Shown here piece after piece: positions 1 to 64,000 of a stretch of 64,000 nt of DNA. Under the pieces are notes generated by a model, which was given only the letters and a program-made list of their open reading frames with translations, was not told where the DNA came from and did no database searches. Made by a program: the position numbers and the translations under genes. This DNA comes from Chryseobacterium sp. R2A-55 (GTDB lineage: Bacteria; Bacteroidota; Bacteroidia; Flavobacteriales; Weeksellaceae), in the NCBI RefSeq assembly GCF_021401085.1, contig NZ_JACBFP010000001.1:372001-436000 (forward strand), in the 5' to 3' direction. Position 1 is the first letter of the stretch; the number at the start of each line of letters is the position of its first letter.

Positions 1-629
1 TCTGGAGCTTTTTCCACCATTGACCAATTATAAAGGGTCAGTATCCGGTCGGGCGAAATATTCTTATGGGTCACGATTTTTCTAAAACTTTCTGAAACCG
101 TAACAAACAGATCAAACGCTTTGTAATAGAAGCGATCCAGCAAAAAATCCAACAAATGAATGATCCTTTTCGACTTGATGAATCCGGAAACCCTAATGTT
201 TTCAGGGAAAACGTCCTGAATATCCAAAAGCGTTTTGGAGTTTGGCTTGAATAAATTCACCATCCATGCACAAAAGACCACAAAAGGTGAAGACTGCAAA
301 ATGTAGTAAAAGCTGTCTCTTCGGCCATATTTTAGAATTGCGAATGAAGCGAAAATTCCGAACACAAAATAATTCAGAGTCCTCTTGATGCTGCTCAAAC
401 TATGATCTGCGTAAGTAAAAACCCGAATCACCTGAATGCCATCCATCCTTTCTTCGGAAAAAAGCCGGTTTTGATATCCTTCATAGATTTTACCTTTGGG
501 ATAATTGGGAAAACCGGTGATGACAATGGGGTTCCAACCTTTGTCCTTAATTTTTTTAATAAATGTAATATCTTTTAGGTAAGGTTCCGGTGTAAAAAAC
601 TGGGCGATATAGAAAAAATTATTGCTCAT
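1..629 (-). CDS. wbuB: Glycosyltransferase family 4, WbuB-like (N-terminal part, cut by window edge)
   Basis: Reading the minus strand from the ATG at 629 gives an uninterrupted frame of about 209 codons that runs off the window at base 1. It begins MSNNFFYIAQFFTPEPYLKD and continues with VITGFPNYPKGKIYEGY and LLDIQDVFPENIRVSGF, the N-terminal half of a GT4 (GT-B fold) transferase. The first codons overlap the stop of the upstream 2-epimerase gene by 4 bases (ATGA), so the two are translationally coupled. In E. coli O26-type and Pseudomonas O-antigen loci an FnlA-FnlB-FnlC set is followed by WbuB, which is thought to transfer L-FucNAc. The same order here supports that role. The nucleotide-binding C-terminal half with its E-x7-E motif lies outside the window, so the family call is firm but the sugar is inferred. 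Confidence 0.75.
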   Translation of the reverse strand, partial: MSNNFFYIAQFFTPEPYLKDITFIKKIKDKGWNPIVITGFPNYPKGKIYEGYQNRLFSEERMDGIQVIRVFTYADHSLSSIKRTLNYFVFGIFASFAILKYGRRDSFYYILQSSPFVVFCAWMVNLFKPNSKTLLDIQDVFPENIRVSGFIKSKRIIHLLDFLLDRFYYKAFDLFVTVSESFRKIVTHKNISPDRILTLYNWSMVEKAP

Positions 630-1765
630 AAATTTTTACTCCAAACCACACGGTTCACATAATCTGTATAACTCAAAATGATCCGTACAACTTTTTCCGA
701 AACATTCGGCATGGAATAGTCGGAAACTCTTCTGTAGTTTCTTTCAGCGCCGGTTTTTTGTTGCTGAAGCTGTGCAAGTCCCTGTAAGATTCTTTCCGAC
801 GAAAGTCCCACCATCATTACGCTTGCTTCTTCCATTGCTTCAGGTCTTTCATGGGCTTCGCGAATATTCAATGCTCTAAAGTTGAGGATCGATGATTCCT
901 CTGAAATCGTTCCGGAATCTGAAAGAACTGCGAAGCTCCTCATTTGAAGCGCGTTGTAATCCAAAAACCCGAGCGGTTTTAGAAATTGGATTTCAGGACG
1001 CATCTGGATTTGCTTTTTGTCAATCATATTACGTGTCCGCGGATGCGTGGAAACGATGATCTGGTAACCATATTTTTCGGCAATCGTATTTAAACTTTTC
1101 ATCAAACCGTAAAAATTCTTTTCGGAATTGATGTTTTCTTCACGATGTGAACTGATGACGAAATATTTTCCTTCTTCTAAATTCAATCGTGAAAGGACAT
1201 CGGACTTTTCAATTCCCGGTAGATAATGATTCAGCACCTCAAACATTGGCGAACCGGTTTTGATGATTCTGTCTGCCGGAAGTCCTTCCCTTAAAAGATA
1301 TTCTCTGGCGATATCGCTGTACGTCAAATTAATATCTGCGGTGTGATCTACAATTTTACGGTTGGTTTCTTCGGGAACTCTTTGATCGAAGCAGCGGTTT
1401 CCGGCCTCCATGTGGAAAATGGGGATTTGTCTTTTCTTGGCGGGAATCGCGCAAAGACAAGAGTTGGTGTCGCCTAAAACCAAAAATGCATCCGGTTTTA
1501 ATTCTTCCAAAAGCGGATCGATTTTAATTAAAATATTTCCAACGGTTTCTGTTGCGGTTTTTCCTGCAGCGTCCAAAAAATAGTCCGGTTTTCTCAGACC
1601 TAAATCTTCAAAAAAAATTTGGTTGAGCTCATAATCATAATTTTGGCCGGTATGAACAATGACATGTTCCACGGCTTCGGAATGATCGAGTGCGGTAAGA
1701 ACGCGCGCTAATCTAATAATTTCGGGACGGGTTCCGACGACCGTCATCACTTTGAGTTTTTTCAT
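626..1765 (-). CDS. fnlC: UDP-N-acetylglucosamine 2-epimerase family, FnlC/WbjD/CapG type
   Basis: This 379-aa cytoplasmic enzyme of the non-hydrolysing UDP-GlcNAc 2-epimerase family has the expected length. Family motifs are present in order: VGTRPEIIRLARV at the N-terminus, LVLGDTNS near 97, HMEAGNRCFDQRVPEETNR near 120-138, SSHREENI near 208 and LSDSGTISEE near 284. WecB-type enzymes interconvert UDP-GlcNAc and UDP-ManNAc. Next to FnlA and FnlB homologues, the likely reaction is C2 epimerisation of UDP-N-acetyl-L-pneumosamine to UDP-N-acetyl-L-fucosamine, the last step of that route. It lies 14 bases after fnlB and overlaps the next glycosyltransferase by 4 bases, so it is clearly within an operon. 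Family assignment is secure; the FnlC specificity comes from context. Confidence 0.88.
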   Translation of the reverse strand: MKKLKVMTVVGTRPEIIRLARVLTALDHSEAVEHVIVHTGQNYDYELNQIFFEDLGLRKPDYFLDAAGKTATETVGNILIKIDPLLEELKPDAFLVLGDTNSCLCAIPAKKRQIPIFHMEAGNRCFDQRVPEETNRKIVDHTADINLTYSDIAREYLLREGLPADRIIKTGSPMFEVLNHYLPGIEKSDVLSRLNLEEGKYFVISSHREENINSEKNFYGLMKSLNTIAEKYGYQIIVSTHPRTRNMIDKKQIQMRPEIQFLKPLGFLDYNALQMRSFAVLSDSGTISEESSILNFRALNIREAHERPEAMEEASVMMVGLSSERILQGLAQLQQQKTGAERNYRRVSDYSMPNVSEKVVRIILSYTDYVNRVVWSKNL

Positions 1766-1779
1766 TTTTTCTCTAAGAT

Positions 1780-2898
1780 TTAAACTTCTACAAAATAAGT
1801 ATCTGCATCTTCAGGATTGTAGGGCTCATTGATCCAAAAAATGGTGTACAGATCCTCTTCGCCGATATTTTTGATATTGTGGGTGTACCAGATTGGCATA
1901 TCTACATAAGCCGGTTCGGCTCCATCAAGATAATAATCAAGAACTTCATCGGTATCTATTTTTCTGAGCTGAATCAGCGCTTTTCCTTTGATTACTGCAA
2001 ATCTTTCAATTTTTCTGGTATGGAAATGATTTCCCCGGGTAATTCCCGGAACGGTGGTGGAGAAAGAACATTGCCCGCCAATTCCCAAACGGATCACTTC
2101 CACAAAAGCTCCACGCGGATCGGTGTGCTGGGTGAATTTAACGGGATAATGATTTTTTAAGTCAAAATAACATCTGAACGTGTTGAACAGCTGGTAATCA
2201 AAATCAGTTTTCAGTTCCGGGATTTCGCCTCCATCGAAATAGAGTTTTTTGAAGTTCTCCAGTTTTGAAAGGACTTCGGATACTTTTATGGTTATTTTGT
2301 GAGGAACCGAATATTCTTCATTGGTTTCGCCAGTTCTGATTTGCCTGATTATTTCCTGAACCAGGTCTCCCACATAAATCAGCTTCACTTCTCCATCATG
2401 GTCAATCACAGGATTTTCTCCGTGAGTCAGTTTATGGCAAAAAGTAGCGATGAAAGAATTATAATTGGGTTGCCCGAATGGACCGAAAACATTGGGAATA
2501 ATCATTCCGCCAAATTTTCCGCCATTGCTTTTTGCCCATTTTGCCAATAATTCCCTGCCTTCTTTCTTGGATTTTCCATAAAGGTTATCCCGTTCTTCCT
2601 GTGAAGAGGAAGAGAAAAGAACATGTGCCGTTGAACCGGTTCTTTCCAATGAATCGGTCAATTTTTTAACCAGACCCATATTGTTTTCATAAATCACTTC
2701 GGGATCCGGATGACGGTTCATGGCAGCCAGGTGTACAATGACATCACACTGCTTCACGAAATCATCCATTTGACCGGAATTTTCAAAAAATTCTTTATGG
2801 AAATCAATCCTTTGAAATTCCTCTGGAAACAGACCCAAGGTGTTATACAGACTTGAGCCAACAAATCCATTCTGCCCGGTAATTCCTATTTTTATCAT
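1780..2898 (-). CDS. fnlB: Bifunctional SDR/cupin sugar reductase, FnlB/WbjC/CapF type
   Basis: The 372-aa protein has two domains. Residues 1 to about 245 form a short-chain dehydrogenase/epimerase with the nucleotide-binding motif GITGQNGFVGSSLY and a YGKSKKEG segment (Y-x-x-x-K). Residues about 250-372 form a cupin barrel with HTDPRGAFVEV and GNHFHTRKIERF, the metal-binding type of His-containing motif. This exact fusion is known from Staphylococcus aureus CapF and E. coli FnlB, where the cupin part epimerises at C3 and the SDR part reduces C4 with NADPH in UDP-L-FucNAc synthesis. The ATG overlaps the stop of the upstream cupin gene by 4 bases. Both catalytic domains look intact. Confidence 0.88.
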   Translation of the reverse strand: MIKIGITGQNGFVGSSLYNTLGLFPEEFQRIDFHKEFFENSGQMDDFVKQCDVIVHLAAMNRHPDPEVIYENNMGLVKKLTDSLERTGSTAHVLFSSSSQEERDNLYGKSKKEGRELLAKWAKSNGGKFGGMIIPNVFGPFGQPNYNSFIATFCHKLTHGENPVIDHDGEVKLIYVGDLVQEIIRQIRTGETNEEYSVPHKITIKVSEVLSKLENFKKLYFDGGEIPELKTDFDYQLFNTFRCYFDLKNHYPVKFTQHTDPRGAFVEVIRLGIGGQCSFSTTVPGITRGNHFHTRKIERFAVIKGKALIQLRKIDTDEVLDYYLDGAEPAYVDMPIWYTHNIKNIGEEDLYTIFWINEPYNPEDADTYFVEV

Positions 2899-3314
2899 AA
2901 GTTATTTTTAAAGTAATCCAATGGGAAACGGTATTCATCCTGAATTTCTCCGAAACCATAATCTGCTAAAACCAAAAGTTTGCTGTCGTCTTTCTTTGCC
3001 TGGATTGCGGTGACGCAACCAGCAGGAACATGCAGGAAAGTTAGCGCTTTATCCTGCAAAATATATTTCAAGATCATTAAATCTTTTGAAGGATTCTCAA
3101 AATCATCGATCTTTATCACAGAAATCTCAAATTCACCGGCAACACATGCGAACCAACGCTGCTCTATCTGATGTCCTTGCCAACCCCGGACGAAATCTGT
3201 TGAAAAGTTTTCAATCGTATAAATCCTTTTGACCTCCGAAGGATTAAAATCATTATTAAAAGTAATAATGCCTCTTTCGTCCTGGTGGAAACTGCCATTC
3301 AGCAACATACCCAT
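2895..3314 (-). CDS. Stand-alone cupin, WxcM/FdtA-like sugar ketoisomerase or epimerase
   Basis: This 139-aa protein resembles the RmlC-like/WxcM-like cupins: it has a GSFHQDERGIITFNND start, FVRGWQGHQIEQRWFACVAG (one conserved His-type motif) and FLHVPAGCVTAIQA. Members of this group isomerise or epimerise nucleotide-linked keto-sugars. It is wedged between the fnlA and fnlB homologues with a 20-base gap upstream and a 4-base ATGA overlap downstream, so it is expressed with the UDP-L-FucNAc genes. FnlB already carries its own C3-epimerase cupin, so this protein either assists that step or makes a variant sugar. The substrate cannot be read from the sequence. Confidence 0.7.
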   Translation of the reverse strand: MGMLLNGSFHQDERGIITFNNDFNPSEVKRIYTIENFSTDFVRGWQGHQIEQRWFACVAGEFEISVIKIDDFENPSKDLMILKYILQDKALTFLHVPAGCVTAIQAKKDDSKLLVLADYGFGEIQDEYRFPLDYFKNNL

Positions 3315-3334
3315 AGTTTTTATGCTCGACTATC

Positions 3335-4369
3335 TTAATATGGATATTGCAACACGTCTTCCCCAAAAATTTCTTTTCTGATCAGAGGCAGTTTGGAAAT
3401 AAGTTTTTTCAGGCCTTCCACTCCCTGCTGATGCGTGTTGTGTGAATGATAATCTTCCACTTTGGAGATATCCTCGGTTCCTTCTGAAAAATATTTGGCA
3501 TAATTTAAATCACGGTTATCCGCCGGAATTCTGTAGAATTGGCCCATATCTTCTGCATTCAGCATTTCCTCCCTTGTACAAAGAGTTTCATATAATTTTT
3601 CACCATGGCGGGTTCCAATAATCTTGATCGGAACTTCTTTGCCGGTCAGCTCAATTAAAGCCTGCGCCAAATCCCCTATACTTCCTGCGGGAGCTTTGTT
3701 CACGAATAAGTCCCCCGGATTTCCATTTTCAAATGCAAATAAAACCAAATCTACCGCATCTTCCAAAGACATAAAAAATCTCGACATCTGAGGATCGGTG
3801 ATGGTAATGGGTTCTCCTTTTTGGATTTGACTTAAAAACAAAGGAATTACAGAACCGCGAGATGCCATTACATTTCCGTAACGAGTTAAACAAACCACGG
3901 TATCAGTAAGATTTCGGGATTCTGCAACCGCTACTTTTTCCATCATTGCTTTAGAGATTCCCATGGCATTGATCGGATAAGCTGCTTTATCTGTGCTCAG
4001 GCAGATCACTTTTTTCACTTTGTTGGTTCCTGCTGCACGGATGACGTTTGAGGTTCCCTCCACATTGGTTTTCACGGCCTGCATTGGAAAAAATTCACAT
4101 GACGGCACCTGTTTTAAAGCTGCTGCATGAAAAATATAATCTACTCCTCTTGTGGCGGGTTCCACTCCGTTGTAATCCCGCACATCGCCAATATAGTATT
4201 TTATTTTATCATTTTTGTAGAGGTTTCTCATGTCATCCTGTTTCTTTTCATCCCGGGAAAAGATTCGGATTTCCCTGAAATGGTCTGTATGTAAGAAACG
4301 GTTGAGCACAGCAGTACCGAAAGATCCGGTTCCACCGGTGATGAGGAGGGTTTTATCTTTTATTTGCAT
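3335..4369 (-). CDS. fnlA: UDP-GlcNAc 4,6-dehydratase/5-epimerase, FnlA/WbjB/CapE type
   Basis: This 344-aa soluble SDR has the size expected for FnlA/CapE and lacks the N-terminal membrane segments of the PglF/CapD type. It shows LLITGGTGSFGTAVL (dinucleotide binding), IFSRDEKKQDDMR, AALKQVPSCEFFPMQAVKTNV, and the active-site region LSTDKAAYPINAMGISK, where Met replaces the usual SDR Tyr before x3-K as in the FlaA1/CapE family. The enzyme converts UDP-GlcNAc to UDP-2-acetamido-2,6-dideoxy-beta-L-arabino-hex-4-ulose, the first step toward UDP-L-FucNAc. It starts 1 base after the upstream GT4 gene ends. The C-terminal extension (DYHSHNTHQQGVEGLKKL) is typical of this subfamily. Confidence 0.88.
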   Translation of the reverse strand: MQIKDKTLLITGGTGSFGTAVLNRFLHTDHFREIRIFSRDEKKQDDMRNLYKNDKIKYYIGDVRDYNGVEPATRGVDYIFHAAALKQVPSCEFFPMQAVKTNVEGTSNVIRAAGTNKVKKVICLSTDKAAYPINAMGISKAMMEKVAVAESRNLTDTVVCLTRYGNVMASRGSVIPLFLSQIQKGEPITITDPQMSRFFMSLEDAVDLVLFAFENGNPGDLFVNKAPAGSIGDLAQALIELTGKEVPIKIIGTRHGEKLYETLCTREEMLNAEDMGQFYRIPADNRDLNYAKYFSEGTEDISKVEDYHSHNTHQQGVEGLKKLISKLPLIRKEIFGEDVLQYPY

Positions 4370-4370
4370 A

Positions 4371-5372
4371 TTATTGTAATAACGCTATTAATTCATCTAT
4401 TTGATTTGGAACCTTATTTACGGCAGGTTTCACGTCTTTGTGCAAAGATAATAATAATGCCTCAACGATGGATTCCACTTGGAGCGGATTAAAGGTTAAG
4501 CTTGGTTCACAAACTGCATGGGTATAAGGAAGATCGGCCGCGATCACCCTACAGCCAAGGTTTATTGCTTCTACTAAACCCAAACCGAAGCTTTCTGCCA
4601 AGGAAGGAAAGATCAAAAATTCAGCACTCCGATAAACTTTTGCCAGTTGATCTCTATTTACAAAACCAATATTTTCAATGGGATATCCCTGCCCGATTTT
4701 CTGGTTAATGAGTTCCACAGTTTCAGGATAATTTTCAGAAACCGTCAAGATCAGCTTTCCTGTTTGTTTTTGGTCGAAAAATTGACAGAATGCGTCGATC
4801 AGGTTTTTATGGTTTTTGTGAGGTGTTGCATTGCTTACGTAGAGATAGGCGTTTTTAATTCTTATTGTTTCTCCCTCATTTTTTAAAGGAGGATAAAATG
4901 GCAACACCTTCACATTTGAAACTTTGTATTTCTTTTGAAACTGGCTCTTTATCAAATCAGATTGAACTAGCCAGAAATCGGTATTCTTCCTCAAAGTCCT
5001 TAAAATCAAAGCCTTTAAATTATAGAGAAATTTGTTTTTCAGTGAAAAATTTTCCGGTATTTTCAAATAAAGCAGCTGATGAAAATAAGTATAAACTTTA
5101 GCATTCATCTTCCGTAAAGGCGGCAGATTGCCGAAACAAAGAACAGCATTAAACTCATTTTCACGGGCTTTATAAAATTCTTTCCTATTTCTCAAACCCG
5201 CTTCCATGAAGATCACTCTATTTTTCAACCCGGCATAAAATGGGTCGCTCTCTATTCTTTTATCCATAAGAATCAGAACCTCAACATCCCGACTTCCCAA
5301 CTCGGTAATCAAATAATCGAGCAGTACTTTTCCTCCGCCACCATTGACATATAGCGCGTCAATTAGGATCAT
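4371..5372 (-). CDS. Glycosyltransferase family 4
   Basis: The 333-aa cytoplasmic protein has a GT-B layout. The N-terminal half starts MILIDALYVNGGGGKVLLDYL, the Gly-rich loop of GT4 enzymes. The C-terminal half carries LYVSNATPHKNHKNLIDAF and FPSLAESFGLGLVEAINLG, which contains the retaining E-x7-E nucleotide-sugar motif. It shares 14 bases with the preceding GT4 gene and is followed after 1 base by fnlA, so it belongs to the assembly part of the locus. It adds one sugar of the repeat unit from an NDP-sugar on the inner face of the membrane. Donor and acceptor cannot be deduced. Confidence 0.85.
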   Translation of the reverse strand: MILIDALYVNGGGGKVLLDYLITELGSRDVEVLILMDKRIESDPFYAGLKNRVIFMEAGLRNRKEFYKARENEFNAVLCFGNLPPLRKMNAKVYTYFHQLLYLKIPENFSLKNKFLYNLKALILRTLRKNTDFWLVQSDLIKSQFQKKYKVSNVKVLPFYPPLKNEGETIRIKNAYLYVSNATPHKNHKNLIDAFCQFFDQKQTGKLILTVSENYPETVELINQKIGQGYPIENIGFVNRDQLAKVYRSAEFLIFPSLAESFGLGLVEAINLGCRVIAADLPYTHAVCEPSLTFNPLQVESIVEALLLSLHKDVKPAVNKVPNQIDELIALLQ

Positions 5373-6360
5373 TTTCTTTCACTATTTTATGGTATAATTG
5401 GATATATTGCTTGGTAATATTTTCCATACTGTATTTTTTAATATTTTCTCTACCTTGCAAAATCAATTTCTTTTTCAATTCAGGATTTTTAATAATTTTT
5501 TCAACAGCTTCCTTGATTTGGGCAGAAGATTCTGGATTTACCAGCAGAGCAGAATCAGAAGCCAGTTCCCTCATTGGGGAAATATTGGAAGTGATTACTG
5601 CGCAATTATGTGCTTGCGCTTCGAGAATTGGCAATCCAAATCCTTCATATAATGATGGAAAGCATAAAATATCCGCCTGATCATAGCATTCATTCAGAAC
5701 TTGATCGGAAATTTGGACTTGGTTCTCGTATCTTATTTTTCTTCTGGCCAATTCGTTCTTTTGATTATCTGAAAGTTCACCCACGATGGTCAGAGAAATA
5801 TCTAGGTTGGCAATCGCCTCAATAATTCTGTCCACATTCTTGTTTGCTCTTGTACCCACAACTAATACATGGGGTTTAAGGTTGTCTTTTTCAAGGATTA
5901 ACGGAGCCACTTCGCTGGTCAGTGGATTAGGAATCACGGTGATTTTCTGTGCGGCATCCGGAAGCAATTCAATAATTTCATTTTTGGTTTTTTCAGAAAC
6001 CACGGTGATATACCTTGATTTTTTGACAGGAAAATAAAACCATAGAAAATAATAAATTTTCTTTCTGATACCGCTCAAATAGCGCAATCCAACCAAATCG
6101 TGGATAGTCAGCACCGTTCTTTTAGGATCTAGACCCAAAACTGACCAGTGAATATCTCCAGTGACATGATTGATATCTGCTTGATTCTTCCTAAAAAAAA
6201 GAATTGCACAGAGTAATCCGAAAATTGTAAATGGGTAGGGATTTGCTATTTTCCTACCCTCTATTCCCTCTATTTTCATCTGCTGCGAAATGGTATCGAA
6301 AACTTTTTCGATACTGATTTGATGTGCATGAAACTGTCTGAAAAGATAGTGAATCTTCAT
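5359..6360 (-). CDS. Glycosyltransferase family 4
   Basis: This is a second 333-aa GT4 enzyme, unlike its neighbour in sequence. MKIHYLFRQFHAHQISIEKVF opens the N-terminal lobe. DINHVTGDIHWSVLGLD and TVLTIHDLVGLRYLSG are typical of mannosyltransferase-like GT4 enzymes, and VLVVGTRANKNVDRIIEAI plus FPSLYEGFGLPILEAQA form the C-terminal donor site with E-x7-E. The start overlaps the stop of the EpsG-like gene by one base (TAATG). A role in repeat-unit assembly is inferred from position; substrates are unknown. Confidence 0.85.
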   Translation of the reverse strand: MKIHYLFRQFHAHQISIEKVFDTISQQMKIEGIEGRKIANPYPFTIFGLLCAILFFRKNQADINHVTGDIHWSVLGLDPKRTVLTIHDLVGLRYLSGIRKKIYYFLWFYFPVKKSRYITVVSEKTKNEIIELLPDAAQKITVIPNPLTSEVAPLILEKDNLKPHVLVVGTRANKNVDRIIEAIANLDISLTIVGELSDNQKNELARRKIRYENQVQISDQVLNECYDQADILCFPSLYEGFGLPILEAQAHNCAVITSNISPMRELASDSALLVNPESSAQIKEAVEKIIKNPELKKKLILQGRENIKKYSMENITKQYIQLYHKIVKENDPN

Positions 6361-7421
6361 TAAAAAGTAAAATAAAGTGTTCTAAATGGAAAGAAAAGTT
6401 CAGGGAAATAATGGGTGTTTTTATAAATAAGAAAACCACAAAAAAATAAATAGAGAGAAATCAATAAATATTTCTTTTTGTGGCGCATGATGATCGGAAC
6501 AAACCAGGAATAAAGCACCGCCTCAAACACGAGATAATACACGCCAATCCTGGAGGCGATGTACTCCAGGTCCTGATACATCAGAATGTAGGTGAACAAC
6601 GACAAGAAAAGAACATTGAACACGAAATCAAACTTTAGATTTGACCTCAATTCTTTTTCAAAAACCAACATCAAGATGAGCGGAAGTAATCTTCTGACCA
6701 CACCGAGCGAAAACCCAACGACTGAAAATTCGCTGCTAGGAATTGCATCGTAAATGATGGCTTTCTTTGTTGTGATGTTCGGGGCAAAATTGAATATAAG
6801 AAAATTGAGCACCGGTTTGCTGAAATGGAAAATTTGCATGAAAAATGCAAAAACCAATAAATAACTATAAATTTTGAGGTCAACCCGTTTGTTCAATAAT
6901 ATAAATGGCAGAAGAAAAAATGCAGACTGATGGATGAAAATGGCCAGTAGAATAGACAGAGCAAAATAGATTTTTTGCCGCGGAAGAAAATAGGCAGATG
7001 CGAACATTCCAATCGAGAGTGCCAAAATTTGTCTATTGCTGCCCATCAGTCCGATCGTGATGCAGAATAAGAATAAAAGCGCGGTATTTTTGTATTCGGT
7101 GAATTTGGACAAAGCCAGATAATAAAGCAGATAAACCAGTGAAAAATAAATCAGCAAAAATCCGGGATAAGGCAATTTCAAAGCAGAAAAAAAATTCACC
7201 ATTAATTTATAGACATACTCGTAACTGCTGTCGGTATCGCCCTGCATTGCGGCGTAATAATGATCGTATCCGTACGTGAAATCAATTCCACTATGGTTTT
7301 TAATAGCTTCAACGGTGATAAGCAAGATCAGCAAAAACGCAAAGCACCAATTTTTAAACTTAAAATTGAATGCTTCCAAAAGAAAAGAAAATGCCAATAA
7401 GGCAAAAAGAAGAATAATCAT
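6360..7421 (-). CDS. EpsG-family polysaccharide polymerase-like membrane protein
   Basis: The 353-aa protein is almost entirely hydrophobic, with about ten predicted membrane segments. The motif FTYGYDHYYAAMQGDTDSSYEYVYKLM lies in the first external loop, followed by GLMGSNRQILALSIGMFASAYFL and AIFIHQSAFFLLPF; this pattern (R-Q-x-L, then I-H-x-S-A) is characteristic of the EpsG family (Wzy-like polymerases of exopolysaccharide loci). It would link lipid-bound repeat units on the periplasmic face. It overlaps both neighbours by one base. A second, unrelated polymerase candidate lies at 8826-10265, so which of the two polymerises the main chain is open. Confidence 0.75.
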   Translation of the reverse strand: MIILLFALLAFSFLLEAFNFKFKNWCFAFLLILLITVEAIKNHSGIDFTYGYDHYYAAMQGDTDSSYEYVYKLMVNFFSALKLPYPGFLLIYFSLVYLLYYLALSKFTEYKNTALLFLFCITIGLMGSNRQILALSIGMFASAYFLPRQKIYFALSILLAIFIHQSAFFLLPFILLNKRVDLKIYSYLLVFAFFMQIFHFSKPVLNFLIFNFAPNITTKKAIIYDAIPSSEFSVVGFSLGVVRRLLPLILMLVFEKELRSNLKFDFVFNVLFLSLFTYILMYQDLEYIASRIGVYYLVFEAVLYSWFVPIIMRHKKKYLLISLYLFFCGFLIYKNTHYFPELFFPFRTLYFTF

Positions 7422-8821
7422 TACTTGATTGGCAGAAATGTAGATTTGTAATTAAAGTCCTTCATCCACTGGTGTACATGATTGCCCATCTTCATTCCAC
7501 CATCCGCAGTCTCATTGCTTCCTATAACATTTACAGAGGCGCGAGCCCATAAATCGACAATAAAGAGATTTTCGAATTTCTCCGGAATATTGCTACCAAT
7601 AATATTTAAGGCATTGTGAAAATTATTGTTCATGGCACCGGAAAGCTTAATCCGCATTTTCTTATCTTTAGGAAAATAGGTAAAGGTACTTCCGATGATG
7701 TTTAAAGTACCGCCGCCATGAAAAATCAAGATTCCATCTGCAGCTGAATCGAAATAATCATATTGGGAACCCGATGCAGAATACCATAGGTTTTGGAATG
7801 TCACATTATCCGGATATTCATGAATTCCATTGAGATACCCCTCGTTTCGATAAATCCTGCTTGTTCCTTCCAATCTGACCCCGGAAACGAGCAATGTTTC
7901 ATTCGGATTATTTCGAACAATATAGGTATCAACATTTGATGCGCCACCTCCTGTAATTGAGCCGCCTACTCCTCCGAAAATAAACGCATTCTTTACACCA
8001 ACGATGTAGGAATTTTGAAAATTGTGAATCAGGTTGTTTCCAGCTTTTCCATCTCCAAGATTAAATGCTGACCGAAAAAAATCCGTTTCCTTAGGAGTCC
8101 AGTTACCGTTAAACGAGCAGTTGTACCACATTGACATATCATTTTGATTATGTCCGTCAATTCGGACTGCATCTTTAAATCGACCAGAAATATTGCGAAT
8201 ATTGGTAAAAGAATTTTGTGTTGAACTTCTTTTCGGATAACCCACCGGTTGCACATCGCTTTTCTTATCTCCCCAATAAATGTAAATAAAATTATCACAG
8301 GAAGAACCTGGTGCACCACCGAAATAGAAGTTTTCATAAACCCCATATGCTGTACCATTTAGCTCAAAAACCGACGAAATCTTTGTATTTTCTTTGATTT
8401 CCAACAAAGTCCCAATACCTCCACCGTAGATGTGTATTCCTTCTACATTCGTGATTTTTATAGGTTTATCGATGACATAAGTTCCCTCGGGAAGGTAAAT
8501 TGAATATTTTGCCCTTCTCCATGGCCCAAGGTTAACTGAAGCAAAATCTACTGCCTTTTGAATGGCGTCTGAAGTATTACCAAACCAAGTCACGTTAATA
8601 ATATTTTGTGGGATAACCCGCTTATAAAAATTGTTATTGATTTTTTTATAGATTACATCGTCCACCTGCTGATCATCAATCATTTTGCCTTCATCAGAAG
8701 TAGTTACCTTTCGAAAGCTTACAGATTCTTTTGAATTTCGGTCTGTGACGCTTATTACATCTGAATTTTGTGCTAGTCCTACAAAAGGTATCGCAATGAA
8801 CAATAATAGTATTGATTTCAT
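7421..8821 (-). CDS. Secreted right-handed beta-helix protein, possible polysaccharide lyase/hydrolase
   Basis: The 466-aa protein starts with a clear signal peptide (MKSILLLFIAIPFVGLAQ) and so is periplasmic or exported. Residues about 75-135 read TWFGNTSDAIQKAVDFA and YLPEGTYVIDKPIKITNVE, the opening of pectate-lyase-3/GH28-like parallel beta-helices. The body is rich in N- and G-containing rungs (for example GGGTLNIIGSTF). Enzymes of this fold cut or modify acidic polysaccharides. It sits between the two polymerase candidates with a 1-base overlap to the EpsG-like gene and a 4-base gap from the Wzy-like gene, so it is co-expressed with polymer synthesis. It could trim or release chains, or act as a carbohydrate-binding scaffold. 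No catalytic residues were identified. Confidence 0.65.
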   Translation of the reverse strand: MKSILLLFIAIPFVGLAQNSDVISVTDRNSKESVSFRKVTTSDEGKMIDDQQVDDVIYKKINNNFYKRVIPQNIINVTWFGNTSDAIQKAVDFASVNLGPWRRAKYSIYLPEGTYVIDKPIKITNVEGIHIYGGGIGTLLEIKENTKISSVFELNGTAYGVYENFYFGGAPGSSCDNFIYIYWGDKKSDVQPVGYPKRSSTQNSFTNIRNISGRFKDAVRIDGHNQNDMSMWYNCSFNGNWTPKETDFFRSAFNLGDGKAGNNLIHNFQNSYIVGVKNAFIFGGVGGSITGGGASNVDTYIVRNNPNETLLVSGVRLEGTSRIYRNEGYLNGIHEYPDNVTFQNLWYSASGSQYDYFDSAADGILIFHGGGTLNIIGSTFTYFPKDKKMRIKLSGAMNNNFHNALNIIGSNIPEKFENLFIVDLWARASVNVIGSNETADGGMKMGNHVHQWMKDFNYKSTFLPIK

Positions 8822-8825
8822 AATT

Positions 8826-10265
8826 TTAGGTATTCACTTTTGGCTTTTCCCGGAACAGCAATTTATAAAAAAAATAATAAACGACCAGGTTCTGCAAAAT
8901 TTTGCTTATTATAAAATAAATATCATGTTCCACGACAAACAAAGTAATAATCAAACTGATATATATTAATAGTCCTAAAAGGCTATCTGACCCAATTTTG
9001 AATTCAAGAAAGCAAATGAAGAGCGAGAAAATAAGAAAAGAGAGAACAACATACGTGTACCCGCCTTCCAGATAAGCCCATCCAAAAGTTGTTGGAGTTT
9101 GAGAGCTACCCGTTAATCCTGAAATCATATAATTTAACTTCTCTCCGGTATCTGCTATTGGTTTGCCAGGAATTATGACCCTGGGAAAAAAAGATACTGG
9201 AATGTAGATATATCTGGTCATATCTTTATATTCCTTCCATTTGGGTTCTAGCTCAATGGAGGTAAGTAATGCGGGAAACATTTCCATTCTACTGGAGTAT
9301 TTATCTCCGCCGGCAGAAATATTACTTGTAAGCTCCGTTCCGAAAGTTTTTCCAAGTGCCAATCCAAATGATTTTTCTTTGGACAGCTTTGGAAAATCTC
9401 GCAAGGTATCCCTGTAATTATCCATCAAAGGATAAAGTAAAAGCGCAGGAATAATTGCCATGATAACATATTTTTTGGGAACAATTCTTCCGCTAAAGAG
9501 AAAAGGAATTAGTACTATAACAAAGGTATAAATAACATTCCCTTTCATTCCCGACAGTAAACCAAGTATAATTTGACACGCAAAATAGAAATAAAAAGTA
9601 AAGTTCAACGTCCTATTTTTTTCATTCATAGAATATTTATAAATGGTCAATGCAGAAAAAATAAACGTCGACAAACTCAAGAATATCTGTTGTACAAATG
9701 AAAAAGCTCCGGTAGCATCTTCGGCTTCTGCACCGTAACCGACCTTTCCAGAAATTAATAAATAAGCCTGAATCCCAAGAACAATAAATACGATCGGGTA
9801 AAAAACTGTTTTGCTCCTAATTTCGTATGTTGTATTAGAAAAATTCCTAATACTTTCTCGCTTTTTTATGATAAATCGAAGAATATTCTCGGAAATAAAA
9901 AGAGTTGACAAACCACATAAAACCACCAATAGCGAAGGCAAAATATAAAACCTGTCGAAATATTGGCTTCCGTATGCCCACTCAATCTTGCCATCAAACT
10001 TGTCAATTAATTTAAAATATGAATAAACCACCGCCAGGAACGTGGATAGACGAAACCAATCGAGCAATGTTGGCCGCTGCCTCTTATACCAATTCCGGAT
10101 GAAGTTCATCACCGATAACTGAACTAGAAATGCACTGACGATTAATTCCGGAATAATGGGACGGGTTTTCACTTCGTCAATCTTCCAAATCGCGAATCCT
10201 ATAAATATGAACCAACCGCCAATTGTCAGCAACAGATATGACTTTCTTCCTAATTTAAATTTCAT
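8826..10265 (-). CDS. O-antigen polymerase-like (Wzy) membrane protein
   Basis: This 479-aa protein has about twelve hydrophobic segments, starting with YLLLTIGGWFIFIGFAIW. It contains the long non-membrane loop expected in Wzy proteins (about residues 270-380, including DTGEKLNYMISGLTGSSQTP), and LLSGMKGNVIYTFVIVLIPF resembles the oligosaccharide repeat unit polymerase family. It would polymerise undecaprenyl-linked repeat units in the periplasm after flipping. It is separated by 31 bases from the GT2 gene upstream and 4 bases from the beta-helix gene downstream. Wzy proteins are very divergent, so the call rests on topology and context. Confidence 0.65.
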   Translation of the reverse strand: MKFKLGRKSYLLLTIGGWFIFIGFAIWKIDEVKTRPIIPELIVSAFLVQLSVMNFIRNWYKRQRPTLLDWFRLSTFLAVVYSYFKLIDKFDGKIEWAYGSQYFDRFYILPSLLVVLCGLSTLFISENILRFIIKKRESIRNFSNTTYEIRSKTVFYPIVFIVLGIQAYLLISGKVGYGAEAEDATGAFSFVQQIFLSLSTFIFSALTIYKYSMNEKNRTLNFTFYFYFACQIILGLLSGMKGNVIYTFVIVLIPFLFSGRIVPKKYVIMAIIPALLLYPLMDNYRDTLRDFPKLSKEKSFGLALGKTFGTELTSNISAGGDKYSSRMEMFPALLTSIELEPKWKEYKDMTRYIYIPVSFFPRVIIPGKPIADTGEKLNYMISGLTGSSQTPTTFGWAYLEGGYTYVVLSFLIFSLFICFLEFKIGSDSLLGLLIYISLIITLFVVEHDIYFIISKILQNLVVYYFFYKLLFREKPKVNT

Positions 10266-10296
10266 ATTTCAACATATACAACAAAAACAGATTTCT

Positions 10297-11181
10297 TCAA
10301 AAACTAATCAAATGCTTCAAATATCGCCATGAACCTGTTCTCCAAAATTTCAAAATCAAAATGGGGAAATTTATCAACATAAAAATCATTCTAAAGAGAA
10401 AATAACCAAATTTTCCGGAGGTTTTCTTCACATAAATAAACATACTTTTTTCAACCATAATCCTTTTCGTGAGATTTGGCGTCTTAAAGCTTTCTCCTTC
10501 CAGATGCACAATTTGCGAGCAATTGCAGATATAATTCTTTTTGCCAATTTGTCTTAATCGGTGACCGACTAAAGCGTCTTCGTAATACATGAAAAAATCT
10601 GGATCAAAATTTTCAATGGATTCAAAGACCTCTTTTCGCACCATTAAATCTGCTCCGGTCACATAACCTACTTCTGCTATTTCGGATCGATATTCAGACA
10701 CTTCTTTTACGTTTTTTCTCTTGTGAAAATCCTTTATAAAAAAGTTTTGAAAGTACGAACTTAGCAAATTTACTGCAGTTGGCAAATCTCCGGCGGAATG
10801 AATCATTTCTTTATTACGGTCAATGAGCGTTAATCCTAAACTCCCAATTCCTAACTTATCTTCATGATGCCGAAAAAAATCAAACATTTTCTTTACAGAG
10901 TTCTCCAAGAGTACCGTGTCCGAATTCAGGAATAATATTAACTCGCCGGCGGCTGATTTCAATCCCAAATTATTAGCTCTGCCAAAACCTAAATTTTCAG
11001 TCGCCTGTATATAGGTTATGTCTTCGATTTTCTTAAAAATTTCTTCAGAGCCATCTCCTGAATTATTATCGACCAAAATAATCTCATAATCAATTCCGCT
11101 GGTAAACTTCTTTATGGAATCAATACAATTCTTTGTGAGCTGTGGAGTTTTGAAATTAACGATAATAATTGAAACTTCCAT
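10297..11181 (-). CDS. Glycosyltransferase family 2
   Basis: The 294-aa protein is an inverting GT2 with MEVSIIIVNFKTPQLTKNCI at the N-terminus, IILVDNNSGDGSEE, the metal-binding region LFLNSDTVLL (N-S-D in place of D-x-D), and a GADLMVRKEVFESI/FFMYYEDALVGHRLR acceptor/catalytic region containing E-D. This resembles rhamnosyltransferase-like enzymes of O-antigen loci. A hydrophobic stretch near the C-terminus (FLFRMIFMLINFPILILKF) may attach it to the membrane. It begins immediately after the methyltransferase stop codon, with no gap. The sugar transferred cannot be inferred. Confidence 0.85.
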   Translation of the reverse strand: MEVSIIIVNFKTPQLTKNCIDSIKKFTSGIDYEIILVDNNSGDGSEEIFKKIEDITYIQATENLGFGRANNLGLKSAAGELILFLNSDTVLLENSVKKMFDFFRHHEDKLGIGSLGLTLIDRNKEMIHSAGDLPTAVNLLSSYFQNFFIKDFHKRKNVKEVSEYRSEIAEVGYVTGADLMVRKEVFESIENFDPDFFMYYEDALVGHRLRQIGKKNYICNCSQIVHLEGESFKTPNLTKRIMVEKSMFIYVKKTSGKFGYFLFRMIFMLINFPILILKFWRTGSWRYLKHLISF

Positions 11182-11862
11182 CTATTTTTTCTTTTTTGCC
11201 ACCACTGCAAACTGCATGAATTTCCAATCATTAAAATAACCGAATGTAGCAAGATTCAGAAGCAGGAATTTCTTACTGCGCGTTTTATTGATACCAACCA
11301 GTTTAATGATTTCATAGCCTGTTTCTTCAAACAATCTTTGGATACTTTTCCTAGTGAAAAACCGTACGTGGGTCTCATCCAAAGTTCCTCCGTCGGTATA
11401 TTGCCATTCCTTTTTCAGAATAATCTGTTCAAAAAAAACATGGAAAAACAAAACACTTGGGATGGATGCTACCACAACACCATCGTCGGAGAGAAAATTC
11501 TTAGATATTTCTAAGGCTTGTTTAGGATCAAAAAGGTGTTCCAGTACATCATTGAATGAAATGCAGTCGAAAGTTTTATTCTGAATTTCCGGCAATTCCG
11601 CAGTGTAGAAACTGTTAATTGACCTGTCAAGAACAGATTCCGCTTTTTTTGCAAAGCGTTCATGCGGTTCTATTCCCCAAACCACTGCATCATGTCGCTT
11701 AGATTTCAAATGCGCCCCAAATGATCCGTCACTACAGCCTACATCTAGAAAAGTTTTACAGTGAACAGGGATGAGCTCCTCCACTTCAGGCCGTGTGTTA
11801 CCATAGTAGACATCAGGTTTATCCTCATAATTCTTACTGAAAATCTCGAAAGTGTTTTCCAT
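11182..11862 (-). CDS. Class I SAM-dependent methyltransferase
   Basis: The 226-aa protein has the SAM-binding motif I FLDVGCSDGSFGAHL near residues 38-52, followed by VWGIEPHERFAKKAE (acidic loop) and FDCISFNDVLEHLFDP (motif II/post-II with DVLEH). This pattern is found in UbiE/Methyltransf_11-23 type enzymes of polysaccharide loci. It probably methylates a sugar or the chain end of the glycan; in some systems terminal methylation stops chain growth. It lies 18 bases downstream of the flippase gene and abuts the GT2 gene. The target is unknown. Confidence 0.8.
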   Translation of the reverse strand: MENTFEIFSKNYEDKPDVYYGNTRPEVEELIPVHCKTFLDVGCSDGSFGAHLKSKRHDAVVWGIEPHERFAKKAESVLDRSINSFYTAELPEIQNKTFDCISFNDVLEHLFDPKQALEISKNFLSDDGVVVASIPSVLFFHVFFEQIILKKEWQYTDGGTLDETHVRFFTRKSIQRLFEETGYEIIKLVGINKTRSKKFLLLNLATFGYFNDWKFMQFAVVAKKKK

Positions 11863-11880
11863 ATTTAAAATCTTTTAATT

Positions 11881-13395
11881 TTATGATTTTTGATTTTTTT
11901 TTATATATGATATCCCCTGAACAAGCACTTTTCTTTCTTCAATTTTAAAAATAAATAACTCCCCGATCAAAACCGTAATAAAGATTAAATATAGCAAAAT
12001 TGAATTAAGCAATTTATTTTCTAATAAAAACATTTTGCTACCGATGAAATACGCCACAGCAACATTAAGCAGAAAAAATAAAGAGTATTTCAGGAATGAT
12101 TTTCCAATCAAAATCTTTTCAAACTTTATGATTCTATAAATTACTATCCCAATGATCAAATTGATGACAAAAAGCGAAGCGGGAAAAACATAGATCTCTA
12201 AATGGTTCAGGAAAACAAAATTCACCACAATCATCAGAACTTGACCACCTGCAACAATAATTCCCATTAACTTATTTTGATCAGTGGCGATCAGGGAGAT
12301 TCCGAAAATAATCTGAACAAAAGAACCCAATAAAGCTACGACATAAAACTGGGACAAATTCAGGATTTGTCCAAGCATTTGATCAGAAATTTGTCCTTTA
12401 TCATACAAAAAACGAATGATCACATCTCCTCCCACAAACATGGTTCCCATCAGCAAAGTCATGAATAAAATTCCGATATTAAAAATATGGGTAAAAGAGA
12501 TTTGAAATTCCTCCATCTCTCCTCGGATGTAATGCCTGGAAAGTGATGGCAAAAGAAGTGCAGTAATTATACTCACAAAAACAGTAAGAAACAGCTCTGG
12601 TATTTTTCTCCCATAATCCAAAACAGAGACGAGCCCAACTCCTAAGGTCGATGAAAGGGCTTTTTCGATAAATGTATTGATCTGGTATAGAAATAAAGGA
12701 GCAAACATTGGTAAAGAAAAAAGAAAAAACTCCTCAAAATCTTTGAATCTGAAATTGAAGAAATCATCAAAAATGGCAACTCCCTGCTTTCTTAAATGCA
12801 ATACTAAAAACAAAATCAAAATAATAGCTCCAATAAGATAAGCGATTAATAGAGAATAAATACCGATAATTGGAGCTAGCCAAATAATCAGTACCAAAGT
12901 AAGTAGCGATGTGATAAAGCCTGAAATTTCTGGAATGTAGAAAGAATCATAGGCATTGAGCACGCTGATTCCGATTTGCATCAATTGGTTTACCAGCAAT
13001 ACACTGGTGGTATAAACGATGATTTCATTGAGGACTGATAGCTCATCTGCTGAATATTTTGGGGCAATAACCACAGAAAGAAGCTCCGGAAACTTCATCA
13101 TAACAAAAGAAATCAGAAATGAAAAAAGAATAACGAAGAAAAGGAGTGACCGCGTTTTCCGCAGTGCAATCTTTTCACCCTCTTTTTCTTTGATGAAGAT
13201 AAATTTCGCACGGAATGTTTCGTTGATTGGTCCCCATAATGCAGTGTCTATCAAAATCATTGCGCTAAAGGCCAAAATCCATGAATCCCGCTCAATAGAA
13301 ACCCCGAAATACTTTGCAGTTAAGGATAGATTTACTATATAAACAGGTATTTTGAGCGATTTCAAAAGAAATAATATGCTCGCTTTTTTTCTCAA
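11881..13395 (-). CDS. MOP-superfamily flippase, MurJ/Wzx-like
   Basis: The 504-aa protein has about fourteen membrane helices, the number usual for the MOP exporter superfamily (MurJ, Wzx). IERDSWILAFSAMILIDTALWGPINETFRAKF at the N-terminus resembles MurJ-like lipid flippases, and short charged loops separate the helices. In a locus with glycosyltransferases and Wzy/Wza/Wzc proteins, the expected job is translocation of the undecaprenyl-linked repeat unit across the inner membrane. A cellular peptidoglycan MurJ role is less likely given this operon. The small ORF upstream ends 8 bases before its start. Confidence 0.8.
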   Translation of the reverse strand: MRKKASILFLLKSLKIPVYIVNLSLTAKYFGVSIERDSWILAFSAMILIDTALWGPINETFRAKFIFIKEKEGEKIALRKTRSLLFFVILFSFLISFVMMKFPELLSVVIAPKYSADELSVLNEIIVYTTSVLLVNQLMQIGISVLNAYDSFYIPEISGFITSLLTLVLIIWLAPIIGIYSLLIAYLIGAIILILFLVLHLRKQGVAIFDDFFNFRFKDFEEFFLFSLPMFAPLFLYQINTFIEKALSSTLGVGLVSVLDYGRKIPELFLTVFVSIITALLLPSLSRHYIRGEMEEFQISFTHIFNIGILFMTLLMGTMFVGGDVIIRFLYDKGQISDQMLGQILNLSQFYVVALLGSFVQIIFGISLIATDQNKLMGIIVAGGQVLMIVVNFVFLNHLEIYVFPASLFVINLIIGIVIYRIIKFEKILIGKSFLKYSLFFLLNVAVAYFIGSKMFLLENKLLNSILLYLIFITVLIGELFIFKIEERKVLVQGISYIKKNQKS

Positions 13396-13403
13396 AATTA
13401 ACT

Positions 13404-13574
13404 TCAGTTAAAATCATAACACATCCTTAACACATCGTTCTCATCATAATCTGCAAGTATTTGAAAAAGAATACAAGCCTTTACCTTTCCGAATGCAAAG
13501 CTTTTGTCAGGATTTATCCAGGTGGTTTCCGCTGGATCAAAATTCATCACTACTCCTCCCAAAACAACAAGCAT
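13404..13574 (-). CDS. Small uncharacterised ORF (56 aa, or 47 aa from an internal ATG)
   Basis: Between wzc and the flippase gene there is an intact minus-strand frame of 56 codons beginning MLVVLGGVVMNFDPAETTW and ending LRMCYDFN. The internal ATG at 13547 gives a 47-aa version preceded by GGGAGGAG, an unusually good Shine-Dalgarno-like stretch for this genome. The composition (acidic/aromatic, no hydrophobic segment) looks protein-like and the spacing fits the operon, with 34 bases after wzc and 8 bases before the flippase. I do not recognise it; it could be a small accessory protein or the surviving end of a lost gene. Confidence 0.4.
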   Translation of the reverse strand: MLVVLGGVVMNFDPAETTWINPDKSFAFGKVKACILFQILADYDENDVLRMCYDFN

Positions 13575-13608
13575 TCTTCGTATTTTAATTCAGTTTTCTC
13601 CGTTGCAT

Positions 13609-15984
13609 TTATGCCCTAAATAAAATCTTGTCGCGCATTTTTTGCAAAAAGTTACGGTCATCTGCTGCATAACCATACCCGTATTTATTTCCATAGCCGA
13701 AATACTCTTTGCTCACATCATTCAAAACGAAACCTGGATTTTTGATTTTCTCTTCCTCCATTTGGTGGTTGCCAAATTCGATTAAGGAATTTTCTGTGTA
13801 CCCAGATCTTACCACATACACCGTTGCATCCGCTAACTCTGAAGTGAGGAACGTATCGGTAACCAACATCAATGGAGCCGTATCCACCACAATATAGTCA
13901 TACTTTTCCCTTAGTGTATTGATGAGTAACTCGTACCTCCCGTTGGAAAGCAATTCCGTTGGATTTGGCGGGATACTTCCAGAATAAAGCACATCAAGAT
14001 GCGGATTAAAGATGGACTGCTGAATGTATTTTTCTGCTGTGGAACTTTCATCGTGGAGGAATTCAGATAGTCCCGCAATACCTTTTCTGGCTGGATTGAA
14101 TCTTTGAAGCTGTGGATTTCTGATATCAGCACCAATAATGATGACTTTTATTTTACTTGTAGCCATCGTCAAAGCAAGGTTAACCGAAACGAAAGTTTTC
14201 CCTTCGCCTTTCGTAGTGGAAGTCACGAAAATCACTTTTCCTCCGTTCTTTTTCGGTAACATATAGGCTATATTGGTATTGAGAATTCTAAATGCTTCGG
14301 CCATCGGCGATAGGTCATTCAATTCCACCACCTCATTTGACCCTCTTTGCAATGAAGGAATTTCTCCTAAGATTGGAGCATGGGTATATTTTTGCAGGTC
14401 ATCTTTTGATCGAACTTTATTGTTAAATAATTCTTTGACATAAATCAACCCCATAGGGATCAGAAGGCCAATTAAAAATGCTACGCCCATAATAAGTGAT
14501 TTCTTTGGGGCAACCGGTGCTGGTGATGAAAACGCATAATCAATAATTCTGGCTTTCGGTGAGGTGATTGCCAATGAGATGGCGGCCTCTTCCCTTTTTT
14601 GTAATAATAAAAGATATAAACTTTCTTTGATCTGTTGCTGTCTTTCGATACTGCGAAACAATTTTTCCTGCGCCGGAATTTTGCTCACCCGCGTAGTAAA
14701 AACATTTTGCTGTCCTTGAATTTGATTTGCCATAGCTTGAAGAGAGACGCGCTGTTTTTGGATCGCATCTGCCACTGAAGCGCGCATCACTTGAATTTGT
14801 TTGCTAAGATCACTGACAATTGGGTTTTGTGGAGTAGCACTTTCTAGTAATCGATTTCTTTGAAGTACAAGTTCGTTATAACCATTTATGCTGGCAGCTG
14901 CAAGAGGGTTTCCTAATCCTACAGAAGCAGGCATGGTTTGGTTATTACCCAATTTGTTCACATAATTAAGCAAATCTTCTGTCAAAGCTATTTGAGTTTC
15001 TGTTTCCAATAACCTGCCTCTTGTTTGCTCGGAACCCGTATAGCTTACCTGTGCCTCAGTTGGAATATCAGTAATTTTATTTGCTCTTTTAAATTGCTCT
15101 TTTTGATCTTCCACTGCACCCAGCTCAGTTGCGATAATTCCTACTCTTTCTTCAATAAAATCTCTAGTCTTCTTGGACTCGGCGTTTTTGTCTGTGATAG
15201 CATCGCTATTGTAAACCTCTACTAATTTGTTGATAATGTCCTTCGCTTTTGCAACATTAGGGTAGTTCATTGATAAGGCCACCACGGTTCCGTCTTTATC
15301 CACCAAACTTACATTGGTTCCGAATTGAAAAGCATTGATAGCATCAGATTTTGACATATAATCTATTTCCAACTCGCCGATTTCCCTGTCTTTAGGTGGG
15401 TCAAACTCAGGATTTTTTAAAAAGATCAAATTTGCATAGGGTAAGCTTACTGTCTTAGTAAAAGTCGAAATAATAGGTTTTGATAGACCTTCTCCTGTAA
15501 ATTCCAGTTTATCACCAGAAACTTTCAAAATGATCGGGCCTTTGAAGTTTTTTGGGGCGATTTTTTCATTGATGACCTTTATTAATACTGGCGAACTTTT
15601 GCCGTAGAGAATGTTTTTTCGCAGACCCACTTTCTCCACGAGGTTTGCCTGCAATCCAAGCTCGTCCACCACATCCGCCATTAATTTTTTTGACTTCAGG
15701 ATTTCAATTTCATTTTCAACGCTATTTGCACCGGAATTCCCGAATCCACCTAACTGAGATAGTGCGCCCATTTCTACAGACGGTGCTTTTCTGGCATCTT
15801 TGATCAAAATAGTGGATTGTACATTATAGATCTCCGGAGATTTCTTAAGGATGTAATAACCATAAGCAACACAAAGCAAAACACTTAGGATAAACCACCA
15901 CCATTTTTTCAAATAAGGCTTGATTATTTCATTGATATCAACATCATTCCTGTTGTCTTCTTTTTTCGAGAAACTCTTATCCAT
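13609..15984 (-). CDS. wzc: Polysaccharide co-polymerase/BY-kinase (Wzc-like)
   Basis: The 791-aa inner-membrane protein joins a Wzz-like chain-length domain to a bacterial tyrosine kinase. Residues about 15-50 include a first membrane segment (WWWFILSVLLCVAYGYYIL), about 260-470 are coiled-coil-like and Gln-rich, and a second membrane segment lies near 505-525 (SLIMGVAFLIGLLIPMGLIYV). The kinase part has Walker A FVTSTTKGEGKTFVSVNLA, a Walker A'-like VIIIGADIRNPQL where Gly replaces the first Asp, and Walker B YDYIVVDTAP. The tail YFGYGNKYGYGYAADD is a tyrosine cluster, the usual autophosphorylation site. With Wza, 12 bases upstream, it controls polymer length and export. Confidence 0.92.
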   Translation of the reverse strand: MDKSFSKKEDNRNDVDINEIIKPYLKKWWWFILSVLLCVAYGYYILKKSPEIYNVQSTILIKDARKAPSVEMGALSQLGGFGNSGANSVENEIEILKSKKLMADVVDELGLQANLVEKVGLRKNILYGKSSPVLIKVINEKIAPKNFKGPIILKVSGDKLEFTGEGLSKPIISTFTKTVSLPYANLIFLKNPEFDPPKDREIGELEIDYMSKSDAINAFQFGTNVSLVDKDGTVVALSMNYPNVAKAKDIINKLVEVYNSDAITDKNAESKKTRDFIEERVGIIATELGAVEDQKEQFKRANKITDIPTEAQVSYTGSEQTRGRLLETETQIALTEDLLNYVNKLGNNQTMPASVGLGNPLAAASINGYNELVLQRNRLLESATPQNPIVSDLSKQIQVMRASVADAIQKQRVSLQAMANQIQGQQNVFTTRVSKIPAQEKLFRSIERQQQIKESLYLLLLQKREEAAISLAITSPKARIIDYAFSSPAPVAPKKSLIMGVAFLIGLLIPMGLIYVKELFNNKVRSKDDLQKYTHAPILGEIPSLQRGSNEVVELNDLSPMAEAFRILNTNIAYMLPKKNGGKVIFVTSTTKGEGKTFVSVNLALTMATSKIKVIIIGADIRNPQLQRFNPARKGIAGLSEFLHDESSTAEKYIQQSIFNPHLDVLYSGSIPPNPTELLSNGRYELLINTLREKYDYIVVDTAPLMLVTDTFLTSELADATVYVVRSGYTENSLIEFGNHQMEEEKIKNPGFVLNDVSKEYFGYGNKYGYGYAADDRNFLQKMRDKILFRA

Positions 15985-15996
15985 TTATATATTCGC

Positions 15997-16815
15997 TTAT
16001 TTTTTGAAAATCGTAATAAAAATCCCTGCTAAACCTATTATAGTACCTGCGATCGCAATATAGGTACTGGTATTGGGATCAAGTCTTGCAGTCTTTTCTT
16101 TGGTTTCATTGGATGAAATATAAATCACATCGTTTTGCTTCAATTCATAGTAAGGAGAATTGATAAAATTAGCGTCAAGCAAATTAATCCTGGTTTTAGT
16201 GGTTTCTCCATTGACATTTCTGACCAATAGAATATCATCTCTTTTTCCGTACATCGTCAAATCACCAGCTAATCCGAGAGCATTGAGCAAAGTAGCCTTT
16301 CCATCAGGAATTACGTATTGTCCAGGCTTATTCACTTCACCTAGAACAGTTATTTTATAATTGGTTAGTCGTATGCTCACAGTGGGATTAATAATGTAAT
16401 TTTTCAAGCGATCGCTCAGTTCTTCTTTGAAGACCGAGATAGTCTTTCCTGTAGTATTTAGTTTACCCAAAACCGGAAAGTCAATATCGCCAGATGCGTC
16501 CACTATATAGGTTGGTCCAGAAACCTGGGTTTGTCCTTGTTGAGGGGTATTGTTATTACCGGCAGAATAATTAGCCTGATCACCAGAAGAAAAATTTTGA
16601 TTAAAAGGTTTCACCACTGCCATATCCTTTGCCGTGACCATAATCACCAGCTGGTCACCAATTTGAATTGTAGAAACCTTGTTTTGAGAGGCAACTTCTG
16701 TGGCGATCTGCTCAGCATTCTGCATGTAATTGAGATTGCTGGCTTTCTCCTTCGTTTTGCAGGCAGCCAATAAAAAAAGTGAGCAAAATGTGATTAATAG
16801 TAAGTTTTTATTCAT
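15997..16815 (-). CDS. wza: Polysaccharide export lipoprotein (Wza-like)
   Basis: This 272-aa protein has a lipoprotein signal (LLITFCSLFLLAACKTKE, lipobox LAAC). A Poly_export domain follows, with IQIGDQLVIMVTAKD, then YIVDASGDIDFPVLGKLNT (the usual D-G-x-I-x-x-P-x-L-G type motif) and an SLBB-like part VLGEVNKPGQYVIPDGKATL. A final hydrophobic helix (YIAIAGTIIGLAGIFITIF) is typical of Bacteroidota Wza homologues. It should form the outer-membrane exit channel with Wzc. It is the first gene after a strong predicted promoter at 16839-16869, so export and assembly genes may form their own transcription unit. Confidence 0.92.
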   Translation of the reverse strand: MNKNLLLITFCSLFLLAACKTKEKASNLNYMQNAEQIATEVASQNKVSTIQIGDQLVIMVTAKDMAVVKPFNQNFSSGDQANYSAGNNNTPQQGQTQVSGPTYIVDASGDIDFPVLGKLNTTGKTISVFKEELSDRLKNYIINPTVSIRLTNYKITVLGEVNKPGQYVIPDGKATLLNALGLAGDLTMYGKRDDILLVRNVNGETTKTRINLLDANFINSPYYELKQNDVIYISSNETKEKTARLDPNTSTYIAIAGTIIGLAGIFITIFKK

Positions 16816-16838
16816 TTTTTATTTTAAAAAAATTCTTG

Positions 16839-16869
16839 CAAATATACAATTCTACACGGCTAGTCCAAA
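16839..16869 (-). promoter_or_regulatory. Bacteroidota-type promoter for wza-wzc and downstream genes
   Basis: On the minus strand TTTG (16866-16869) is followed by exactly 19 bases and TATATTTG (16839-16846), matching the Bacteroidota consensus TTTG-N19..21-TAnnTTTG. The start codon of wza is 24 bases after the -7 box. The -33 element lies inside the last codons of the upstream pglF-like gene. Confidence 0.7.
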
Positions 16870-18797
16870 ACTTCATAGATAGAATTGTTGCTCTTGAATT
16901 CCGGAACAATGGTTTTCAAAAGCTGCACCACCTCGATTTTTTCCCGTCTTAACGAGGCTCGGGTAATCCCTCTCGTGAATTGGTCTATTTCTTCAAAATC
17001 CATAATCGGGTCTTTCGAGACCATGATCTTTTCATTCGGCGTAGGCATGGTCTTCGCACCATCACTCAGAAGTTCCTCATAGAGTTTTTCACCCGGCCGA
17101 AGTCCTGTATAAATGATTTTGATATCGGTGTGGGGTTCCAGTCCCGAAAGTTTGATCATTCTGACGGCTAAATCCAAAATCTTCACCGGTTCACCCATAT
17201 CAAATACGAAGATCTCGCCGCCATTCCCCATGGTTCCAGCCTGAAGCACCAGATCGCATGCTTCGGGAATCGTCATGAAATACCTCACAATTTCCGGATG
17301 CGTGATGGTGAGCGGTCCTCCCGCCTCAATCTGTTTTTTGAAGTGCGGAATGACCGAACCGTTTGAACCCAGCACATTTCCAAAACGGGTAGTTATGAAT
17401 TTTGTTGTGTTGCCCTCTTTATTTTGTAGTGCCTGCACGAAAAGTTCTGCCACCCGCTTGGATGCACCCATCACATTGGTAGGGTTTACCGCCTTGTCGG
17501 TGGAGATCATCACAAAACGGTTGACTTTGTACTGGCTGGCAAGCGTAGCCAAATTTCTGGTGCCTAAAATGTTGACCAGCACTGCTTCCCTAGGATTTTC
17601 CTCAATAAGGGGCACATGTTTGTAGGCAGCAGCGTGATATACCATGGAGAACTCGTATTTTTTAAAAATAGGTTCAATGGCGTGTTTGTTGCTGATGTCG
17701 CCCAGAATAAATTTGAAGGGAATTCCCGGGAATTTGCTCCTCAGTTCCAGCTCCACTTCATAGAGGGGAGTTTCTGCCTGGTCCACAACCACGATCAGGG
17801 CGGGTGAAAACTGTGCCACCTGTCTCATGATTTCGCTCCCGATAGAGCCTGCTCCCCCAGTGATCAGAATATTCTTGCCGTAATGGCGTTTTCTCACCTC
17901 TTCATTTTCAATCCGGATCGGTTTGCGGTTAAGCAGGTCCTCGATCTGCAGATTCTGAATACTGCCCCCCATGTCAGCACTGCGGACTTTTTGGAGTAAG
18001 GGCGCTTTAAAAACCTGAAGATCCTTTTCCAGAAACAAATTGACCCAGGAGTTCATTTCCTCTTTGGTCATGATTTCTTTAACCAACAAGACGCCATCTA
18101 TGATCAGATCTTCCTTGGTATTATTCTCGATTTTTTCTTTGCTGTAAATAGGTTTACCAAGCAAATTGGCACGCCGGGAGTCATGGCGCTGCGTGAGAAA
18201 TCCCACCACATGATATGGCAGTGTCGGATTCTCCACTATGGCACGGGCCACCGCAACAGACTGCTCATCAATTCCAAGTACCAAAATCCTTTTCCTCAAT
18301 GTGCTCCTTCGGAATTCCCTCACAATCTGAAAAAATTCTTTCACAAAAAGCCGGAAAAGGAAAAGCATCATAAATGAGGTGGCAAAGAAAATGGCCAAAA
18401 ACGGAATGGACATGTAAATCATCCTTTTCCCGGTGAGCAGATAGTAAGAAAAGCTGACCGCGCCCAAAACCACAGTAGTGCAAAACGTGGAAAGGAAAAG
18501 CTTGAAAAGGTCAATGAATGTGGAATGTCTGATGATTCCCGCATAGGTTTTGAAAACAAACATAAAAAAAACACTCACTGAGGCAATAATCAGGTACATC
18601 TGTGTATCGTCATAGAAAATCTTTTCAGTCCCAAAACTGAGTTTTTCAATGAGGTATTTGCCAAAAGTGATTGCTGCACAGACAAACAAGATGTCGATCA
18701 ACAGAATGACCCATCTCGGAAGGTAGCGGATGTCTGATATATTCATGAAATTATCGCCGCCATACATTTTTTTTCTGATACTTCTGCGGAGACTCAT
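16860..18797 (-). CDS. pglF: Membrane-bound nucleotide-sugar 4,6-dehydratase, PglF/WbpM/CapD type
   Basis: The 645-aa protein has four to five N-terminal membrane helices (about 25-160), a CoA-binding-like segment with LVLGIDEQSVAVARAIV near 170, and a C-terminal SDR domain with ILITGGAGSIGSEIMRQV near 308. The active-site region is MISTDKAVNPTNVMGASKR, again with Met in the SDR Tyr position. PglF/WbpM enzymes convert UDP-GlcNAc to UDP-4-keto-6-deoxy-GlcNAc. With the aminotransferase, acetyltransferase and phosphosugar transferase just upstream, it completes a UDP-diNAc-bacillosamine-type pathway. The ATG at 18797 reads MSLRRSIRKKMYGG; a second ATG 10 codons on is also possible. Confidence 0.87.
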   Translation of the reverse strand: MSLRRSIRKKMYGGDNFMNISDIRYLPRWVILLIDILFVCAAITFGKYLIEKLSFGTEKIFYDDTQMYLIIASVSVFFMFVFKTYAGIIRHSTFIDLFKLFLSTFCTTVVLGAVSFSYYLLTGKRMIYMSIPFLAIFFATSFMMLFLFRLFVKEFFQIVREFRRSTLRKRILVLGIDEQSVAVARAIVENPTLPYHVVGFLTQRHDSRRANLLGKPIYSKEKIENNTKEDLIIDGVLLVKEIMTKEEMNSWVNLFLEKDLQVFKAPLLQKVRSADMGGSIQNLQIEDLLNRKPIRIENEEVRKRHYGKNILITGGAGSIGSEIMRQVAQFSPALIVVVDQAETPLYEVELELRSKFPGIPFKFILGDISNKHAIEPIFKKYEFSMVYHAAAYKHVPLIEENPREAVLVNILGTRNLATLASQYKVNRFVMISTDKAVNPTNVMGASKRVAELFVQALQNKEGNTTKFITTRFGNVLGSNGSVIPHFKKQIEAGGPLTITHPEIVRYFMTIPEACDLVLQAGTMGNGGEIFVFDMGEPVKILDLAVRMIKLSGLEPHTDIKIIYTGLRPGEKLYEELLSDGAKTMPTPNEKIMVSKDPIMDFEEIDQFTRGITRASLRREKIEVVQLLKTIVPEFKSNNSIYEVLD

Positions 18798-18872
18798 TTC
18801 AGTTTAATTTTTAGGTTCAGATCTGCCAGGTAATAAAATTTAATCATGCGCTTTGTGAATTTCGAAGGATGA

Positions 18873-18904
18873 CAAAAATACAAATTATTAACAACGAAGT
18901 TCAA
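18873..18904 (-). promoter_or_regulatory. Predicted promoter for the pglF-like gene
   Basis: On the minus strand TTG (18902-18904), a 21-base gap and TATTTTTG (18873-18880) fit the Bacteroidota TTG/TTTG-N19..21-TAnnTTTG pattern. The box lies in the 111-base gap before the pglF-like gene, leaving a leader of roughly 70 bases. Confidence 0.5.
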
Positions 18905-18908
18905 TAAT

Positions 18909-20057
18909 TTATGAAATCTGGAAAAGTTTGTGAATTACCTTTCCGATTTCGGCACGGTCTTCTTCAGTCAAATTGGATCCGGAAGGAAGACAAAGCCCTT
19001 GCTCAAATAACTCCTGCGCCACTTTGCCCCCGAAGTAAGGCAAATCTCTGAAAACGGGTTGTAGATGCATGGGTTTCCAGATGGGTCTTGTTTCGATATT
19101 CTGTTCCAAAAAATTCATACGGATTGTTTCGGTGCTCACTTTTGAATTGGGTTTTAAGCAAATAGCAGTGAGCCAGTGGTTTGAAAAGTAATCGGAATGG
19201 GGTTCGGTATGTACTTCGATTTCCGGCAGTTCACTGAAAATATCCACGTAAAACCGGTGGTTTGCCCTCCTTTTTGCAATGCGGTCTTCCAAGACTTCCA
19301 TCTGTCCTCTGCCGATTCCTGCACACACATTGCTCATGCGATAATTGTAGCCAATATGGGTATGTTCGTAATGTGGGGCATCATCTTTTGCCTGCGTGGA
19401 AAGAAATACCGCCTTCTTCTTAAATGCTATATCTTTTGTGATGAGGGCGCCTCCACCGGAGGTGGTGATGATTTTATTTCCGTTAAAACTGATCACTGCC
19501 ATATCTCCGAAAGTTCCGCATTTCTGATCTTTGTATGCACTTCCCAACGATTCGGCGCTGTCTTCAATGATGGGAATATCGTATTTTTTGGAAATTGCTC
19601 TGATCTCTTCCACTTTATAAGGCATCCCATAGAGCGAAACTGCGATGATGGCTTTGGGTTTTTTACCTCGGGAGATTCCAAATTCAATAGCTTCTTCCAC
19701 AGCAACAGGACAAAGATTCCAGGTCTCTCTTTCACTGTCCACAAAAAGCGGGATAGCCCCGGTGTAGACGATGGGATTGGCGGATGCCGAAAAGGTAAGG
19801 GACTGGCAGACCACATAATCGCCTTTTTCCACGCCCATCATGATCAGTGCGAGGTGTAGCGCTGCAGTACCGGAACTCAGTACGGCCACATGACAGTCTG
19901 ACTGTAAAAAATCCTCCAGATCCTGTTCAAATCCATGGACATTGGGTCCCAGGGGTGCGATCCAGTTTTCGTCAAACGCCTGCTGAATGTATTTTAACTC
20001 CGATCCACCCATATGCGGGGACGAAAGCCAGATTTTTTTATCGTTGTTCAGCATCAT
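18909..20057 (-). CDS. pglE: DegT/DnrJ/EryC1/StrS aminotransferase, PglE-like
   Basis: The 382-aa PLP-dependent enzyme has the family layout: IWLSSPHMGGSELKYIQQAF at the start, AVLSSGTAALHLALIMMG (PLP phosphate site), PIIEDSAESLGSAYKDQKCG (Asp of the cofactor ring) and VISFNGNKIITTSGGGALIT, in which the Lys after NGN is the Schiff-base residue. PglE-type enzymes add an amino group at C4 of UDP-4-keto-6-deoxy-GlcNAc using glutamate. It overlaps the upstream acetyltransferase gene by 20 bases, and pglF lies downstream behind its own promoter. Confidence 0.88.
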   Translation of the reverse strand: MMLNNDKKIWLSSPHMGGSELKYIQQAFDENWIAPLGPNVHGFEQDLEDFLQSDCHVAVLSSGTAALHLALIMMGVEKGDYVVCQSLTFSASANPIVYTGAIPLFVDSERETWNLCPVAVEEAIEFGISRGKKPKAIIAVSLYGMPYKVEEIRAISKKYDIPIIEDSAESLGSAYKDQKCGTFGDMAVISFNGNKIITTSGGGALITKDIAFKKKAVFLSTQAKDDAPHYEHTHIGYNYRMSNVCAGIGRGQMEVLEDRIAKRRANHRFYVDIFSELPEIEVHTEPHSDYFSNHWLTAICLKPNSKVSTETIRMNFLEQNIETRPIWKPMHLQPVFRDLPYFGGKVAQELFEQGLCLPSGSNLTEEDRAEIGKVIHKLFQIS

Positions 20058-20652
20058 TAATTCTAATAATTTTTGCGGGATTACCCACTACTACTGCATG
20101 ATCCGGCACATCACCCAGGACCACTGCACCTGCTCCTATCACTGCATGTTCCCCGATCGTGACACCTTGGATAATATTCGCTCCCAAACCTACGTGTGCC
20201 CCTTTTTTGACCAAAATATTCCCCGCAAGCGATGCTTTTGGAGAAATATGAACAAAATCTTCAATAACACATTCATGTTCAATCACCGATGCCGTATTGA
20301 TGATGCAGTGTTTCCCAATCTTCACTTCCGCATTGATGCACACCATCGGCATGATGACCGTTCCTTCGCCCAGTTCCGTGAACCTCGATACATAGGCACT
20401 GTGGTGTCGCAGGGTCTTGAAACGGCAAAGTCCGCTGATCTGATGGTAGATTCTTTCCCTGATCTTATTATCGCCAATGGCAATAATCACATCCTGATTC
20501 TGGAGCAGCTCTTTGGAGGGTTGATACACCGGAAGATGGTGAGGGAAATCTTCAGGCGGATGGTCATCTACCAAATATTCCAACAGATGATTGTTTGATA
20601 AGATGAGGTCATAGATTACTTTTGCCTGACCTCTTGCTCCATATAGTATCAT
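20038..20652 (-). CDS. pglD: Hexapeptide sugar N-acetyltransferase, PglD/NeuD-like
   Basis: The 204-aa protein has the two-part PglD/NeuD structure: an N-terminal Rossmann-like region beginning MILYGARGQAKVIYDLI, and a left-handed beta-helix from about residue 95 made of hexapeptide repeats (GTVIMPMVCINAEVKIGKHC, HVGLGANIIQGVTIGEHAVI, GAGAVVLGDVPDHAVVVGNP). The likely reaction is acetyl-CoA-dependent N-acetylation of the C4 amine made by the PglE-like enzyme, giving UDP-diNAcBac. Its start overlaps the stop of the pglC-like gene by 4 bases. A different acyl group cannot be excluded. Confidence 0.85.
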   Translation of the reverse strand: MILYGARGQAKVIYDLILSNNHLLEYLVDDHPPEDFPHHLPVYQPSKELLQNQDVIIAIGDNKIRERIYHQISGLCRFKTLRHHSAYVSRFTELGEGTVIMPMVCINAEVKIGKHCIINTASVIEHECVIEDFVHISPKASLAGNILVKKGAHVGLGANIIQGVTIGEHAVIGAGAVVLGDVPDHAVVVGNPAKIIRINDAEQR

Positions 20653-21257
20653 GCTACATTTCCTTTAAACGCTTCCATCGTCATATAATTATTGGCGTTT
20701 ACTCCATGTCTTTTCACTACCTTTTCCAAAGTCACCAACACAATTTTCGCATCCATTCGGGGTGAAATTTTATCCACATATTCCAGGTCATACCGGAATT
20801 TTTCTTCCCAGGAAAGGGCATTCCGGCCATTGATCTGTGCCCATCCAGTAATGCCGGGTTTCACATCATGTCTTCTGCGCTGCTCTTCGCTGTACAGCGT
20901 CCAATATTCCGGCAGCAGTGGTCTGGGTCCTACCAGGCTCATTTCACCCTTCAGCACATTGAGCAATTGCGGTATTTCATCCAGTGATGTTTTTCTTACT
21001 ATCTTTCCCATAAGGGTCAGTCTTTCATAATCAGAGAGCTGTTTGCCGTTGACATCAGTCAGATCCCGCATGGTTTTGAACTTGATGATCTGAAATATTT
21101 TGCCGTCTTTTCCAGGTCTTTCCTGCAGGAAAAAAGGGTTGCCTCTATGACTTATTGCCAACAAAATACTAACCAGCAGGATCACCGGGCTAAGCAAAAG
21201 AAACATTACTAATGCAATGCTGTAATCCAGTATCGGTTTGGTAAACTGTTCGTACAT
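20649..21257 (-). CDS. pglC: Initiating phosphosugar transferase, PglC-like (bacterial sugar transferase)
   Basis: The 202-aa protein is a minimal monotopic phosphoglycosyltransferase. One N-terminal re-entrant hydrophobic helix (LDYSIALVMFLLLSPVILLVSILLAI) precedes FFLQERPGKDGKIFQIIKFKTM, the catalytic Asp-Glu dyad in RKTSLDEIPQLLNVL, and MSLVGPRPLLPEYW. The length matches PglC-type enzymes rather than long WbaP proteins. It moves a phosphosugar from a UDP-sugar to undecaprenyl phosphate and so starts repeat-unit synthesis; with PglF/E/D next to it, the sugar is probably diNAcBac. It is 16 bases after the PID-CTERM-like gene. Confidence 0.87.
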   Translation of the reverse strand: MYEQFTKPILDYSIALVMFLLLSPVILLVSILLAISHRGNPFFLQERPGKDGKIFQIIKFKTMRDLTDVNGKQLSDYERLTLMGKIVRKTSLDEIPQLLNVLKGEMSLVGPRPLLPEYWTLYSEEQRRRHDVKPGITGWAQINGRNALSWEEKFRYDLEYVDKISPRMDAKIVLVTLEKVVKRHGVNANNYMTMEAFKGNVA

Positions 21258-21273
21258 CTAAAGAAAAGCTGAT

Positions 21274-21564
21274 TTATTTTAAATGAGTCGCTTTTAAACG
21301 CTTGTTATAAGAAACATAGGCAATGATTCCAACGCCAGCCAAAACAAGAAGCGGAACATAATCATCAATCGGCTGTGGACCTCCCGGATTCCCCTCGTTA
21401 TTTGCAGTTTCCGGTCCGGTATATTCATTTTCGTTGCCTGTCCCCGCTTTCCCGGCTACACCGGTGGAGCCGTTTTCTGATTGCTTAAAGGGATTGTCGG
21501 CATCCAATTGTGCAAAAGCACTCAGCCCGAAAACTAAGCAAATTAATAAAAGCAGTCTTTTCAT
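21274..21564 (-). CDS. Small secreted protein with PID-CTERM-like C-terminal anchor
   Basis: The 96-aa protein has a signal peptide (MKRLLLLICLVFGLSAFAQ), a short low-complexity Gly/Asn/Thr/Glu-rich middle, and a tripartite tail: GGPQPIDDYVPLL motif, hydrophobic helix (VLAGVGIIAYVSY) and basic end NKRLKATHLK. This layout is like the PEP-CTERM/LPXTG class of sorting signals, and from memory the P-I-D motif matches the PID-CTERM signal described in Flavobacteriia. Exosortase substrates are often encoded next to exopolysaccharide genes, as here at the head of the locus. No exosortase gene lies in the window. The mature peptide (about 50 residues) has no recognisable domain. Confidence 0.7.
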   Translation of the reverse strand: MKRLLLLICLVFGLSAFAQLDADNPFKQSENGSTGVAGKAGTGNENEYTGPETANNEGNPGGPQPIDDYVPLLVLAGVGIIAYVSYNKRLKATHLK

Positions 21565-21907
21565 TCAAAAAAAAATTTTTACAAATATATGTTAAAACAA
21601 ACGGTTTAGAAAATTATTTATTGTTAAATAATTTTTAGCAACCCATGAAATTCAGAGAATATAAACGGTCTGGTCAAACGCACGCTCGAATTAATAAAGC
21701 CTTAAGCAAGATTGTGATATCCGAAATAAATATCTGAAAAAGGCCGGGAAACTTATCAATTTGGTAAAAAAAACAGGACTTTGAACGGTACCGGCAGACA
21801 CAAATCGCTCCAGATTCACCATAAAATGTTAAAGAAAAAGCGCCCCCAAAATCTTTGCCTTTCCTATTCCGGCAAAAATCATGGAGACGCCCTTTGATTG
21901 TGTAATT
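21565..21907. other. Intergenic spacer between the polysaccharide locus and the T9SS gene run
   Basis: These 343 bases are AT-rich and hold no convincing ORF. They contain the -7 box at 21582 and a weak 6-bp hairpin with an 11-base loop near 21856-21878 that could help end transcription of the locus head or of the T9SS gene. Nothing else is seen. Confidence 0.6.
21582..21589 (-). promoter_or_regulatory. -7 promoter box upstream of the polysaccharide locus
   Basis: The minus strand reads TATATTTG, a perfect Bacteroidota -7 element, 17 bases before the ATG of the PID-CTERM-like gene. No convincing TTTG lies at the right distance upstream, so only the -7 half is supported. Confidence 0.4.
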
Positions 21908-24900
21908 TTACTTGATTACCTTCCTGGTGGTGATTTTTCCACCCTGATCAATTCTAAAAATATAGACTCCTGTGGTCATCACTGAGGAATCAATGATTGC
22001 CTTGGTTTTCTGAGGGGCATCCTTATAAATCATCCTTCCCAGAAGGTCATACACTTCCAGACCGGTGATCTTATTGGCTTTTGCTGCCACCACAAAGTCC
22101 TGCCCATCTTTGTACACCATCAGTTCATCTTTGACAGCGCCTTCAGTTGCCAAGACCGCTCCCGGTTCATACATCAACTCAAATCTGCCCGTACTCTGAC
22201 CTGCAGTGATGGAAAAGGTATAGCTGCCCTCACTCAGATTGGTGACGATGCCGGTGAGGTGGTCTTTCAGGTAAACATTTTGACCGCTTGCAAAAACTCC
22301 TTCCTGATCACCCAGTGAAATGGTATAATTTCCGGATGTAAAGCTATTCACTCCTACCATCACACGGTCTGACTGCGAAAACGGCGCCCGCCCGTTAATA
22401 GCCACCGCGGTTTGGACTGCGAAGGTGTAAATATCATCGGAACTGTTGGATGTTACACTGTCATCCAGCGAAAAATCATTATTACCGGTTGGAAAATACA
22501 CTACTGCCGTCATGAGTTGAATTCCGCCAGGCGTATTGAGTTTAAGCCAGTAACGGTCTTTGGTGCTGCTCTTTCCAAAAAATCCGGGACCTGAATTGTT
22601 ATCCGAACGGTAGGCATTTTTGAAATCCAAAGTCGCCCCGTTGGCCGTACTTTTTGCACGGATCATAAATCCGGAACCCACTTTTACGAACTGATTAGGA
22701 ACACGTACCGGAATATAGCCATTTGATGTTGCGGCACCCACTCCTGTACCGCTCACCGCATTATATCTCGCATAACTGACTCCAAGATAAGCTGATCCCT
22801 GTTGGACAAATATGGTATTCCCCCTATTGTCCCAGAAAGAATAAGTAGGGTCTATTTTGGAGTTATTGTCGTCATAAAGCGCATCAATATCAAGATCCGA
22901 GGGATAGGGATTCCCGACCAAATTGTAACCATGATTTACGGTAGGATTGGCGGTAGTGTACGCAAGCGGATACTTGAGAATTCCGTTAAACGGAACACCT
23001 ACAAAACTGGCAGTCACCGTCGGACCAGACACCGCTGCGGTAGAAGGTTCTTTCAGCGCAAGCGCACGACCCTGGATATTGGCTCCGCTTGAGGCATAAA
23101 ACATATTGGTCGCTTCCGAGTGGTAAACAGCTTCTGGTGATCCCGCATAAATAGTTTTGAGATTACCTCCGGCAACCGGTGAGGAAACGTAATTGTACTG
23201 CTTTCTTTCCGGCGAAAAAGTAAACGCCCTTTTCACTATTACATTCCCTTGGTTTACCGCATTGTCATTCACCTGGATCAGGTTACCGTCAGACTCTATG
23301 GTAAGGTCACCGTTATTCGTAACGCCATTTTCGACTTCCAGAAAATGATTGGCACTTACTGTCAGGGAACCGCCACTCAGCACAGTACAGCTGCATGCTT
23401 TGATATTCCCGTCAGACGTGTTGTAATTTCCTGCAATCACTGCATTTAGACCGTTTCCGTCGGGACGACCTTTAGTCCACGAACCGGTGGGAACAGTTCC
23501 GGTATATACAGAATCCTCCCCTACCGCTACCGTTGCCGAGGAGCCCGCTGAATTAGTACAGGTTCCGTTGGAGACGGATACAATATTCAGTGTTTGATTT
23601 ACGGCAGCCGACAAAACTGTTACCGTTGCTTTGCCGCTACTGTCCAATACCACCGTAGTTTGATTGATGCCATTGATATTGTAAGTGACCGTTGCGCCTG
23701 CTGTTCCTGTCAGTATAAATACCGCATCGGCATTTTTGCAGATTTGGTTATTGCCTGTCACGGAAGCGGTGGGTAAAGCGCTGACCGTAACAGTAACTGA
23801 ATTACTGATGGTAGTCCCGCAACCGTTCGTCACATAATATTGAAGCTTTTTACCATGGTCTGCAAATGTAACAGCATAAGGAACGGTCAGATTGGCGAAT
23901 ACCCCGCTGCCAACTCCGGTTTCCAGTTGCCAGCCTTGAGCAGTAACTGCTGAACCGTTTGCCGTAACTGCAGGCGTGGCCGGATTCAGGGATCCTCCGG
24001 CACATAAAGCGGTTGGTGCTGCGATTGCAGAAACTGTTGGCTTGTCATTCACGGTCAGTGTAACCTGATTGCTCGTGGTAGTCCCGCAACCGTTCGTCGC
24101 ATGATATTGAAGCTTTTTACCATGGTCTGCAAATGTAACAGCATAAGGAACGGTCAGGTTGGCAAATACCCCGCTGCCAACTCCGGTTTCCAGTTGCCAG
24201 CCTTGAGCAGTAACTGCTGAACCGTTTGCGGTAACTGTAGGCGTGGCCGGATTCAGGGATCCTCCGGCACATAATGCTGTTGGCACTGCGATTGCAGAAA
24301 CTGTTGGCTTGTCATTCACGGTCAGTGTTATCAGGTTGCTCGTGGTAGTCCCGCAACCGTTCGTCGCATGATATTGAAGCTTTTTACCATTGTCTGCAAA
24401 TGTAACAGCATAAGGAACGGTCAGATCGGCGAATACCCCGCTGCCAACTCCGGTTTCCAGTTGCCAGCCTTGAGCAGTAACTGCTGAACCGTTTGCGGTA
24501 ACTGTAGGCGTGGCCGGATTCAGGGATCCTCCGGCGCATATTGCTGCTGGCGCTGCGATTACTGCAATTGCTGGCTTATCAGATAGGGTTATATTTGCAC
24601 CGTTATCAGTTCCCACAACATTAGGATTACTGCTCACTACGCGGATCCGGTAACCGCTTCCTGCAGGAGTTCCGGCCGGAATAGTGGCTGAAATTGTTCC
24701 TGCGGTTGTCTGAGTTAACGAACCTATATTTGTTGGCGAAGCAAAGCTTCCTGTGGAATTAGATAATTGTGCGGTAAAAACATTTCCAGAGTTGAAAATT
24801 CCTTCAATTGTGAAAGGCACTGAAACCGATGAGCCAGCGCAATTGGGCGACACCACGGTTCCGGTTACAATTTTCTGTTTCTTTCCGGCAAAAACAAAAA

Positions 24901-26731
24901 AGCGGTTAGCTCCAATACTTGATGAGTTTGTTATTCCATTCGACCCCACTGTTCCAAGCAAAGAAGTATAAGCACCTGCTTTAGCCCCACTGCCTCCAAT
25001 AACATCAAATGGTGCTATGTTTGTTGGTCGGGATAAAGAAACAGAGCTGTTGGTGAAAGTTCCTGTCGTAACAAGGGACCAATATTCTGTTGTGCTTAGT
25101 GTTCCGGTAGTTGAAAGATCTGCAGTCCCTCCGCAGTTAGTGTCGAATGCTTCTGCTTGCGCGGATGGAGTAGTTCCTGTTGGTGCTGACACATTCGCCA
25201 AAACAAAAGGCAAATAAGTAGTTCCTTTTCCCACCGGAAAAACGTAGGACGTATTAGCTGTACCAGACATTGACCACTTAACCGGACCGCTAACAAATGA
25301 AGTCACATTTCCCGCGTTGGCGGCAGTGTTTGAGGTATTTGTAAGACTCACAACATTGGTTCCCGTATTTAAGATCCCATTAGTCATGGAAAGTTTATTC
25401 GAAATCTCAATCGGTGAACTTAACGTAGCTCCCCCACCATCAAAAGTTAGATTGTAAAATCTCCCTGTCGTTCCTGACAGAGTTCCATTAAGTGCTTGAG
25501 CAGCAGTACCGGTAAAATTAACGGTACTGTTTGCAGCCGTAAAAGTCTTATTGTTCGTCCACGTCCCCGAAATATTGATAGTAGGCGAACCCGTACAGAG
25601 GTACGTATTTGTTGCCGTTCCGTCTATATTAAGATTGCCAATGTTTGCCGTTCCTCCGGAATGATTAAAAGTATTGATTCCTGCTTGACCAGCGACCCCG
25701 ACATTTATAAAATCAGTATTTAATGTCCCTGCACTTAGCTTTGCTGTTCCGTTAACCGCGCCGTAACCCACATACAAACCATTCGTTACATTTAAGGTTC
25801 CGCCGTTAATATCCAAAGTTCCTCCGGCAGCGAGCACTGCACCCTTTGCATTTACCGTGTTGCCTGCTGTCTGGAATGTTCCGGCCTGATTATAGGGTGC
25901 CCAAAAGTTATCGTTTACCGTTAAGGTACCGTTTGCTGATATAATACCGCTGGCATTGGCAATTGTTAAGATACTTAATGCCGTGCTTCCTGTTCTGATC
26001 GTCGTGCCGGGTCCATTCATCTGTAAATGGGCACGTGGACCTTCCGCACCGGTATAGGCTCCGCTGTAAGAATAAGCGCCGGAAATATCCACATTTCCAC
26101 TCACCAGCAATAATTTTGAGTAAGCATTCCATGCAACGTTATGAGTCAGCGTCCCCGCAGCAGCCACGGTAAGGTTTTTTCCGACGGTGTAATCCGTATC
26201 CGTTGCTGCTAAAATTAAATTCCCTTGAGTAACGGTAAGGTTACCATTTACTGCAAAAGTTTTAGCACTGCTGGTTACCGATGATGCTGTTTTGTTAATG
26301 GCAAGGTTACCAAAACTACTCTTCGAAGAACCTCCAATCAAAGAAGCAATATTTCCATCGAAGGTCACTAAAGACGCAGCACCTGCGTTCAGCGTACCGT
26401 TATTTGTAAAATTTCCTTTTATATTCAATAAGCTGGTACTGCTATCAGCAGTGGTTAAAGTTGCACCCGCATTGATGGTTAGGTTATTTGCAACTGCACT
26501 TGTGTTGGCGGCAATACTTGGCATATTGGCAACACCCCCCGGTATTACAACGTCTGTTGTTGCAGTGGGAAGCTTATTCAAACTCCAGTTTGCCGGTCTA
26601 TTCCAATCATTTTTTTGGGTTCCGTTTCCGGAACCTCCTTTCCAAGTATTGGTTTGCCCGATAGCAAAAGAAGAAATCAAGACAAACAGCACAAGGCAGT
26701 ACTTTTCTAATCCAGTGTGAAAATTTTTCAT
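21908..26731 (-). CDS. Large T9SS-secreted beta-strand-repeat/Ig-like protein with type A sorting domain
   Basis: The start is placed at the ATG at 26731, giving 1607 aa with the signal peptide MKNFHTGLEKYCLVLFVLIS...AIGQ; the frame is open 17 codons further upstream but that segment is not signal-like. Residues about 25-470 are Asn/Thr/Gly-rich beta-strand repeats (GTWTNNKTFTAANSTVNFTG type) as in surface adhesins. An Ig-like domain follows near 640-715, then three almost identical 89-residue units (about 714-980). Residues about 1164-1520 are a module shared with four other proteins in this window (KQYNYVSSPVAGGNLKTIY, YNLVGNPYPSDLDI, KDRYWLKLNTPGG). The last ~80 residues are a T9SS type A signal ending ITTRKVIK. 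The protein is exported and probably cell-surface bound; no catalytic domain is visible. Confidence 0.88.
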   Translation of the reverse strand: MKNFHTGLEKYCLVLFVLISSFAIGQTNTWKGGSGNGTQKNDWNRPANWSLNKLPTATTDVVIPGGVANMPSIAANTSAVANNLTINAGATLTTADSSTSLLNIKGNFTNNGTLNAGAASLVTFDGNIASLIGGSSKSSFGNLAINKTASSVTSSAKTFAVNGNLTVTQGNLILAATDTDYTVGKNLTVAAAGTLTHNVAWNAYSKLLLVSGNVDISGAYSYSGAYTGAEGPRAHLQMNGPGTTIRTGSTALSILTIANASGIISANGTLTVNDNFWAPYNQAGTFQTAGNTVNAKGAVLAAGGTLDINGGTLNVTNGLYVGYGAVNGTAKLSAGTLNTDFINVGVAGQAGINTFNHSGGTANIGNLNIDGTATNTYLCTGSPTINISGTWTNNKTFTAANSTVNFTGTAAQALNGTLSGTTGRFYNLTFDGGGATLSSPIEISNKLSMTNGILNTGTNVVSLTNTSNTAANAGNVTSFVSGPVKWSMSGTANTSYVFPVGKGTTYLPFVLANVSAPTGTTPSAQAEAFDTNCGGTADLSTTGTLSTTEYWSLVTTGTFTNSSVSLSRPTNIAPFDVIGGSGAKAGAYTSLLGTVGSNGITNSSSIGANRFFVFAGKKQKIVTGTVVSPNCAGSSVSVPFTIEGIFNSGNVFTAQLSNSTGSFASPTNIGSLTQTTAGTISATIPAGTPAGSGYRIRVVSSNPNVVGTDNGANITLSDKPAIAVIAAPAAICAGGSLNPATPTVTANGSAVTAQGWQLETGVGSGVFADLTVPYAVTFADNGKKLQYHATNGCGTTTSNLITLTVNDKPTVSAIAVPTALCAGGSLNPATPTVTANGSAVTAQGWQLETGVGSGVFANLTVPYAVTFADHGKKLQYHATNGCGTTTSNQVTLTVNDKPTVSAIAAPTALCAGGSLNPATPAVTANGSAVTAQGWQLETGVGSGVFANLTVPYAVTFADHGKKLQYYVTNGCGTTISNSVTVTVSALPTASVTGNNQICKNADAVFILTGTAGATVTYNINGINQTTVVLDSSGKATVTVLSAAVNQTLNIVSVSNGTCTNSAGSSATVAVGEDSVYTGTVPTGSWTKGRPDGNGLNAVIAGNYNTSDGNIKACSCTVLSGGSLTVSANHFLEVENGVTNNGDLTIESDGNLIQVNDNAVNQGNVIVKRAFTFSPERKQYNYVSSPVAGGNLKTIYAGSPEAVYHSEATNMFYASSGANIQGRALALKEPSTAAVSGPTVTASFVGVPFNGILKYPLAYTTANPTVNHGYNLVGNPYPSDLDIDALYDDNNSKIDPTYSFWDNRGNTIFVQQGSAYLGVSYARYNAVSGTGVGAATSNGYIPVRVPNQFVKVGSGFMIRAKSTANGATLDFKNAYRSDNNSGPGFFGKSSTKDRYWLKLNTPGGIQLMTAVVYFPTGNNDFSLDDSVTSNSSDDIYTFAVQTAVAINGRAPFSQSDRVMVGVNSFTSGNYTISLGDQEGVFASGQNVYLKDHLTGIVTNLSEGSYTFSITAGQSTGRFELMYEPGAVLATEGAVKDELMVYKDGQDFVVAAKANKITGLEVYDLLGRMIYKDAPQKTKAIIDSSVMTTGVYIFRIDQGGKITTRKVIK
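23790..24590 (-). repeat. Three tandem 267-bp repeats inside the T9SS gene
   Basis: The string GTAGTCCCGCAACCGTTCGT recurs at 23811, 24078 and 24345, an exact spacing of 267 bp, with the flanking sequence nearly identical between copies. Each unit encodes an 89-residue Ig-like domain containing CAGGSLNPATP, NGSAVTAQGWQLETG and GKKLQY. In-frame copies can expand or contract by recombination without breaking the frame. Confidence 0.9.
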
Positions 26732-26781
26732 ATTTGTGTTTTTCAAAAGAAGGAATGTAGGTTTTGAAGTGACCCATACCA

Positions 26782-27001
26782 CTAAACACCTTCCGTATCA
26801 TCTGTTAAGGAAAGCATTTTTAATAATTTCGGCGTTAAAAGTCGGTGCAGTCTGTAAACCACATGACAGTCATAATGCAGTTTAGTGAACTGCATACCGT
26901 AAACTGGTGATAAGAAAAAAGGGAAAGGAGCCAGTGCAGACAGCATGCCGTGCAAATACAGCAGAATACCCGCCACTTTGGTAAGCGTAAATTTTTTTCA
27001 T
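26782..27001 (-). pseudogene. Leader ORF with signal-peptide-like frame broken at an A7 run
   Basis: An ATG at 27001, 27 bases after a strong -7 box, is followed by seven A residues. Read as written it gives a 39-codon frame ending near 26882. With one A fewer it would read MKKFTLTKVAGILLYLHGML and continue about 72 codons to a stop at 26782, with an N-terminus typical of a secretion signal. The part after about residue 35 does not look like a folded protein. It may be a decayed 5' end of an older secreted gene or a frame-switchable leader peptide of the downstream T9SS gene; a sequencing error in the homopolymer is also possible. Confidence 0.35.
26875..26895. other. Perfect 8-bp hairpin in the leader of the T9SS gene
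   Basis: ATGCAGTT and AACTGCAT flank a 5-base loop (TAGTG). The hairpin lies about 145 bases before the ATG at 26731, inside the predicted 290-base leader. No T-run follows on the minus strand, so it is not a classical terminator. Confidence 0.45.
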
Positions 27002-27028
27002 TTTGTGTTTCGGTATTTTTTTTTGCTG

Positions 27029-27060
27029 CAAATATAACCCGCTGACAAACACGATGCAAA
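27029..27060 (-). promoter_or_regulatory. Strong Bacteroidota-type promoter with long leader
   Basis: The minus strand shows TTTG (27057-27060), a 20-base spacer and TATATTTG (27029-27036), a full consensus match. Transcription would begin near 27022, giving roughly 290 untranslated bases before the T9SS gene at 26731, or about 21 before the leader ORF at 27001. Confidence 0.65.
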
Positions 27061-27384
27061 CTTTTTTTGTACAGAAGCAGAAAAAAGGTGATTACACCTT
27101 TTTTTAATCAAATCAAAAAATATTCCTCTATTAATATATATTTAATTAAAATAAATCAAATACGTTACATTATCTTTTACCATATTTTTTTACAGATAAA
27201 AAGTTGTATATCTCTGCTTCCCAAAATAAAATCACAAAAATGTCAGTAATATGTTAAATCAATCGAAAATAGGCTCAAAAAATGCGCCTTTTTGCCCGAT
27301 ATTTTTCTCTTTCCTCCTTGATCTTCCCAAAAAAAGGCTGCCCTTTTTCCGGACAGCCTCTGTTCATTTGATTGAAATTTCAGT
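27061..27384. other. AT-rich spacer with the terminator of the upstream T9SS gene
   Basis: This stretch is very AT-rich from about 27064 to 27240 with no credible gene. It contains the terminator at 27329-27359 and nothing else that I can support. Confidence 0.6.
27329..27359 (-). terminator. Rho-independent terminator of the 838-aa T9SS gene
   Basis: AGGCTG (27335-27340) pairs with CAGCCT (27354-27359), extended inward by CC/GG past one mismatch. On the minus strand the hairpin is followed by a run of T (27334-27329). It lies 25 bases after the stop codon at 27385. Confidence 0.7.
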
Positions 27385-29901
27385 TTATTTCAGCACTTTC
27401 CTCATGGTCATCGCGCCTCCTTCCTGCACAATCTTTAAGAAATAAACCCCATTGGTTAATGATGAGGCATCGATAGTAGCCTTGATACTGTTGGGCAGGA
27501 TCCTGAAGACCATTCTTCCCACCCCATCATATACTTGCAGCTCGGTCATTTTTTGCGCCGGAGTCTGCACCACAAAATCATTTCCTTCGCGGTAAACCAT
27601 CACATCACTCTGCTGTACGGCATGGGTCGCCAATATTATTTTTGGCACATATACCAACTCGAAACGGTTGGTAAATTCTCCCGGCCTGCTTGAAAACGCA
27701 TAGCTGCCCTGAGAAAGGTCGGTCTGAATTCCGGTTTGCTTATCGATGAGATAGATGTTTTGCCCGTTGGCAAAAACCCCTTCTGAATCCTGAAGTGATA
27801 AGGTGTAGTTTCCGGCAGCAGACGCACTGTACCCCAATGGAAGAACATCCTTACTGTCAAATAACGGACGGCCATGAATGGCGATTTTTTCTGCTCCGGC
27901 CATGGTATAAACATTCTCTGAACTGTCAACCGCTTTGGAATCGTCCTGACCCACCTGCAGTGAACCACCCTGATAATAAACCACCGCCGCCGAATATTGC
28001 ACGCCCGAAGGAGTCGTTAATCCAAGCCAATAGCGATCCATGGCGCCATTTACAATTTTTCCGCCTTTTCCGAAGTATTGAGGAGTGGCAGGATTATCCA
28101 CCCGCATGGATTCATTACGGAATATCACGGTGCCCGTGCTCAAAGCTTTTATCATAAATCCCTGCGCGGGTCTTACAAATCGTGATGGCGGTCTTGAAGG
28201 ATATCCCGGTGTATGTGCTGCTGTGGAAGTCCCGTTGCTTGCATTGAAAAGGGCATAGTGTTCGCCGTTGTATTGGGAACCTTGTTGTTCGAAAAGGGTA
28301 TTTCCCCTGTTGTCCCAAAAACTGAAGGTGGAACTGATCAAATCGACATTGGTCTTGTAGAAGGCCAGCAGATCTATGTTGGAAGGGTATGGATTACCTA
28401 TTAAATTATAACCGCGCTGGGCATTGCTGTACGATATAGGAAAATTTAAAGTCCCGTTAAAAGGCACCCCCACAAATGAAGCAGCTACTGTTCCGGCAGG
28501 CACTGCAGAAGCAGAAGGTTCTTTTAGCGCCAATCCTCTTCCCTGAATATTTACCCCTGTTGAATTATAGAAAAAATCCGTGGCTTCATTGAAATAAGCC
28601 GCGATGGGGTTTCCGGGATAAATGCTTTTCAGATTACCCCCGATCACCGGTGAGGAAACCAAATTATACTGCTGTCTTCCGGCGGAAAAAATAAACCCCT
28701 TCTCTACTTTTATGTTTCCGATATTGAGTACCTTGTCATAAACCTGAATAAGGTTCGCACTGTCTTTTACCACCACCGTTCCGCCATGGCTATTATCTAT
28801 TCTGCCAAGCAATTTCACATAAGTACCCGGAGCCACGGTAAGGGTTTTTCCCGAAGTCACCGTGCAGGCACACGCATCAATCGAACCGAAAACACCGGTA
28901 TTGTAGTTATCATTGATCACCGCAGAGAGTCCGTTGAATAAGCTGGGTACTCCTTTATTGACATCCCAGGAACCGGCAGAAAATATACTTTCGTCTCCTT
29001 TTTTGATGGTAACATAGCCCGTATTGGTTTTTGTCGGATCATTGATCAAAGTCACTTTCAGGGTGAAAACATAGTCACCCGGTTTATCCAAAATCTGATT
29101 TAAAGAAATCGTTCGTTGCAGGGAAGAAAACTTCACATCGCCGGTACTCAAAGCTACAGTACTTAAAGGAGGCTTGCTCGTTAACTGTAAATTATATTTC
29201 ACATTGGCGAAGCCACCCGTGTAATTCATATAGCTCACTACAATTTCAGGGATCGTTTCACTGTCATAATAGCACACGATGGATGGAACTGCGCCTGCCA
29301 ATGCACCGATGGCAGTACCCCCATTAGCGTTAATGACCGGAAAATCTCTACATTTGTACACAATATCACCTATTAATAAGGTGGTATTTCCGTTTCCCTG
29401 GCAGTTTCCGTTGAATCCCAGATTATAGGATCCCCGGCATGAACTGCCGCCCGCACTCTCAGTAATTGAAATAATGGTATTGGTGGGCAGCTTTAAGGTC
29501 AATTTATCTGCAATAAACAATGCTCCACCATCAATCAACAGTAAAAAATTACCGGCAGATCTAAATTCCGTAGTGGGCAGGTTCCCCTGATTCGTCAGAC
29601 TCAAAACCCCTTGCACCGTTAAATTTTCAATGGTAAAATACTTAGTTCCTTTATTTAGGGCAGACTTAATCTCAACCGTATGTCCACACTGTATTTCCAC
29701 GGAAACACCAGTGTGACCGGATGCACCCGGAATTTCAGTGGAAACCTGCGGTACACCCGCATCGTAACTCACCATCCAGCTTGCAGGATTTTCCCAATTG
29801 CCGGAACCGCTGGAAGTAAATTTGGCAATGGTATAAGCGGGAACTGCAGCGAAACAGTTGATCCCGATTAAGAACGAAATAAAAAGCAGAATTGTTTTCA
29901 T
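27385..29901 (-). CDS. T9SS-secreted protein with G8-like N-terminal part and type A sorting domain
   Basis: The 838-aa protein has signal peptide MKTILLFISFLIGINCFA. Residues about 25-230 resemble G8/beta-helix cell-surface domains: SGNWENPASWMVSYDAG, then HTGVSVEIQCGHTVEIKSAL and successive short beta rungs. Cys pairs (SSCRGSYNLGFNGNCQG) suggest disulfides. Residues about 390-750 are the module shared with four other proteins here (RQQYNLVSSPVIGGNLKSIY, RGYNLIGNPYPSNIDLLAF, MDRYWLGLTTPSG, EGVFANGQNIYLIDKQTG). The last ~80 residues are the T9SS type A signal ending TMRKVLK. It is the shortest of the five module-bearing proteins. The terminator at 27329-27359 closes it as its own unit. Confidence 0.87.
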   Translation of the reverse strand: MKTILLFISFLIGINCFAAVPAYTIAKFTSSGSGNWENPASWMVSYDAGVPQVSTEIPGASGHTGVSVEIQCGHTVEIKSALNKGTKYFTIENLTVQGVLSLTNQGNLPTTEFRSAGNFLLLIDGGALFIADKLTLKLPTNTIISITESAGGSSCRGSYNLGFNGNCQGNGNTTLLIGDIVYKCRDFPVINANGGTAIGALAGAVPSIVCYYDSETIPEIVVSYMNYTGGFANVKYNLQLTSKPPLSTVALSTGDVKFSSLQRTISLNQILDKPGDYVFTLKVTLINDPTKTNTGYVTIKKGDESIFSAGSWDVNKGVPSLFNGLSAVINDNYNTGVFGSIDACACTVTSGKTLTVAPGTYVKLLGRIDNSHGGTVVVKDSANLIQVYDKVLNIGNIKVEKGFIFSAGRQQYNLVSSPVIGGNLKSIYPGNPIAAYFNEATDFFYNSTGVNIQGRGLALKEPSASAVPAGTVAASFVGVPFNGTLNFPISYSNAQRGYNLIGNPYPSNIDLLAFYKTNVDLISSTFSFWDNRGNTLFEQQGSQYNGEHYALFNASNGTSTAAHTPGYPSRPPSRFVRPAQGFMIKALSTGTVIFRNESMRVDNPATPQYFGKGGKIVNGAMDRYWLGLTTPSGVQYSAAVVYYQGGSLQVGQDDSKAVDSSENVYTMAGAEKIAIHGRPLFDSKDVLPLGYSASAAGNYTLSLQDSEGVFANGQNIYLIDKQTGIQTDLSQGSYAFSSRPGEFTNRFELVYVPKIILATHAVQQSDVMVYREGNDFVVQTPAQKMTELQVYDGVGRMVFRILPNSIKATIDASSLTNGVYFLKIVQEGGAMTMRKVLK

Positions 29902-30160
29902 TATTTTGTGTTTTTAGATAATTATAATGGACAGGTATTTATTGGTGAAAAATCCCCACCGAAACGATAAGGCAGATCACCGCTGTTTCAAATCCCTTTT
30001 TCAGCAGGGACTGTGAAACCTAAAATTAATGCACTGAACTTGGTTTAGGAAAATGGAAGGTTCAACTTCACCACCGTAGATCCGGCAAACTTCTGATGTT
30101 GTTGATGTATTTTTTTCTTCATAAGCTATTTTATTTAAACTTAAAAATAATCTTATTTCA

Positions 30161-30180
30161 TTTGTATCAATACAAATTTA
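30161..30180 (-). promoter_or_regulatory. Palindrome overlapping a -7 box upstream of the 838-aa T9SS gene
   Basis: TTTGTAT and ATACAAA face each other across two bases (30161-30176). On the minus strand TAAATTTG (30173-30180), a -7 consensus match, overlaps the palindrome. A -33 match is not evident. The arrangement is what an operator over a promoter would look like, about 270 bases before the gene. Confidence 0.35.
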
Positions 30181-30406
30181 CGCTAATATTCTGCACCTTT
30201 CATTAATTATTTAAGCCGATTCATTAAAAAGGGTGAAAACACCCTTTCCAAAAACAAAAAAAAATTTATGCTTCCTACAAAACTTAGAGAAAAATATCAA
30301 CTTCTGCATGCTGTGCATTGAGAACTCTGTCTGGAAACAATAAGCGGAAGCGCCCTTGTCTGGTCTGCAACAGGTGCTTTTAAGTATCATAAAATTTATA
30401 TAAATT

Positions 30407-30442
30407 GTTTGTCCCTGCGTTTTTTTCCACGCAAGGACAGAC
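30407..30442. other. Strong imperfect hairpin
   Basis: GTTTGTCC-C-TGCGT pairs with ACGCA-A-GGACAGAC around an 8-base loop, giving 13 pairs (one G-T) with one internal mismatch. It stands in a spacer with no adjacent coding frame and no T-run, so it could be a structured RNA element or a recombination site. Confidence 0.4.
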
Positions 30443-30641
30443 TAATCCCCCGTGTTTTTGAAATCAACTAAGGCGCTTTCGCCGGTTGATGATATACAAA
30501 GGTTAAAAAAAATCAAAGCGTTATGAATTATCGCTAAATGCACAACAGGTTGTGCACATGCAAACCGGCTTTGAAGCCTGTTTCAACTGGCGGTGAAAAC
30601 TTTAGAAATTTGGTTGTTCCAAAGACATTTGGTGCCCATGA

Positions 30642-30848
30642 TCATTTTCGCAGCCCCGTTTTGCGGGGTTTTCGCAAAGTATTGGCGGGATCGTAAGTAC
30701 CTGAAGCGGGCAATGTCTCATAGGGGTTTACCGAATAACCGGCGGGTAAAGTCGGCATAAACTGCAAGGGGCTATTCTTAGGGGTGGGAGGAGCCAGCCT
30801 TGAAACCCCAATGTCTTGAACCTTTTTCTTCCCACTGACATTTACGGA
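30642..30848 (-). pseudogene. Protein-like frame without start codon, probable gene remnant
   Basis: The minus strand is open for 68 codons from just after a stop at 30849 to a stop at 30642. It contains VQDIGVSRLAPPTPKNSPL, MPTLPAGYSVNPYETLP and SGTYDPANTLRK. The residue pattern looks like real protein, but there is no initiator near its beginning. I read it as an eroded fragment; I cannot name the family. Confidence 0.3.
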
Positions 30849-31338
30849 TTATGGCGATTCATCCGCCGATACGTCCGTGTTCTAAAAGCGGTTAACACAC
30901 TGAAAAAGCGGTGCTTATTTGTGATCCGGTTCCGGGGTTCATCATTAATATCTTGATTTTATCCCTATTTTCCAGGATTGACAATACGGAATGTTTTCTG
31001 GTGCTCAAGTGGACAATTTTCCGGTGAACTCTGTGAACAGCAAGAACGCATATATTGTACCTTTTCAACTTAAACACTTTTTAAGACGCCATAGTTTCTT
31101 CCCTCTATAAAATTAATCGGGTCTGATTTAAAGGACTTTCCTGTATAGAACAATATGAATTTCCCAAAAGCTCATGACTTTGAATGGCACATTAACCTAC
31201 CCACTGATCAACAACAAATCAAAATCTCCAATCACCGGAAAAACTTGGGACGCCACAGCAAATCACCATGTGGAACAGAAGAAACTGACCAGAATGCTCC
31301 ATCCCCTTTCTACGCAGACTGAAGTCCATCGACAAAAG

Positions 31339-31370
31339 AAAAAAGACCCGGGGAAAAATTTCCCGGGTCT
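31339..31370 (-). terminator. Rho-independent terminator of the 1590-aa T9SS gene
   Basis: AGACCCGGG (31344-31352) pairs perfectly with CCCGGGTCT (31362-31370) around an AT loop, followed on the minus strand by a T-run. It lies 24 bases after the stop codon at 31394. Confidence 0.8.
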
Positions 31371-31393
31371 TTAAAGAATAGGATTTTAATGAT

Positions 31394-34300
31394 CTATTTG
31401 ATCACTTTTTTGGTTGTGACTTGTCCGTGCCGGTCAATCTTCAGCACATAAACCCCGTTTACCATGACCGATGAATCGATGGTGGCTTTCATAGAATTTG
31501 GTGCTGTTTTCAGAATCATTCTTCCGGCACTGTCATATACCTCCAGACCTGTGATTTCCTGACTTTGGGATTTCACCACAAAGTCGGTACCGTCCCTATA
31601 TACCTGCAGGCTTTCTTTCACTTTTCCATCGGTTGCCAGAATAGTCTGAGGTTCATAGATGATCTCAAACCTTCCCGTGGTTTCGCCCGCACCGGCCGAG
31701 AAGGTATAGCTGCCCTCGCTCAGGTTGACCACCGTGCCGGTCTGGTTGTCTTTCAGGTAAATGTTCTGGCCGTTGGCGAATATGCCTTCCGCCTGGTCGA
31801 TGGCAATCGTGTAGCTTCCGGACTCGTAATGCCTGCTTCCCAGCGGAACCCTGTCGCTCACCGCAAATGGACTCCTGCCGTTGATGCCGATTTTCAGGCC
31901 ATCAGTCACACTGTACAGCTCATCAGATCCGCCCGAGGAAAAGGAGTCATCCGGACCGAACCCGTTGCTGCCGCCCGCGAAATACACCACCGCCATCTGT
32001 ACCGCCAGCTGCCCCGGAGTAACCATCTTCAGCCAGTACCGATCCATTGCCGAACCTCCCCTGCCGAAGAACGGGTTATTTTCAAATTCTTTCACACGCA
32101 GATTATTTTTGAAAGTCAGTGTTTTAGAAGAAGTATTGATTATTGTTGCTACAAATGACTGTCCCACGGAAACATATTGTCCCGGAATTTTTCCACTTGG
32201 GGCAGTATCAGAAGTTGCAGCTGCTGTCCCTGTAGCGTTGACTGCATTATAGGTCGCGTAGGCATTACCTGAATAATTCGATCCCATTTGGGCATAGGTG
32301 GTGTTTCCGATGTTGTCCCAGAAACGGAAGGTGGAGCTCAAATGGCCATCAGCGGCATTGCCGGTGTAGAAGGCCTTAAGATCGAGATTCGAGGGATAAG
32401 GGTTTCCGATCAGGTTGTGTCCGCGCATCGTGGTTCCCGGAGTGGTGACTCCCGGTGCAGAGTTGACCGCATTGATGGAAACCTGCCCATTCACCGGAGG
32501 CCCTTCAAAGACCGCGTAGAAAGGACCATTGCCCGTAAGCGGCTCTTTCACTGCCAATCCTCTTCCCGCAATGTATGCGCCGGAAGATTCCCCGAAATAG
32601 TTAGTACTCTCTATATAGTATTGCACGCTCGGCGAACTCACCGGGTTGCCGGAGCCGTCCCGGTAAATAGTGGTCTTCAGGTTGGCTCCCACCACAGGCG
32701 AGATCAGAAAATTGTACTGCTTCCGGCCGGAAGAGACATTGATGTTTCTTTTCACCGTGATGCTGCCGGAGTTCGCTGCGTTATCATTGATCTGGATTAA
32801 GTTTCCTCCGCTGTTCACATTTACTGCAGTGGCCGGTCCCCTGTTGGTCAACTCCTCCTGTATTCTCAGTGATGCGGTTTTGGTGGGATCGTCATTGATA
32901 TTTAAGATACCGCTGGGCAGGACAAGCACATTAAATGCCTCAAAATGAGCATTCCCTTTAATGGTTACCGGTGTTTTCACGATCACGCATTTGGTGATGT
33001 CCGGCAGCGTTTTGCCTGGCAGCCATGCGGTAGCCGTAGCCCAGTCTGCAGAGGCAACACTGGAGATGTTGTTATTGTTGTTGACCGTAATATTTCCTAC
33101 CGCCGAACATCCGTTGACCAAAGTGGCGGTTGCGGACAGCACAAAAGACTTATTGGCTTCCAGCTGTGCCAGACTTGGCTTGATGTAGATTCTGGAGATC
33201 GGCTGGTTGGCATAGGGGATGGTAGCTGCCGCATCAGAGTAGATATCCACCGGCGTACCCGTCCAGACAAAGGAAGGCTGAAGCGGTCTTTCGCCAAAAA
33301 ACTCCACATCGTCCACAGCGACTCCATCCCCCCAATTACATTTGTATCTGATCCGGATCCTTACTGAAGGTTTATTTTCATAAGCCGCCAGTTCTGCCGG
33401 AGGAATGGTGACCGTAGCAAAATCATTCCCCTGCCCAATACTTTCATATATTCTTTTTATTTCAGTATAGCTGGCGCCCCCGTCGGTAGAAGCTTCTATG
33501 CTCACAAAATCGTCGTCAAGAGTATTTCTATATTTGGAAAAATACACCCTGAATCTGAAGGTCAGGTTACTGTAGTTGGTCGTATTGATCACGGGCGAAA
33601 CCAGGGCATTTTCCACATTTACGTCCTTCAAATCTGAAGTAGCCATCACAAATTTACTGCCTGCAACCCCGGATGCAATCGCAGGAAACCATACTGACCC
33701 GCCAGGAACAAACACACTGGTCCTGTTCTGCCACATGGTAAAGGCATTATTAGCAGTACTCAAAATATTTTGATTGGTAAACACGCCCAGTCCGCCGCCT
33801 TCAAATTTTTCGTCGATAAAATAGTCCACTTCCTTATCTCCTGCGGCACTGATGGCGATGATGGAGGAATCACCGCATGCCACTGCAGACCCCGGCGTAA
33901 AAGTAATATCCGGCGTCTGTTTGATGATGGCTTTCACCGGGATCCTCACCAATGATTCGCAGCCATTGAATGCGGCTACATAATAAGTAGTGGTGGAAGT
34001 TATGGAAGGAGTGCTCCAGGTTCCGGTAGCGGTGGTGCCAATGGGACTGCCCCCGATTGGTGCGGCATACCACCTGAACTCAGTGGGACTTCCGACGGCC
34101 ACTGCACTTACCGTCACCGGTCCGGTTCCGCATCGTGAACCATCCGTGGTGGAGGTGACAATGGCAGAGCAATTGGCAATCACGGTGAAAATATAATCCT
34201 CAGTTTCCCCAAAATTATTGATGGTTTTACAAGGATTAATAGTCGCATCTGCATCTTTGATCCTGATCCTCATCCGGTAATTGCCCGGGGGAGTAGTTGG

Positions 34301-36166
34301 GGGAATCGCAATACCGATGGTGGTGGAAACAAATCCCGTGGTTACATTAAAAATATTTTCACCGGTATCCGTGAAATCCCCGTTTCTGTTCCAGTCCACC
34401 CATACTTTTACAAAGGAAGCTTTTTTATCACTATTACTATTATAGGTATCAATAAAAACATTCAAACCATTTCCCTGTGCCTGCACCGGGCGTGGTGTCA
34501 GGTTGGAAAAATCCTGATAACCGGGAGTTACAGTAGAATATGTAGAAGGATTATCGATTACGGCCTGATTGAGGGCACCGCGGAAACTCACCATTTTTAT
34601 ATAAGCTATTGAGGGATCAGCAGTACCAATATCCGCAGTACAGACACACGGAATATCCGAAGTGGTAAAGGTGAAGGTGGCTGAACCGGCTGTTCCACAG
34701 CCATTCTTGGCAACCACCCGCCAATAGTACGTAGTGTTGGGAAGCAGTGCTCCGGTAGCGTAACTGTTGGCAGTCACATTAGTAGCGGTCACCGTTGCGG
34801 GCAGACTTCCTGCCCCGAAATACACGTCGTAGGAAGTAGCACCCGCTACCGCACCCCAGGAAATAGCGTTAACCGCACCAGTTCCCGCATAACAAACCCC
34901 AAATGCTCCGTTAGCCGGCACCGGCGAAACCGCTGGCACCGGAACCGGGATTACGGTTAAAACCGCCGAGGAAGAACTAGTGGAACAGGTTCCGTTCCCC
35001 ACTGCCACAGAAAAATTACCGGCAATTGCGGCAGCAGGGTATGTGATCGTGAGCGTTGGCGTATTTACCCCGCTATAGGTTGCATCATTGGATAAATTCA
35101 CCCCGTTTCTCATCCACTGGTACGTGGTGGCACCCGTAGCAGTGACTTTGAAGGTCCCGGTTGCGTTCGTACAGATGGAAACTGCGGTCGGTTGCAAAGT
35201 AATCGACGGCGCAGGATTTATCGTAATGCTGTGGCCATTATTCCTTCTTAAGTTATTATTGATTTCCACCACTCCGGATGTAGTTCCTGCGGCAACTACG
35301 GCAGTAATGGTTGTTGCATTGACTACCGTTACTGAAGTACAGGCAGTACCATTGATGGTGACGGTTGGAGTTCCCGAAGCAGAGAAGTAATTGCCGGTAA
35401 TGGTAATGGTGGAACCCACACAGACGGATGAAGGAGTTACGGATGAAACGGAAATAAAATCAAACATGACCCGACCGTTTGCACCGGCACCACCTGGCAT
35501 ATTATTATTGTTATTTCGATAACCACCGCTACCACCGCCACCTGGCACTAGGCCGGGATTGCCTGAGCTTTCACTTGATACCGCTACACCACCCGTACCC
35601 AATTGCGAAAATCCTGTACCGGAATTTCCACCTGCACCAGAAGGACCATTATTACCGGCCCTTAAACCATTAGATCCAGCAGCATTAGTTGTACCGCCAG
35701 ATGCAGAACCACCTGTGCTACTGACTCCACTTACTATTGTCCCCCTATTTCCTAAACCACCCAAACCTGGATTTCCAATAAGGCTTAAGACCGGTAAAGA
35801 AGAAGTTATTGAAGACAAAGATCCATTACCACCTTTACCACCATTTGCAGCACCTCCTGCACCTCCGGATCCAACATCGTAGGTGAAAGTATTTCCGGCA
35901 GAAACCGCATACTGGCCGGAAGCGGCACCACCGCCGCCGCCGCCATTCCCACCTGTCCTGTTGTTACTTGCTCCACCTCCGCCTCCACCTCCGCCCCAAG
36001 CGGCTATATTGATGTGGGTGACACCAGCCGGTACGGTAAAGGTTTTATCAGATCCAGACGTGTTGTCAGTGACTGGAGCTTGCCCAAAGCCCCATCCACA
36101 TGCGCAGAAAAGCAAAATCGAAAAAACTAAAGCGCTAAACTTTGAACAGATAAATTTTTTTGCCAC
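31394..36166 (-). CDS. Large T9SS-secreted multidomain protein: glycine-rich, IPT, Ig, Fn3, GEVED, MAM-like
   Basis: The 1590-aa protein begins with a signal peptide (MAKKFICSKFSALVFSILLF...GFGQ). Approximate order: 50-230 glycine-rich domain with an eight-Gly run, 235-314 IPT/TIG fold (SVTPSSVCVGSTITITGNYF), 317-404 Ig-like, 412-502 Fn3-like, 515-660 GEVED domain (VWVDWNRNGDFTDTGENIF, NNFGETEDYIFTVI), 780-960 MAM/concanavalin-like with FRFRVYFSKYRNTLDDDF and GVAVDDVEFFG. The module shared with neighbours follows at about 1132-1510, then a type A sorting signal ending VTTKKVIK. It is a surface or secreted protein likely to bind glycans or other cells; no enzyme domain is seen. Part of the shared module is nearly identical in DNA to two neighbouring genes. 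Confidence 0.88.
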   Translation of the reverse strand: MAKKFICSKFSALVFSILLFCACGWGFGQAPVTDNTSGSDKTFTVPAGVTHINIAAWGGGGGGGGASNNRTGGNGGGGGGAASGQYAVSAGNTFTYDVGSGGAGGAANGGKGGNGSLSSITSSLPVLSLIGNPGLGGLGNRGTIVSGVSSTGGSASGGTTNAAGSNGLRAGNNGPSGAGGNSGTGFSQLGTGGVAVSSESSGNPGLVPGGGGSGGYRNNNNNMPGGAGANGRVMFDFISVSSVTPSSVCVGSTITITGNYFSASGTPTVTINGTACTSVTVVNATTITAVVAAGTTSGVVEINNNLRRNNGHSITINPAPSITLQPTAVSICTNATGTFKVTATGATTYQWMRNGVNLSNDATYSGVNTPTLTITYPAAAIAGNFSVAVGNGTCSTSSSSAVLTVIPVPVPAVSPVPANGAFGVCYAGTGAVNAISWGAVAGATSYDVYFGAGSLPATVTATNVTANSYATGALLPNTTYYWRVVAKNGCGTAGSATFTFTTSDIPCVCTADIGTADPSIAYIKMVSFRGALNQAVIDNPSTYSTVTPGYQDFSNLTPRPVQAQGNGLNVFIDTYNSNSDKKASFVKVWVDWNRNGDFTDTGENIFNVTTGFVSTTIGIAIPPTTPPGNYRMRIRIKDADATINPCKTINNFGETEDYIFTVIANCSAIVTSTTDGSRCGTGPVTVSAVAVGSPTEFRWYAAPIGGSPIGTTATGTWSTPSITSTTTYYVAAFNGCESLVRIPVKAIIKQTPDITFTPGSAVACGDSSIIAISAAGDKEVDYFIDEKFEGGGLGVFTNQNILSTANNAFTMWQNRTSVFVPGGSVWFPAIASGVAGSKFVMATSDLKDVNVENALVSPVINTTNYSNLTFRFRVYFSKYRNTLDDDFVSIEASTDGGASYTEIKRIYESIGQGNDFATVTIPPAELAAYENKPSVRIRIRYKCNWGDGVAVDDVEFFGERPLQPSFVWTGTPVDIYSDAAATIPYANQPISRIYIKPSLAQLEANKSFVLSATATLVNGCSAVGNITVNNNNNISSVASADWATATAWLPGKTLPDITKCVIVKTPVTIKGNAHFEAFNVLVLPSGILNINDDPTKTASLRIQEELTNRGPATAVNVNSGGNLIQINDNAANSGSITVKRNINVSSGRKQYNFLISPVVGANLKTTIYRDGSGNPVSSPSVQYYIESTNYFGESSGAYIAGRGLAVKEPLTGNGPFYAVFEGPPVNGQVSINAVNSAPGVTTPGTTMRGHNLIGNPYPSNLDLKAFYTGNAADGHLSSTFRFWDNIGNTTYAQMGSNYSGNAYATYNAVNATGTAAATSDTAPSGKIPGQYVSVGQSFVATIINTSSKTLTFKNNLRVKEFENNPFFGRGGSAMDRYWLKMVTPGQLAVQMAVVYFAGGSNGFGPDDSFSSGGSDELYSVTDGLKIGINGRSPFAVSDRVPLGSRHYESGSYTIAIDQAEGIFANGQNIYLKDNQTGTVVNLSEGSYTFSAGAGETTGRFEIIYEPQTILATDGKVKESLQVYRDGTDFVVKSQSQEITGLEVYDSAGRMILKTAPNSMKATIDSSVMVNGVYVLKIDRHGQVTTKKVIK
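31575..32795 (-). repeat. Third, mosaic copy of the shared T9SS C-terminal module DNA
   Basis: Large parts of this stretch match 38137-39343 and 46520-47726 almost base for base (for example the segment encoding DDSFSSGGSDELYSVTDG). A central patch at about 32095-32380 is clearly divergent: it encodes IPGQYVSVGQSFVATI where the others have IPGRYVKVGQGFFARI. The sorting domain below about 31575 is also divergent. Alternating identity and divergence is the pattern left by gene conversion. Confidence 0.75.
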
Positions 36167-37955
36167 GTATTATAGTTTTAGTAATTGTACTTTTTTAAAA
36201 AATTAATCTCCTTTCTTGAAAATTTCATAATTTGAAAAACAGCTGCCAAAACCAGGAATCAAACTTAACATAATGATTAACAATAGGTAAAAATAGAATA
36301 ATTAGTTTAATATCCAAAAAAGCTTAACGAAACCAGCAATAAATTAATAAAATTTTAACAAAAACAGCAACAAAAAAAAACAATCAAGGTTACCTTGACT
36401 GCACCATGACCCTGCAAAAATTATGCAAAAATCATCAATTCATGAAATTATGATAGAAAATCGATAAACATAACGGACTTCAGTCATCACAATACTAATC
36501 TGCTGATCACCCCAAAATTAAATCTGATCAGGATACGCCGCAAAAGGACTCCCGGCTTTTCCCGGAGAAATATTGGCCGGGGCAGCCTCAGAAAAATAGA
36601 AAAGTCATTCAGTGCAGACCGATCAGTGATCTATCGGTACCCCATTTGGACTCATCATTTACTTTTAAGAATAATTGGGAGAAACCTGGAATTGGTTAAA
36701 AATTCACTATTCCGGATTGCATATGTTTGAAGTCAGAGTCAAAAATGAAACAGGCGGTCGGGAGCCTACAGTTTACCAGCCGGCTAAATCTGATGAGCAT
36801 CAGGAAAAATTTTCACCCGCATCTGGTGATCCGCTGAAGTAAAAATCTGTTATGAGCCGCCCGAAAGCAGGGTCCGTTCAGAGCAAATTTCGACTCTTTG
36901 GTGAGCCCCTTTCAGTCCTGTTTATAGGGACGGCGTATGACAGTATTCAAATTCCAAATCGATCCCTGTCGCCGGATTCAGCAGTTAAAAAAAGATCCGG
37001 TGAAACAGGATGGCGTATTCCAGCATTGCCAAACCATAACCAGCATGTTCTTCCGCCGGTTATCCTCTGATGGACCGGAGTACGGAAAAAGTTCAGAACA
37101 GGAAGGGAGCCGGGAGGAATAAGGTACGGAACGAAACGGCAAAGTGGAACGGAAGTGAGCAGTGAACCGGCTTCAGGAGTTCAAACCTCATTTCGTGGTC
37201 CGTGGGTGTAAAAAAAGATATCGCCGGTCTCTTTCATGTATTGGAAAATACGGATCAAACAGTCAACTGAACAATGAAAGAACAGAAAAAATTCGTTTTC
37301 AGCAGAAAATTCGGCGCAATGATAAGCAGCGGATTGACCTGATTTTGGAGACGCAGCCACCCGGAACGTTCCAAAGAACATTTTCCAAGCGGCTGCTGTA
37401 TTAACTCCCGGGGAATTACCAGCGGTCTTTTTGACCTAAGGCACCCCCTTTTCTGCCCTGAAGAGATTAGAAAAAACAGTAACAAAAACGGGCATCAAAA
37501 ATTCTGTTAAAGTCTTCAAACCATTTCTCTGACGCGAGAAAAGTTCGTGTACTGCAATGAAGAATCGCAATAATTTTTCATCATTTGTGCTTTTCGCTTC
37601 AAAAATACATTAAATATCCCGGTTTTCATTGTTTATTTTTGTCCAAAATGAAAAAAACAGTGAAAACACCTATTTTGAAACCTCAGCATTTTCACCTTTA
37701 AATACCCCTTCTTACCCGATGAAATCTAAATAGTATCCCTGTAACACCCAGGTTTTACCGCCTTCCGCCGGATGATACAGGAATACTGATTTTCCGGAAC
37801 ACCCAGAAAACAATCATCACAAGAACGGTCCCATTCCAGCTTCAGGTGAAGGAGGATTTAAAAACTCCCGGAAGCGCATGACCTCTAAAGAACCGGTTCA
37901 CAAAAAAAAGCCGGACATTCATCCGGCTAATTTATAGGTGTTGATTTCAGGTTTC
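36167..37955. other. 1.8-kb spacer between two T9SS genes
   Basis: Only short frames of unprotein-like composition are present. A -7 match (TAAGTTTG, minus strand, 36260-36267) could serve the 1590-aa gene but lacks a -33 partner. Around 37080-37160 the plus strand is purine-rich with GGAACGAAACG, which recurs in the spacer at 53.3-53.6 kb. The terminator of the 1612-aa gene is at 37902-37928. Confidence 0.5.
37902..37928 (-). terminator. Rho-independent terminator of the 1612-aa T9SS gene
   Basis: AGCCGGA (37909-37915) pairs with TCCGGCT (37922-37928) around a 6-base loop; on the minus strand the stem runs into eight T. The same terminator, slightly altered, follows the 2109-aa gene at 46285-46309. 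Confidence 0.85.
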
Positions 37956-39343
37956 TCACTTCAGGATTTTCCTGGTGGTGACCTGTTCGCCGTGGTGAAT
38001 CTTCAGCAGGTACATGCCGTTGCTCAGAGGGTTTCCGTCGATAACAGCTTTGGTACTGTTCGGACGGAGGTTCAGGATCAGCCTTCCCGCACCGTCAAAC
38101 ACCTCGATCATGGTGATCTTTGTGTCCGATGCCTTCACCACAAAGTCGGTGCCGTCCCTATACACCTGCAGGTTTTCTTTCACTTTTCCGTCGGTTGCCA
38201 GAATAGTCTGAGGTTCATAGATGATTTCAAACCTTCCCGTGGTTTCGCCCGCACCGGCCGAGAAGTTGTAGCTTCCCTCGCTCAGGTTGGCCACCGTGCC
38301 GGTCTGGTTGTCTTTCAGGTAGATGTTCTGGCCGTTGGCGAAGATGCCCTCCGCCTGGTCGATGGCTATTGTGTAGCTTCCGGACTCGTAATGCCTGCTT
38401 CCCAGCGGAACCCTGTCGCTCACCGCAAATGGACTCCTGCCGTTGATGCCGATTTTCAGTCCATCAGTCACACTGTACAGCTCATCAGATCCGCCCGAGG
38501 AAAAGGAGTCATCCGGACCGAACCCGTTGCTGCCGCCCCCGAAATACACCACCGCCATCTGTACCGCCAGTTGCCCCGGAGTAACCATCTTCAGCCAGTA
38601 CCGGTCCATTGCCGAACCTCCCCTGCCGAAGAATGCGTCATCCTCAAATTCTTTGGAGCGCGAATTATTATAGAATTTCAGGGTTTTGGAAGGCACGCCG
38701 ACAATCCGGGCAAAAAAGCCCTGTCCTACTTTAACATATCTTCCCGGAATCTTTTTGCTCGCCCCGGAAGCACCCGCGTCCGATGTTGCCGCGGTGCCGG
38801 TGGCGGACTTCACATTATAGCTCGCATAGGAGTTTCCGCTGTAATTAGATCCCATCTGGCTGTAGGTCGTATTTTTATAATTGTCCCAGAACCGGAAGGT
38901 GGAGTTCAGGTTGCCGGCTTCACCACCGTTCGTGTTATAGAAGGTCAGAAGGTCGAGGTTTGAAGGATACGGATTCCCGATCAGGTTGTGGCCGCGCATC
39001 GTGGTTCCCGGAGTAGTGACTCCCGGTGCGGAGTTGACCGCATTGATGGAAATCTCTCCATTGGCCGGAGGTCCGGCAAAGACCGCGTAGAAAGGGCCAT
39101 TGCCCGTCAGCGGCTCTTTCACCGCCAATCCCCTTCCCGCAATGTATGCGCCGGAAGATTCACCGAAATAGTTAGTACTCTCTATATAGTATTGCACACT
39201 CGGCGAACTCACCGGGTTGCCGGAACCGTCCCGGTAAATATTGGTCTTCAGGTTGGCTCCCACCACAGGCGAGATCAGAAAGTTATACTGTTTCCGGTCG
39301 GAAGAGACATTGATGTTTCTTTTTACCGTGATGCTGCCGGAGT
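37902..39343 (-). repeat. Near-identical 1.4-kb duplication, copy 1 (partner 46285-47726)
   Basis: With a constant offset of 8383 bases this stretch aligns with 46285-47726, with only scattered substitutions. It covers the terminator, the T9SS sorting domain and the whole shared module. Identity stops abruptly after GATGCTGCCGGAGTT, where the N-terminal parts of the two genes diverge. Confidence 0.9.
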
Positions 39344-42300
39344 TTTCCGGATTCGGATCATCGTTGATCTGGATCAGATTGGCATCGCTTTCCACCACGA
39401 TATCGCTTCCCGGATCCACCTTGATTTGGTTCCGCACCGTCACAGGACTTCCTGCCTTGATGTTCAGCACCGAATGATTGGTAACCGAAAGAGCACACAC
39501 ATTTAAACCTGCTCCGGAAGTGGAGTAATTCCCCTGTATTTCAGCTGAGAGATAATCAGCAGAACCAGGCACTATACTCCAGCTGCTTCCGTTCCAAACG
39601 GTATTTTGTCCCACAATTAATTCGCCGCTCCGGTGAAGGATTCCATCCCAGATGCCACCGTGATTAACATTTGAATCATTGGCGAAACCCCCGTAAACAT
39701 AATCGCATGTGCCGTTTTTATAGCGGAAGGTGTAGTAATAAGTTCCGCTGGAAGGAGGCATAAAGTCAAACTTATATTCTTCATTATGCAGTTGCCCGTC
39801 GCCAGCATCCACTTTCCCGTTGTACAGTGCCGGCTGCCAGTTCACCCAGGATTCAGGATGGGAATTGACGGTGCTCCAGCCAAACTCTGCAGAAAGTCCC
39901 GATGACTGCGCAGCCTGATCTGTTTTTCCCCCAATAAATACCCTGCCATAGACCGTGTAAAGCATATTTGCGCAGGAGCTTGCGCTTCCTGGCCATTGGA
40001 GGTTGGCAAATGAAGCGGGCAGATCAATATCAAAACTGAGTACATTGGAATACTGATCTTCACAAGCACCACTCTTCACTCTTGCGCGGAAAAATGTTTT
40101 GCTCAGCAGGTTCTCCGTCGTATAGCCGGCAGACTCAGCTCCTGCAATATCCGTAAAAGCGACCCCGTCTGAAGAGCTTTGCCAATGAACATTTCCTGTG
40201 TAATCTTCCAGCGAAAGGGTGACAGAATTTCCCTTGCAAATGCTTCCGGTTACCGCGGAAGCAGCAGTTCCTGCCACAGCAGCCACATCCACCGTAAGCA
40301 GTCCGCTGACGTTAACGGTGTCGTCCCAGAATCCGCCGCCTCCGGAATGATAACCACCGTAAGACCACGGACAGGTCGGTCCACTGCGGTAGCGGAAAGT
40401 ATAATAATAAGTTCCCGCCACGGATGGCGTAAAATCGTATTTGAATTCATCATTATTTCCCTGCTGACTGCTGAATGAAGCATTTTGCCAGGTCCACCCC
40501 GCTCCCGAAGGATTGCTGTCGGAGGTGCTGTAACCGAACTGAGCCTCGATTCCTGCTCCCGCGCCAGCCGCTTCGGTAACACCGGCAATATAAATCTGAC
40601 CATAGGCGGTAAACGGACTCCCCAGACACAGATTGCCGTTTTGGGGATTATGGAGATTGGCCCAACCTACTGTGGTGCATGTAACCAACACATTAAGCGT
40701 ATAATCTTCCGTTTCTCCATATTCAAAAGTCTTATCATAATCAGAGTCATTTAACTGATCATCCCATAATACAGAGCGAATTCTTAATCTTTTTGGACCA
40801 GAATTTGTTGAACTGGGCACCGAAACAGTAAAATTTAGAATCTGATTTCCAGAAGTCGCATTAGGAGATATGCCAATGAACTCGTCAGCATCTGCAAAGT
40901 CGCCATCATCATTCCAATCAACCCATGCAGCAATTTTTCCTGAATTGTACGGGGAACCTAAATCTCGATAGGTGACTTTTAATGCATAGGAATTGCCCGG
41001 AGTCACATCTGTGCTCAGGTTATATTTATTGTAACCTGTGGGAGTATTCCGAAAAATAACGGAAGCATTCGACGCGTAGTTTGTTATGGCAGTAGTATTA
41101 TTAATGCTTCCTATATTAACATTACCAATTTGAACATAACCAACATCACCAATCGCTGCAGCGTTCGCATATTGGTATGCTGCATGCTTATACTTGTCTT
41201 CTGCTGTATATGTGATCGTTAAATAGGGCTTATTCACCTCTGTATATCCTGCTATAACATAATATCTCTGAGTAGTACCTGTACCCCAGGAAGGACTAAA
41301 ACTGACAGCAAAGAAAGCTGTATCATTTCCCGATTTCTTTTCAATTTCATCCAAAGCCAAAGTATTTGATCCAGGCTTTAAATCCACAGTAGTGTAAGCG
41401 CCGGCATTTACGTTTGGAATATAATTGTATGCACCCGTACTGTTAGTACTGGCGGTAATTGCATTATAAAGAGTTGTATAATTATTGACCCAAATTAATC
41501 GGGAAAGATCAAATGCAGTATGGCCGATGTTGATGTTAGATGTTCCATTACTGCCGTGGGTCCCCCCTTTGCTATTTATGTACAAAGAAATTCTTGCATC
41601 GGTGACACCTGATAACGAAGGCAACGAGGTTAAATTAAAAGTTGCCCAGCCTCTGTACCAACCACCAGAATAACCAGCTGCCATATTCCCGCTGCCTCCA
41701 CCCGTACTGTATGTCTGTCCTGAGGAAAAGTTAGTATTGAATGGATATGCCGACACAGTAGGATCAATTGCTATAGGATAGACTCTACTTTCGCTGTTTA
41801 ACCATGAAACCTTCACTTTCGTATAGAAAGTGACGGAGTTTCCTTCTTGACTGAAACTTATTTCTGGATTCATTCGTGCTGGCAGACCAATTACATTTGG
41901 ATTATAACCTTCAATAATTGCAGGCGCACTGTAACTGTATATGACCTGACCTTTCCTGTCAACTACAAAAATTCCAGAAATTTTTTCATATTCTTTTTTC
42001 AGTTTGTTATATTGTTGCAATCCTTCAACAATTTTGAAATTTTCAGATATTTCAAATTCCTCAGCAAAAACCAGGTACTCAGCATTATGGACAATTTCAC
42101 CCAAAGAGTTCTTATCAGGAATAATATAATTCAGTTTTCTTTGTCCTGATTTTACGGTAAACTCCGCAGAAATCTTTCCAAACAAATGATCATAGTACAC
42201 CTTGTCGCCCTCTATTCTCGCCGCCACATCAGCCGAGGTTACCGGTTGAACTTCCGCGCCGTTGACTTCCCAATACATTCTCGTATTCAGAAATTCCCGG

Positions 42301-42794
42301 ATTTCACCTTCCTTGGTTTTAGACATGATCCCCTTAGAAGAAGTGGCTCCGAAATAGGATTCCATCAGGTTTGCTTTGTTGGAATAGCCGTAACCGCCAT
42401 AGGAATCTTTCTGCACCTTGGTATCAATATCTTCCCATCTTCCGTCTTTTTTGTAGTGGATGGGACCTGAACCGATAACCGCAGTGTAGCTTCCATCAGC
42501 ATTTTTAAAATGTTTTGCGAAAGCGTCGCGTTTGGACAGTTCCTCAGGTTTCCCACGCATCTCCTCCAGTGGTGAACGCTCATCCTGAGACCCGGCATGG
42601 ATGGACGCCGCTTCGGGGACCTCATTTACTTTTCCAGCCTGTACCAGGGACGGTTTGCCGGGGGTATTCTGATTATTTCTTCTGAGCTGTGCATGCGAAA
42701 AGAAAGCGAAGAGCAGCAGGAACAGCAGGAGGTAGCGCCAAGGTAAGGTGACCTCTTTCCTGCGAAATGGGTGTACTATTTTTTTTTTCATCAT
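37956..42794 (-). CDS. Large T9SS-secreted protein with DNRLRE and GEVED domains
   Basis: The 1612-aa protein starts MMKKKIVHPFRRKEVTLPW and has a signal anchor/peptide ending FFSHAQ near residue 36. Residues about 75-345 match the N-terminal region often found before DNRLRE domains (IHYKKDGRWEDIDTKVQKDS, VYPIAIDPTVSAYPF). DNRLRE itself spans about 350-500 (RGWATFNLTSLPSLSGVTDA), GEVED about 545-700 (AAWVDWNDDGDFADADEF, TFEYGETEDYTLNV). Two related carbohydrate-binding-like repeats follow near 705-835 and 928-1060 (TYYYTFRYRSG and TYYYTFRYKNG), then the shared module (about 1151-1530) and a type A signal ending VTTRKILK. It probably sits on the cell surface. The last 1.4 kb is almost identical to the end of the 2109-aa gene. 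Confidence 0.88.
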   Translation of the reverse strand: MMKKKIVHPFRRKEVTLPWRYLLLFLLLFAFFSHAQLRRNNQNTPGKPSLVQAGKVNEVPEAASIHAGSQDERSPLEEMRGKPEELSKRDAFAKHFKNADGSYTAVIGSGPIHYKKDGRWEDIDTKVQKDSYGGYGYSNKANLMESYFGATSSKGIMSKTKEGEIREFLNTRMYWEVNGAEVQPVTSADVAARIEGDKVYYDHLFGKISAEFTVKSGQRKLNYIIPDKNSLGEIVHNAEYLVFAEEFEISENFKIVEGLQQYNKLKKEYEKISGIFVVDRKGQVIYSYSAPAIIEGYNPNVIGLPARMNPEISFSQEGNSVTFYTKVKVSWLNSESRVYPIAIDPTVSAYPFNTNFSSGQTYSTGGGSGNMAAGYSGGWYRGWATFNLTSLPSLSGVTDARISLYINSKGGTHGSNGTSNINIGHTAFDLSRLIWVNNYTTLYNAITASTNSTGAYNYIPNVNAGAYTTVDLKPGSNTLALDEIEKKSGNDTAFFAVSFSPSWGTGTTQRYYVIAGYTEVNKPYLTITYTAEDKYKHAAYQYANAAAIGDVGYVQIGNVNIGSINNTTAITNYASNASVIFRNTPTGYNKYNLSTDVTPGNSYALKVTYRDLGSPYNSGKIAAWVDWNDDGDFADADEFIGISPNATSGNQILNFTVSVPSSTNSGPKRLRIRSVLWDDQLNDSDYDKTFEYGETEDYTLNVLVTCTTVGWANLHNPQNGNLCLGSPFTAYGQIYIAGVTEAAGAGAGIEAQFGYSTSDSNPSGAGWTWQNASFSSQQGNNDEFKYDFTPSVAGTYYYTFRYRSGPTCPWSYGGYHSGGGGFWDDTVNVSGLLTVDVAAVAGTAASAVTGSICKGNSVTLSLEDYTGNVHWQSSSDGVAFTDIAGAESAGYTTENLLSKTFFRARVKSGACEDQYSNVLSFDIDLPASFANLQWPGSASSCANMLYTVYGRVFIGGKTDQAAQSSGLSAEFGWSTVNSHPESWVNWQPALYNGKVDAGDGQLHNEEYKFDFMPPSSGTYYYTFRYKNGTCDYVYGGFANDSNVNHGGIWDGILHRSGELIVGQNTVWNGSSWSIVPGSADYLSAEIQGNYSTSGAGLNVCALSVTNHSVLNIKAGSPVTVRNQIKVDPGSDIVVESDANLIQINDDPNPENSGSITVKRNINVSSDRKQYNFLISPVVGANLKTNIYRDGSGNPVSSPSVQYYIESTNYFGESSGAYIAGRGLAVKEPLTGNGPFYAVFAGPPANGEISINAVNSAPGVTTPGTTMRGHNLIGNPYPSNLDLLTFYNTNGGEAGNLNSTFRFWDNYKNTTYSQMGSNYSGNSYASYNVKSATGTAATSDAGASGASKKIPGRYVKVGQGFFARIVGVPSKTLKFYNNSRSKEFEDDAFFGRGGSAMDRYWLKMVTPGQLAVQMAVVYFGGGSNGFGPDDSFSSGGSDELYSVTDGLKIGINGRSPFAVSDRVPLGSRHYESGSYTIAIDQAEGIFANGQNIYLKDNQTGTVANLSEGSYNFSAGAGETTGRFEIIYEPQTILATDGKVKENLQVYRDGTDFVVKASDTKITMIEVFDGAGRLILNLRPNSTKAVIDGNPLSNGMYLLKIHHGEQVTTRKILK

Positions 42795-42957
42795 TCTAAA
42801 AAATTTGGGGCATTAAAAAATGCAAATGCCAGTGCGGTCAAAAAGAAGCATATCTTCTCCCGCCTACTTTTACGGAGCAAAAAAGGCTAAAAGTTTAAAA
42901 CAACTGGCTGATTTCTTTGTGAAAAAAACCAGACAATATGCTGAAAATGAATTGAAC

Positions 42958-43956
42958 TTATTTCAAAATCCTGCGCACTTCCACCCCATTCCGGGTATAG
43001 ATTCTCAGGATATAGGCACCTTTTGCAAGGGAATCTGCAGCAATACGGACTTCTTTGGACTTTGAATTCCTGGTGCTTACCATTCTTCCGCTCATGTCAT
43101 AAACTTCAACTGAAGTAATATCTGTGCTGTTCGAAGAAACTACGAATTCAGAATGATCTTGATAAACTTTAATTGAGTTTTTATCCTGCTCTGAAGTCGC
43201 CATGGAAAGCGCGGTACCACGAACAATGATATCATCAATGATGAATCCACCTCCTGTACCGTATCCTTCATCTACAACCATGCGGAAAGCCAGTCGAAAA
43301 TTCGCCTGGTTACTTCGGCTTGCCGGCAAAGTCAGAGTCGCTGTTTGCACCCCTGCATTTCCAAAATAAAGTCCTCCCGAAAAGGTACCGCTTTGACTGG
43401 TTGTCCCGGCTTGCCCCGCACTCTGATCCATTGCCCAGGTTGCTCCACCATCAATCGAAGTATTCACAGTTCCATAGTCATACACGGTACCGTTAAAAAC
43501 TTCGCCAGTACATCTCCACTTAAACTCCACGGTAATATTTTCATACCCCACCGTAGAAATACCTACATGCGCCCATCTTGTGGTGAAAAAGGTCTGGTCT
43601 GTGGGAGGCGTTCCATCCCAAGTCCGGAAATGCTGATTGGCAACATTGGGACTATTTCCATTGTAAAAGCCCATTCCTAAAGACCTGCCGGAGATAGGAA
43701 GCACATTAGCGTTACCACCGCTCGCTACATCTGAAAAATTCCACAAATGCCTGTACACACCGCCATACTGCGCCGCGGTAGAACTGGTTAACCAACCGTT
43801 GACCGGGGTGGTTTGAGAAACAATGGTATTGGTGAAAACGCCGTTATTTCCATCAAAATTCTGCTGATAAATAATCTGCTGCTGAGCAACCAACGAAGTG
43901 GAAGCCAGGATGGAAAAATAAACGGTGACTTTTTTGAGCGTAGATAGTTGAATCAT
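42958..43956 (-). CDS. Small T9SS-secreted MAM/jelly-roll-like protein
   Basis: The 332-aa protein has signal peptide MIQLSTLKKVTVYFSILASTSLVAQ. Residues about 27-250 look like a MAM/concanavalin-type jelly roll: IIYQQNFDGNNGVFTNTIVS, then ENITVEFKWRCTGEVFNG and GGFIIDDIIVRG at the end. The sorting domain (last ~75 residues) reads IKVYQDHSEFVVSSNS, ITSVEVYDMSGRMVS and ends VEVRRILK. Unlike the other five T9SS proteins here it lacks the shared module. It ends 163 bases upstream of the 1612-aa gene; no terminator is evident between them, so the two could be co-transcribed. Ligand unknown. Confidence 0.83.
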   Translation of the reverse strand: MIQLSTLKKVTVYFSILASTSLVAQQQIIYQQNFDGNNGVFTNTIVSQTTPVNGWLTSSTAAQYGGVYRHLWNFSDVASGGNANVLPISGRSLGMGFYNGNSPNVANQHFRTWDGTPPTDQTFFTTRWAHVGISTVGYENITVEFKWRCTGEVFNGTVYDYGTVNTSIDGGATWAMDQSAGQAGTTSQSGTFSGGLYFGNAGVQTATLTLPASRSNQANFRLAFRMVVDEGYGTGGGFIIDDIIVRGTALSMATSEQDKNSIKVYQDHSEFVVSSNSTDITSVEVYDMSGRMVSTRNSKSKEVRIAADSLAKGAYILRIYTRNGVEVRRILK

Positions 43957-44512
43957 ATTTTAAGTAATTTTTAGTAATGGAGTTATGTTCAGACATCTCC
44001 CGATCAACAAAAAAATGTCGGTTCAGAGATCTTCATCTAAAAATTTCTTACTTCGGAATATTGAACTCGCACCATGATTTGGAGTAAAATTTTAAAAGCT
44101 GGCCAATAATAAGCTCGGTAAAAAATTCATCGCAAATAAATCAAGATTTAACGATATGTTAAAGATAATGTCTATCCATTTTCGGTAATATAGAAAGAAA
44201 GGAAAGAGTATGTCTTTCATAATCAGTGTTTTAAATTTTTCTTTTAGCACCCTTCTGCGACCGCATATATCGCCCTACATATCCATCCGACCCCAATGAT
44301 CAGGTTCTTTCTCCGGGAAAACTGAGCCAAAAAATTCTATAAATTTGATTTATCTGCTGTTTTTTTGTATCCCCATCACTTGGTTAACAATAAAAGTTTA
44401 TATTTGAATTATTGATAATTTTAAAAACATTGCATTGAATATTCAAAATATAGTTCATCAATCATATAGAAGAAATTCACCTTTTTCCGGTAAAACCATT
44501 CTTTTCCGAAAA
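43957..44512. other. Divergent spacer between a T9SS gene and the AraC-type regulator
   Basis: This AT-rich region drives the two divergent genes. It carries the regulator's promoter at 44380-44406. No ORF or other element is supported. If the regulator acts on neighbouring genes, its sites would be expected here. Confidence 0.55.
44380..44406 (+). promoter_or_regulatory. Predicted promoter of the AraC-type regulator gene
   Basis: TATATTTG (44399-44406) is a perfect -7 box; TTG (44380-44382) lies 16 bases upstream, slightly closer than the usual 17-23. Transcription would start near 44413, about 100 bases before the ATG at 44513. Confidence 0.5.
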
Positions 44513-46111
44513 ATGAATGGATGGGGATTTCTGTGTGTTTTGTGGAGCAGCATTTTTTTTGCGCAGCAAAGCATCACGAAGGAAACGATCAACAGACAGT
44601 TTGATACGGCACTGCATTATGTGACCTCTGACCATCCTGAAAAAGCGATTCCTATATTAAATGAAATCGGCATCAACAGCAAAAAAATCGGATACAGTTC
44701 TGCCATCGCAAGGGTAGGAAACGCTTTGGCCATTGTTTATTTCAACAGTTCAGATTACAATAAAGTCATCAATCTCAGTGAAGATTACCTGAAGGCAGCA
44801 GAAGAAGTAAAGGATTATGGCAAAATGTCTCAGATATACCGGATGAAGGGTTGCGCCTATTCCGAACTTGGATTAATGAAAAAAGCAGACGAGGAATATG
44901 AACTGGCATTAAAATGTGCCGAAAAGATTGCACCGGGAGACGGAAAGCATTATGCGTTGAGCGTTATCTACGGTAACCTTGCAACCCATGCCATCAAGAG
45001 CGAAGCCCAATGGGATTCGGTGTATGCCACCCTCAGCAAAAGTATAAAGGAAGCCAAAAAAATCAACGAGTACGAAAAGGACTATATTTCCAAAAAATAC
45101 AGCCTGATCGCCTATGCTTATATTATCCTTGCCAACGAATATTTCAAGGCAGATGACCAAAAGAAAGCAGGCGATTATTACTTGAGGGCGCTGCATATCC
45201 ATCAGGAAAAACCCGTGCCGCTCGTGGAAAAGGTGGTACTGATCAACGAACTTGGCTCTTTTTATTACAGTCTTAAAGAGTACCGTAAAGCAGTGAAATA
45301 TGCAGAGTACGGACTGAGCATGGAGAAAAAAGCAAGTTTTCCCCAGTTGAGGAAAGGGCTCTTTGAAACACTTTCCAAATCTTACCTGGAGCTTCAGGAC
45401 ACCGAAAAATCAAGAAAATACTTTGATCTATTCACGTCGCTCAATGACAGCATTTCTAAAATTGACCGAAAGGTTTTGAGCAGTACCGTTTCTAAACAGG
45501 AACAGGAATTCCTACACCTTATCGAAAGGCGAAATTTTACCTACTTGCTGCTTAGTCTGGTACTCGTGGTAGGTGGCATTTCCTACTTTCTTTACTATAA
45601 AAGAAAAAAGCAGCTGCAGATCCAAAAAATTGAAAAACTCCTGAAAAACCTGAAAGACAGGCAGAGCCAAACCAAGGCAGATCCGGTACTTGAACACCAG
45701 CTCGATAAAGCAATTCACAAAGAGGAAGATATTGCAATAATGCCACGCGATGCGGAAGAAAAACTACTGGAGAAACTGCATACCTTCGAAGAGGAGCAGC
45801 TCTATTTGGAACGCAAAGTCTCACTCTCCTATGTGGCCACAATCATTGAAACCAACACCAAGTACCTGTCTTACCTTATTAAAAAGCACAAGCAGAAAGA
45901 CTTCAACAGATATATCAACGACCTGAGAATTGAATACATTGTTCAGAAAATAAGTGAAGATCCCACTTACCGACAATATAAGATTAATGTACTGGCAGAA
46001 GAAAGCGGTTTTTCTTCACATTCGAAATTTGCAACAGTTTTTAAAGCCAATGTGGGAGTATCCCCGTCTGAATTCATTAAATATTTCAGCAAAAAAAACA
46101 GTTCGCAGTAA
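44513..46111 (+). CDS. TPR sensor/AraC-family DNA-binding regulator
   Basis: The frame is open from a TTG at 44435, but the ATG at 44513 gives a good N-terminal signal (MNGWGFLCVLWSSIFFAQQ), so 532 aa are annotated. Residues about 25-330 are tetratricopeptide repeats (GKMSQIYRMKGCAYSELGLM, ALHIHQEKPVPLVEKVVLIN). One membrane helix follows (TYLLLSLVLVVGGISYFLYY) and then a Lys-rich coiled linker. The C-terminal ~110 residues are an AraC-type double helix-turn-helix: SYVATIIETNTKYLSYLIKK, FNRYINDLRIEYIVQKI, INVLAEESGFSSHSKFATVF, GVSPSEFIKYF. This is a one-protein membrane regulator, with TPRs outside and the DNA-binding part in the cytoplasm. It is the only plus-strand gene among the T9SS genes and may control them. 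Confidence 0.85.
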   Translation: MNGWGFLCVLWSSIFFAQQSITKETINRQFDTALHYVTSDHPEKAIPILNEIGINSKKIGYSSAIARVGNALAIVYFNSSDYNKVINLSEDYLKAAEEVKDYGKMSQIYRMKGCAYSELGLMKKADEEYELALKCAEKIAPGDGKHYALSVIYGNLATHAIKSEAQWDSVYATLSKSIKEAKKINEYEKDYISKKYSLIAYAYIILANEYFKADDQKKAGDYYLRALHIHQEKPVPLVEKVVLINELGSFYYSLKEYRKAVKYAEYGLSMEKKASFPQLRKGLFETLSKSYLELQDTEKSRKYFDLFTSLNDSISKIDRKVLSSTVSKQEQEFLHLIERRNFTYLLLSLVLVVGGISYFLYYKRKKQLQIQKIEKLLKNLKDRQSQTKADPVLEHQLDKAIHKEEDIAIMPRDAEEKLLEKLHTFEEEQLYLERKVSLSYVATIIETNTKYLSYLIKKHKQKDFNRYINDLRIEYIVQKISEDPTYRQYKINVLAEESGFSSHSKFATVFKANVGVSPSEFIKYFSKKNSSQ

Positions 46112-46284
46112 GGTGGACAGTACCGACCTATTTACTGTATTCTGCAAATTTACCGCAAATGAGGCAATGAACTTCTGCCGACTTTCCAAAATAACCCAGA
46201 GAAAGCCCCTCATCAGTACGGTTGAGCGCCTGATATTTTGATGTTCACTTCACAGCTTCGGTCAGACGACCATGAAAAAATCAC

Positions 46285-46309
46285 AAAAAAAAACCGGACT
46301 TTCATCCGG
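46285..46309 (-). terminator. Rho-independent terminator of the 2109-aa T9SS gene
   Basis: CCGGA and TCCGG (46294-46309) form a 5-bp stem, followed on the minus strand by nine T. It is the slightly degenerate twin of the terminator at 37902-37928 and belongs to the duplicated segment. Confidence 0.8.
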
Positions 46310-47726
46310 CTAATTTATAGTTGTTGATTTCAGGTTTCTCACTTCAGGATTTTCCTGGTGTTGACCTGTTCGCCGTGGTGAATCTTCAGCATGTACATGC
46401 CGTTGCTCAGAAGGTTTCCGTCGATAACAGCTTTGGTACTGTTCGGACGGAGGTTCAGGATCAGCCTTCCCGCACCGTCAAACACCTCGATCATGGTGAT
46501 CTTTGTGTCCGATGCCTTCACCACAAAGTCGGTGCCGTCCCTATACACCTGCAGGTTTTCTTTCACTTTTCCGTCGGTTGCCAGAATAGTCTGAGGTTCA
46601 TAGATGATTTCAAACCTTCCCGTGGTTTCGCCCGCACCGGCCGAGAAGTTGTAGCTTCCCTCGCTCAGGTTGGCCACCGTGCCGGTCTGGTTGTCTTTCA
46701 GGTAGATGTTCTGGCCGTTGGCGAAGATGCCTTCCGCCTGGTCGATGGCGATCGTGTAGCTTCCGGACTCGTAATGCCTGCTTCCCAGCGGAACCCTGTC
46801 GCTCACCGCAAATGGACTCCTGCCGTTGATGCCGATTTTCAGTCCATCAGTCACACTGTACAGCTCATCAGATCCGCCCGAGGAAAAGGAGTCATCCTGA
46901 CCGAACCCGTTGCTGCCCCCCCCGAAATACACCACCGCCATCTGTACCGCCAGCTGCCCCGGAGTAATCATCTTCAGCCAGTACCGGTCCATTGCCGAAC
47001 CTCCCCTGCCGAAGAACGCATCATCCTCAAATTCTTTGGAGCGCGAATTATTATAGAATTTCAGGGTTTTGGAAGGCACGCCGACAATCCGGGCAAAAAA
47101 GCCCTGTCCTACCTTAACATATCTTCCCGGAATCTTTTTGCTCGCCCCGGAAGCACCCGCGTCCGATGTTGCCGCGGTGCCGGTGGCGGACTTCACATTA
47201 TAGCTCGCATAGGAGTTTCCGCTGTAATTAGATCCCATCTGGCTGTAGGTCGTATTTTTATAATTGTCCCAGAACCGGAAGGTGGAGCTCAGGTTGCCGG
47301 CTTCACCACCGTTCGTGTTATAGAAGGTCAGAAGGTCGAGGTTTGAAGGATACGGATTCCCGATCAGGTTGTGGCCGCGCATCGTAGTTCCCGGAGTGGT
47401 GACTCCCGGTGCGGAGTTGACCGCATTGATGGAAATCTCTCCATTGGCCGGAGGTCCGGCAAAGACCGCGTAGAAAGGACCATTGCCCGTCAGCGGCTCT
47501 TTCACCGCCAATCCCCTTCCCGCAATGTATGCGCCGGAAGATTCACCGAAATAGTTAGTACTCTCCATATAGTATTGCACACTCGGCGAACTCACCGGGT
47601 TGCCGGAACCGTCCCGGTAAATATTGGTCTTCAGGTTGGCTCCCACCACAGGCGAGATCAGAAAGTTGTACTGTTTCCGGTCGGAAGAGACATTGATGTT
47701 TCTTTTCACCGTGATGCTGCCGGAGT
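46285..47726 (-). repeat. Near-identical 1.4-kb duplication, copy 2 (partner 37902-39343)
   Basis: This stretch aligns with 37902-39343 at a fixed offset of 8383 bases. Differences are scattered single bases, for example GTGTTGACC here versus GTGGTGACC there (VNTRKILK versus VTTRKILK). The match ends at the same codon of the shared module in both genes. Confidence 0.9.
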
Positions 47727-50700
47727 TCGCGGCGTTATCATTCACCTGGATTAAGTTCCCTTCAGACTGTACCACGAAATGATCCTGACTGCCGAGATTA
47801 ATCACCTCATAATTTGATGCAACATAGTCATTGGCTCTGATATTCAGATTATAATTTGCATTCAAAGTCACCGTGCAGGCTTCGAAGCTTCCGTGAAGTG
47901 CCGTATCATAATCCGCGGCGATAATCACCCTGGATTTCTGATTAGGTGCACCCTTGGTCCAGAAAGTCCCGTTCCAGGTAGTGTCCACATCTTTAAACTG
48001 AATTGAATTGGATGCCGTGTAACAGGTTGCTCCATCTTCGCGAACCTGACAATAAAATTGATAGTCATTCAGTCCGGCTCCGGACAAGATAGACAATTCG
48101 GAAGTATTTGCACCCTGGATTTGGGCATTGTCGGTTACCGGATTCCATACATTGGTTCCCGGAGAGAGCATATACCATCGATAAGCAAGCATTTTCCCTC
48201 CCGGAAACCCTTCGGTCGCCGTAACCGAGAACTTCGCTTTGCAGGACAGTGGCGGTTGTGGCTGCGCAGTAATCTGTGGCGGATTCCCGGCAGGCAGAGC
48301 CGGCGCCACTCCTCCCGGCAGGCAATCCGTTGACGATACCGGCGTTACGGTCCAGGAAGAAGCGGTGTAAGTGGGATGATTACCCAGTTTACCCGCCCCT
48401 CTTTTCAGATAATAACCCACATAATTTGGAGCTTGCACTTCATCATAAACCGTAGTGCCGCTCGCATTGGTCAACTGAAATTTGTCATCGTCGTTAAATC
48501 CTGACATGATCGTCCCATTTCCTGTTGATGCCGGTGATGAACACTTATTGGCTCCGGCAACACGAATGATTTTCAGTTCACCCGGCAAAATATTTCCGGA
48601 AAGCCCATTAGTGTATTTTGCCAATAGTTCCGTGGAAGACGGTGCCCGGTAAATCTCATAATTGGCAAGATTTTTCGCGGAAGCTGTTCCGTTAAATATG
48701 GAGATATAACCTCCACTTCCAACTTTTTCATCATAAACTTCGTAAAGGATCAGGTCGGTCGCCAATGTTCCGGAAGCCGCTTCACACCCGAAGAATTCTT
48801 TAGTAATCACAGTGAAAGGCTGGGTAAAAATACATCCCGTAGCCAAACGAACGACCAGGTTTCCGTTTTCGGCACCGGCCGGAATGGTCACTTCCATTTG
48901 AGTCGGCGAAATGGGATTGGTATTAAGCGCCACGCCATTGTATTTTACCGTGGCGCCGGTAAGATCATCCGTAGGAGTCGAAGTAATGCTCACTACGGTA
49001 TTGGCCGGTCCGGATGTTGGAAACAGCGTAAGCGAAGGGACCGAAGAACAGGTTCCTGTTCCCTGAATGACAAAGGTATAAGGGTTTTCGTTCCCGGTGA
49101 CGTCATTATTGCTGATGCTTACGGTTGCCCTTAAAACGCCGGCTGTGGTAGGATTAAATTTGATCTTAAATCCGGAACTGCCGTTAGCCGCAACAGATGC
49201 AGCCGGCTGCAGCGTCACTGTGAAATCCGAAGGATTGTCCCCTTCCAGCTTCACTGCAGGAGTTCCGGTAAGCAGAAGTGGTGAAAGCCCGAGGTTTTCA
49301 ACAGTAAAATCCTTTTCGGCTGTACTTTCCCCCAAGGAAGTGTTGAGAAAAAGCGTATTATTTAATCCCATCACACTGGTAGATCCGGACGGGATACTGA
49401 GCAAGTTTCCTTTTACATTAATTTCCGGACCGGCGGCACGAATGATATTGAGCGTATAATCCTCCACTTCACCGTATTCATATCCGGTTTGACATGGGGT
49501 TAATATAATATCGGTATCATCATAAAAATACTGCGTAGCAATCCTCATTCTGGTTAGTCCCACGGCAGCGTTAATTGGAATGGTAATTGCCAGCGGCGAG
49601 AATGCCGTAGCTTGATCAAGTCCTTCATAGGCATCACCCAAATCATAAACTTCACCACTTTCAAACGACCCGTTGCGGTTCCAATCTATCCAAGCCTTGG
49701 TATAGGTTTGATATCCCAAAGTATTTACTTTTACACTGAGGTCATATACCTCCCCGATAATAACATCGGTGGAAATCGCTGTGAAATCCGTGTACGCAGG
49801 ATTTCCTGAGGATGTATTGTCAATCGTATTGAATTTAACGTTGGTAATACCTGTTTCATCATCGGTCGCAACATTGGCTGTTGAGGAACAATAGGACAAC
49901 CCTGTAGTTTTACAGACTTGCACTCCTGAACTCCACTGGTTACTGTTGACCTCCCTTACAAATATTTTGTAGCAGTACTGGATTCCTTCTGTCAGTCCGG
50001 TGACCGTCACTGTATTCCCTGTTCCTTTATAGACCACCTGATTATTTCCTGCAAAAGCAGTTAAGGCATTATAAGCGGAGCCATCTCCTGAAGGAACAAG
50101 GGTTACAGAACCCTGGCTTGCCACCACCATGTATTCATAGCAGCCGACCGATGCAGGGACCACATTCCACGAAACCACCGAAGAAGTGGGCGCCACCGAT
50201 GCTGCAGGATTAGCAACTTCCGGTACTTTTACCGTATATTGCTGATTCCATGATCCCGGGATATTGATTCCATTCGCCCATCCGGTTTGGGTTTCCCCAT
50301 TATAAGCCACCACTTTGAACGTATATTGCTGACCTGTCGTCAATCCGGTAACCGTGGCGGAAGTTCCGCTACCTTTGTAAACGGCTTTGCCTAAATTTCC
50401 TGAAGTACCGTAAGTAGTAGCTAAATTATAAGCTGAATCAGCAATATAACCTGAAGCATTTCCCGCAGAAGTGTCTGGTTCCGATGGAACCACCGCCCCT
50501 GGAAGGGCAAAAACGATATAGCCGGTAACAGTAGCTCCAGTCGTTGGTGCCGTCCAGGAAAGAGTGAGCTGATTGTTTCCGATACAGCTCTTCAAAGTTG
50601 ATGCATTATTGGGTCTTTTATTGATAACGTGCAATGTTACGGTATTAGAAATCACCTGGCACGTTCCATTGTAAACTATTACCCGGTATTGTTTTCCTTC

Positions 50701-52668
50701 GTCCGCAAGCGTTGTTGCAGGGGTCGTCAAATTAACGGAATTCGTACCTACATTTACCCACGTTGAACTTGCAGTGTCGTAGGCTTGCCACTGTTTATTC
50801 GGAATAGGCGAGCTGGAAGTACCCACATTAAATGTTGCGGTACTTCCGTCCTGAACGGTTTGATCACTTGGCTGTGTAGTAATTGAAGGCATGGTATCCA
50901 CAGTAATAGGCGAAGAAATCTGTGTTCCCCAGCAGTTGCCATCATAACCCCGGATATAATAATTTTGAGCAGTCGTCACCACATAAGGATTAGATTTTAA
51001 TGGGTCGGCGATGGATGGAATCACAGGATTCGTCATCGAAGTCCCATTAGTCGTGGTTTGCCAATAGTAGATAACTCCCGCAGCAGGTTCGCCGGCAGCA
51101 AAATTATAAACCAGAGCAGTGCTTCCACAGCTTTTAGCAGCAGTGACAGATCCGGACGGGGTGGGCGTCCCACATAAAGTGACAAAATTCTGAACCGCAC
51201 CATAAAAATAGTTGGCGCCATCATATGCATAGGACTTGTAGGAATAGGTGGTACTGGAAGACAGTCCCGAAAGAGGAGCGTTATAGGCACCTGTAGTGAT
51301 CGCAGGAGGCGCGGTGGCCACTGCAACTTTTGTGACCCCGGTTCCGCCGACGGTTGGATTAGCGTTCACCGCATTTAAAGCATATACAAAACCTTTCTCC
51401 TGGGCAAGGGCTGAACAGCTTCCCAACCCGGTCACATTACCATTAAGAGTTGCTGAACTGGACGTAATTAGTGAAGCTGCAGCACTAGTGACTGTGGGTG
51501 AAGTGGAAACATTTACTGTCAAATTTGCTCCGTTGTTGCTTCCAATGACGGTAGGATCACTTGCTGTCACCCGGATTCGGTAACCGTTTCCTGCGGCAGT
51601 TCCTATTGGAATTGCGGCGTTAATCGTTCCGGAATTTGCAGCGGATGAAAGGGTTCCAATATTCACAGGAGCGGCAAAACTACCGGTCGCGTTGGAAAGC
51701 TCAGCAGCATACACATTTCCGGAATTGAATGTTCCGCTGCTGGTAAAAGGGACGGAAACTGAATCACCTGCACAGAATGTTGAACCTGTGATGGTTCCGG
51801 TTGAGATGGTGTGAGCTGGCAGCGTTCCAATATCCATAGGTACCGGAAAATAAACTTCCACATCATCATTATAAAGATAGGATTCATTGTTTGTACTTGA
51901 ATTTCCAATAAAAGTAGTACTGACTATATTGCTGTTATTAGCAAGTTCAGCTTTTGCCAAATCATCACCAACTAACACCCCATTTATATACAAATCAAAT
52001 GAATTAATTGCAACAGTGCTTGAAAGACCATTATAATTATAATTTAGTATTCCTACATTTCTATTATTACCGACTATCTCGATCGTATAAACCATGCCTT
52101 GACTAAATGTCGTTTCAGACAATCCATTAGTATTCCAATTTTTCCCGTTCCGATTCTGTAGGGTAACCGTACCCATATTAGTAAAAGTAAATCTAAGGCC
52201 CGTAAATACCATACTACCTGTAAAGTCTGCATTATCTGAATACATGGTACCATTTCCTTGATAAAAGGACCAAACTCCAGATTTAGCAGAATTAGTAGAA
52301 TTTGAATCCCCAAAAAGGACTTTGAATTTTGTATAAAACTCAGTCCCTCCACCATATCCCACAATTGGTGAAAATTTAGTGACACTTGCAGTTGAAGATG
52401 CTGCAGCTTTCACAAAAGCTCCGGAAGTGCCTAAAGGATTTGAAGTAATACTTAAATTAACAGGAGCATTTGGCGCAGTAGCTCCACCTCTTGCTAAAGT
52501 AGTACCTGAGCTTGGATTCGGAATAAATGTTGTCGAAGATGTTTGAGAAGTATGGGTTCCTCCTACTGTTCCATAATTTTGAAAACTAATTTGTCCACAA
52601 ACGATATCACTAAAAAAGCATATCAATAAAAATGTGATTTTATAAAACGAAAATAATTTTGTCTTCAT
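46339..52668 (-). CDS. Giant T9SS-secreted protein: LamG-like, Ig, Fn3, GEVED, HYDIN-like, lamin-tail domains
   Basis: The start is set at the ATG at 52668 (2109 aa), giving signal peptide MKTKLFSFYKITFLLICFFSDI...CGQ; a few upstream in-frame codons are not signal-like. Approximate order: 20-275 LamG-like fold, 296-390 Ig-like (close to one in the 1607-aa protein), 590-680 Ig, 686-800 and 813-919 Fn3, 929-1076 GEVED (AWIDWNRNGSFESGEVYDLG), 1079-1199 HYDIN/choice-of-anchor-D (FTVENLGLSPLLLTG), 1296-1449 lamin-tail domain (LILYEVYDEKVGSGGYISIF), 1463-1553 Ig, 1646-2025 shared module, then the sorting signal ending VNTRKILK. The N-terminal ~280 codons are strikingly AT-rich. It is likely a long surface fibre or adhesin; no enzymatic domain is seen. 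Confidence 0.88.
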   Translation of the reverse strand: MKTKLFSFYKITFLLICFFSDIVCGQISFQNYGTVGGTHTSQTSSTTFIPNPSSGTTLARGGATAPNAPVNLSITSNPLGTSGAFVKAAASSTASVTKFSPIVGYGGGTEFYTKFKVLFGDSNSTNSAKSGVWSFYQGNGTMYSDNADFTGSMVFTGLRFTFTNMGTVTLQNRNGKNWNTNGLSETTFSQGMVYTIEIVGNNRNVGILNYNYNGLSSTVAINSFDLYINGVLVGDDLAKAELANNSNIVSTTFIGNSSTNNESYLYNDDVEVYFPVPMDIGTLPAHTISTGTITGSTFCAGDSVSVPFTSSGTFNSGNVYAAELSNATGSFAAPVNIGTLSSAANSGTINAAIPIGTAAGNGYRIRVTASDPTVIGSNNGANLTVNVSTSPTVTSAAASLITSSSATLNGNVTGLGSCSALAQEKGFVYALNAVNANPTVGGTGVTKVAVATAPPAITTGAYNAPLSGLSSSTTYSYKSYAYDGANYFYGAVQNFVTLCGTPTPSGSVTAAKSCGSTALVYNFAAGEPAAGVIYYWQTTTNGTSMTNPVIPSIADPLKSNPYVVTTAQNYYIRGYDGNCWGTQISSPITVDTMPSITTQPSDQTVQDGSTATFNVGTSSSPIPNKQWQAYDTASSTWVNVGTNSVNLTTPATTLADEGKQYRVIVYNGTCQVISNTVTLHVINKRPNNASTLKSCIGNNQLTLSWTAPTTGATVTGYIVFALPGAVVPSEPDTSAGNASGYIADSAYNLATTYGTSGNLGKAVYKGSGTSATVTGLTTGQQYTFKVVAYNGETQTGWANGINIPGSWNQQYTVKVPEVANPAASVAPTSSVVSWNVVPASVGCYEYMVVASQGSVTLVPSGDGSAYNALTAFAGNNQVVYKGTGNTVTVTGLTEGIQYCYKIFVREVNSNQWSSGVQVCKTTGLSYCSSTANVATDDETGITNVKFNTIDNTSSGNPAYTDFTAISTDVIIGEVYDLSVKVNTLGYQTYTKAWIDWNRNGSFESGEVYDLGDAYEGLDQATAFSPLAITIPINAAVGLTRMRIATQYFYDDTDIILTPCQTGYEYGEVEDYTLNIIRAAGPEINVKGNLLSIPSGSTSVMGLNNTLFLNTSLGESTAEKDFTVENLGLSPLLLTGTPAVKLEGDNPSDFTVTLQPAASVAANGSSGFKIKFNPTTAGVLRATVSISNNDVTGNENPYTFVIQGTGTCSSVPSLTLFPTSGPANTVVSITSTPTDDLTGATVKYNGVALNTNPISPTQMEVTIPAGAENGNLVVRLATGCIFTQPFTVITKEFFGCEAASGTLATDLILYEVYDEKVGSGGYISIFNGTASAKNLANYEIYRAPSSTELLAKYTNGLSGNILPGELKIIRVAGANKCSSPASTGNGTIMSGFNDDDKFQLTNASGTTVYDEVQAPNYVGYYLKRGAGKLGNHPTYTASSWTVTPVSSTDCLPGGVAPALPAGNPPQITAQPQPPLSCKAKFSVTATEGFPGGKMLAYRWYMLSPGTNVWNPVTDNAQIQGANTSELSILSGAGLNDYQFYCQVREDGATCYTASNSIQFKDVDTTWNGTFWTKGAPNQKSRVIIAADYDTALHGSFEACTVTLNANYNLNIRANDYVASNYEVINLGSQDHFVVQSEGNLIQVNDNAANSGSITVKRNINVSSDRKQYNFLISPVVGANLKTNIYRDGSGNPVSSPSVQYYMESTNYFGESSGAYIAGRGLAVKEPLTGNGPFYAVFAGPPANGEISINAVNSAPGVTTPGTTMRGHNLIGNPYPSNLDLLTFYNTNGGEAGNLSSTFRFWDNYKNTTYSQMGSNYSGNSYASYNVKSATGTAATSDAGASGASKKIPGRYVKVGQGFFARIVGVPSKTLKFYNNSRSKEFEDDAFFGRGGSAMDRYWLKMITPGQLAVQMAVVYFGGGSNGFGQDDSFSSGGSDELYSVTDGLKIGINGRSPFAVSDRVPLGSRHYESGSYTIAIDQAEGIFANGQNIYLKDNQTGTVANLSEGSYNFSAGAGETTGRFEIIYEPQTILATDGKVKENLQVYRDGTDFVVKASDTKITMIEVFDGAGRLILNLRPNSTKAVIDGNLLSNGMYMLKIHHGEQVNTRKILK

Positions 52669-53926
52669 AACCAAATATTTAGGCAACAAATCTACATTTT
52701 TTTTCCATCCATTATAAAAACAGATTACTTATTTTATAATCATTTAATGAAAATTTAATATTTATTTAACCAAATGCCCTTGCATGTTAAGGAATTCAAT
52801 AACCAATATTCATTTAATTTGCTTTATTTACATTATGTTAAATTGATGGTTTTTACCAAAAACAACCAATTTCAGTTCTTTGCAATTGGAACATCGATCG
52901 CTTCATCCACCAACAAAGCATTTCCCAAAAATTGACCCCATCAGAAAAAAGTGCTCCAGGTTTTTCGAAAAAAATCCGTTTTTAATAAAAAGTTAATACT
53001 GCTATCCTCTTTTTTCCGGGCGTTATGGCAAGATTTTGCCCCAAAATGTGGAACGCCATAGAAGGCATCACTTTGTGGATTTGTAGATAAGTAAGATAAA
53101 ACCCCTGATAATGAGATTTTTAATCCGCATGCACTCTTTAAAACCCATTTGGAAACAGTTGATAAAATAATCGCAAATGATTTGCTTTTTTGATGGGATC
53201 TCCCCAATTTTACTTCACAATCAAGTCAACGTTGCAGAGGTACAAACCGGCAGCCGAAAGGTGAAAAGTTTTAACTCAAATGGAGGCCGGGTTCCAAAAC
53301 CGGATCACAGACTTTCAGAATGGAGGCGAATTTCGAAAGAAGGTCGCCGAAAAACCGGAACGAAACGAAGGAAGACCAAACCCAGCCAAAAAAAATGCAC
53401 AGACTAAAAGTATCCCAACTTTCAGACTGATTTTCAGAGATGGAGACCGCATGGTGAAATCCCGAAAAAAAGGAAGAAAGCGAAGATTTAAAAGTTCTTA
53501 TACAGAGATCGGAAACAAAAGTCTTTAAACGGTCCGGAAACAGCAAAGAAACCGCAAAGTGGAACTCTGAAATCCGGAAAAGAAAGGAAAGGAAACAAAA
53601 AATCGCGTTGGAGCAGAAAGTGTTCACCGATTTGTCGAAGAAGTAAGATGAAACCGAAAGGTGCCATTTTTCGACTTTAACTTAAAAATCGGTACTGGAA
53701 GCGAAAACAGAAGTAGAAACTTTAACTGATGATTCAGCAACAGAATTTGCAAAAGTTCAACAGCAGAATCATCAGTTTTTTATTCCGGATAATCGCAAAT
53801 TCACAAAGCTTCGTCAGCGGAACTGATTTTTTTTTGGCACATAGATAAGGATGTGATGGTCAGAAACAACGGAATCCGTGCATTCGCAGCATCTCCCTTT
53901 CCCGATATTTTTCCGAAATTTGCCCC
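52669..53926. other. 1.26-kb spacer before dinB
   Basis: On the T9SS side a minus-strand -7 match TAGATTTG (52687-52694) lies 18 bases before the 2109-aa gene's ATG, without a clear -33. From about 53240 to 53650 the plus strand is strongly purine-rich with no intact gene. A 12-bp inverted repeat is at 53724-53777. Short frames here have skewed, unprotein-like composition. Confidence 0.5.
53724..53781 (+). terminator. Inverted repeat followed by T-run, terminator-like
   Basis: AACTGATGATTC (53724-53735) and GAATCATCAGTT (53766-53777) are perfect 12-bp arms around a 30-base loop, followed by TTTT. The loop is long for a classical terminator and no gene precedes it on this strand, so it may end an unseen small RNA or be a repeat element. 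Confidence 0.35.
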
Positions 53927-55009
53927 ATGCAATCAACCCGCAAAATCATCCACGTGGACATGGACGCCTTCTACGCCTCCGTGGAGCAGCACGACAATCC
54001 AGAGCTGCGCGGGAAACCAGTCTGTGTGGGAGGCGGGAAATATGGCGTGGTGGCAGCAGCAAGTTATGAAGCAAGGAAATACGGAATACGCTCTGCAATG
54101 CCCGGAAGATTGGCCCTGGAAAAATGCCCGCACCTGATCGTGGTGAAACCAAGATTTCAGCGGTACAAGGAAATCTCCCAACAAATCCGGAATATATTTT
54201 ACGAATACACGGACTTGGTGGAACCGCTCTCTCTGGACGAAGCTTATCTGGACGTGACGGAAAACAAAAAACAGATGGAATCGGCCAATGAAATCGCCCG
54301 GGAAATCCGCAAAAGAATCTTCGAGGAGACCGGATTGACCGCTTCGGCGGGAATTTCCGTGAACAAATTTTTGGCGAAAGTCGCCTCCGATTACCACAAA
54401 CCCAACGGTCAGAAAACCATCCATCCCACCCAGATTCCGCAATTTATGGAAGAACACCCCATTGAAAAATTCTACGGAATCGGGAAAGTGACCGCCAACA
54501 AAATGCACGAACTGCATATTTTCACAGGAAAAGACCTGAAACAGAAAACCCTGGAACAGCTCACCACACTGTTCGGAAAATCAGGAATTTATTATTACAA
54601 CGTGGTGCGCGGAATCCACCACAGCGAAGTAAAACCGCACCGAATCCAGAAAAGCGTGGCGGTGGAAGAAACGTATTGGGAAAACCTTCTGGACGAGGAA
54701 TCAGTTTTCAGGCAGTTACTTGCCATCAGTGAAGATTTGGAAGGCCGCCTGAACCGGAAAGAAATCAAGGGGAAATCATTGACCCTAAAAATCCGGTACA
54801 AGGACTTCTCGCTGTTCACCCGCAGCAAAACCCAGGACGTCTATTACGAAAACGCCCAGGATTTCTTTGAAACCGCCCAAAAACTCTGGGAACTCCGCCC
54901 ATTCGACAAACCGGTGCGTTTACTGGGTTTGTCGCTTTCCAACCTCAACACCGGCGAAACCAAACAGGTTTCGGTGCAGCTGCGGATCCCCTTTGAAGAT
55001 TTTTATTGA
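53927..55009 (+). CDS. dinB: DNA polymerase IV (Y-family translesion polymerase)
   Basis: The 360-aa protein has the full Y-family layout at normal length. IIHVDMDAFYASVEQHDNPE carries the first catalytic Asp and steric-gate region, SLDEAYLDVT the Asp-Glu metal site near 100, SAGISVNKFLAKVASDYHKP the palm, FYGIGKVTANKMHELHI the thumb helix-hairpin-helix, and a little-finger domain ends the protein. It copies past damaged bases with low fidelity in the cytoplasm. No beta-clamp motif was clearly identified at the C-terminus (TKQVSVQLRIPFEDFY). The ATG at 53927 follows an AT-rich leader; the next gene starts 391 bases downstream. Confidence 0.95.
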   Translation: MQSTRKIIHVDMDAFYASVEQHDNPELRGKPVCVGGGKYGVVAAASYEARKYGIRSAMPGRLALEKCPHLIVVKPRFQRYKEISQQIRNIFYEYTDLVEPLSLDEAYLDVTENKKQMESANEIAREIRKRIFEETGLTASAGISVNKFLAKVASDYHKPNGQKTIHPTQIPQFMEEHPIEKFYGIGKVTANKMHELHIFTGKDLKQKTLEQLTTLFGKSGIYYYNVVRGIHHSEVKPHRIQKSVAVEETYWENLLDEESVFRQLLAISEDLEGRLNRKEIKGKSLTLKIRYKDFSLFTRSKTQDVYYENAQDFFETAQKLWELRPFDKPVRLLGLSLSNLNTGETKQVSVQLRIPFEDFY

Positions 55010-55339
55010 TCGGAAAGACTGTTTTGTGTACATATTCCTGGAAATGAAAATTTCGCCAACCTTTTTCCCCTGGTCGATCTTCTTCAAACTCATGACCCAT
55101 CAAAATCTTTTTAGCTAAGATAAAACTCAAACAAAGTCAACCTTATTCCCTCAGTAAGAAATATGGAAGGACACCTAATGGATGCTTCATGGATGCTTCA
55201 TGGATACTTCATGGATAGTTCATGAGTAGTTCATGAAATCAAGATCACTAAAGTGTCTTCATTTTTATCAGAACTGAACCGCGCACTTCATCAAAAACAT
55301 TCCAAAAGTTATCTACCCTCTTTTCTTATCATACATCAA
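55010..55339. other. Spacer between dinB and the YceI gene
   Basis: No gene is evident. The region contains the five 11-bp tandem repeats at 55178-55232. The YceI frame is open through part of it, but those codons are unlike a protein start and lie upstream of the promoter. Confidence 0.55.
55178..55232. repeat. Five tandem 11-bp repeats upstream of the YceI gene
   Basis: The units are ATGGATGCTTC twice, then ATGGATACTTC, ATGGATAGTTC and ATGAGTAGTTC, followed by a partial ATGAAATC. The repeats become progressively degenerate toward the gene. The period is about one DNA helical turn, and they lie 108 bases before the -33 box of the YceI promoter. Confidence 0.9.
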
Positions 55340-55369
55340 TTTGCACTCCAAACATTGCCCCTATTTTTG
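55340..55369 (+). promoter_or_regulatory. Promoter of the YceI lipoprotein gene
   Basis: TTTG (55340-55343), 18 bases, then TATTTTTG (55362-55369) is a full Bacteroidota promoter match. The ATG at 55400 is 30 bases after the -7 box, which supports that start over the longer upstream frame. Confidence 0.7.
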
Positions 55370-55399
55370 CGCCATAAAATTTTTAAAAAAAAATCAGCA

Positions 55400-56077
55400 A
55401 TGAAAAAATTATCAGTTCTGGCGCTTGCAGCCGTAATGTTTGCAGTATCTTGTAAAGAATCAAAAACCGACACCGCAACTACTACCGAAGTACAGGAAGT
55501 AGCCTCTCAACAAGGTGAAAACTTTATAGTAAATTCCGAAAGCAGCACCATCAAATGGACAGGATACCACAAAGGTGGACTCAACCCAAGATTCGGTATT
55601 GCACTCACCACCGGTGAACTGAGTGCAGAAAACGGAAACCTCATCGCAGGAACGCTTACTTCTGAAGTACAGTCTATCAAAACAGACCTTGCTTCGGTAG
55701 ATCCAAAAACCACAGAAGGAAAAACAGCAGCCGATCTGGATGCACACTTGAAAAGTGCAGACTTCTTTGATGCAGAAAAATACCCTACCGTGAAATTCGA
55801 CATCACTAAAGTAGAAGATTTGGCAGCAGATGCTCCGAAAAGCAACGTGGAAGGTGCCAACAAATTGGTAAGCGGAAACCTGACCATCAAAGACAAAACC
55901 GTAAACGTGACTTTCCCTGCGAAAGTGGAAGTAACCGACAGCCAAATCAGCCTGGTTTCCAAATTCACCATCAACAGACAAGATTGGGGATTGGCTTACG
56001 GAACTGAAGGTGACCCAAAAGACTGGATGATTTCACAGGATGTAGATATGGATCTGAACATCGTGGCAAAGAAATAA
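55400..56077 (+). CDS. YceI-family lipoprotein
   Basis: From the ATG at 55400 the product is 225 aa with lipoprotein signal MKKLSVLALAAVMFAVSCKE (lipobox AVSC). After a short Thr/Glu-rich linker the YceI lipocalin-like barrel runs from about residue 42 to the end: FIVNSESSTIKWTGYHKGGL, GELSAENGNLIAGTLTSEVQ, AHLKSADFFDAEKYPTVKFD, and SKFTINRQDWGLAYG near the C-terminus. YceI proteins bind isoprenoid or amphiphilic molecules in the envelope; the precise ligand is unknown. It has its own promoter and a strong terminator, so it is monocistronic. Confidence 0.9.
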   Translation: MKKLSVLALAAVMFAVSCKESKTDTATTTEVQEVASQQGENFIVNSESSTIKWTGYHKGGLNPRFGIALTTGELSAENGNLIAGTLTSEVQSIKTDLASVDPKTTEGKTAADLDAHLKSADFFDAEKYPTVKFDITKVEDLAADAPKSNVEGANKLVSGNLTIKDKTVNVTFPAKVEVTDSQISLVSKFTINRQDWGLAYGTEGDPKDWMISQDVDMDLNIVAKK

Positions 56078-56099
56078 TCCGCTCCGTCACCTCAAATAA

Positions 56100-56137
56100 A
56101 AATCACCTCAAAATTCAGTTTTTGGGGTGATTTTTTT
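56100..56137 (+). terminator. Rho-independent terminator of the YceI gene
   Basis: A 14-bp stem (AAATCACCTCAAAA with its G-T-containing complement ending GGGGTGATTT) around a 5-base loop is followed by T-rich sequence up to 56137. It lies 23 bases after the stop codon. Confidence 0.85.
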
Positions 56138-56322
56138 GATTCACTTTTAAGATCAAACGGTGGCCGACTCCCGTTTAAAAATCTGCTTTCCCCATTCTGA
56201 AACCCGTACCGGTTTTAACAAATTGTTTTCATCCTACCCAAAACCGCAGTTTCGCCATCTTAAAATTAAAGTCTAAAACAAAGGCGTTTTCGGAAAGGTT
56301 CATTTTTTGCATCCAGAAAAGC

Positions 56323-57795
56323 ATGAATCCAACTTTACTTCAAAGTTTCCACTGGTACTCCGAAGGAAACGGCAGTCTCTACAATCACATTAAAGCCAGT
56401 TCCGAATGGCTCAGAGAACTGGGAATCAGCGCGGTTTGGTTTCCGCCCGCATATAAGGGTGCAGGTGGAGGTTATTCGGTGGGTTATGACCCGTATGACC
56501 TGTTCGACTTAGGGGAATTTGACCAAAAAGGAACCATTCCCACCAAATATGGTACAAAAGAGCAATATCTCGACGTTATTCAAACTTTAAGGCAGAAAGG
56601 CATCCAGACTGTTGTGGATATCGTGCTGAATCACAAAGCTGGAGGCGACGAAAAAGAAACTTTCCAGGTCAAAAAAGTGGATGAGCATGATCGAAACGAA
56701 GTGGTTTCCGATGTTTTTGAAATAGAGAGCTACACCAAATTTACTTTTCCGGGCCGCGGAAAACACTATTCGGATTTTGAATGGAACTTCACCTGCTTTT
56801 CGGCGGTAGATTTTGCCGAAGGTGAGGAAAAAGGCATCTACAAAATCATCAATGATTACGGTGACGACTGGGAAGAACTGATTTCTGATGAAAAAGGAAA
56901 TTATGCCTATTTGATGTACAATGACATTGACCACAGAAATCCCTCTGTGCGGGAAGAACTTAATTACTGGGGGAAATGGTACCATGAACAGGTCGGTTTT
57001 GATGGTGTTCGCCTGGATGCCGTGAAACATCAGTCGCCGGAATTTTACAAAGAATGGCTCCAGCTTTTACGTGCCAATACCGGGACAAATATTTTTGCGG
57101 TTGGCGAATATTGGGCACCTGGACATCTCCATCTGCTTCAAAAATACATAGAAGAAACGGAAGGAACCATGTCGCTTTTCGATGCCTCACTCCAGCAGAA
57201 TTTTCATTTTGCCTCCAAACAGGGTGCAGCATATGATTTGAGGAAAATCTTTGACCAAACCCTCACCGGGGCAGATCCTGAACATTCCGTAACCGTGGTG
57301 GCCAATCATGACACACAGCCTTTGCAGCAGTTGGAATCCGTGGTGGAACCATGGTTCAAACCGATTGCTTATGCCCTGATTTTGCTGAGAGAAAGCGGTT
57401 ATCCCTGCATTTTTTATCCCGATTTGTTCGGCGCAAGCTACCGCGACAAAGGCAAAGATGGCAATGACCACGAAATCATCATGGATAAAGTGGACGGAAT
57501 AGAGCAATTATTAAAGGCAAGGAAAGAAAACGCCTATGGAGTTCAGCGGGATTATTTCGAAGACGCCAACTGTCTCGGCTGGATCCGCGAAGGCGACGGC
57601 ACTAACAAAGGCTGCGCCGTGGTCATCAGCAACAGAGACTCCTATGAAAAACCCATGGAAATGGGCAGACCCTATTCCGGGCAAACCTTCTACGACCTCC
57701 TCGGAAGATTTGAAGAAAAAGTCACCATCGATGAAAATGGATGGGGAAATTTCCCGGTTCCGGCAGGGAATGTGAGCGTTTGGATTCCCGAATAA
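56323..57795 (+). CDS. Cytoplasmic alpha-amylase, GH13
   Basis: The 490-aa protein has all four GH13 regions: I VVDIVLNHKAGG near 95, II FDGVRLDAVKHQ with the nucleophile Asp near 232, III IFAVGEYW with the general acid Glu near 262, and IV VVANHDTQPLQ with the stabilising Asp near 328. It lacks a signal peptide and resembles the liquefying/AmyA intracellular type in length (about 490 aa) and start (NPTLLQSFHWYSEGNGSLYN). It hydrolyses alpha-1,4-glucans such as stored glycogen or imported maltodextrins. It stands alone with 245 bases upstream and 216 downstream. Confidence 0.93.
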   Translation: MNPTLLQSFHWYSEGNGSLYNHIKASSEWLRELGISAVWFPPAYKGAGGGYSVGYDPYDLFDLGEFDQKGTIPTKYGTKEQYLDVIQTLRQKGIQTVVDIVLNHKAGGDEKETFQVKKVDEHDRNEVVSDVFEIESYTKFTFPGRGKHYSDFEWNFTCFSAVDFAEGEEKGIYKIINDYGDDWEELISDEKGNYAYLMYNDIDHRNPSVREELNYWGKWYHEQVGFDGVRLDAVKHQSPEFYKEWLQLLRANTGTNIFAVGEYWAPGHLHLLQKYIEETEGTMSLFDASLQQNFHFASKQGAAYDLRKIFDQTLTGADPEHSVTVVANHDTQPLQQLESVVEPWFKPIAYALILLRESGYPCIFYPDLFGASYRDKGKDGNDHEIIMDKVDGIEQLLKARKENAYGVQRDYFEDANCLGWIREGDGTNKGCAVVISNRDSYEKPMEMGRPYSGQTFYDLLGRFEEKVTIDENGWGNFPVPAGNVSVWIPE

Positions 57796-58011
57796 AAAAT
57801 TACCGTACTGAGTACAATCCAGGTATAACCATAAGCTTTAGCCTGTGGCAAACCACTGAGATACGCACCTTTGTGAGGCCGACAAAACCAAGTTGGTCCT
57901 TACCCAAACGATAACAGCGGTACCTGATTTTCATGAGGGTCTCCGCATATAAATCCAAACTTTAACTTTCCTTTAAAACACTTTCAGCAACGGTTTCAGT
58001 AAATTTGTATT

Positions 58012-58641
58012 ATGGAATTTTTCGGAAGGAACTTATTACAGAACATACAGCAGGCAAAATTGGAGGGCGAAAATGCACACGCCGTTTATTCGCCGCCTTA
58101 TCGACCGCTGTACAGCTACGAAGAGATTTTGACCAGAAATCCGAAATTTGCCGCAGTGAATATTTTGCTTTATTTAAAAGACAATGAATGGTGGTTTCCG
58201 CTCATCGTGCGAAGCACCAATGAAAACGACCGGCACAGCGGACAAATCTCGCTGCCCGGAGGAAAAAAAGAAGAACACGACCTGGATTTCGCTGCGACTG
58301 CAAAAAGGGAAACCTCAGAAGAAATGGGAATCGAGGAACATTACGTGAGGATCATCCGTGAATTGTCGCCCATTTATATTCCGCCCAGTAATTTTTACGT
58401 GAGACCTTTCATTTCCTACACCAAAAAAAATCCGCAATTTATTTTGCAGGAAACCGAAGCGGTGGAACTGATCGAACTGCCGGTTTCTTCGCTTCTGAAT
58501 TTAATTGAAAAACCAGAAATGATGGTACTTCCCAGCTCCAGAGGAGTGAAAGTTCCGGTCATCAATTTCAACAATTATTTGATCTGGGGAGCCACCTCCA
58601 TGATTTTGAGCGAGTTCAGCACATTGCTGAAAAATTTGTAA
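58012..58641 (+). CDS. Nudix hydrolase, CoA pyrophosphatase type
   Basis: The 209-aa protein has the CoA-diphosphatase form of the Nudix motif: HSGQISLPGGKKEEHDLDFA followed by RETSEEMGI. The spacing between GG and RE matches NudL/NUDT7-type enzymes, and the preceding LIVRSTNENDRHSGQISLPGG is the CoA-class signature. These enzymes cut CoA and CoA derivatives into phosphopantetheine and 3',5'-ADP. A TAAATTTG -7 box (58000-58007) lies almost on the start codon, suggesting a very short leader. The acyltransferase gene begins 25 bases downstream, so they probably form an operon. Confidence 0.87.
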   Translation: MEFFGRNLLQNIQQAKLEGENAHAVYSPPYRPLYSYEEILTRNPKFAAVNILLYLKDNEWWFPLIVRSTNENDRHSGQISLPGGKKEEHDLDFAATAKRETSEEMGIEEHYVRIIRELSPIYIPPSNFYVRPFISYTKKNPQFILQETEAVELIELPVSSLLNLIEKPEMMVLPSSRGVKVPVINFNNYLIWGATSMILSEFSTLLKNL

Positions 58642-58666
58642 TTTCGCAGATTATGTTTCACAGATA

Positions 58667-59467
58667 ATGGCGAAGAAAAACATTTTCACAGACGCTTTTG
58701 GGCATCTTTATTTCCTAAAAAGAGCCATCATTTTCATTTTGGGAATCATTTCATACCGCAGATTCAACGGCTTCAACAAATTAAAAATCAGCGGAACAGA
58801 ATATCTGGTGGATTTGCCGGATTCGAACGTGCTTTTCGTGTCCAACCACCAAACTTACTTCGCCGATGTAGCCGCAATGTACCACGCTTTTTGCGCCGTG
58901 AATAATGGCTACCTGAACACCATCAAAAATCCGGTTTACCTGCTCAATCCGAAAGTTGACTTCTATTATGTGGCAGCGGAAGAGACCATGAACAAAGGAC
59001 TCATGACCAAAATCTTCAAATTGGCGGGAGCAGTGACGGTGAAGCGAACCTGGCGCGCAGAAGGAAAAAACGTGAACCGAATGGTGGATCTGAATGAGGT
59101 GGAAAACATCATGAAAGCGCTGGACAATGGCTGGGTGATTACTTTTCCGCAGGGAACCACTGCCGCTTTTGCCCAGGGAAGAAAAGGAACCGCCAAACTG
59201 GTGAAAAATCAAAGACCAATCGTGGTCCCCATTAAAATAAACGGTTTTAGAAGAGCTTTTGACAAGAAAGGTTTGAGGGTAAAAGTGACCGGAGTGTGTC
59301 CAACCATGGAATTCAAAAAACCCCTGGAAATTGACTACGATCATGACGATGCGCAAACCATCCTCCACAAGATCATGGTCGCCATAGAGCAAACTGAGGA
59401 ATTCAACGTATTACACGTTTACGAACAGGAACTGAAGGCACAAAAATCAGGAGAAAAAACAACTTAA
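58667..59467 (+). CDS. PlsC-like 1-acyl-glycerol-3-phosphate acyltransferase
   Basis: The 266-aa protein starts with a membrane-associating region (LYFLKRAIIFILGIISY). The acyltransferase motif I reads FVSNHQTYFADVAAMYH, with five residues between His and Asp where PlsC usually has four (H-x4-D). Motif III is present as ITFPQGTTAAF, and VPIKINGFRRAF corresponds to motif IV. The enzyme would acylate lysophosphatidic acid or another lyso-lipid at the inner membrane. The Nudix gene is 25 bases upstream and a lipoprotein gene 19 bases downstream, consistent with one operon. Confidence 0.82.
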   Translation: MAKKNIFTDAFGHLYFLKRAIIFILGIISYRRFNGFNKLKISGTEYLVDLPDSNVLFVSNHQTYFADVAAMYHAFCAVNNGYLNTIKNPVYLLNPKVDFYYVAAEETMNKGLMTKIFKLAGAVTVKRTWRAEGKNVNRMVDLNEVENIMKALDNGWVITFPQGTTAAFAQGRKGTAKLVKNQRPIVVPIKINGFRRAFDKKGLRVKVTGVCPTMEFKKPLEIDYDHDDAQTILHKIMVAIEQTEEFNVLHVYEQELKAQKSGEKTT

Positions 59468-59486
59468 CGAACTAAAAAAATAGGAT

Positions 59487-59942
59487 ATGAAAAAATTATC
59501 GCTGGTATGGGTTTCCGTCTGGGTTTTTGCACTGTTTTTTTCTTGTAATTCCCAAAAAAATTATTCCGATTTTGATTACAGCTACGCCCGAAGTGGCGGC
59601 TATGCACCGATTTACGAAAATTTTCTGATCAAAGGAAACAATGGTTTTTATTCATTTGAAGGTCAGGGAAAAAACATCAGGAAAGAATTCAAGGTTTCTG
59701 ATGATGAGATCAAAGCCATAGAAACTGCGCTTACCGAAAATGATTTCCGGAGGATCCGGGAGGATTTGAAAAAAATCTACGACCATATCTCAGTCAGTAT
59801 CAGCGTGAAAAAAGGAAACAACGCCGGCCGAAAAACCGACGCCTCACTCATCGTGGAAGGCGATCAGAAAAAATGGGACCACATCAACAGTGCTTTTAGA
59901 AAACTCATTGACTCCAAGGTAAATATACCGGAAACAAAATAA
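59487..59942 (+). CDS. Small lipoprotein of unknown function
   Basis: The 151-aa protein has a lipoprotein signal, MKKLSLVWVSVWVFALFFSC with the Cys at position 20. The mature part begins NSQKNYSDFDYSYARSGGYA and contains YENFLIKGNNGFYSFEGQGK and a charged C-terminal half with SVSISVKKGNNAGRKTD. I do not recognise the family. It probably sits in the periplasmic leaflet. It is 19 bases after the acyltransferase and 6 bases before the 182-aa gene, so the three are likely co-transcribed. Confidence 0.75.
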   Translation: MKKLSLVWVSVWVFALFFSCNSQKNYSDFDYSYARSGGYAPIYENFLIKGNNGFYSFEGQGKNIRKEFKVSDDEIKAIETALTENDFRRIREDLKKIYDHISVSISVKKGNNAGRKTDASLIVEGDQKKWDHINSAFRKLIDSKVNIPETK

Positions 59943-59948
59943 AATCTG

Positions 59949-60497
59949 ATGATTACCGAACTTACAGAACTGATCAATTACTCAGAAAACAAAACCCGGG
60001 TTCTGGTGTACAGCACCTTACCCGAAATTTCAAAGTTTTTGTTAGAAATTCTTGATTTTAATGGGAAAAAAGCAGATTATTTTTCGGCGGAGGAAAGCCG
60101 GACCCACGACCAGGATTTTATCTTGTTTCAAACTTCAGATTTACAGGAAGCTTCCCTGTTTCAGCCCAATATCGCATTAATTACCGACGAAATCTCAAAA
60201 GAGGACGTTCGCGAATTGATGAAAAATATCGTGGCAGGAGGAGTCTTAATTTTCCCGCAGTTCATGGCAGACACCGTTGGTTCAGCACTTCATTATTTCC
60301 GAAAACTTCCTTTCGAAAAAGCAGATTTCAAATCCGAAAACGGCACAGCTCTCCTCGATACGGAAATTGGTCCGATTCCCATCAACACAAGCAGTGAAAA
60401 CCTCATCAACCAACTGAACGGGCTCAAACTTCTCGTCCAGCAATTCGGGGTGATGGAGGAAGGATTCTATGAGCCGGTGATGGGGATTTTCGGATAA
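59949..60497 (+). CDS. Uncharacterised cytoplasmic protein (182 aa)
   Basis: The product has no signal or membrane segment. Alternating beta/alpha pattern with hydrophobic strands such as TRVLVYSTLP, NIALITDEIS and GGVLIFPQFM suggests a Rossmann-like or flavodoxin-like fold, perhaps related to the N-terminal domain of Mur ligases, but no defining motif is seen. The end, PVMGIFG, is hydrophobic. It is 6 bases after the lipoprotein gene. Real gene, function unknown. Confidence 0.72.
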   Translation: MITELTELINYSENKTRVLVYSTLPEISKFLLEILDFNGKKADYFSAEESRTHDQDFILFQTSDLQEASLFQPNIALITDEISKEDVRELMKNIVAGGVLIFPQFMADTVGSALHYFRKLPFEKADFKSENGTALLDTEIGPIPINTSSENLINQLNGLKLLVQQFGVMEEGFYEPVMGIFG

Positions 60498-60682
60498 ATC
60501 TCATCAGAGTTCTGTTCCCTAACCTAAGATAAATCTTATGGTTACGCACATTTGGCAATACAGTCAAAGCGTTTTCCAGCTTACAAGTGCGCGGTGCAGT
60601 TTTCTGCATCGAGTTCTGACCTATCCGTGATAATAAAATCCTAAAAAAAAACACATTTTTTAACTCAATTGGTCACAGTGAT

Positions 60683-60712
60683 TTTGGTTTCGTTTTAAAA
60701 ATTGTACATTTA
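60683..60712 (+). promoter_or_regulatory. Predicted promoter of hmgA
   Basis: TTTG (60683-60686), an 18-base spacer and TACATTTA (60705-60712), one mismatch from TAnnTTTG, lie 20 bases before the ATG of the dioxygenase gene. Confidence 0.5.
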
Positions 60713-60732
60713 CCTTTAAGAAAAAAGCAAAG

Positions 60733-61920
60733 ATGACTTACCACAAATTGGGGAAAATCCCGCCAAAAAGACACACTATTTTTAAATCCGAAGCAGGCAG
60801 GTTCTATTACGAACAGCTTTTTGGGACCGAAGGTTTTCACGGAATTTCATCACTGCTCTACCACATCCACCGACCCACACAGATCAAATCGGTGAGTGAA
60901 CCCAGAGATGTGGCCCCAAAAATTGCCATTCAAAAAAATGTAAAACCGAGGATGTTCAAAGGAATGAACGTGACGCCGGAAGACGACTATATTGACAGCA
61001 GAAAAATCCTGATGGTGAATGGCGACCTAAAAATGGGAATTTCAAAACCGAGAAAGTCAACCGAATATTTTTATAAAAACGGCGACTGCGACGAACTTCT
61101 TTTTGTACACGAAGGCAGCGGAACCCTGAAAACATTCCTTGGAAACCTTGAATTTTCCAAAGGGGATTACCTGATTATTCCACGGGGAACGATTTATCAG
61201 ATGCAACTGGATCAGGAAAATAACGTTTTTCTGGTACTGGAATCCCATTCTCCCATCTACACCCCGAAAAGATACCGCAACGAATTCGGTCAACTTCTGG
61301 AACATTCCCCTTTCTGCGAAAGAGATATGGTGGCACCAACCTTTGTGGAACCAAAAGACGAAACCGGTGATTTCCTGATAAAGGTGAAAAAAGAAGACCA
61401 AATCTGGGATTTTGTTTATGCAACACATCCTTTCGATGTGGTGGGTTGGGATGGATTCTTTTACCCCTACAAATTCAACATCAAAAACTATGAACCGATT
61501 ACGGGCAGAGTTCATCTTCCGCCGCCAATTCACCAGAATTTCGAAGGACACAACTTCGTGGTCTGTTCATTTGTGGCCAGAATGTATGATTATCATCCGC
61601 TTGCTGTTCCGGCTCCATATAACCACTCAAACATTGATTCCGACGAAGTTTTATTCTATACCGAAGGGGACTTCATGAGCAGGAACCATATCGACTTGAT
61701 GGATTTCACACTTCACCCGAGAGGAATTGTCCACGGACCGCATCCCGGTGCGATGGAAAGAAGTATCGGTAAAAAATTCACCGATGAATACGCTGTGATG
61801 GTGGATCCGTTCCGGCCATTCCAGATTACAGAGGAAGCCATGAAGGTGGAAGATGACTCCTATTACCTTTCCTGGCTGGAAGCTCCGGAAAACCACCTGG
61901 ATGACCGAAGCCAGGAATAA
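60733..61920 (+). CDS. hmgA: Homogentisate 1,2-dioxygenase
   Basis: The 395-aa cupin-type dioxygenase opens homogentisate to maleylacetoacetate with O2 and Fe(II), the ring-cleavage step of tyrosine and phenylalanine breakdown. It contains GDCDELLFVHEGSGTLKTF and GDYLIIPRGTIYQM in the first barrel and SDEVLFYTEGDFMSRNHID and TLHPRGIVHGPHPGAMERSI in the second, the latter carrying the His/Glu iron ligands. The length matches the shorter bacterial form (human enzyme about 445). The N-terminus (TYHKLGKIPPKRHTIF) is typical. No other tyrosine-degradation genes lie next to it in the window. Confidence 0.93.
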   Translation: MTYHKLGKIPPKRHTIFKSEAGRFYYEQLFGTEGFHGISSLLYHIHRPTQIKSVSEPRDVAPKIAIQKNVKPRMFKGMNVTPEDDYIDSRKILMVNGDLKMGISKPRKSTEYFYKNGDCDELLFVHEGSGTLKTFLGNLEFSKGDYLIIPRGTIYQMQLDQENNVFLVLESHSPIYTPKRYRNEFGQLLEHSPFCERDMVAPTFVEPKDETGDFLIKVKKEDQIWDFVYATHPFDVVGWDGFFYPYKFNIKNYEPITGRVHLPPPIHQNFEGHNFVVCSFVARMYDYHPLAVPAPYNHSNIDSDEVLFYTEGDFMSRNHIDLMDFTLHPRGIVHGPHPGAMERSIGKKFTDEYAVMVDPFRPFQITEEAMKVEDDSYYLSWLEAPENHLDDRSQE

Positions 61921-62107
61921 GCGGAAGTGCGAACTGCGAAGCCCGAAACTGGAAGGTTAAATTTCTTTAAGGTGTTATTGTTGCACAGTAAATTACGTTT
62001 GAGTGTAATTAATATTAAGTGGTGAATCAGATATTCATCAATGCCATTTCGAATCCAGTATCTCTTATTTCCCGATTCAATTCCTTTTTTCATTGATAAA
62101 ATTCATC

Positions 62108-62138
62108 TTTCAGATTGTGCCGGAAAAATGTATTTTTG
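62108..62138 (+). promoter_or_regulatory. Predicted promoter of the acetyl-CoA hydrolase/transferase gene
   Basis: TATTTTTG (62131-62138) is a perfect -7 box. TTTC (62108-62111), one mismatch from TTTG, lies 19 bases upstream. The ATG is at 62181, giving a leader of about 35 bases. Confidence 0.45.
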
Positions 62139-62180
62139 AAAAGAAATAGTAACAGATCTTAACTCACAAAAAAATTAAGG

Positions 62181-63461
62181 ATGATCAATTATGTAAGTGC
62201 CGAAGAAGCCGTTTCAGTGATTAAAAGCGGTGACCGGATTTTTGGACATGGAAGTGCCTGTACCCCGAATCTTTTTTATGATGAATTGGCAAAAAGGGCT
62301 CCGGAACTGCGAAATGTAGAACTGGTCTCCATCACCCAGCAAGGAAATGTAGCCATTGCAAAACCCGAATATAAAGACAGCTTTTTCATTAAATCCCTCT
62401 TTACTTCCACACCGGTCCGCGAAGCAGTGAATTCTGAACGGGGAGATTTTGTGCCGATTTTCTTAAGTGAAATCCCCACACTGTTCAAGAACGGAATGCT
62501 TCCATTGGATGTGGCGATGGTGACGGTTTCGCCACCGGATAATCACGGTTACTGTACTTTGGGAACTTCAGTGGATGTAGCCAGAGCAGCGGTGGATCAC
62601 GCCAAGAAAATCATCGCAATCGTCAATCCAAAAATGCCGCGGGTACATGGCGACGGAATGATCCACTACAGCCGCATCGATAAAATGGTGTGGAATGATG
62701 AAGAACTGATGACCCTGGATTACGGTGCAAAAGTAACCGACATCGAAATGCAGATTGGAAAAAATGTTGCAGAAATCGTGGATGACGAAGCCACCCTGCA
62801 AATGGGAATCGGGACCATTCCCGATGCGGTTTTGAAATGTTTGGGCAATCACAAAAACCTGGGTGTACATACCGAAATGCTGAGCGACGGAATCGTGGAT
62901 TTGATCCTGAACGACGTGGTGAACAACAAATTTAAAGGAACCCACCTCAACAGAACAATCACCAGTTTCTGTTTCGGAACCAAAAAACTGTATGATTTCG
63001 TGGACAATAATCCTTCGATCGCATTCATGGATGTGCAGCATGTGAACTTCCCGATCAATATTATGAAAAACAAAAAAATGCACGCCATCAATTCCGCCAT
63101 CGAAATTGATTTGACGGGACAGGTCTGTGCAGATTCCATCGGAACGTACCAGTTTTCCGGAATTGGCGGACAAATGGATTTCATGCGTGGTGCGGCACTT
63201 TCAGAAGGAGGAAAACCCATTATGGCCATCTCTTCCCGAACCAATAAAGGCATTCCGAGAATCGTTCCCTACCTGAAACAGGGAGCCGGAGTGGTGACCA
63301 CCAGAGGTCACATTCACTACGTCTGCACCGAGTATGGAACCACAAACCTCTACGGAAAAAGTCTCCGCGAAAGAGCGAAAGCACTCATCGAAATTTCACA
63401 TCCTGATGACCGCGAAATGCTGGATATTGCAGCTTTCGAAAGATTCAAATGCGCGCTTTAA
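62181..63461 (+). CDS. Acetyl-CoA hydrolase/4-hydroxybutyrate CoA-transferase family
   Basis: The 426-aa protein belongs to the Cat1/AbfT family of family I CoA-transferases. It begins INYVSAEEAVSVIKSGDRIF and has GHGSACTPNLFYDELAK (CoA loop). LGVHTEMLSDGIVDL holds the catalytic Glu of the family, and FSGIGGQMDFMRGAALSEGG and VVTTRGHIHYVCTEYGTTNL are C-terminal signatures. It moves CoA between acetate and other acids or hydrolyses acetyl-CoA; which it does here cannot be told. It is monocistronic, with its own promoter and the terminator at 63530-63571. Confidence 0.9.
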   Translation: MINYVSAEEAVSVIKSGDRIFGHGSACTPNLFYDELAKRAPELRNVELVSITQQGNVAIAKPEYKDSFFIKSLFTSTPVREAVNSERGDFVPIFLSEIPTLFKNGMLPLDVAMVTVSPPDNHGYCTLGTSVDVARAAVDHAKKIIAIVNPKMPRVHGDGMIHYSRIDKMVWNDEELMTLDYGAKVTDIEMQIGKNVAEIVDDEATLQMGIGTIPDAVLKCLGNHKNLGVHTEMLSDGIVDLILNDVVNNKFKGTHLNRTITSFCFGTKKLYDFVDNNPSIAFMDVQHVNFPINIMKNKKMHAINSAIEIDLTGQVCADSIGTYQFSGIGGQMDFMRGAALSEGGKPIMAISSRTNKGIPRIVPYLKQGAGVVTTRGHIHYVCTEYGTTNLYGKSLRERAKALIEISHPDDREMLDIAAFERFKCAL

Positions 63462-63529
63462 ATATAGAATTAATTGATCCTGAAATCGGTAGAAACTCAG
63501 TCAACACTGAAAATCCTGATTAGGGAAGT

Positions 63530-63571
63530 AAGGCATTAAAAGCAGGATACGCCAATAATGCCTTATTTTTT
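63530..63571 (+). terminator. Rho-independent terminator of the CoA-transferase gene
   Basis: AAGGCATTA (63530-63538) pairs with TAATGCCTT (63556-63564), a perfect 9-bp stem with a 17-base loop, followed by ATTTTTT. It lies 68 bases after the stop codon. Confidence 0.7.
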
Positions 63572-63642
63572 CTCATAAAAACCTGTACCATTCACTTCAT
63601 CAATTGAATGATGGCAGAAAGTGGACATTTTTTAATGCTTAA

Positions 63643-63879
63643 TCAACCTAAAAGCTGCATGAAAAAAATAATCTCTGCCGGCAGCTGCGGAGGATAAAAG
63701 ATCTCCATATTCTGAACAACAGTGCGGTCAAAGAGTTGGGATGCTATATAATCACTGTAATAAACGGCATTTAATTCTGGATGAATTGAACTTTCAGTTA
63801 AATCCAGCCCATACTTCGCCAATACTTTTTCGTAAACGGCAAGCAAAAACAACACGTGCGTTGAAAAACAAATGTACAC
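63643..63879 (-). pseudogene. Probable 5'-truncated gene fragment
   Basis: The last ~65 codons read like genuine protein: YEKVLAKYGLDLTESSIHPE, YYSDYIASQLFDRTVVQNM, FYPPQLPAEIIFFMQLLG. The first dozen codons (MYICFSTHVLFLL) are unlike the rest and fall inside the promoter region of the divergent antitoxin-like gene. This suggests the front part was lost at a junction near 63840. I do not recognise the family; a short intact gene with a non-ATG start is the alternative. Confidence 0.4.
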
Positions 63880-63913
63880 GTATCAAAAAAAACTTCTTAA
63901 CTTTGCACGTGTA
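63853..63913. promoter_or_regulatory. Promoter and palindromic operator-like sites before the antitoxin-like gene
   Basis: TAACTTTG (63898-63905, plus strand) is a -7 box. It is bracketed by TACACGT (63875-63881) and ACGTGTA (63907-63913), and two CACGTG palindromes lie at 63853 and 63906. Toxin-antitoxin genes are typically autorepressed through such repeats. A -33 match is not clear. Confidence 0.45.
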
Positions 63914-63939
63914 AGTTTAACCTAAAAAGCCCGTGCATT

Positions 63940-64000
63940 ATGAATACAAAGCTAACATTAACAATCGAAAAATCTGTTATTGAAAAGGCAAAAAAATATG
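63940..64000 (+). CDS. Start of a DUF6364-like antitoxin gene (cut by window edge)
   Basis: Twenty codons are visible: MNTKLTLTIEKSVIEKAKKY. This opening (short beta strand TKLTLTI followed by an amphipathic helix) is that of ribbon-helix-helix-like DUF6364 proteins, which usually precede a PIN-domain toxin gene. The gene runs past the window end, so the toxin cannot be confirmed. Palindromic sites upstream fit autoregulation. Confidence 0.55.
   Translation, partial: MNTKLTLTIEKSVIEKAKKY

Follow-up and report, generated by a model that had tools for sequence, protein, structure and literature searches.

What is the long conserved segment that precedes the sorting signal in a run of T9SS cargo proteins of Chryseobacterium sp. 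R2A-55, and what might it do there? The window analysed here (the whole stretch of 64,000 nucleotides) encodes six T9SS type A proteins on its minus strand, from 21.9 to 52.7 kb, in a host genome of 2.9 Mb. The array had been read as five giant proteins that share an undescribed module of about 360–400 residues in front of the sorting domain, accompanied by a sixth that has the signal without the module, and all six reading frames are found where the original prediction had placed them (Table 1). The term giant suits four of the five (1590–2116 aa) and does not suit P0002 (838 aa). The sixth protein, P0006, does lack the module, as it gives no match at E ≤ 10 to a module HMM built from 76 sequences. 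The N-termini of the five module proteins are hydrophobic and the gaps at 29902–31393 and 36167–37955 contain short ORFs only, both as judged by eye.

Table 1. Proteins, module parts and recombining blocks of the array, in window coordinates.
Feature	Protein	Position	Strand	Description
Protein	P0001	21908 (lower coordinate)	−	1624 aa; T9SS type A, with module
Protein	P0002	27385 (lower coordinate)	−	838 aa; T9SS type A, with module
Protein	P0003	31394 (lower coordinate)	−	1590 aa; T9SS type A, with module
Protein	P0004	37956–42794	−	1612 aa; T9SS type A, with module
Protein	P0005	46339 (lower coordinate)	−	2116 aa; T9SS type A, with module
Protein	P0006	42958–43956	−	332 aa; T9SS type A, without module
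Lead-in	P0001	23285–23512	−	76 aa; predicted short stacked strands
Lead-in	P0002	28756–28989	−	78 aa
Lead-in	P0003	32804–33067	−	88 aa
Lead-in	P0004	39381–39605	−	75 aa
Lead-in	P0005	47758–47985	−	76 aa
Module core	P0001	22163–23284	−	374 aa; residues 1167–1540
Module core	P0002	27643–28755	−	371 aa; residues 383–753
Module core	P0003	31649–32803	−	385 aa; residues 1122–1506
Module core	P0004	38211–39380	−	390 aa; residues 1139–1528
Module core	P0005	46594–47757	−	388 aa; residues 1645–2032
Linker, type A sorting domain and stop	P0001	21908–22162	−	TIGR04183, 38.0 bits (cut-off 23)
Linker, type A sorting domain and stop	P0002	27385–27642	−	TIGR04183, 34.6 bits
Linker, type A sorting domain and stop	P0003	31394–31648	−	TIGR04183, 37.5 bits
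Linker, type A sorting domain and stop	P0004	37956–38210	−	TIGR04183, 38.9 bits
Linker, type A sorting domain and stop	P0005	46339–46593	−	TIGR04183, 30.5 bits
Homogenised block	P0004	37898–39344	−	98.4% identity over 1447 nt to 46281–47727
Partner block	P0005	46281–47727	−	pairs with 37898–39344
Mosaic block	P0003	31509–32807	−	identity per 60 nt to P0004 and P0005

All five regions align end to end, as had been anticipated, over 401 columns of which 135 are invariant. The core runs from NLIQ to Y.P (371–390 aa) and is preceded by a lead-in of 75–88 aa in which the similarity among the five proteins is weaker. When the stretch in front and the tail are included, pairwise identities range from 44 to 89%. 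The predicted series of motifs can be followed through the alignment, some of them with substitutions: P0002 reads RQQYN, P0004 and P0005 read FWDNYKNT, and P0003–P0005 read EGIFA, with TPGQLAVQ also replacing TP.G.Q in these three. Chance or low-complexity similarity as the source of this likeness is ruled out by the profile E-values.

The module ends about a dozen residues before the type A sorting domain in the five proteins. This domain passes the curated TIGR04183 cut-off (23 bits) in 5/5, at 30.5–38.9 bits, so that the window proteins are like other T9SS type A cargo, with the module lying outside the signal. PF18962 is above its cut-off in 1/5 when whole proteins are searched and in 5/5 in a six-frame search. 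The proteins differ from type C cargo in scoring below the 40-bit cut-off of its model, NF033708 (12.7–18.0 bits in 4/5, with P0002 unmatched); the tail of P0005 taken alone reaches 22.0 bits against this model. The host genome encodes SprA and PorU. The position of the module was followed further in 72 loci, corresponding to 80 of 425 candidates picked by two peptide patterns. A stop codon within the locus terminates 133 of the 140 distinct module ORFs, and the distance from module end to C-terminus in these 133 is 62–97 aa (81–97 aa in 132 of them). At E ≤ 0.01, TIGR04183 matches 123/132 of the tails and NF033708 128/132. In a second set that reaches more distant members (29 rows, which also include P0001 and near relatives), the module ends 83–103 aa from the C-terminus in 24 cases. 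Of the other five, two are matched only in part (212 aa) and one has a distance of 6 aa, its alignment apparently extending into the tail; in the last two, at the loci L137 and L138, 330–345 aa lie between module and C-terminus instead of a sorting domain directly behind.

Neither Pfam nor NCBIfam has a family matching inside the module at E ≤ 0.001, in the five proteins or in 76 diverse homologues. The best Pfam match within it has an E-value of 0.0051, in one member of the 76, and the best NCBIfam match one of 0.0043, from a family matched by three of them. When the 76-sequence profile was compared with the sequences of the PDB, two distinct proteins were found at E ≤ 1, both from Flavobacterium johnsoniae: RemZ (Fjoh_0803; PDB codes 8gl8, 8glm and 8gln) and RemA (PDB code 8gl6). 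The matching segments (RemZ 647–1024, E = 9.7e-115; RemA 979–1346, E = 3.7e-108) cover profile positions 2–374 of 375. In a comparison restricted to module and sorting domain, RemA and RemZ have a homologous module that is likewise placed before the sorting domain. As described in the available part of PMC10994853, the sorting domain alone is well resolved in the RemZ structure and the passenger lacks ordered density; the RemA and RemZ chains in the structure library comprise 75–76 residues, the sorting domain only. Given this homology and the restriction of the density to the sorting domain, the module is a known sequence with no library name and with no solved structure found. A search of the open-licence literature found no description of the module in print, which is a weak negative. 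The word undescribed thus holds to the extent that Pfam and NCBIfam contain no family for the region (76 homologues, E ≤ 0.001), and fails in that the region belongs to the known proteins RemA and RemZ. The module is a real, widespread domain, unnamed in Pfam and NCBIfam, within a known kind of protein. RemA is described with a lectin domain in the accessible text of PMC12618676, and in a scan of the five window proteins alone no lectin-named family matched at E ≤ 1. Movement and a role in gliding are likewise features of RemA, whereas the window proteins are known here from their sequence.

The five-row profile detects the module in 58/296 Bacteroidota genomes at E ≤ 0.001, and the 76-row profile in 76/296 at E ≤ 1e-5. 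SprA occurs in 229 of the sampled genomes, above its curated cut-off in 228 (the remaining one is without module). All 76 module genomes have SprA, and the module is found in 0/67 SprA-negative genomes (Fisher p = 1e-10, a value that overstates the independence of the 296 genomes, which are related). The module is not obligatory, since in another genus of the window's family four of the five sampled genomes have SprA and no module match. Copy numbers are lower bounds because the many-genome searches scored at most 6 candidates per genome. Twenty genomes have two or more copies, and for 72 of their 86 copies another lies within 10 kb, 69 of them on the same strand (a count based on 88 matches above 250 bits). 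Among the named genomes in the matches listed, the closest module is that of Chryseobacterium koreense, with 89% identity.

AlphaFold2 predicted lead-in, core and sorting domain of P0001 with a mean pLDDT of 92.1 and a pTM of 0.83 (105 aligned sequences), and the core alone with 91.2 and 0.90 (76 sequences). The low-confidence spots of the long model are residues 311–315 and 454–459, the latter being the linker between module and sorting domain. Model residues 462–534 superimpose on the solved RemA CTD (Z 12.0, rmsd 1.5 over 73 residues). A Foldseek search of the PDB with the core gave nothing at E ≤ 0.001 (best 0.10). The best VIA match of the core is a viral tail protein (Z 5.0, rmsd 3.2 over 82 residues within 243–374), with beta domains of carbohydrate-active enzymes (glycosidases) ranking next at Z ≤ 4.7. 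The fold searches barely test the first ~240 residues of the core, and the absence of a strong structural match to the predicted model is no proof of a new fold. Rows for alphavirus, Fc-receptor and galactose oxidase structures obtained with the long model were discarded (TM-score ≤ 0.35, rmsd ~10 Å or more).

A viral structure library contained one match at E ≤ 0.001, a 'hemin binding' protein of an uncultured marine phage (E = 8.5e-16, TM-score 0.62 of the query, rmsd 5.3). A 211-kb IMG/VR contig (L139) encodes at 3978–5981 a 667-aa module protein (profile positions 7–374) with an 84-aa tail; the gene adjoins a radical SAM gene, whose product is the only one of 8 scanned proteins matched by PHROGs. 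Phages may carry the module, to judge from this contig, whose viral status is putative, and from the phage-labelled predicted structure. Ordinary phage or plasmid cargo it is not: tblastn with the P0001 module found matches in 0/50,697 phage records and in 2/72,556 plasmid records, the latter at 26.8% identity.

The central idea of the original prediction, a fixed chassis to which different payloads are joined, is upheld by a sharp boundary of DNA identity at the module edge of P0004 and P0005. The near-identical block of these two genes starts 36 and 30 nt inside the respective modules and stops 58 nt past the stop codon; identity is 62% in the edge window and 25–51% per 60 nt farther upstream. 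Outside lead-in, module and tail, the two proteins have in common only a stretch around the GEVED domain (33%). Because the block is shared and the payloads differ, module and signal together behave as a recombining cassette. P0003 is a mosaic, with two stretches of 85–100% identity per 60 nt to P0004 and P0005 around a middle of 56–78%, and most of its sorting domain is at 48–66% per 60 nt to both. In C. koreense, P0005 has a relative that is contiguous with its payload and truncated where the contig ends; over the part of the module compared, its identity to P0005 is 82.7%, and that between P0004 and P0005 is 97.2%. If P0005 and this relative are orthologues, the homogenisation would postdate the divergence of the two species.

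Closely similar modules with unrelated N-termini, which also speak for the chassis, occur both within and between species. In a pair from C. binzhouense and C. echinoideorum, the module is 90% identical and the match begins 92–101 aa before it, with no similarity at E ≤ 1e-3 farther upstream. Among 94 pairs with a module identity of at least 60%, 34 have no payload match and 32 have a payload coverage of at least half; the two pairs at 100% each represent a single gene present in overlapping loci, so that two genes of K. jeonii entered the count twice, and some payloads are cut at the locus edge. This comparison covered the 5 window proteins and 115/131 others (114 had a payload of at least 150 aa), with 16 set aside because their match started beyond profile position 14. 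Pieces of DNA hinted that P0001 and its C. koreense orthologue had cleanly exchanged payloads, an idea that was rejected: the protein match covers P0001 residues 5–90, 623–738 and 854–1624, on which account the payload is called remodelled. P0002 is 87% identical to its orthologue throughout, with the payload unchanged, and these two orthologue pairs speak against constant exchange. Two Kaistella ORFs of 560 and 590 codons (L025:9431–11110 and L030:5653–7422) are almost free of payload, consisting of a signal-like N-terminus, lead-in, module and sorting domain with little else; they too agree with the chassis idea. On good DNA evidence, the module thus appears to serve, at least in this array, as a base that the genes share and recombine. 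The homogenisation of P0004 and P0005 could nevertheless be neutral and might befall any conserved 3' end.

That everything N-terminal to the module differs between the proteins was an overstatement: P0003, P0004 and P0005 each contain a GEVED domain, and P0001 and P0005 have a segment of 85–100 aa in common (61–65%). Payload matches comprise GEVED, Ig-like, fibronectin type III, TIG, glycine-rich, G8 and choice-of-anchor D domains, together with choice-of-anchor J and lamin-tail-like matches below the curated cut-offs. Domains of these kinds are usual parts of surface adhesins, and the payloads are probably adhesive. P0001 contains three tandem 267-nt (89-aa) repeats (window 23784–24584), the second and third, in window order, being 93% and 87% identical to the first. 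A large N-terminal part of P0004 (residues ~70–560) is matched above the cut-offs by neither Pfam nor NCBIfam.

Of the functions considered, we lean, with moderate confidence, towards the module being a C-terminal plinth, or base domain, on which RemA/RemZ-type T9SS surface adhesins carry exchangeable payloads; surface attachment or presentation is the most plausible of the roles originally suggested. PorU would remove the sorting domain within the short flexible linker behind the module, or the sorting domain would stay on PorV. Were cleavage to take place in the linker, the module would be left as the C-terminal domain, nearest the surface, and would hold out an Ig-like, fibronectin-like, GEVED or other adhesive payload. 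The 3' gene end (the module, often with the sorting domain) would provide a homologous cassette for recombination between tandem genes, by which the base would be kept uniform while the payloads diversify. Base function, cleavage in the linker and adhesion by the payload are what we infer from these comparisons. The available parts of the literature describe that in Porphyromonas gingivalis PorU cleaves type A cargo, which can be linked to surface polysaccharide; further sources cited, likewise in part, are PMC10202324, PMC9950754 and PMC8400371. According to the accessible text of PMC12618676, SprB-HaloTag carrying the RemA sorting domain stays immobile, and the conclusion drawn by its authors is that the cargo's fate is set by the sorting domain. 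In that account, which concerns F. johnsoniae, the choice of sorting domain on SprB is by itself enough to settle whether the protein is anchored or released, so the module need not be the anchor.

Rather than presenting a payload, the module could itself bind a ligand, for instance the cell's own surface polysaccharide, and so tether the protein non-covalently, a possibility that we rate as rather unlikely. The array directly follows a polysaccharide locus, and arrays in the window's family often lie beside one. The last four genes of this locus (window 16860–21257) are look-alikes of a 4,6-dehydratase, an aminotransferase, a NeuD/PglD-type acetyltransferase and a sugar transferase, a set for an amino-sugar precursor and the first sugar transfer that we take to resemble the bacillosamine pathway. 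At least one of the four is found near the module in 23/50 genome labels and three or more in 15/50, labels among which three genomes are split and some MAGs merged. Of two further genomes of the window's family whose flanks were compared, G281 has all the polysaccharide genes in one flank, and one flank in G095 has dehydratase and chain-length genes with a weak aminotransferase match. Against this, polysaccharide genes were found in 0/16 module flanks from seven genomes of another family, as in 0/20 control flanks (from 9 genomes; two lie at arbitrary places, and the window's family contributes 4; among the 20 module flanks, one was as short as 9.4 kb), and a universal link between module and polysaccharide locus is not upheld outside the window's family. 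The near-payload-free Kaistella proteins suggest that the module may act alone, and the C-terminal part of the core weakly matches the glycosidase beta domains mentioned above; these fold matches are, however, too weak to read, with a viral tail protein as the top row. RemA, moreover, is described in the available text of PMC12618676 with a lectin domain and not as using the module region. A further gene, for a protein with TPR and AraC-type regulator parts, lies inside the array on the plus strand (window 44435–46111), between P0006 and P0005. Its product is a candidate regulator of the array, and a relative of it was found near the module in 1/72 loci.

A role in transport, be it docking to the T9SS or the folding of very long cargo in the periplasm or at the translocon, would fit the fixed place beside the signal, the occurrence of the module only in SprA genomes of the sample, and the often considerable length of the proteins (stop-to-stop median of 1,386 codons in the 78 module ORFs complete at their 5' side). 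We nonetheless consider it improbable. In F. johnsoniae, sfGFP and mCherry placed on the RemA sorting domain alone are secreted (PMC12618676 and PMC10994853, in the parts available), and the host genome has 61 sorting-domain matches at E ≤ 0.001 (56 above the curated cut-off) and five module copies. The module is missing from 56/61 of these matches, which rules it out as a general T9SS feature; general T9SS docking, one of the roles originally suggested, is unlikely in view of these fusions and of the 5/61 that carry the module. There is also no module match in 153/229 SprA genomes, and both the 838-aa P0002 and the nearly payload-free proteins carry the module. Still less probable, in our estimation, is that the module provides the coupling by which RemA-type proteins move along the cell surface. 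RemA-HaloTag that keeps its own sorting domain forms immobile and mobile foci, while the SprB fusion with the same sorting domain does not move (PMC12618676, in its accessible part), so something in the RemA passenger, the module or the lectin, may matter for movement; GldG is also encoded in the window genome. The lectin is, however, an equally good candidate, and the authors' own view of the sorting domain as decisive stands against this reading. Polymerisation into a surface fibre would suit arrays of several copies, yet no observation points that way and we regard it as very improbable.

Beyond the base domain that we prefer, a broader reading is possible, which we hold only tentatively and think doubtful: this undefined Bacteroidota domain would be a payload-independent base of T9SS adhesins that retains or couples them at the surface and, in addition, a built-in platform for reassorting binding heads. 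Polymorphic toxins exchange their tips, and the array would do so from the opposite end. The payload-free array genes, if this were true, would be acceptors or remnants of exchange. Domain rearrangement and allelic exchange are described for surface proteins of P. gingivalis in the available part of PMC5266723, where recombination likewise diversifies the surface proteins of a T9SS bacterium. The two cases differ as far as that text goes: in P. gingivalis the adhesin domains and alleles vary between strains, whereas in the window neighbouring genes have a constant C-terminal part in common and differ in payload.

In RemA and RemZ, two model cargo proteins of the T9SS, a long conserved stretch apart from the signal still has neither a name in Pfam or NCBIfam nor a solved structure that could be found. 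A profile of the module would annotate a family of surface proteins in 76/296 sampled Bacteroidota genomes, and taking module and sorting domain apart would test directly what determines how type A cargo ends up at the surface. The recombining 3' cassette offers a concrete route by which these bacteria may alter their surface adhesins.
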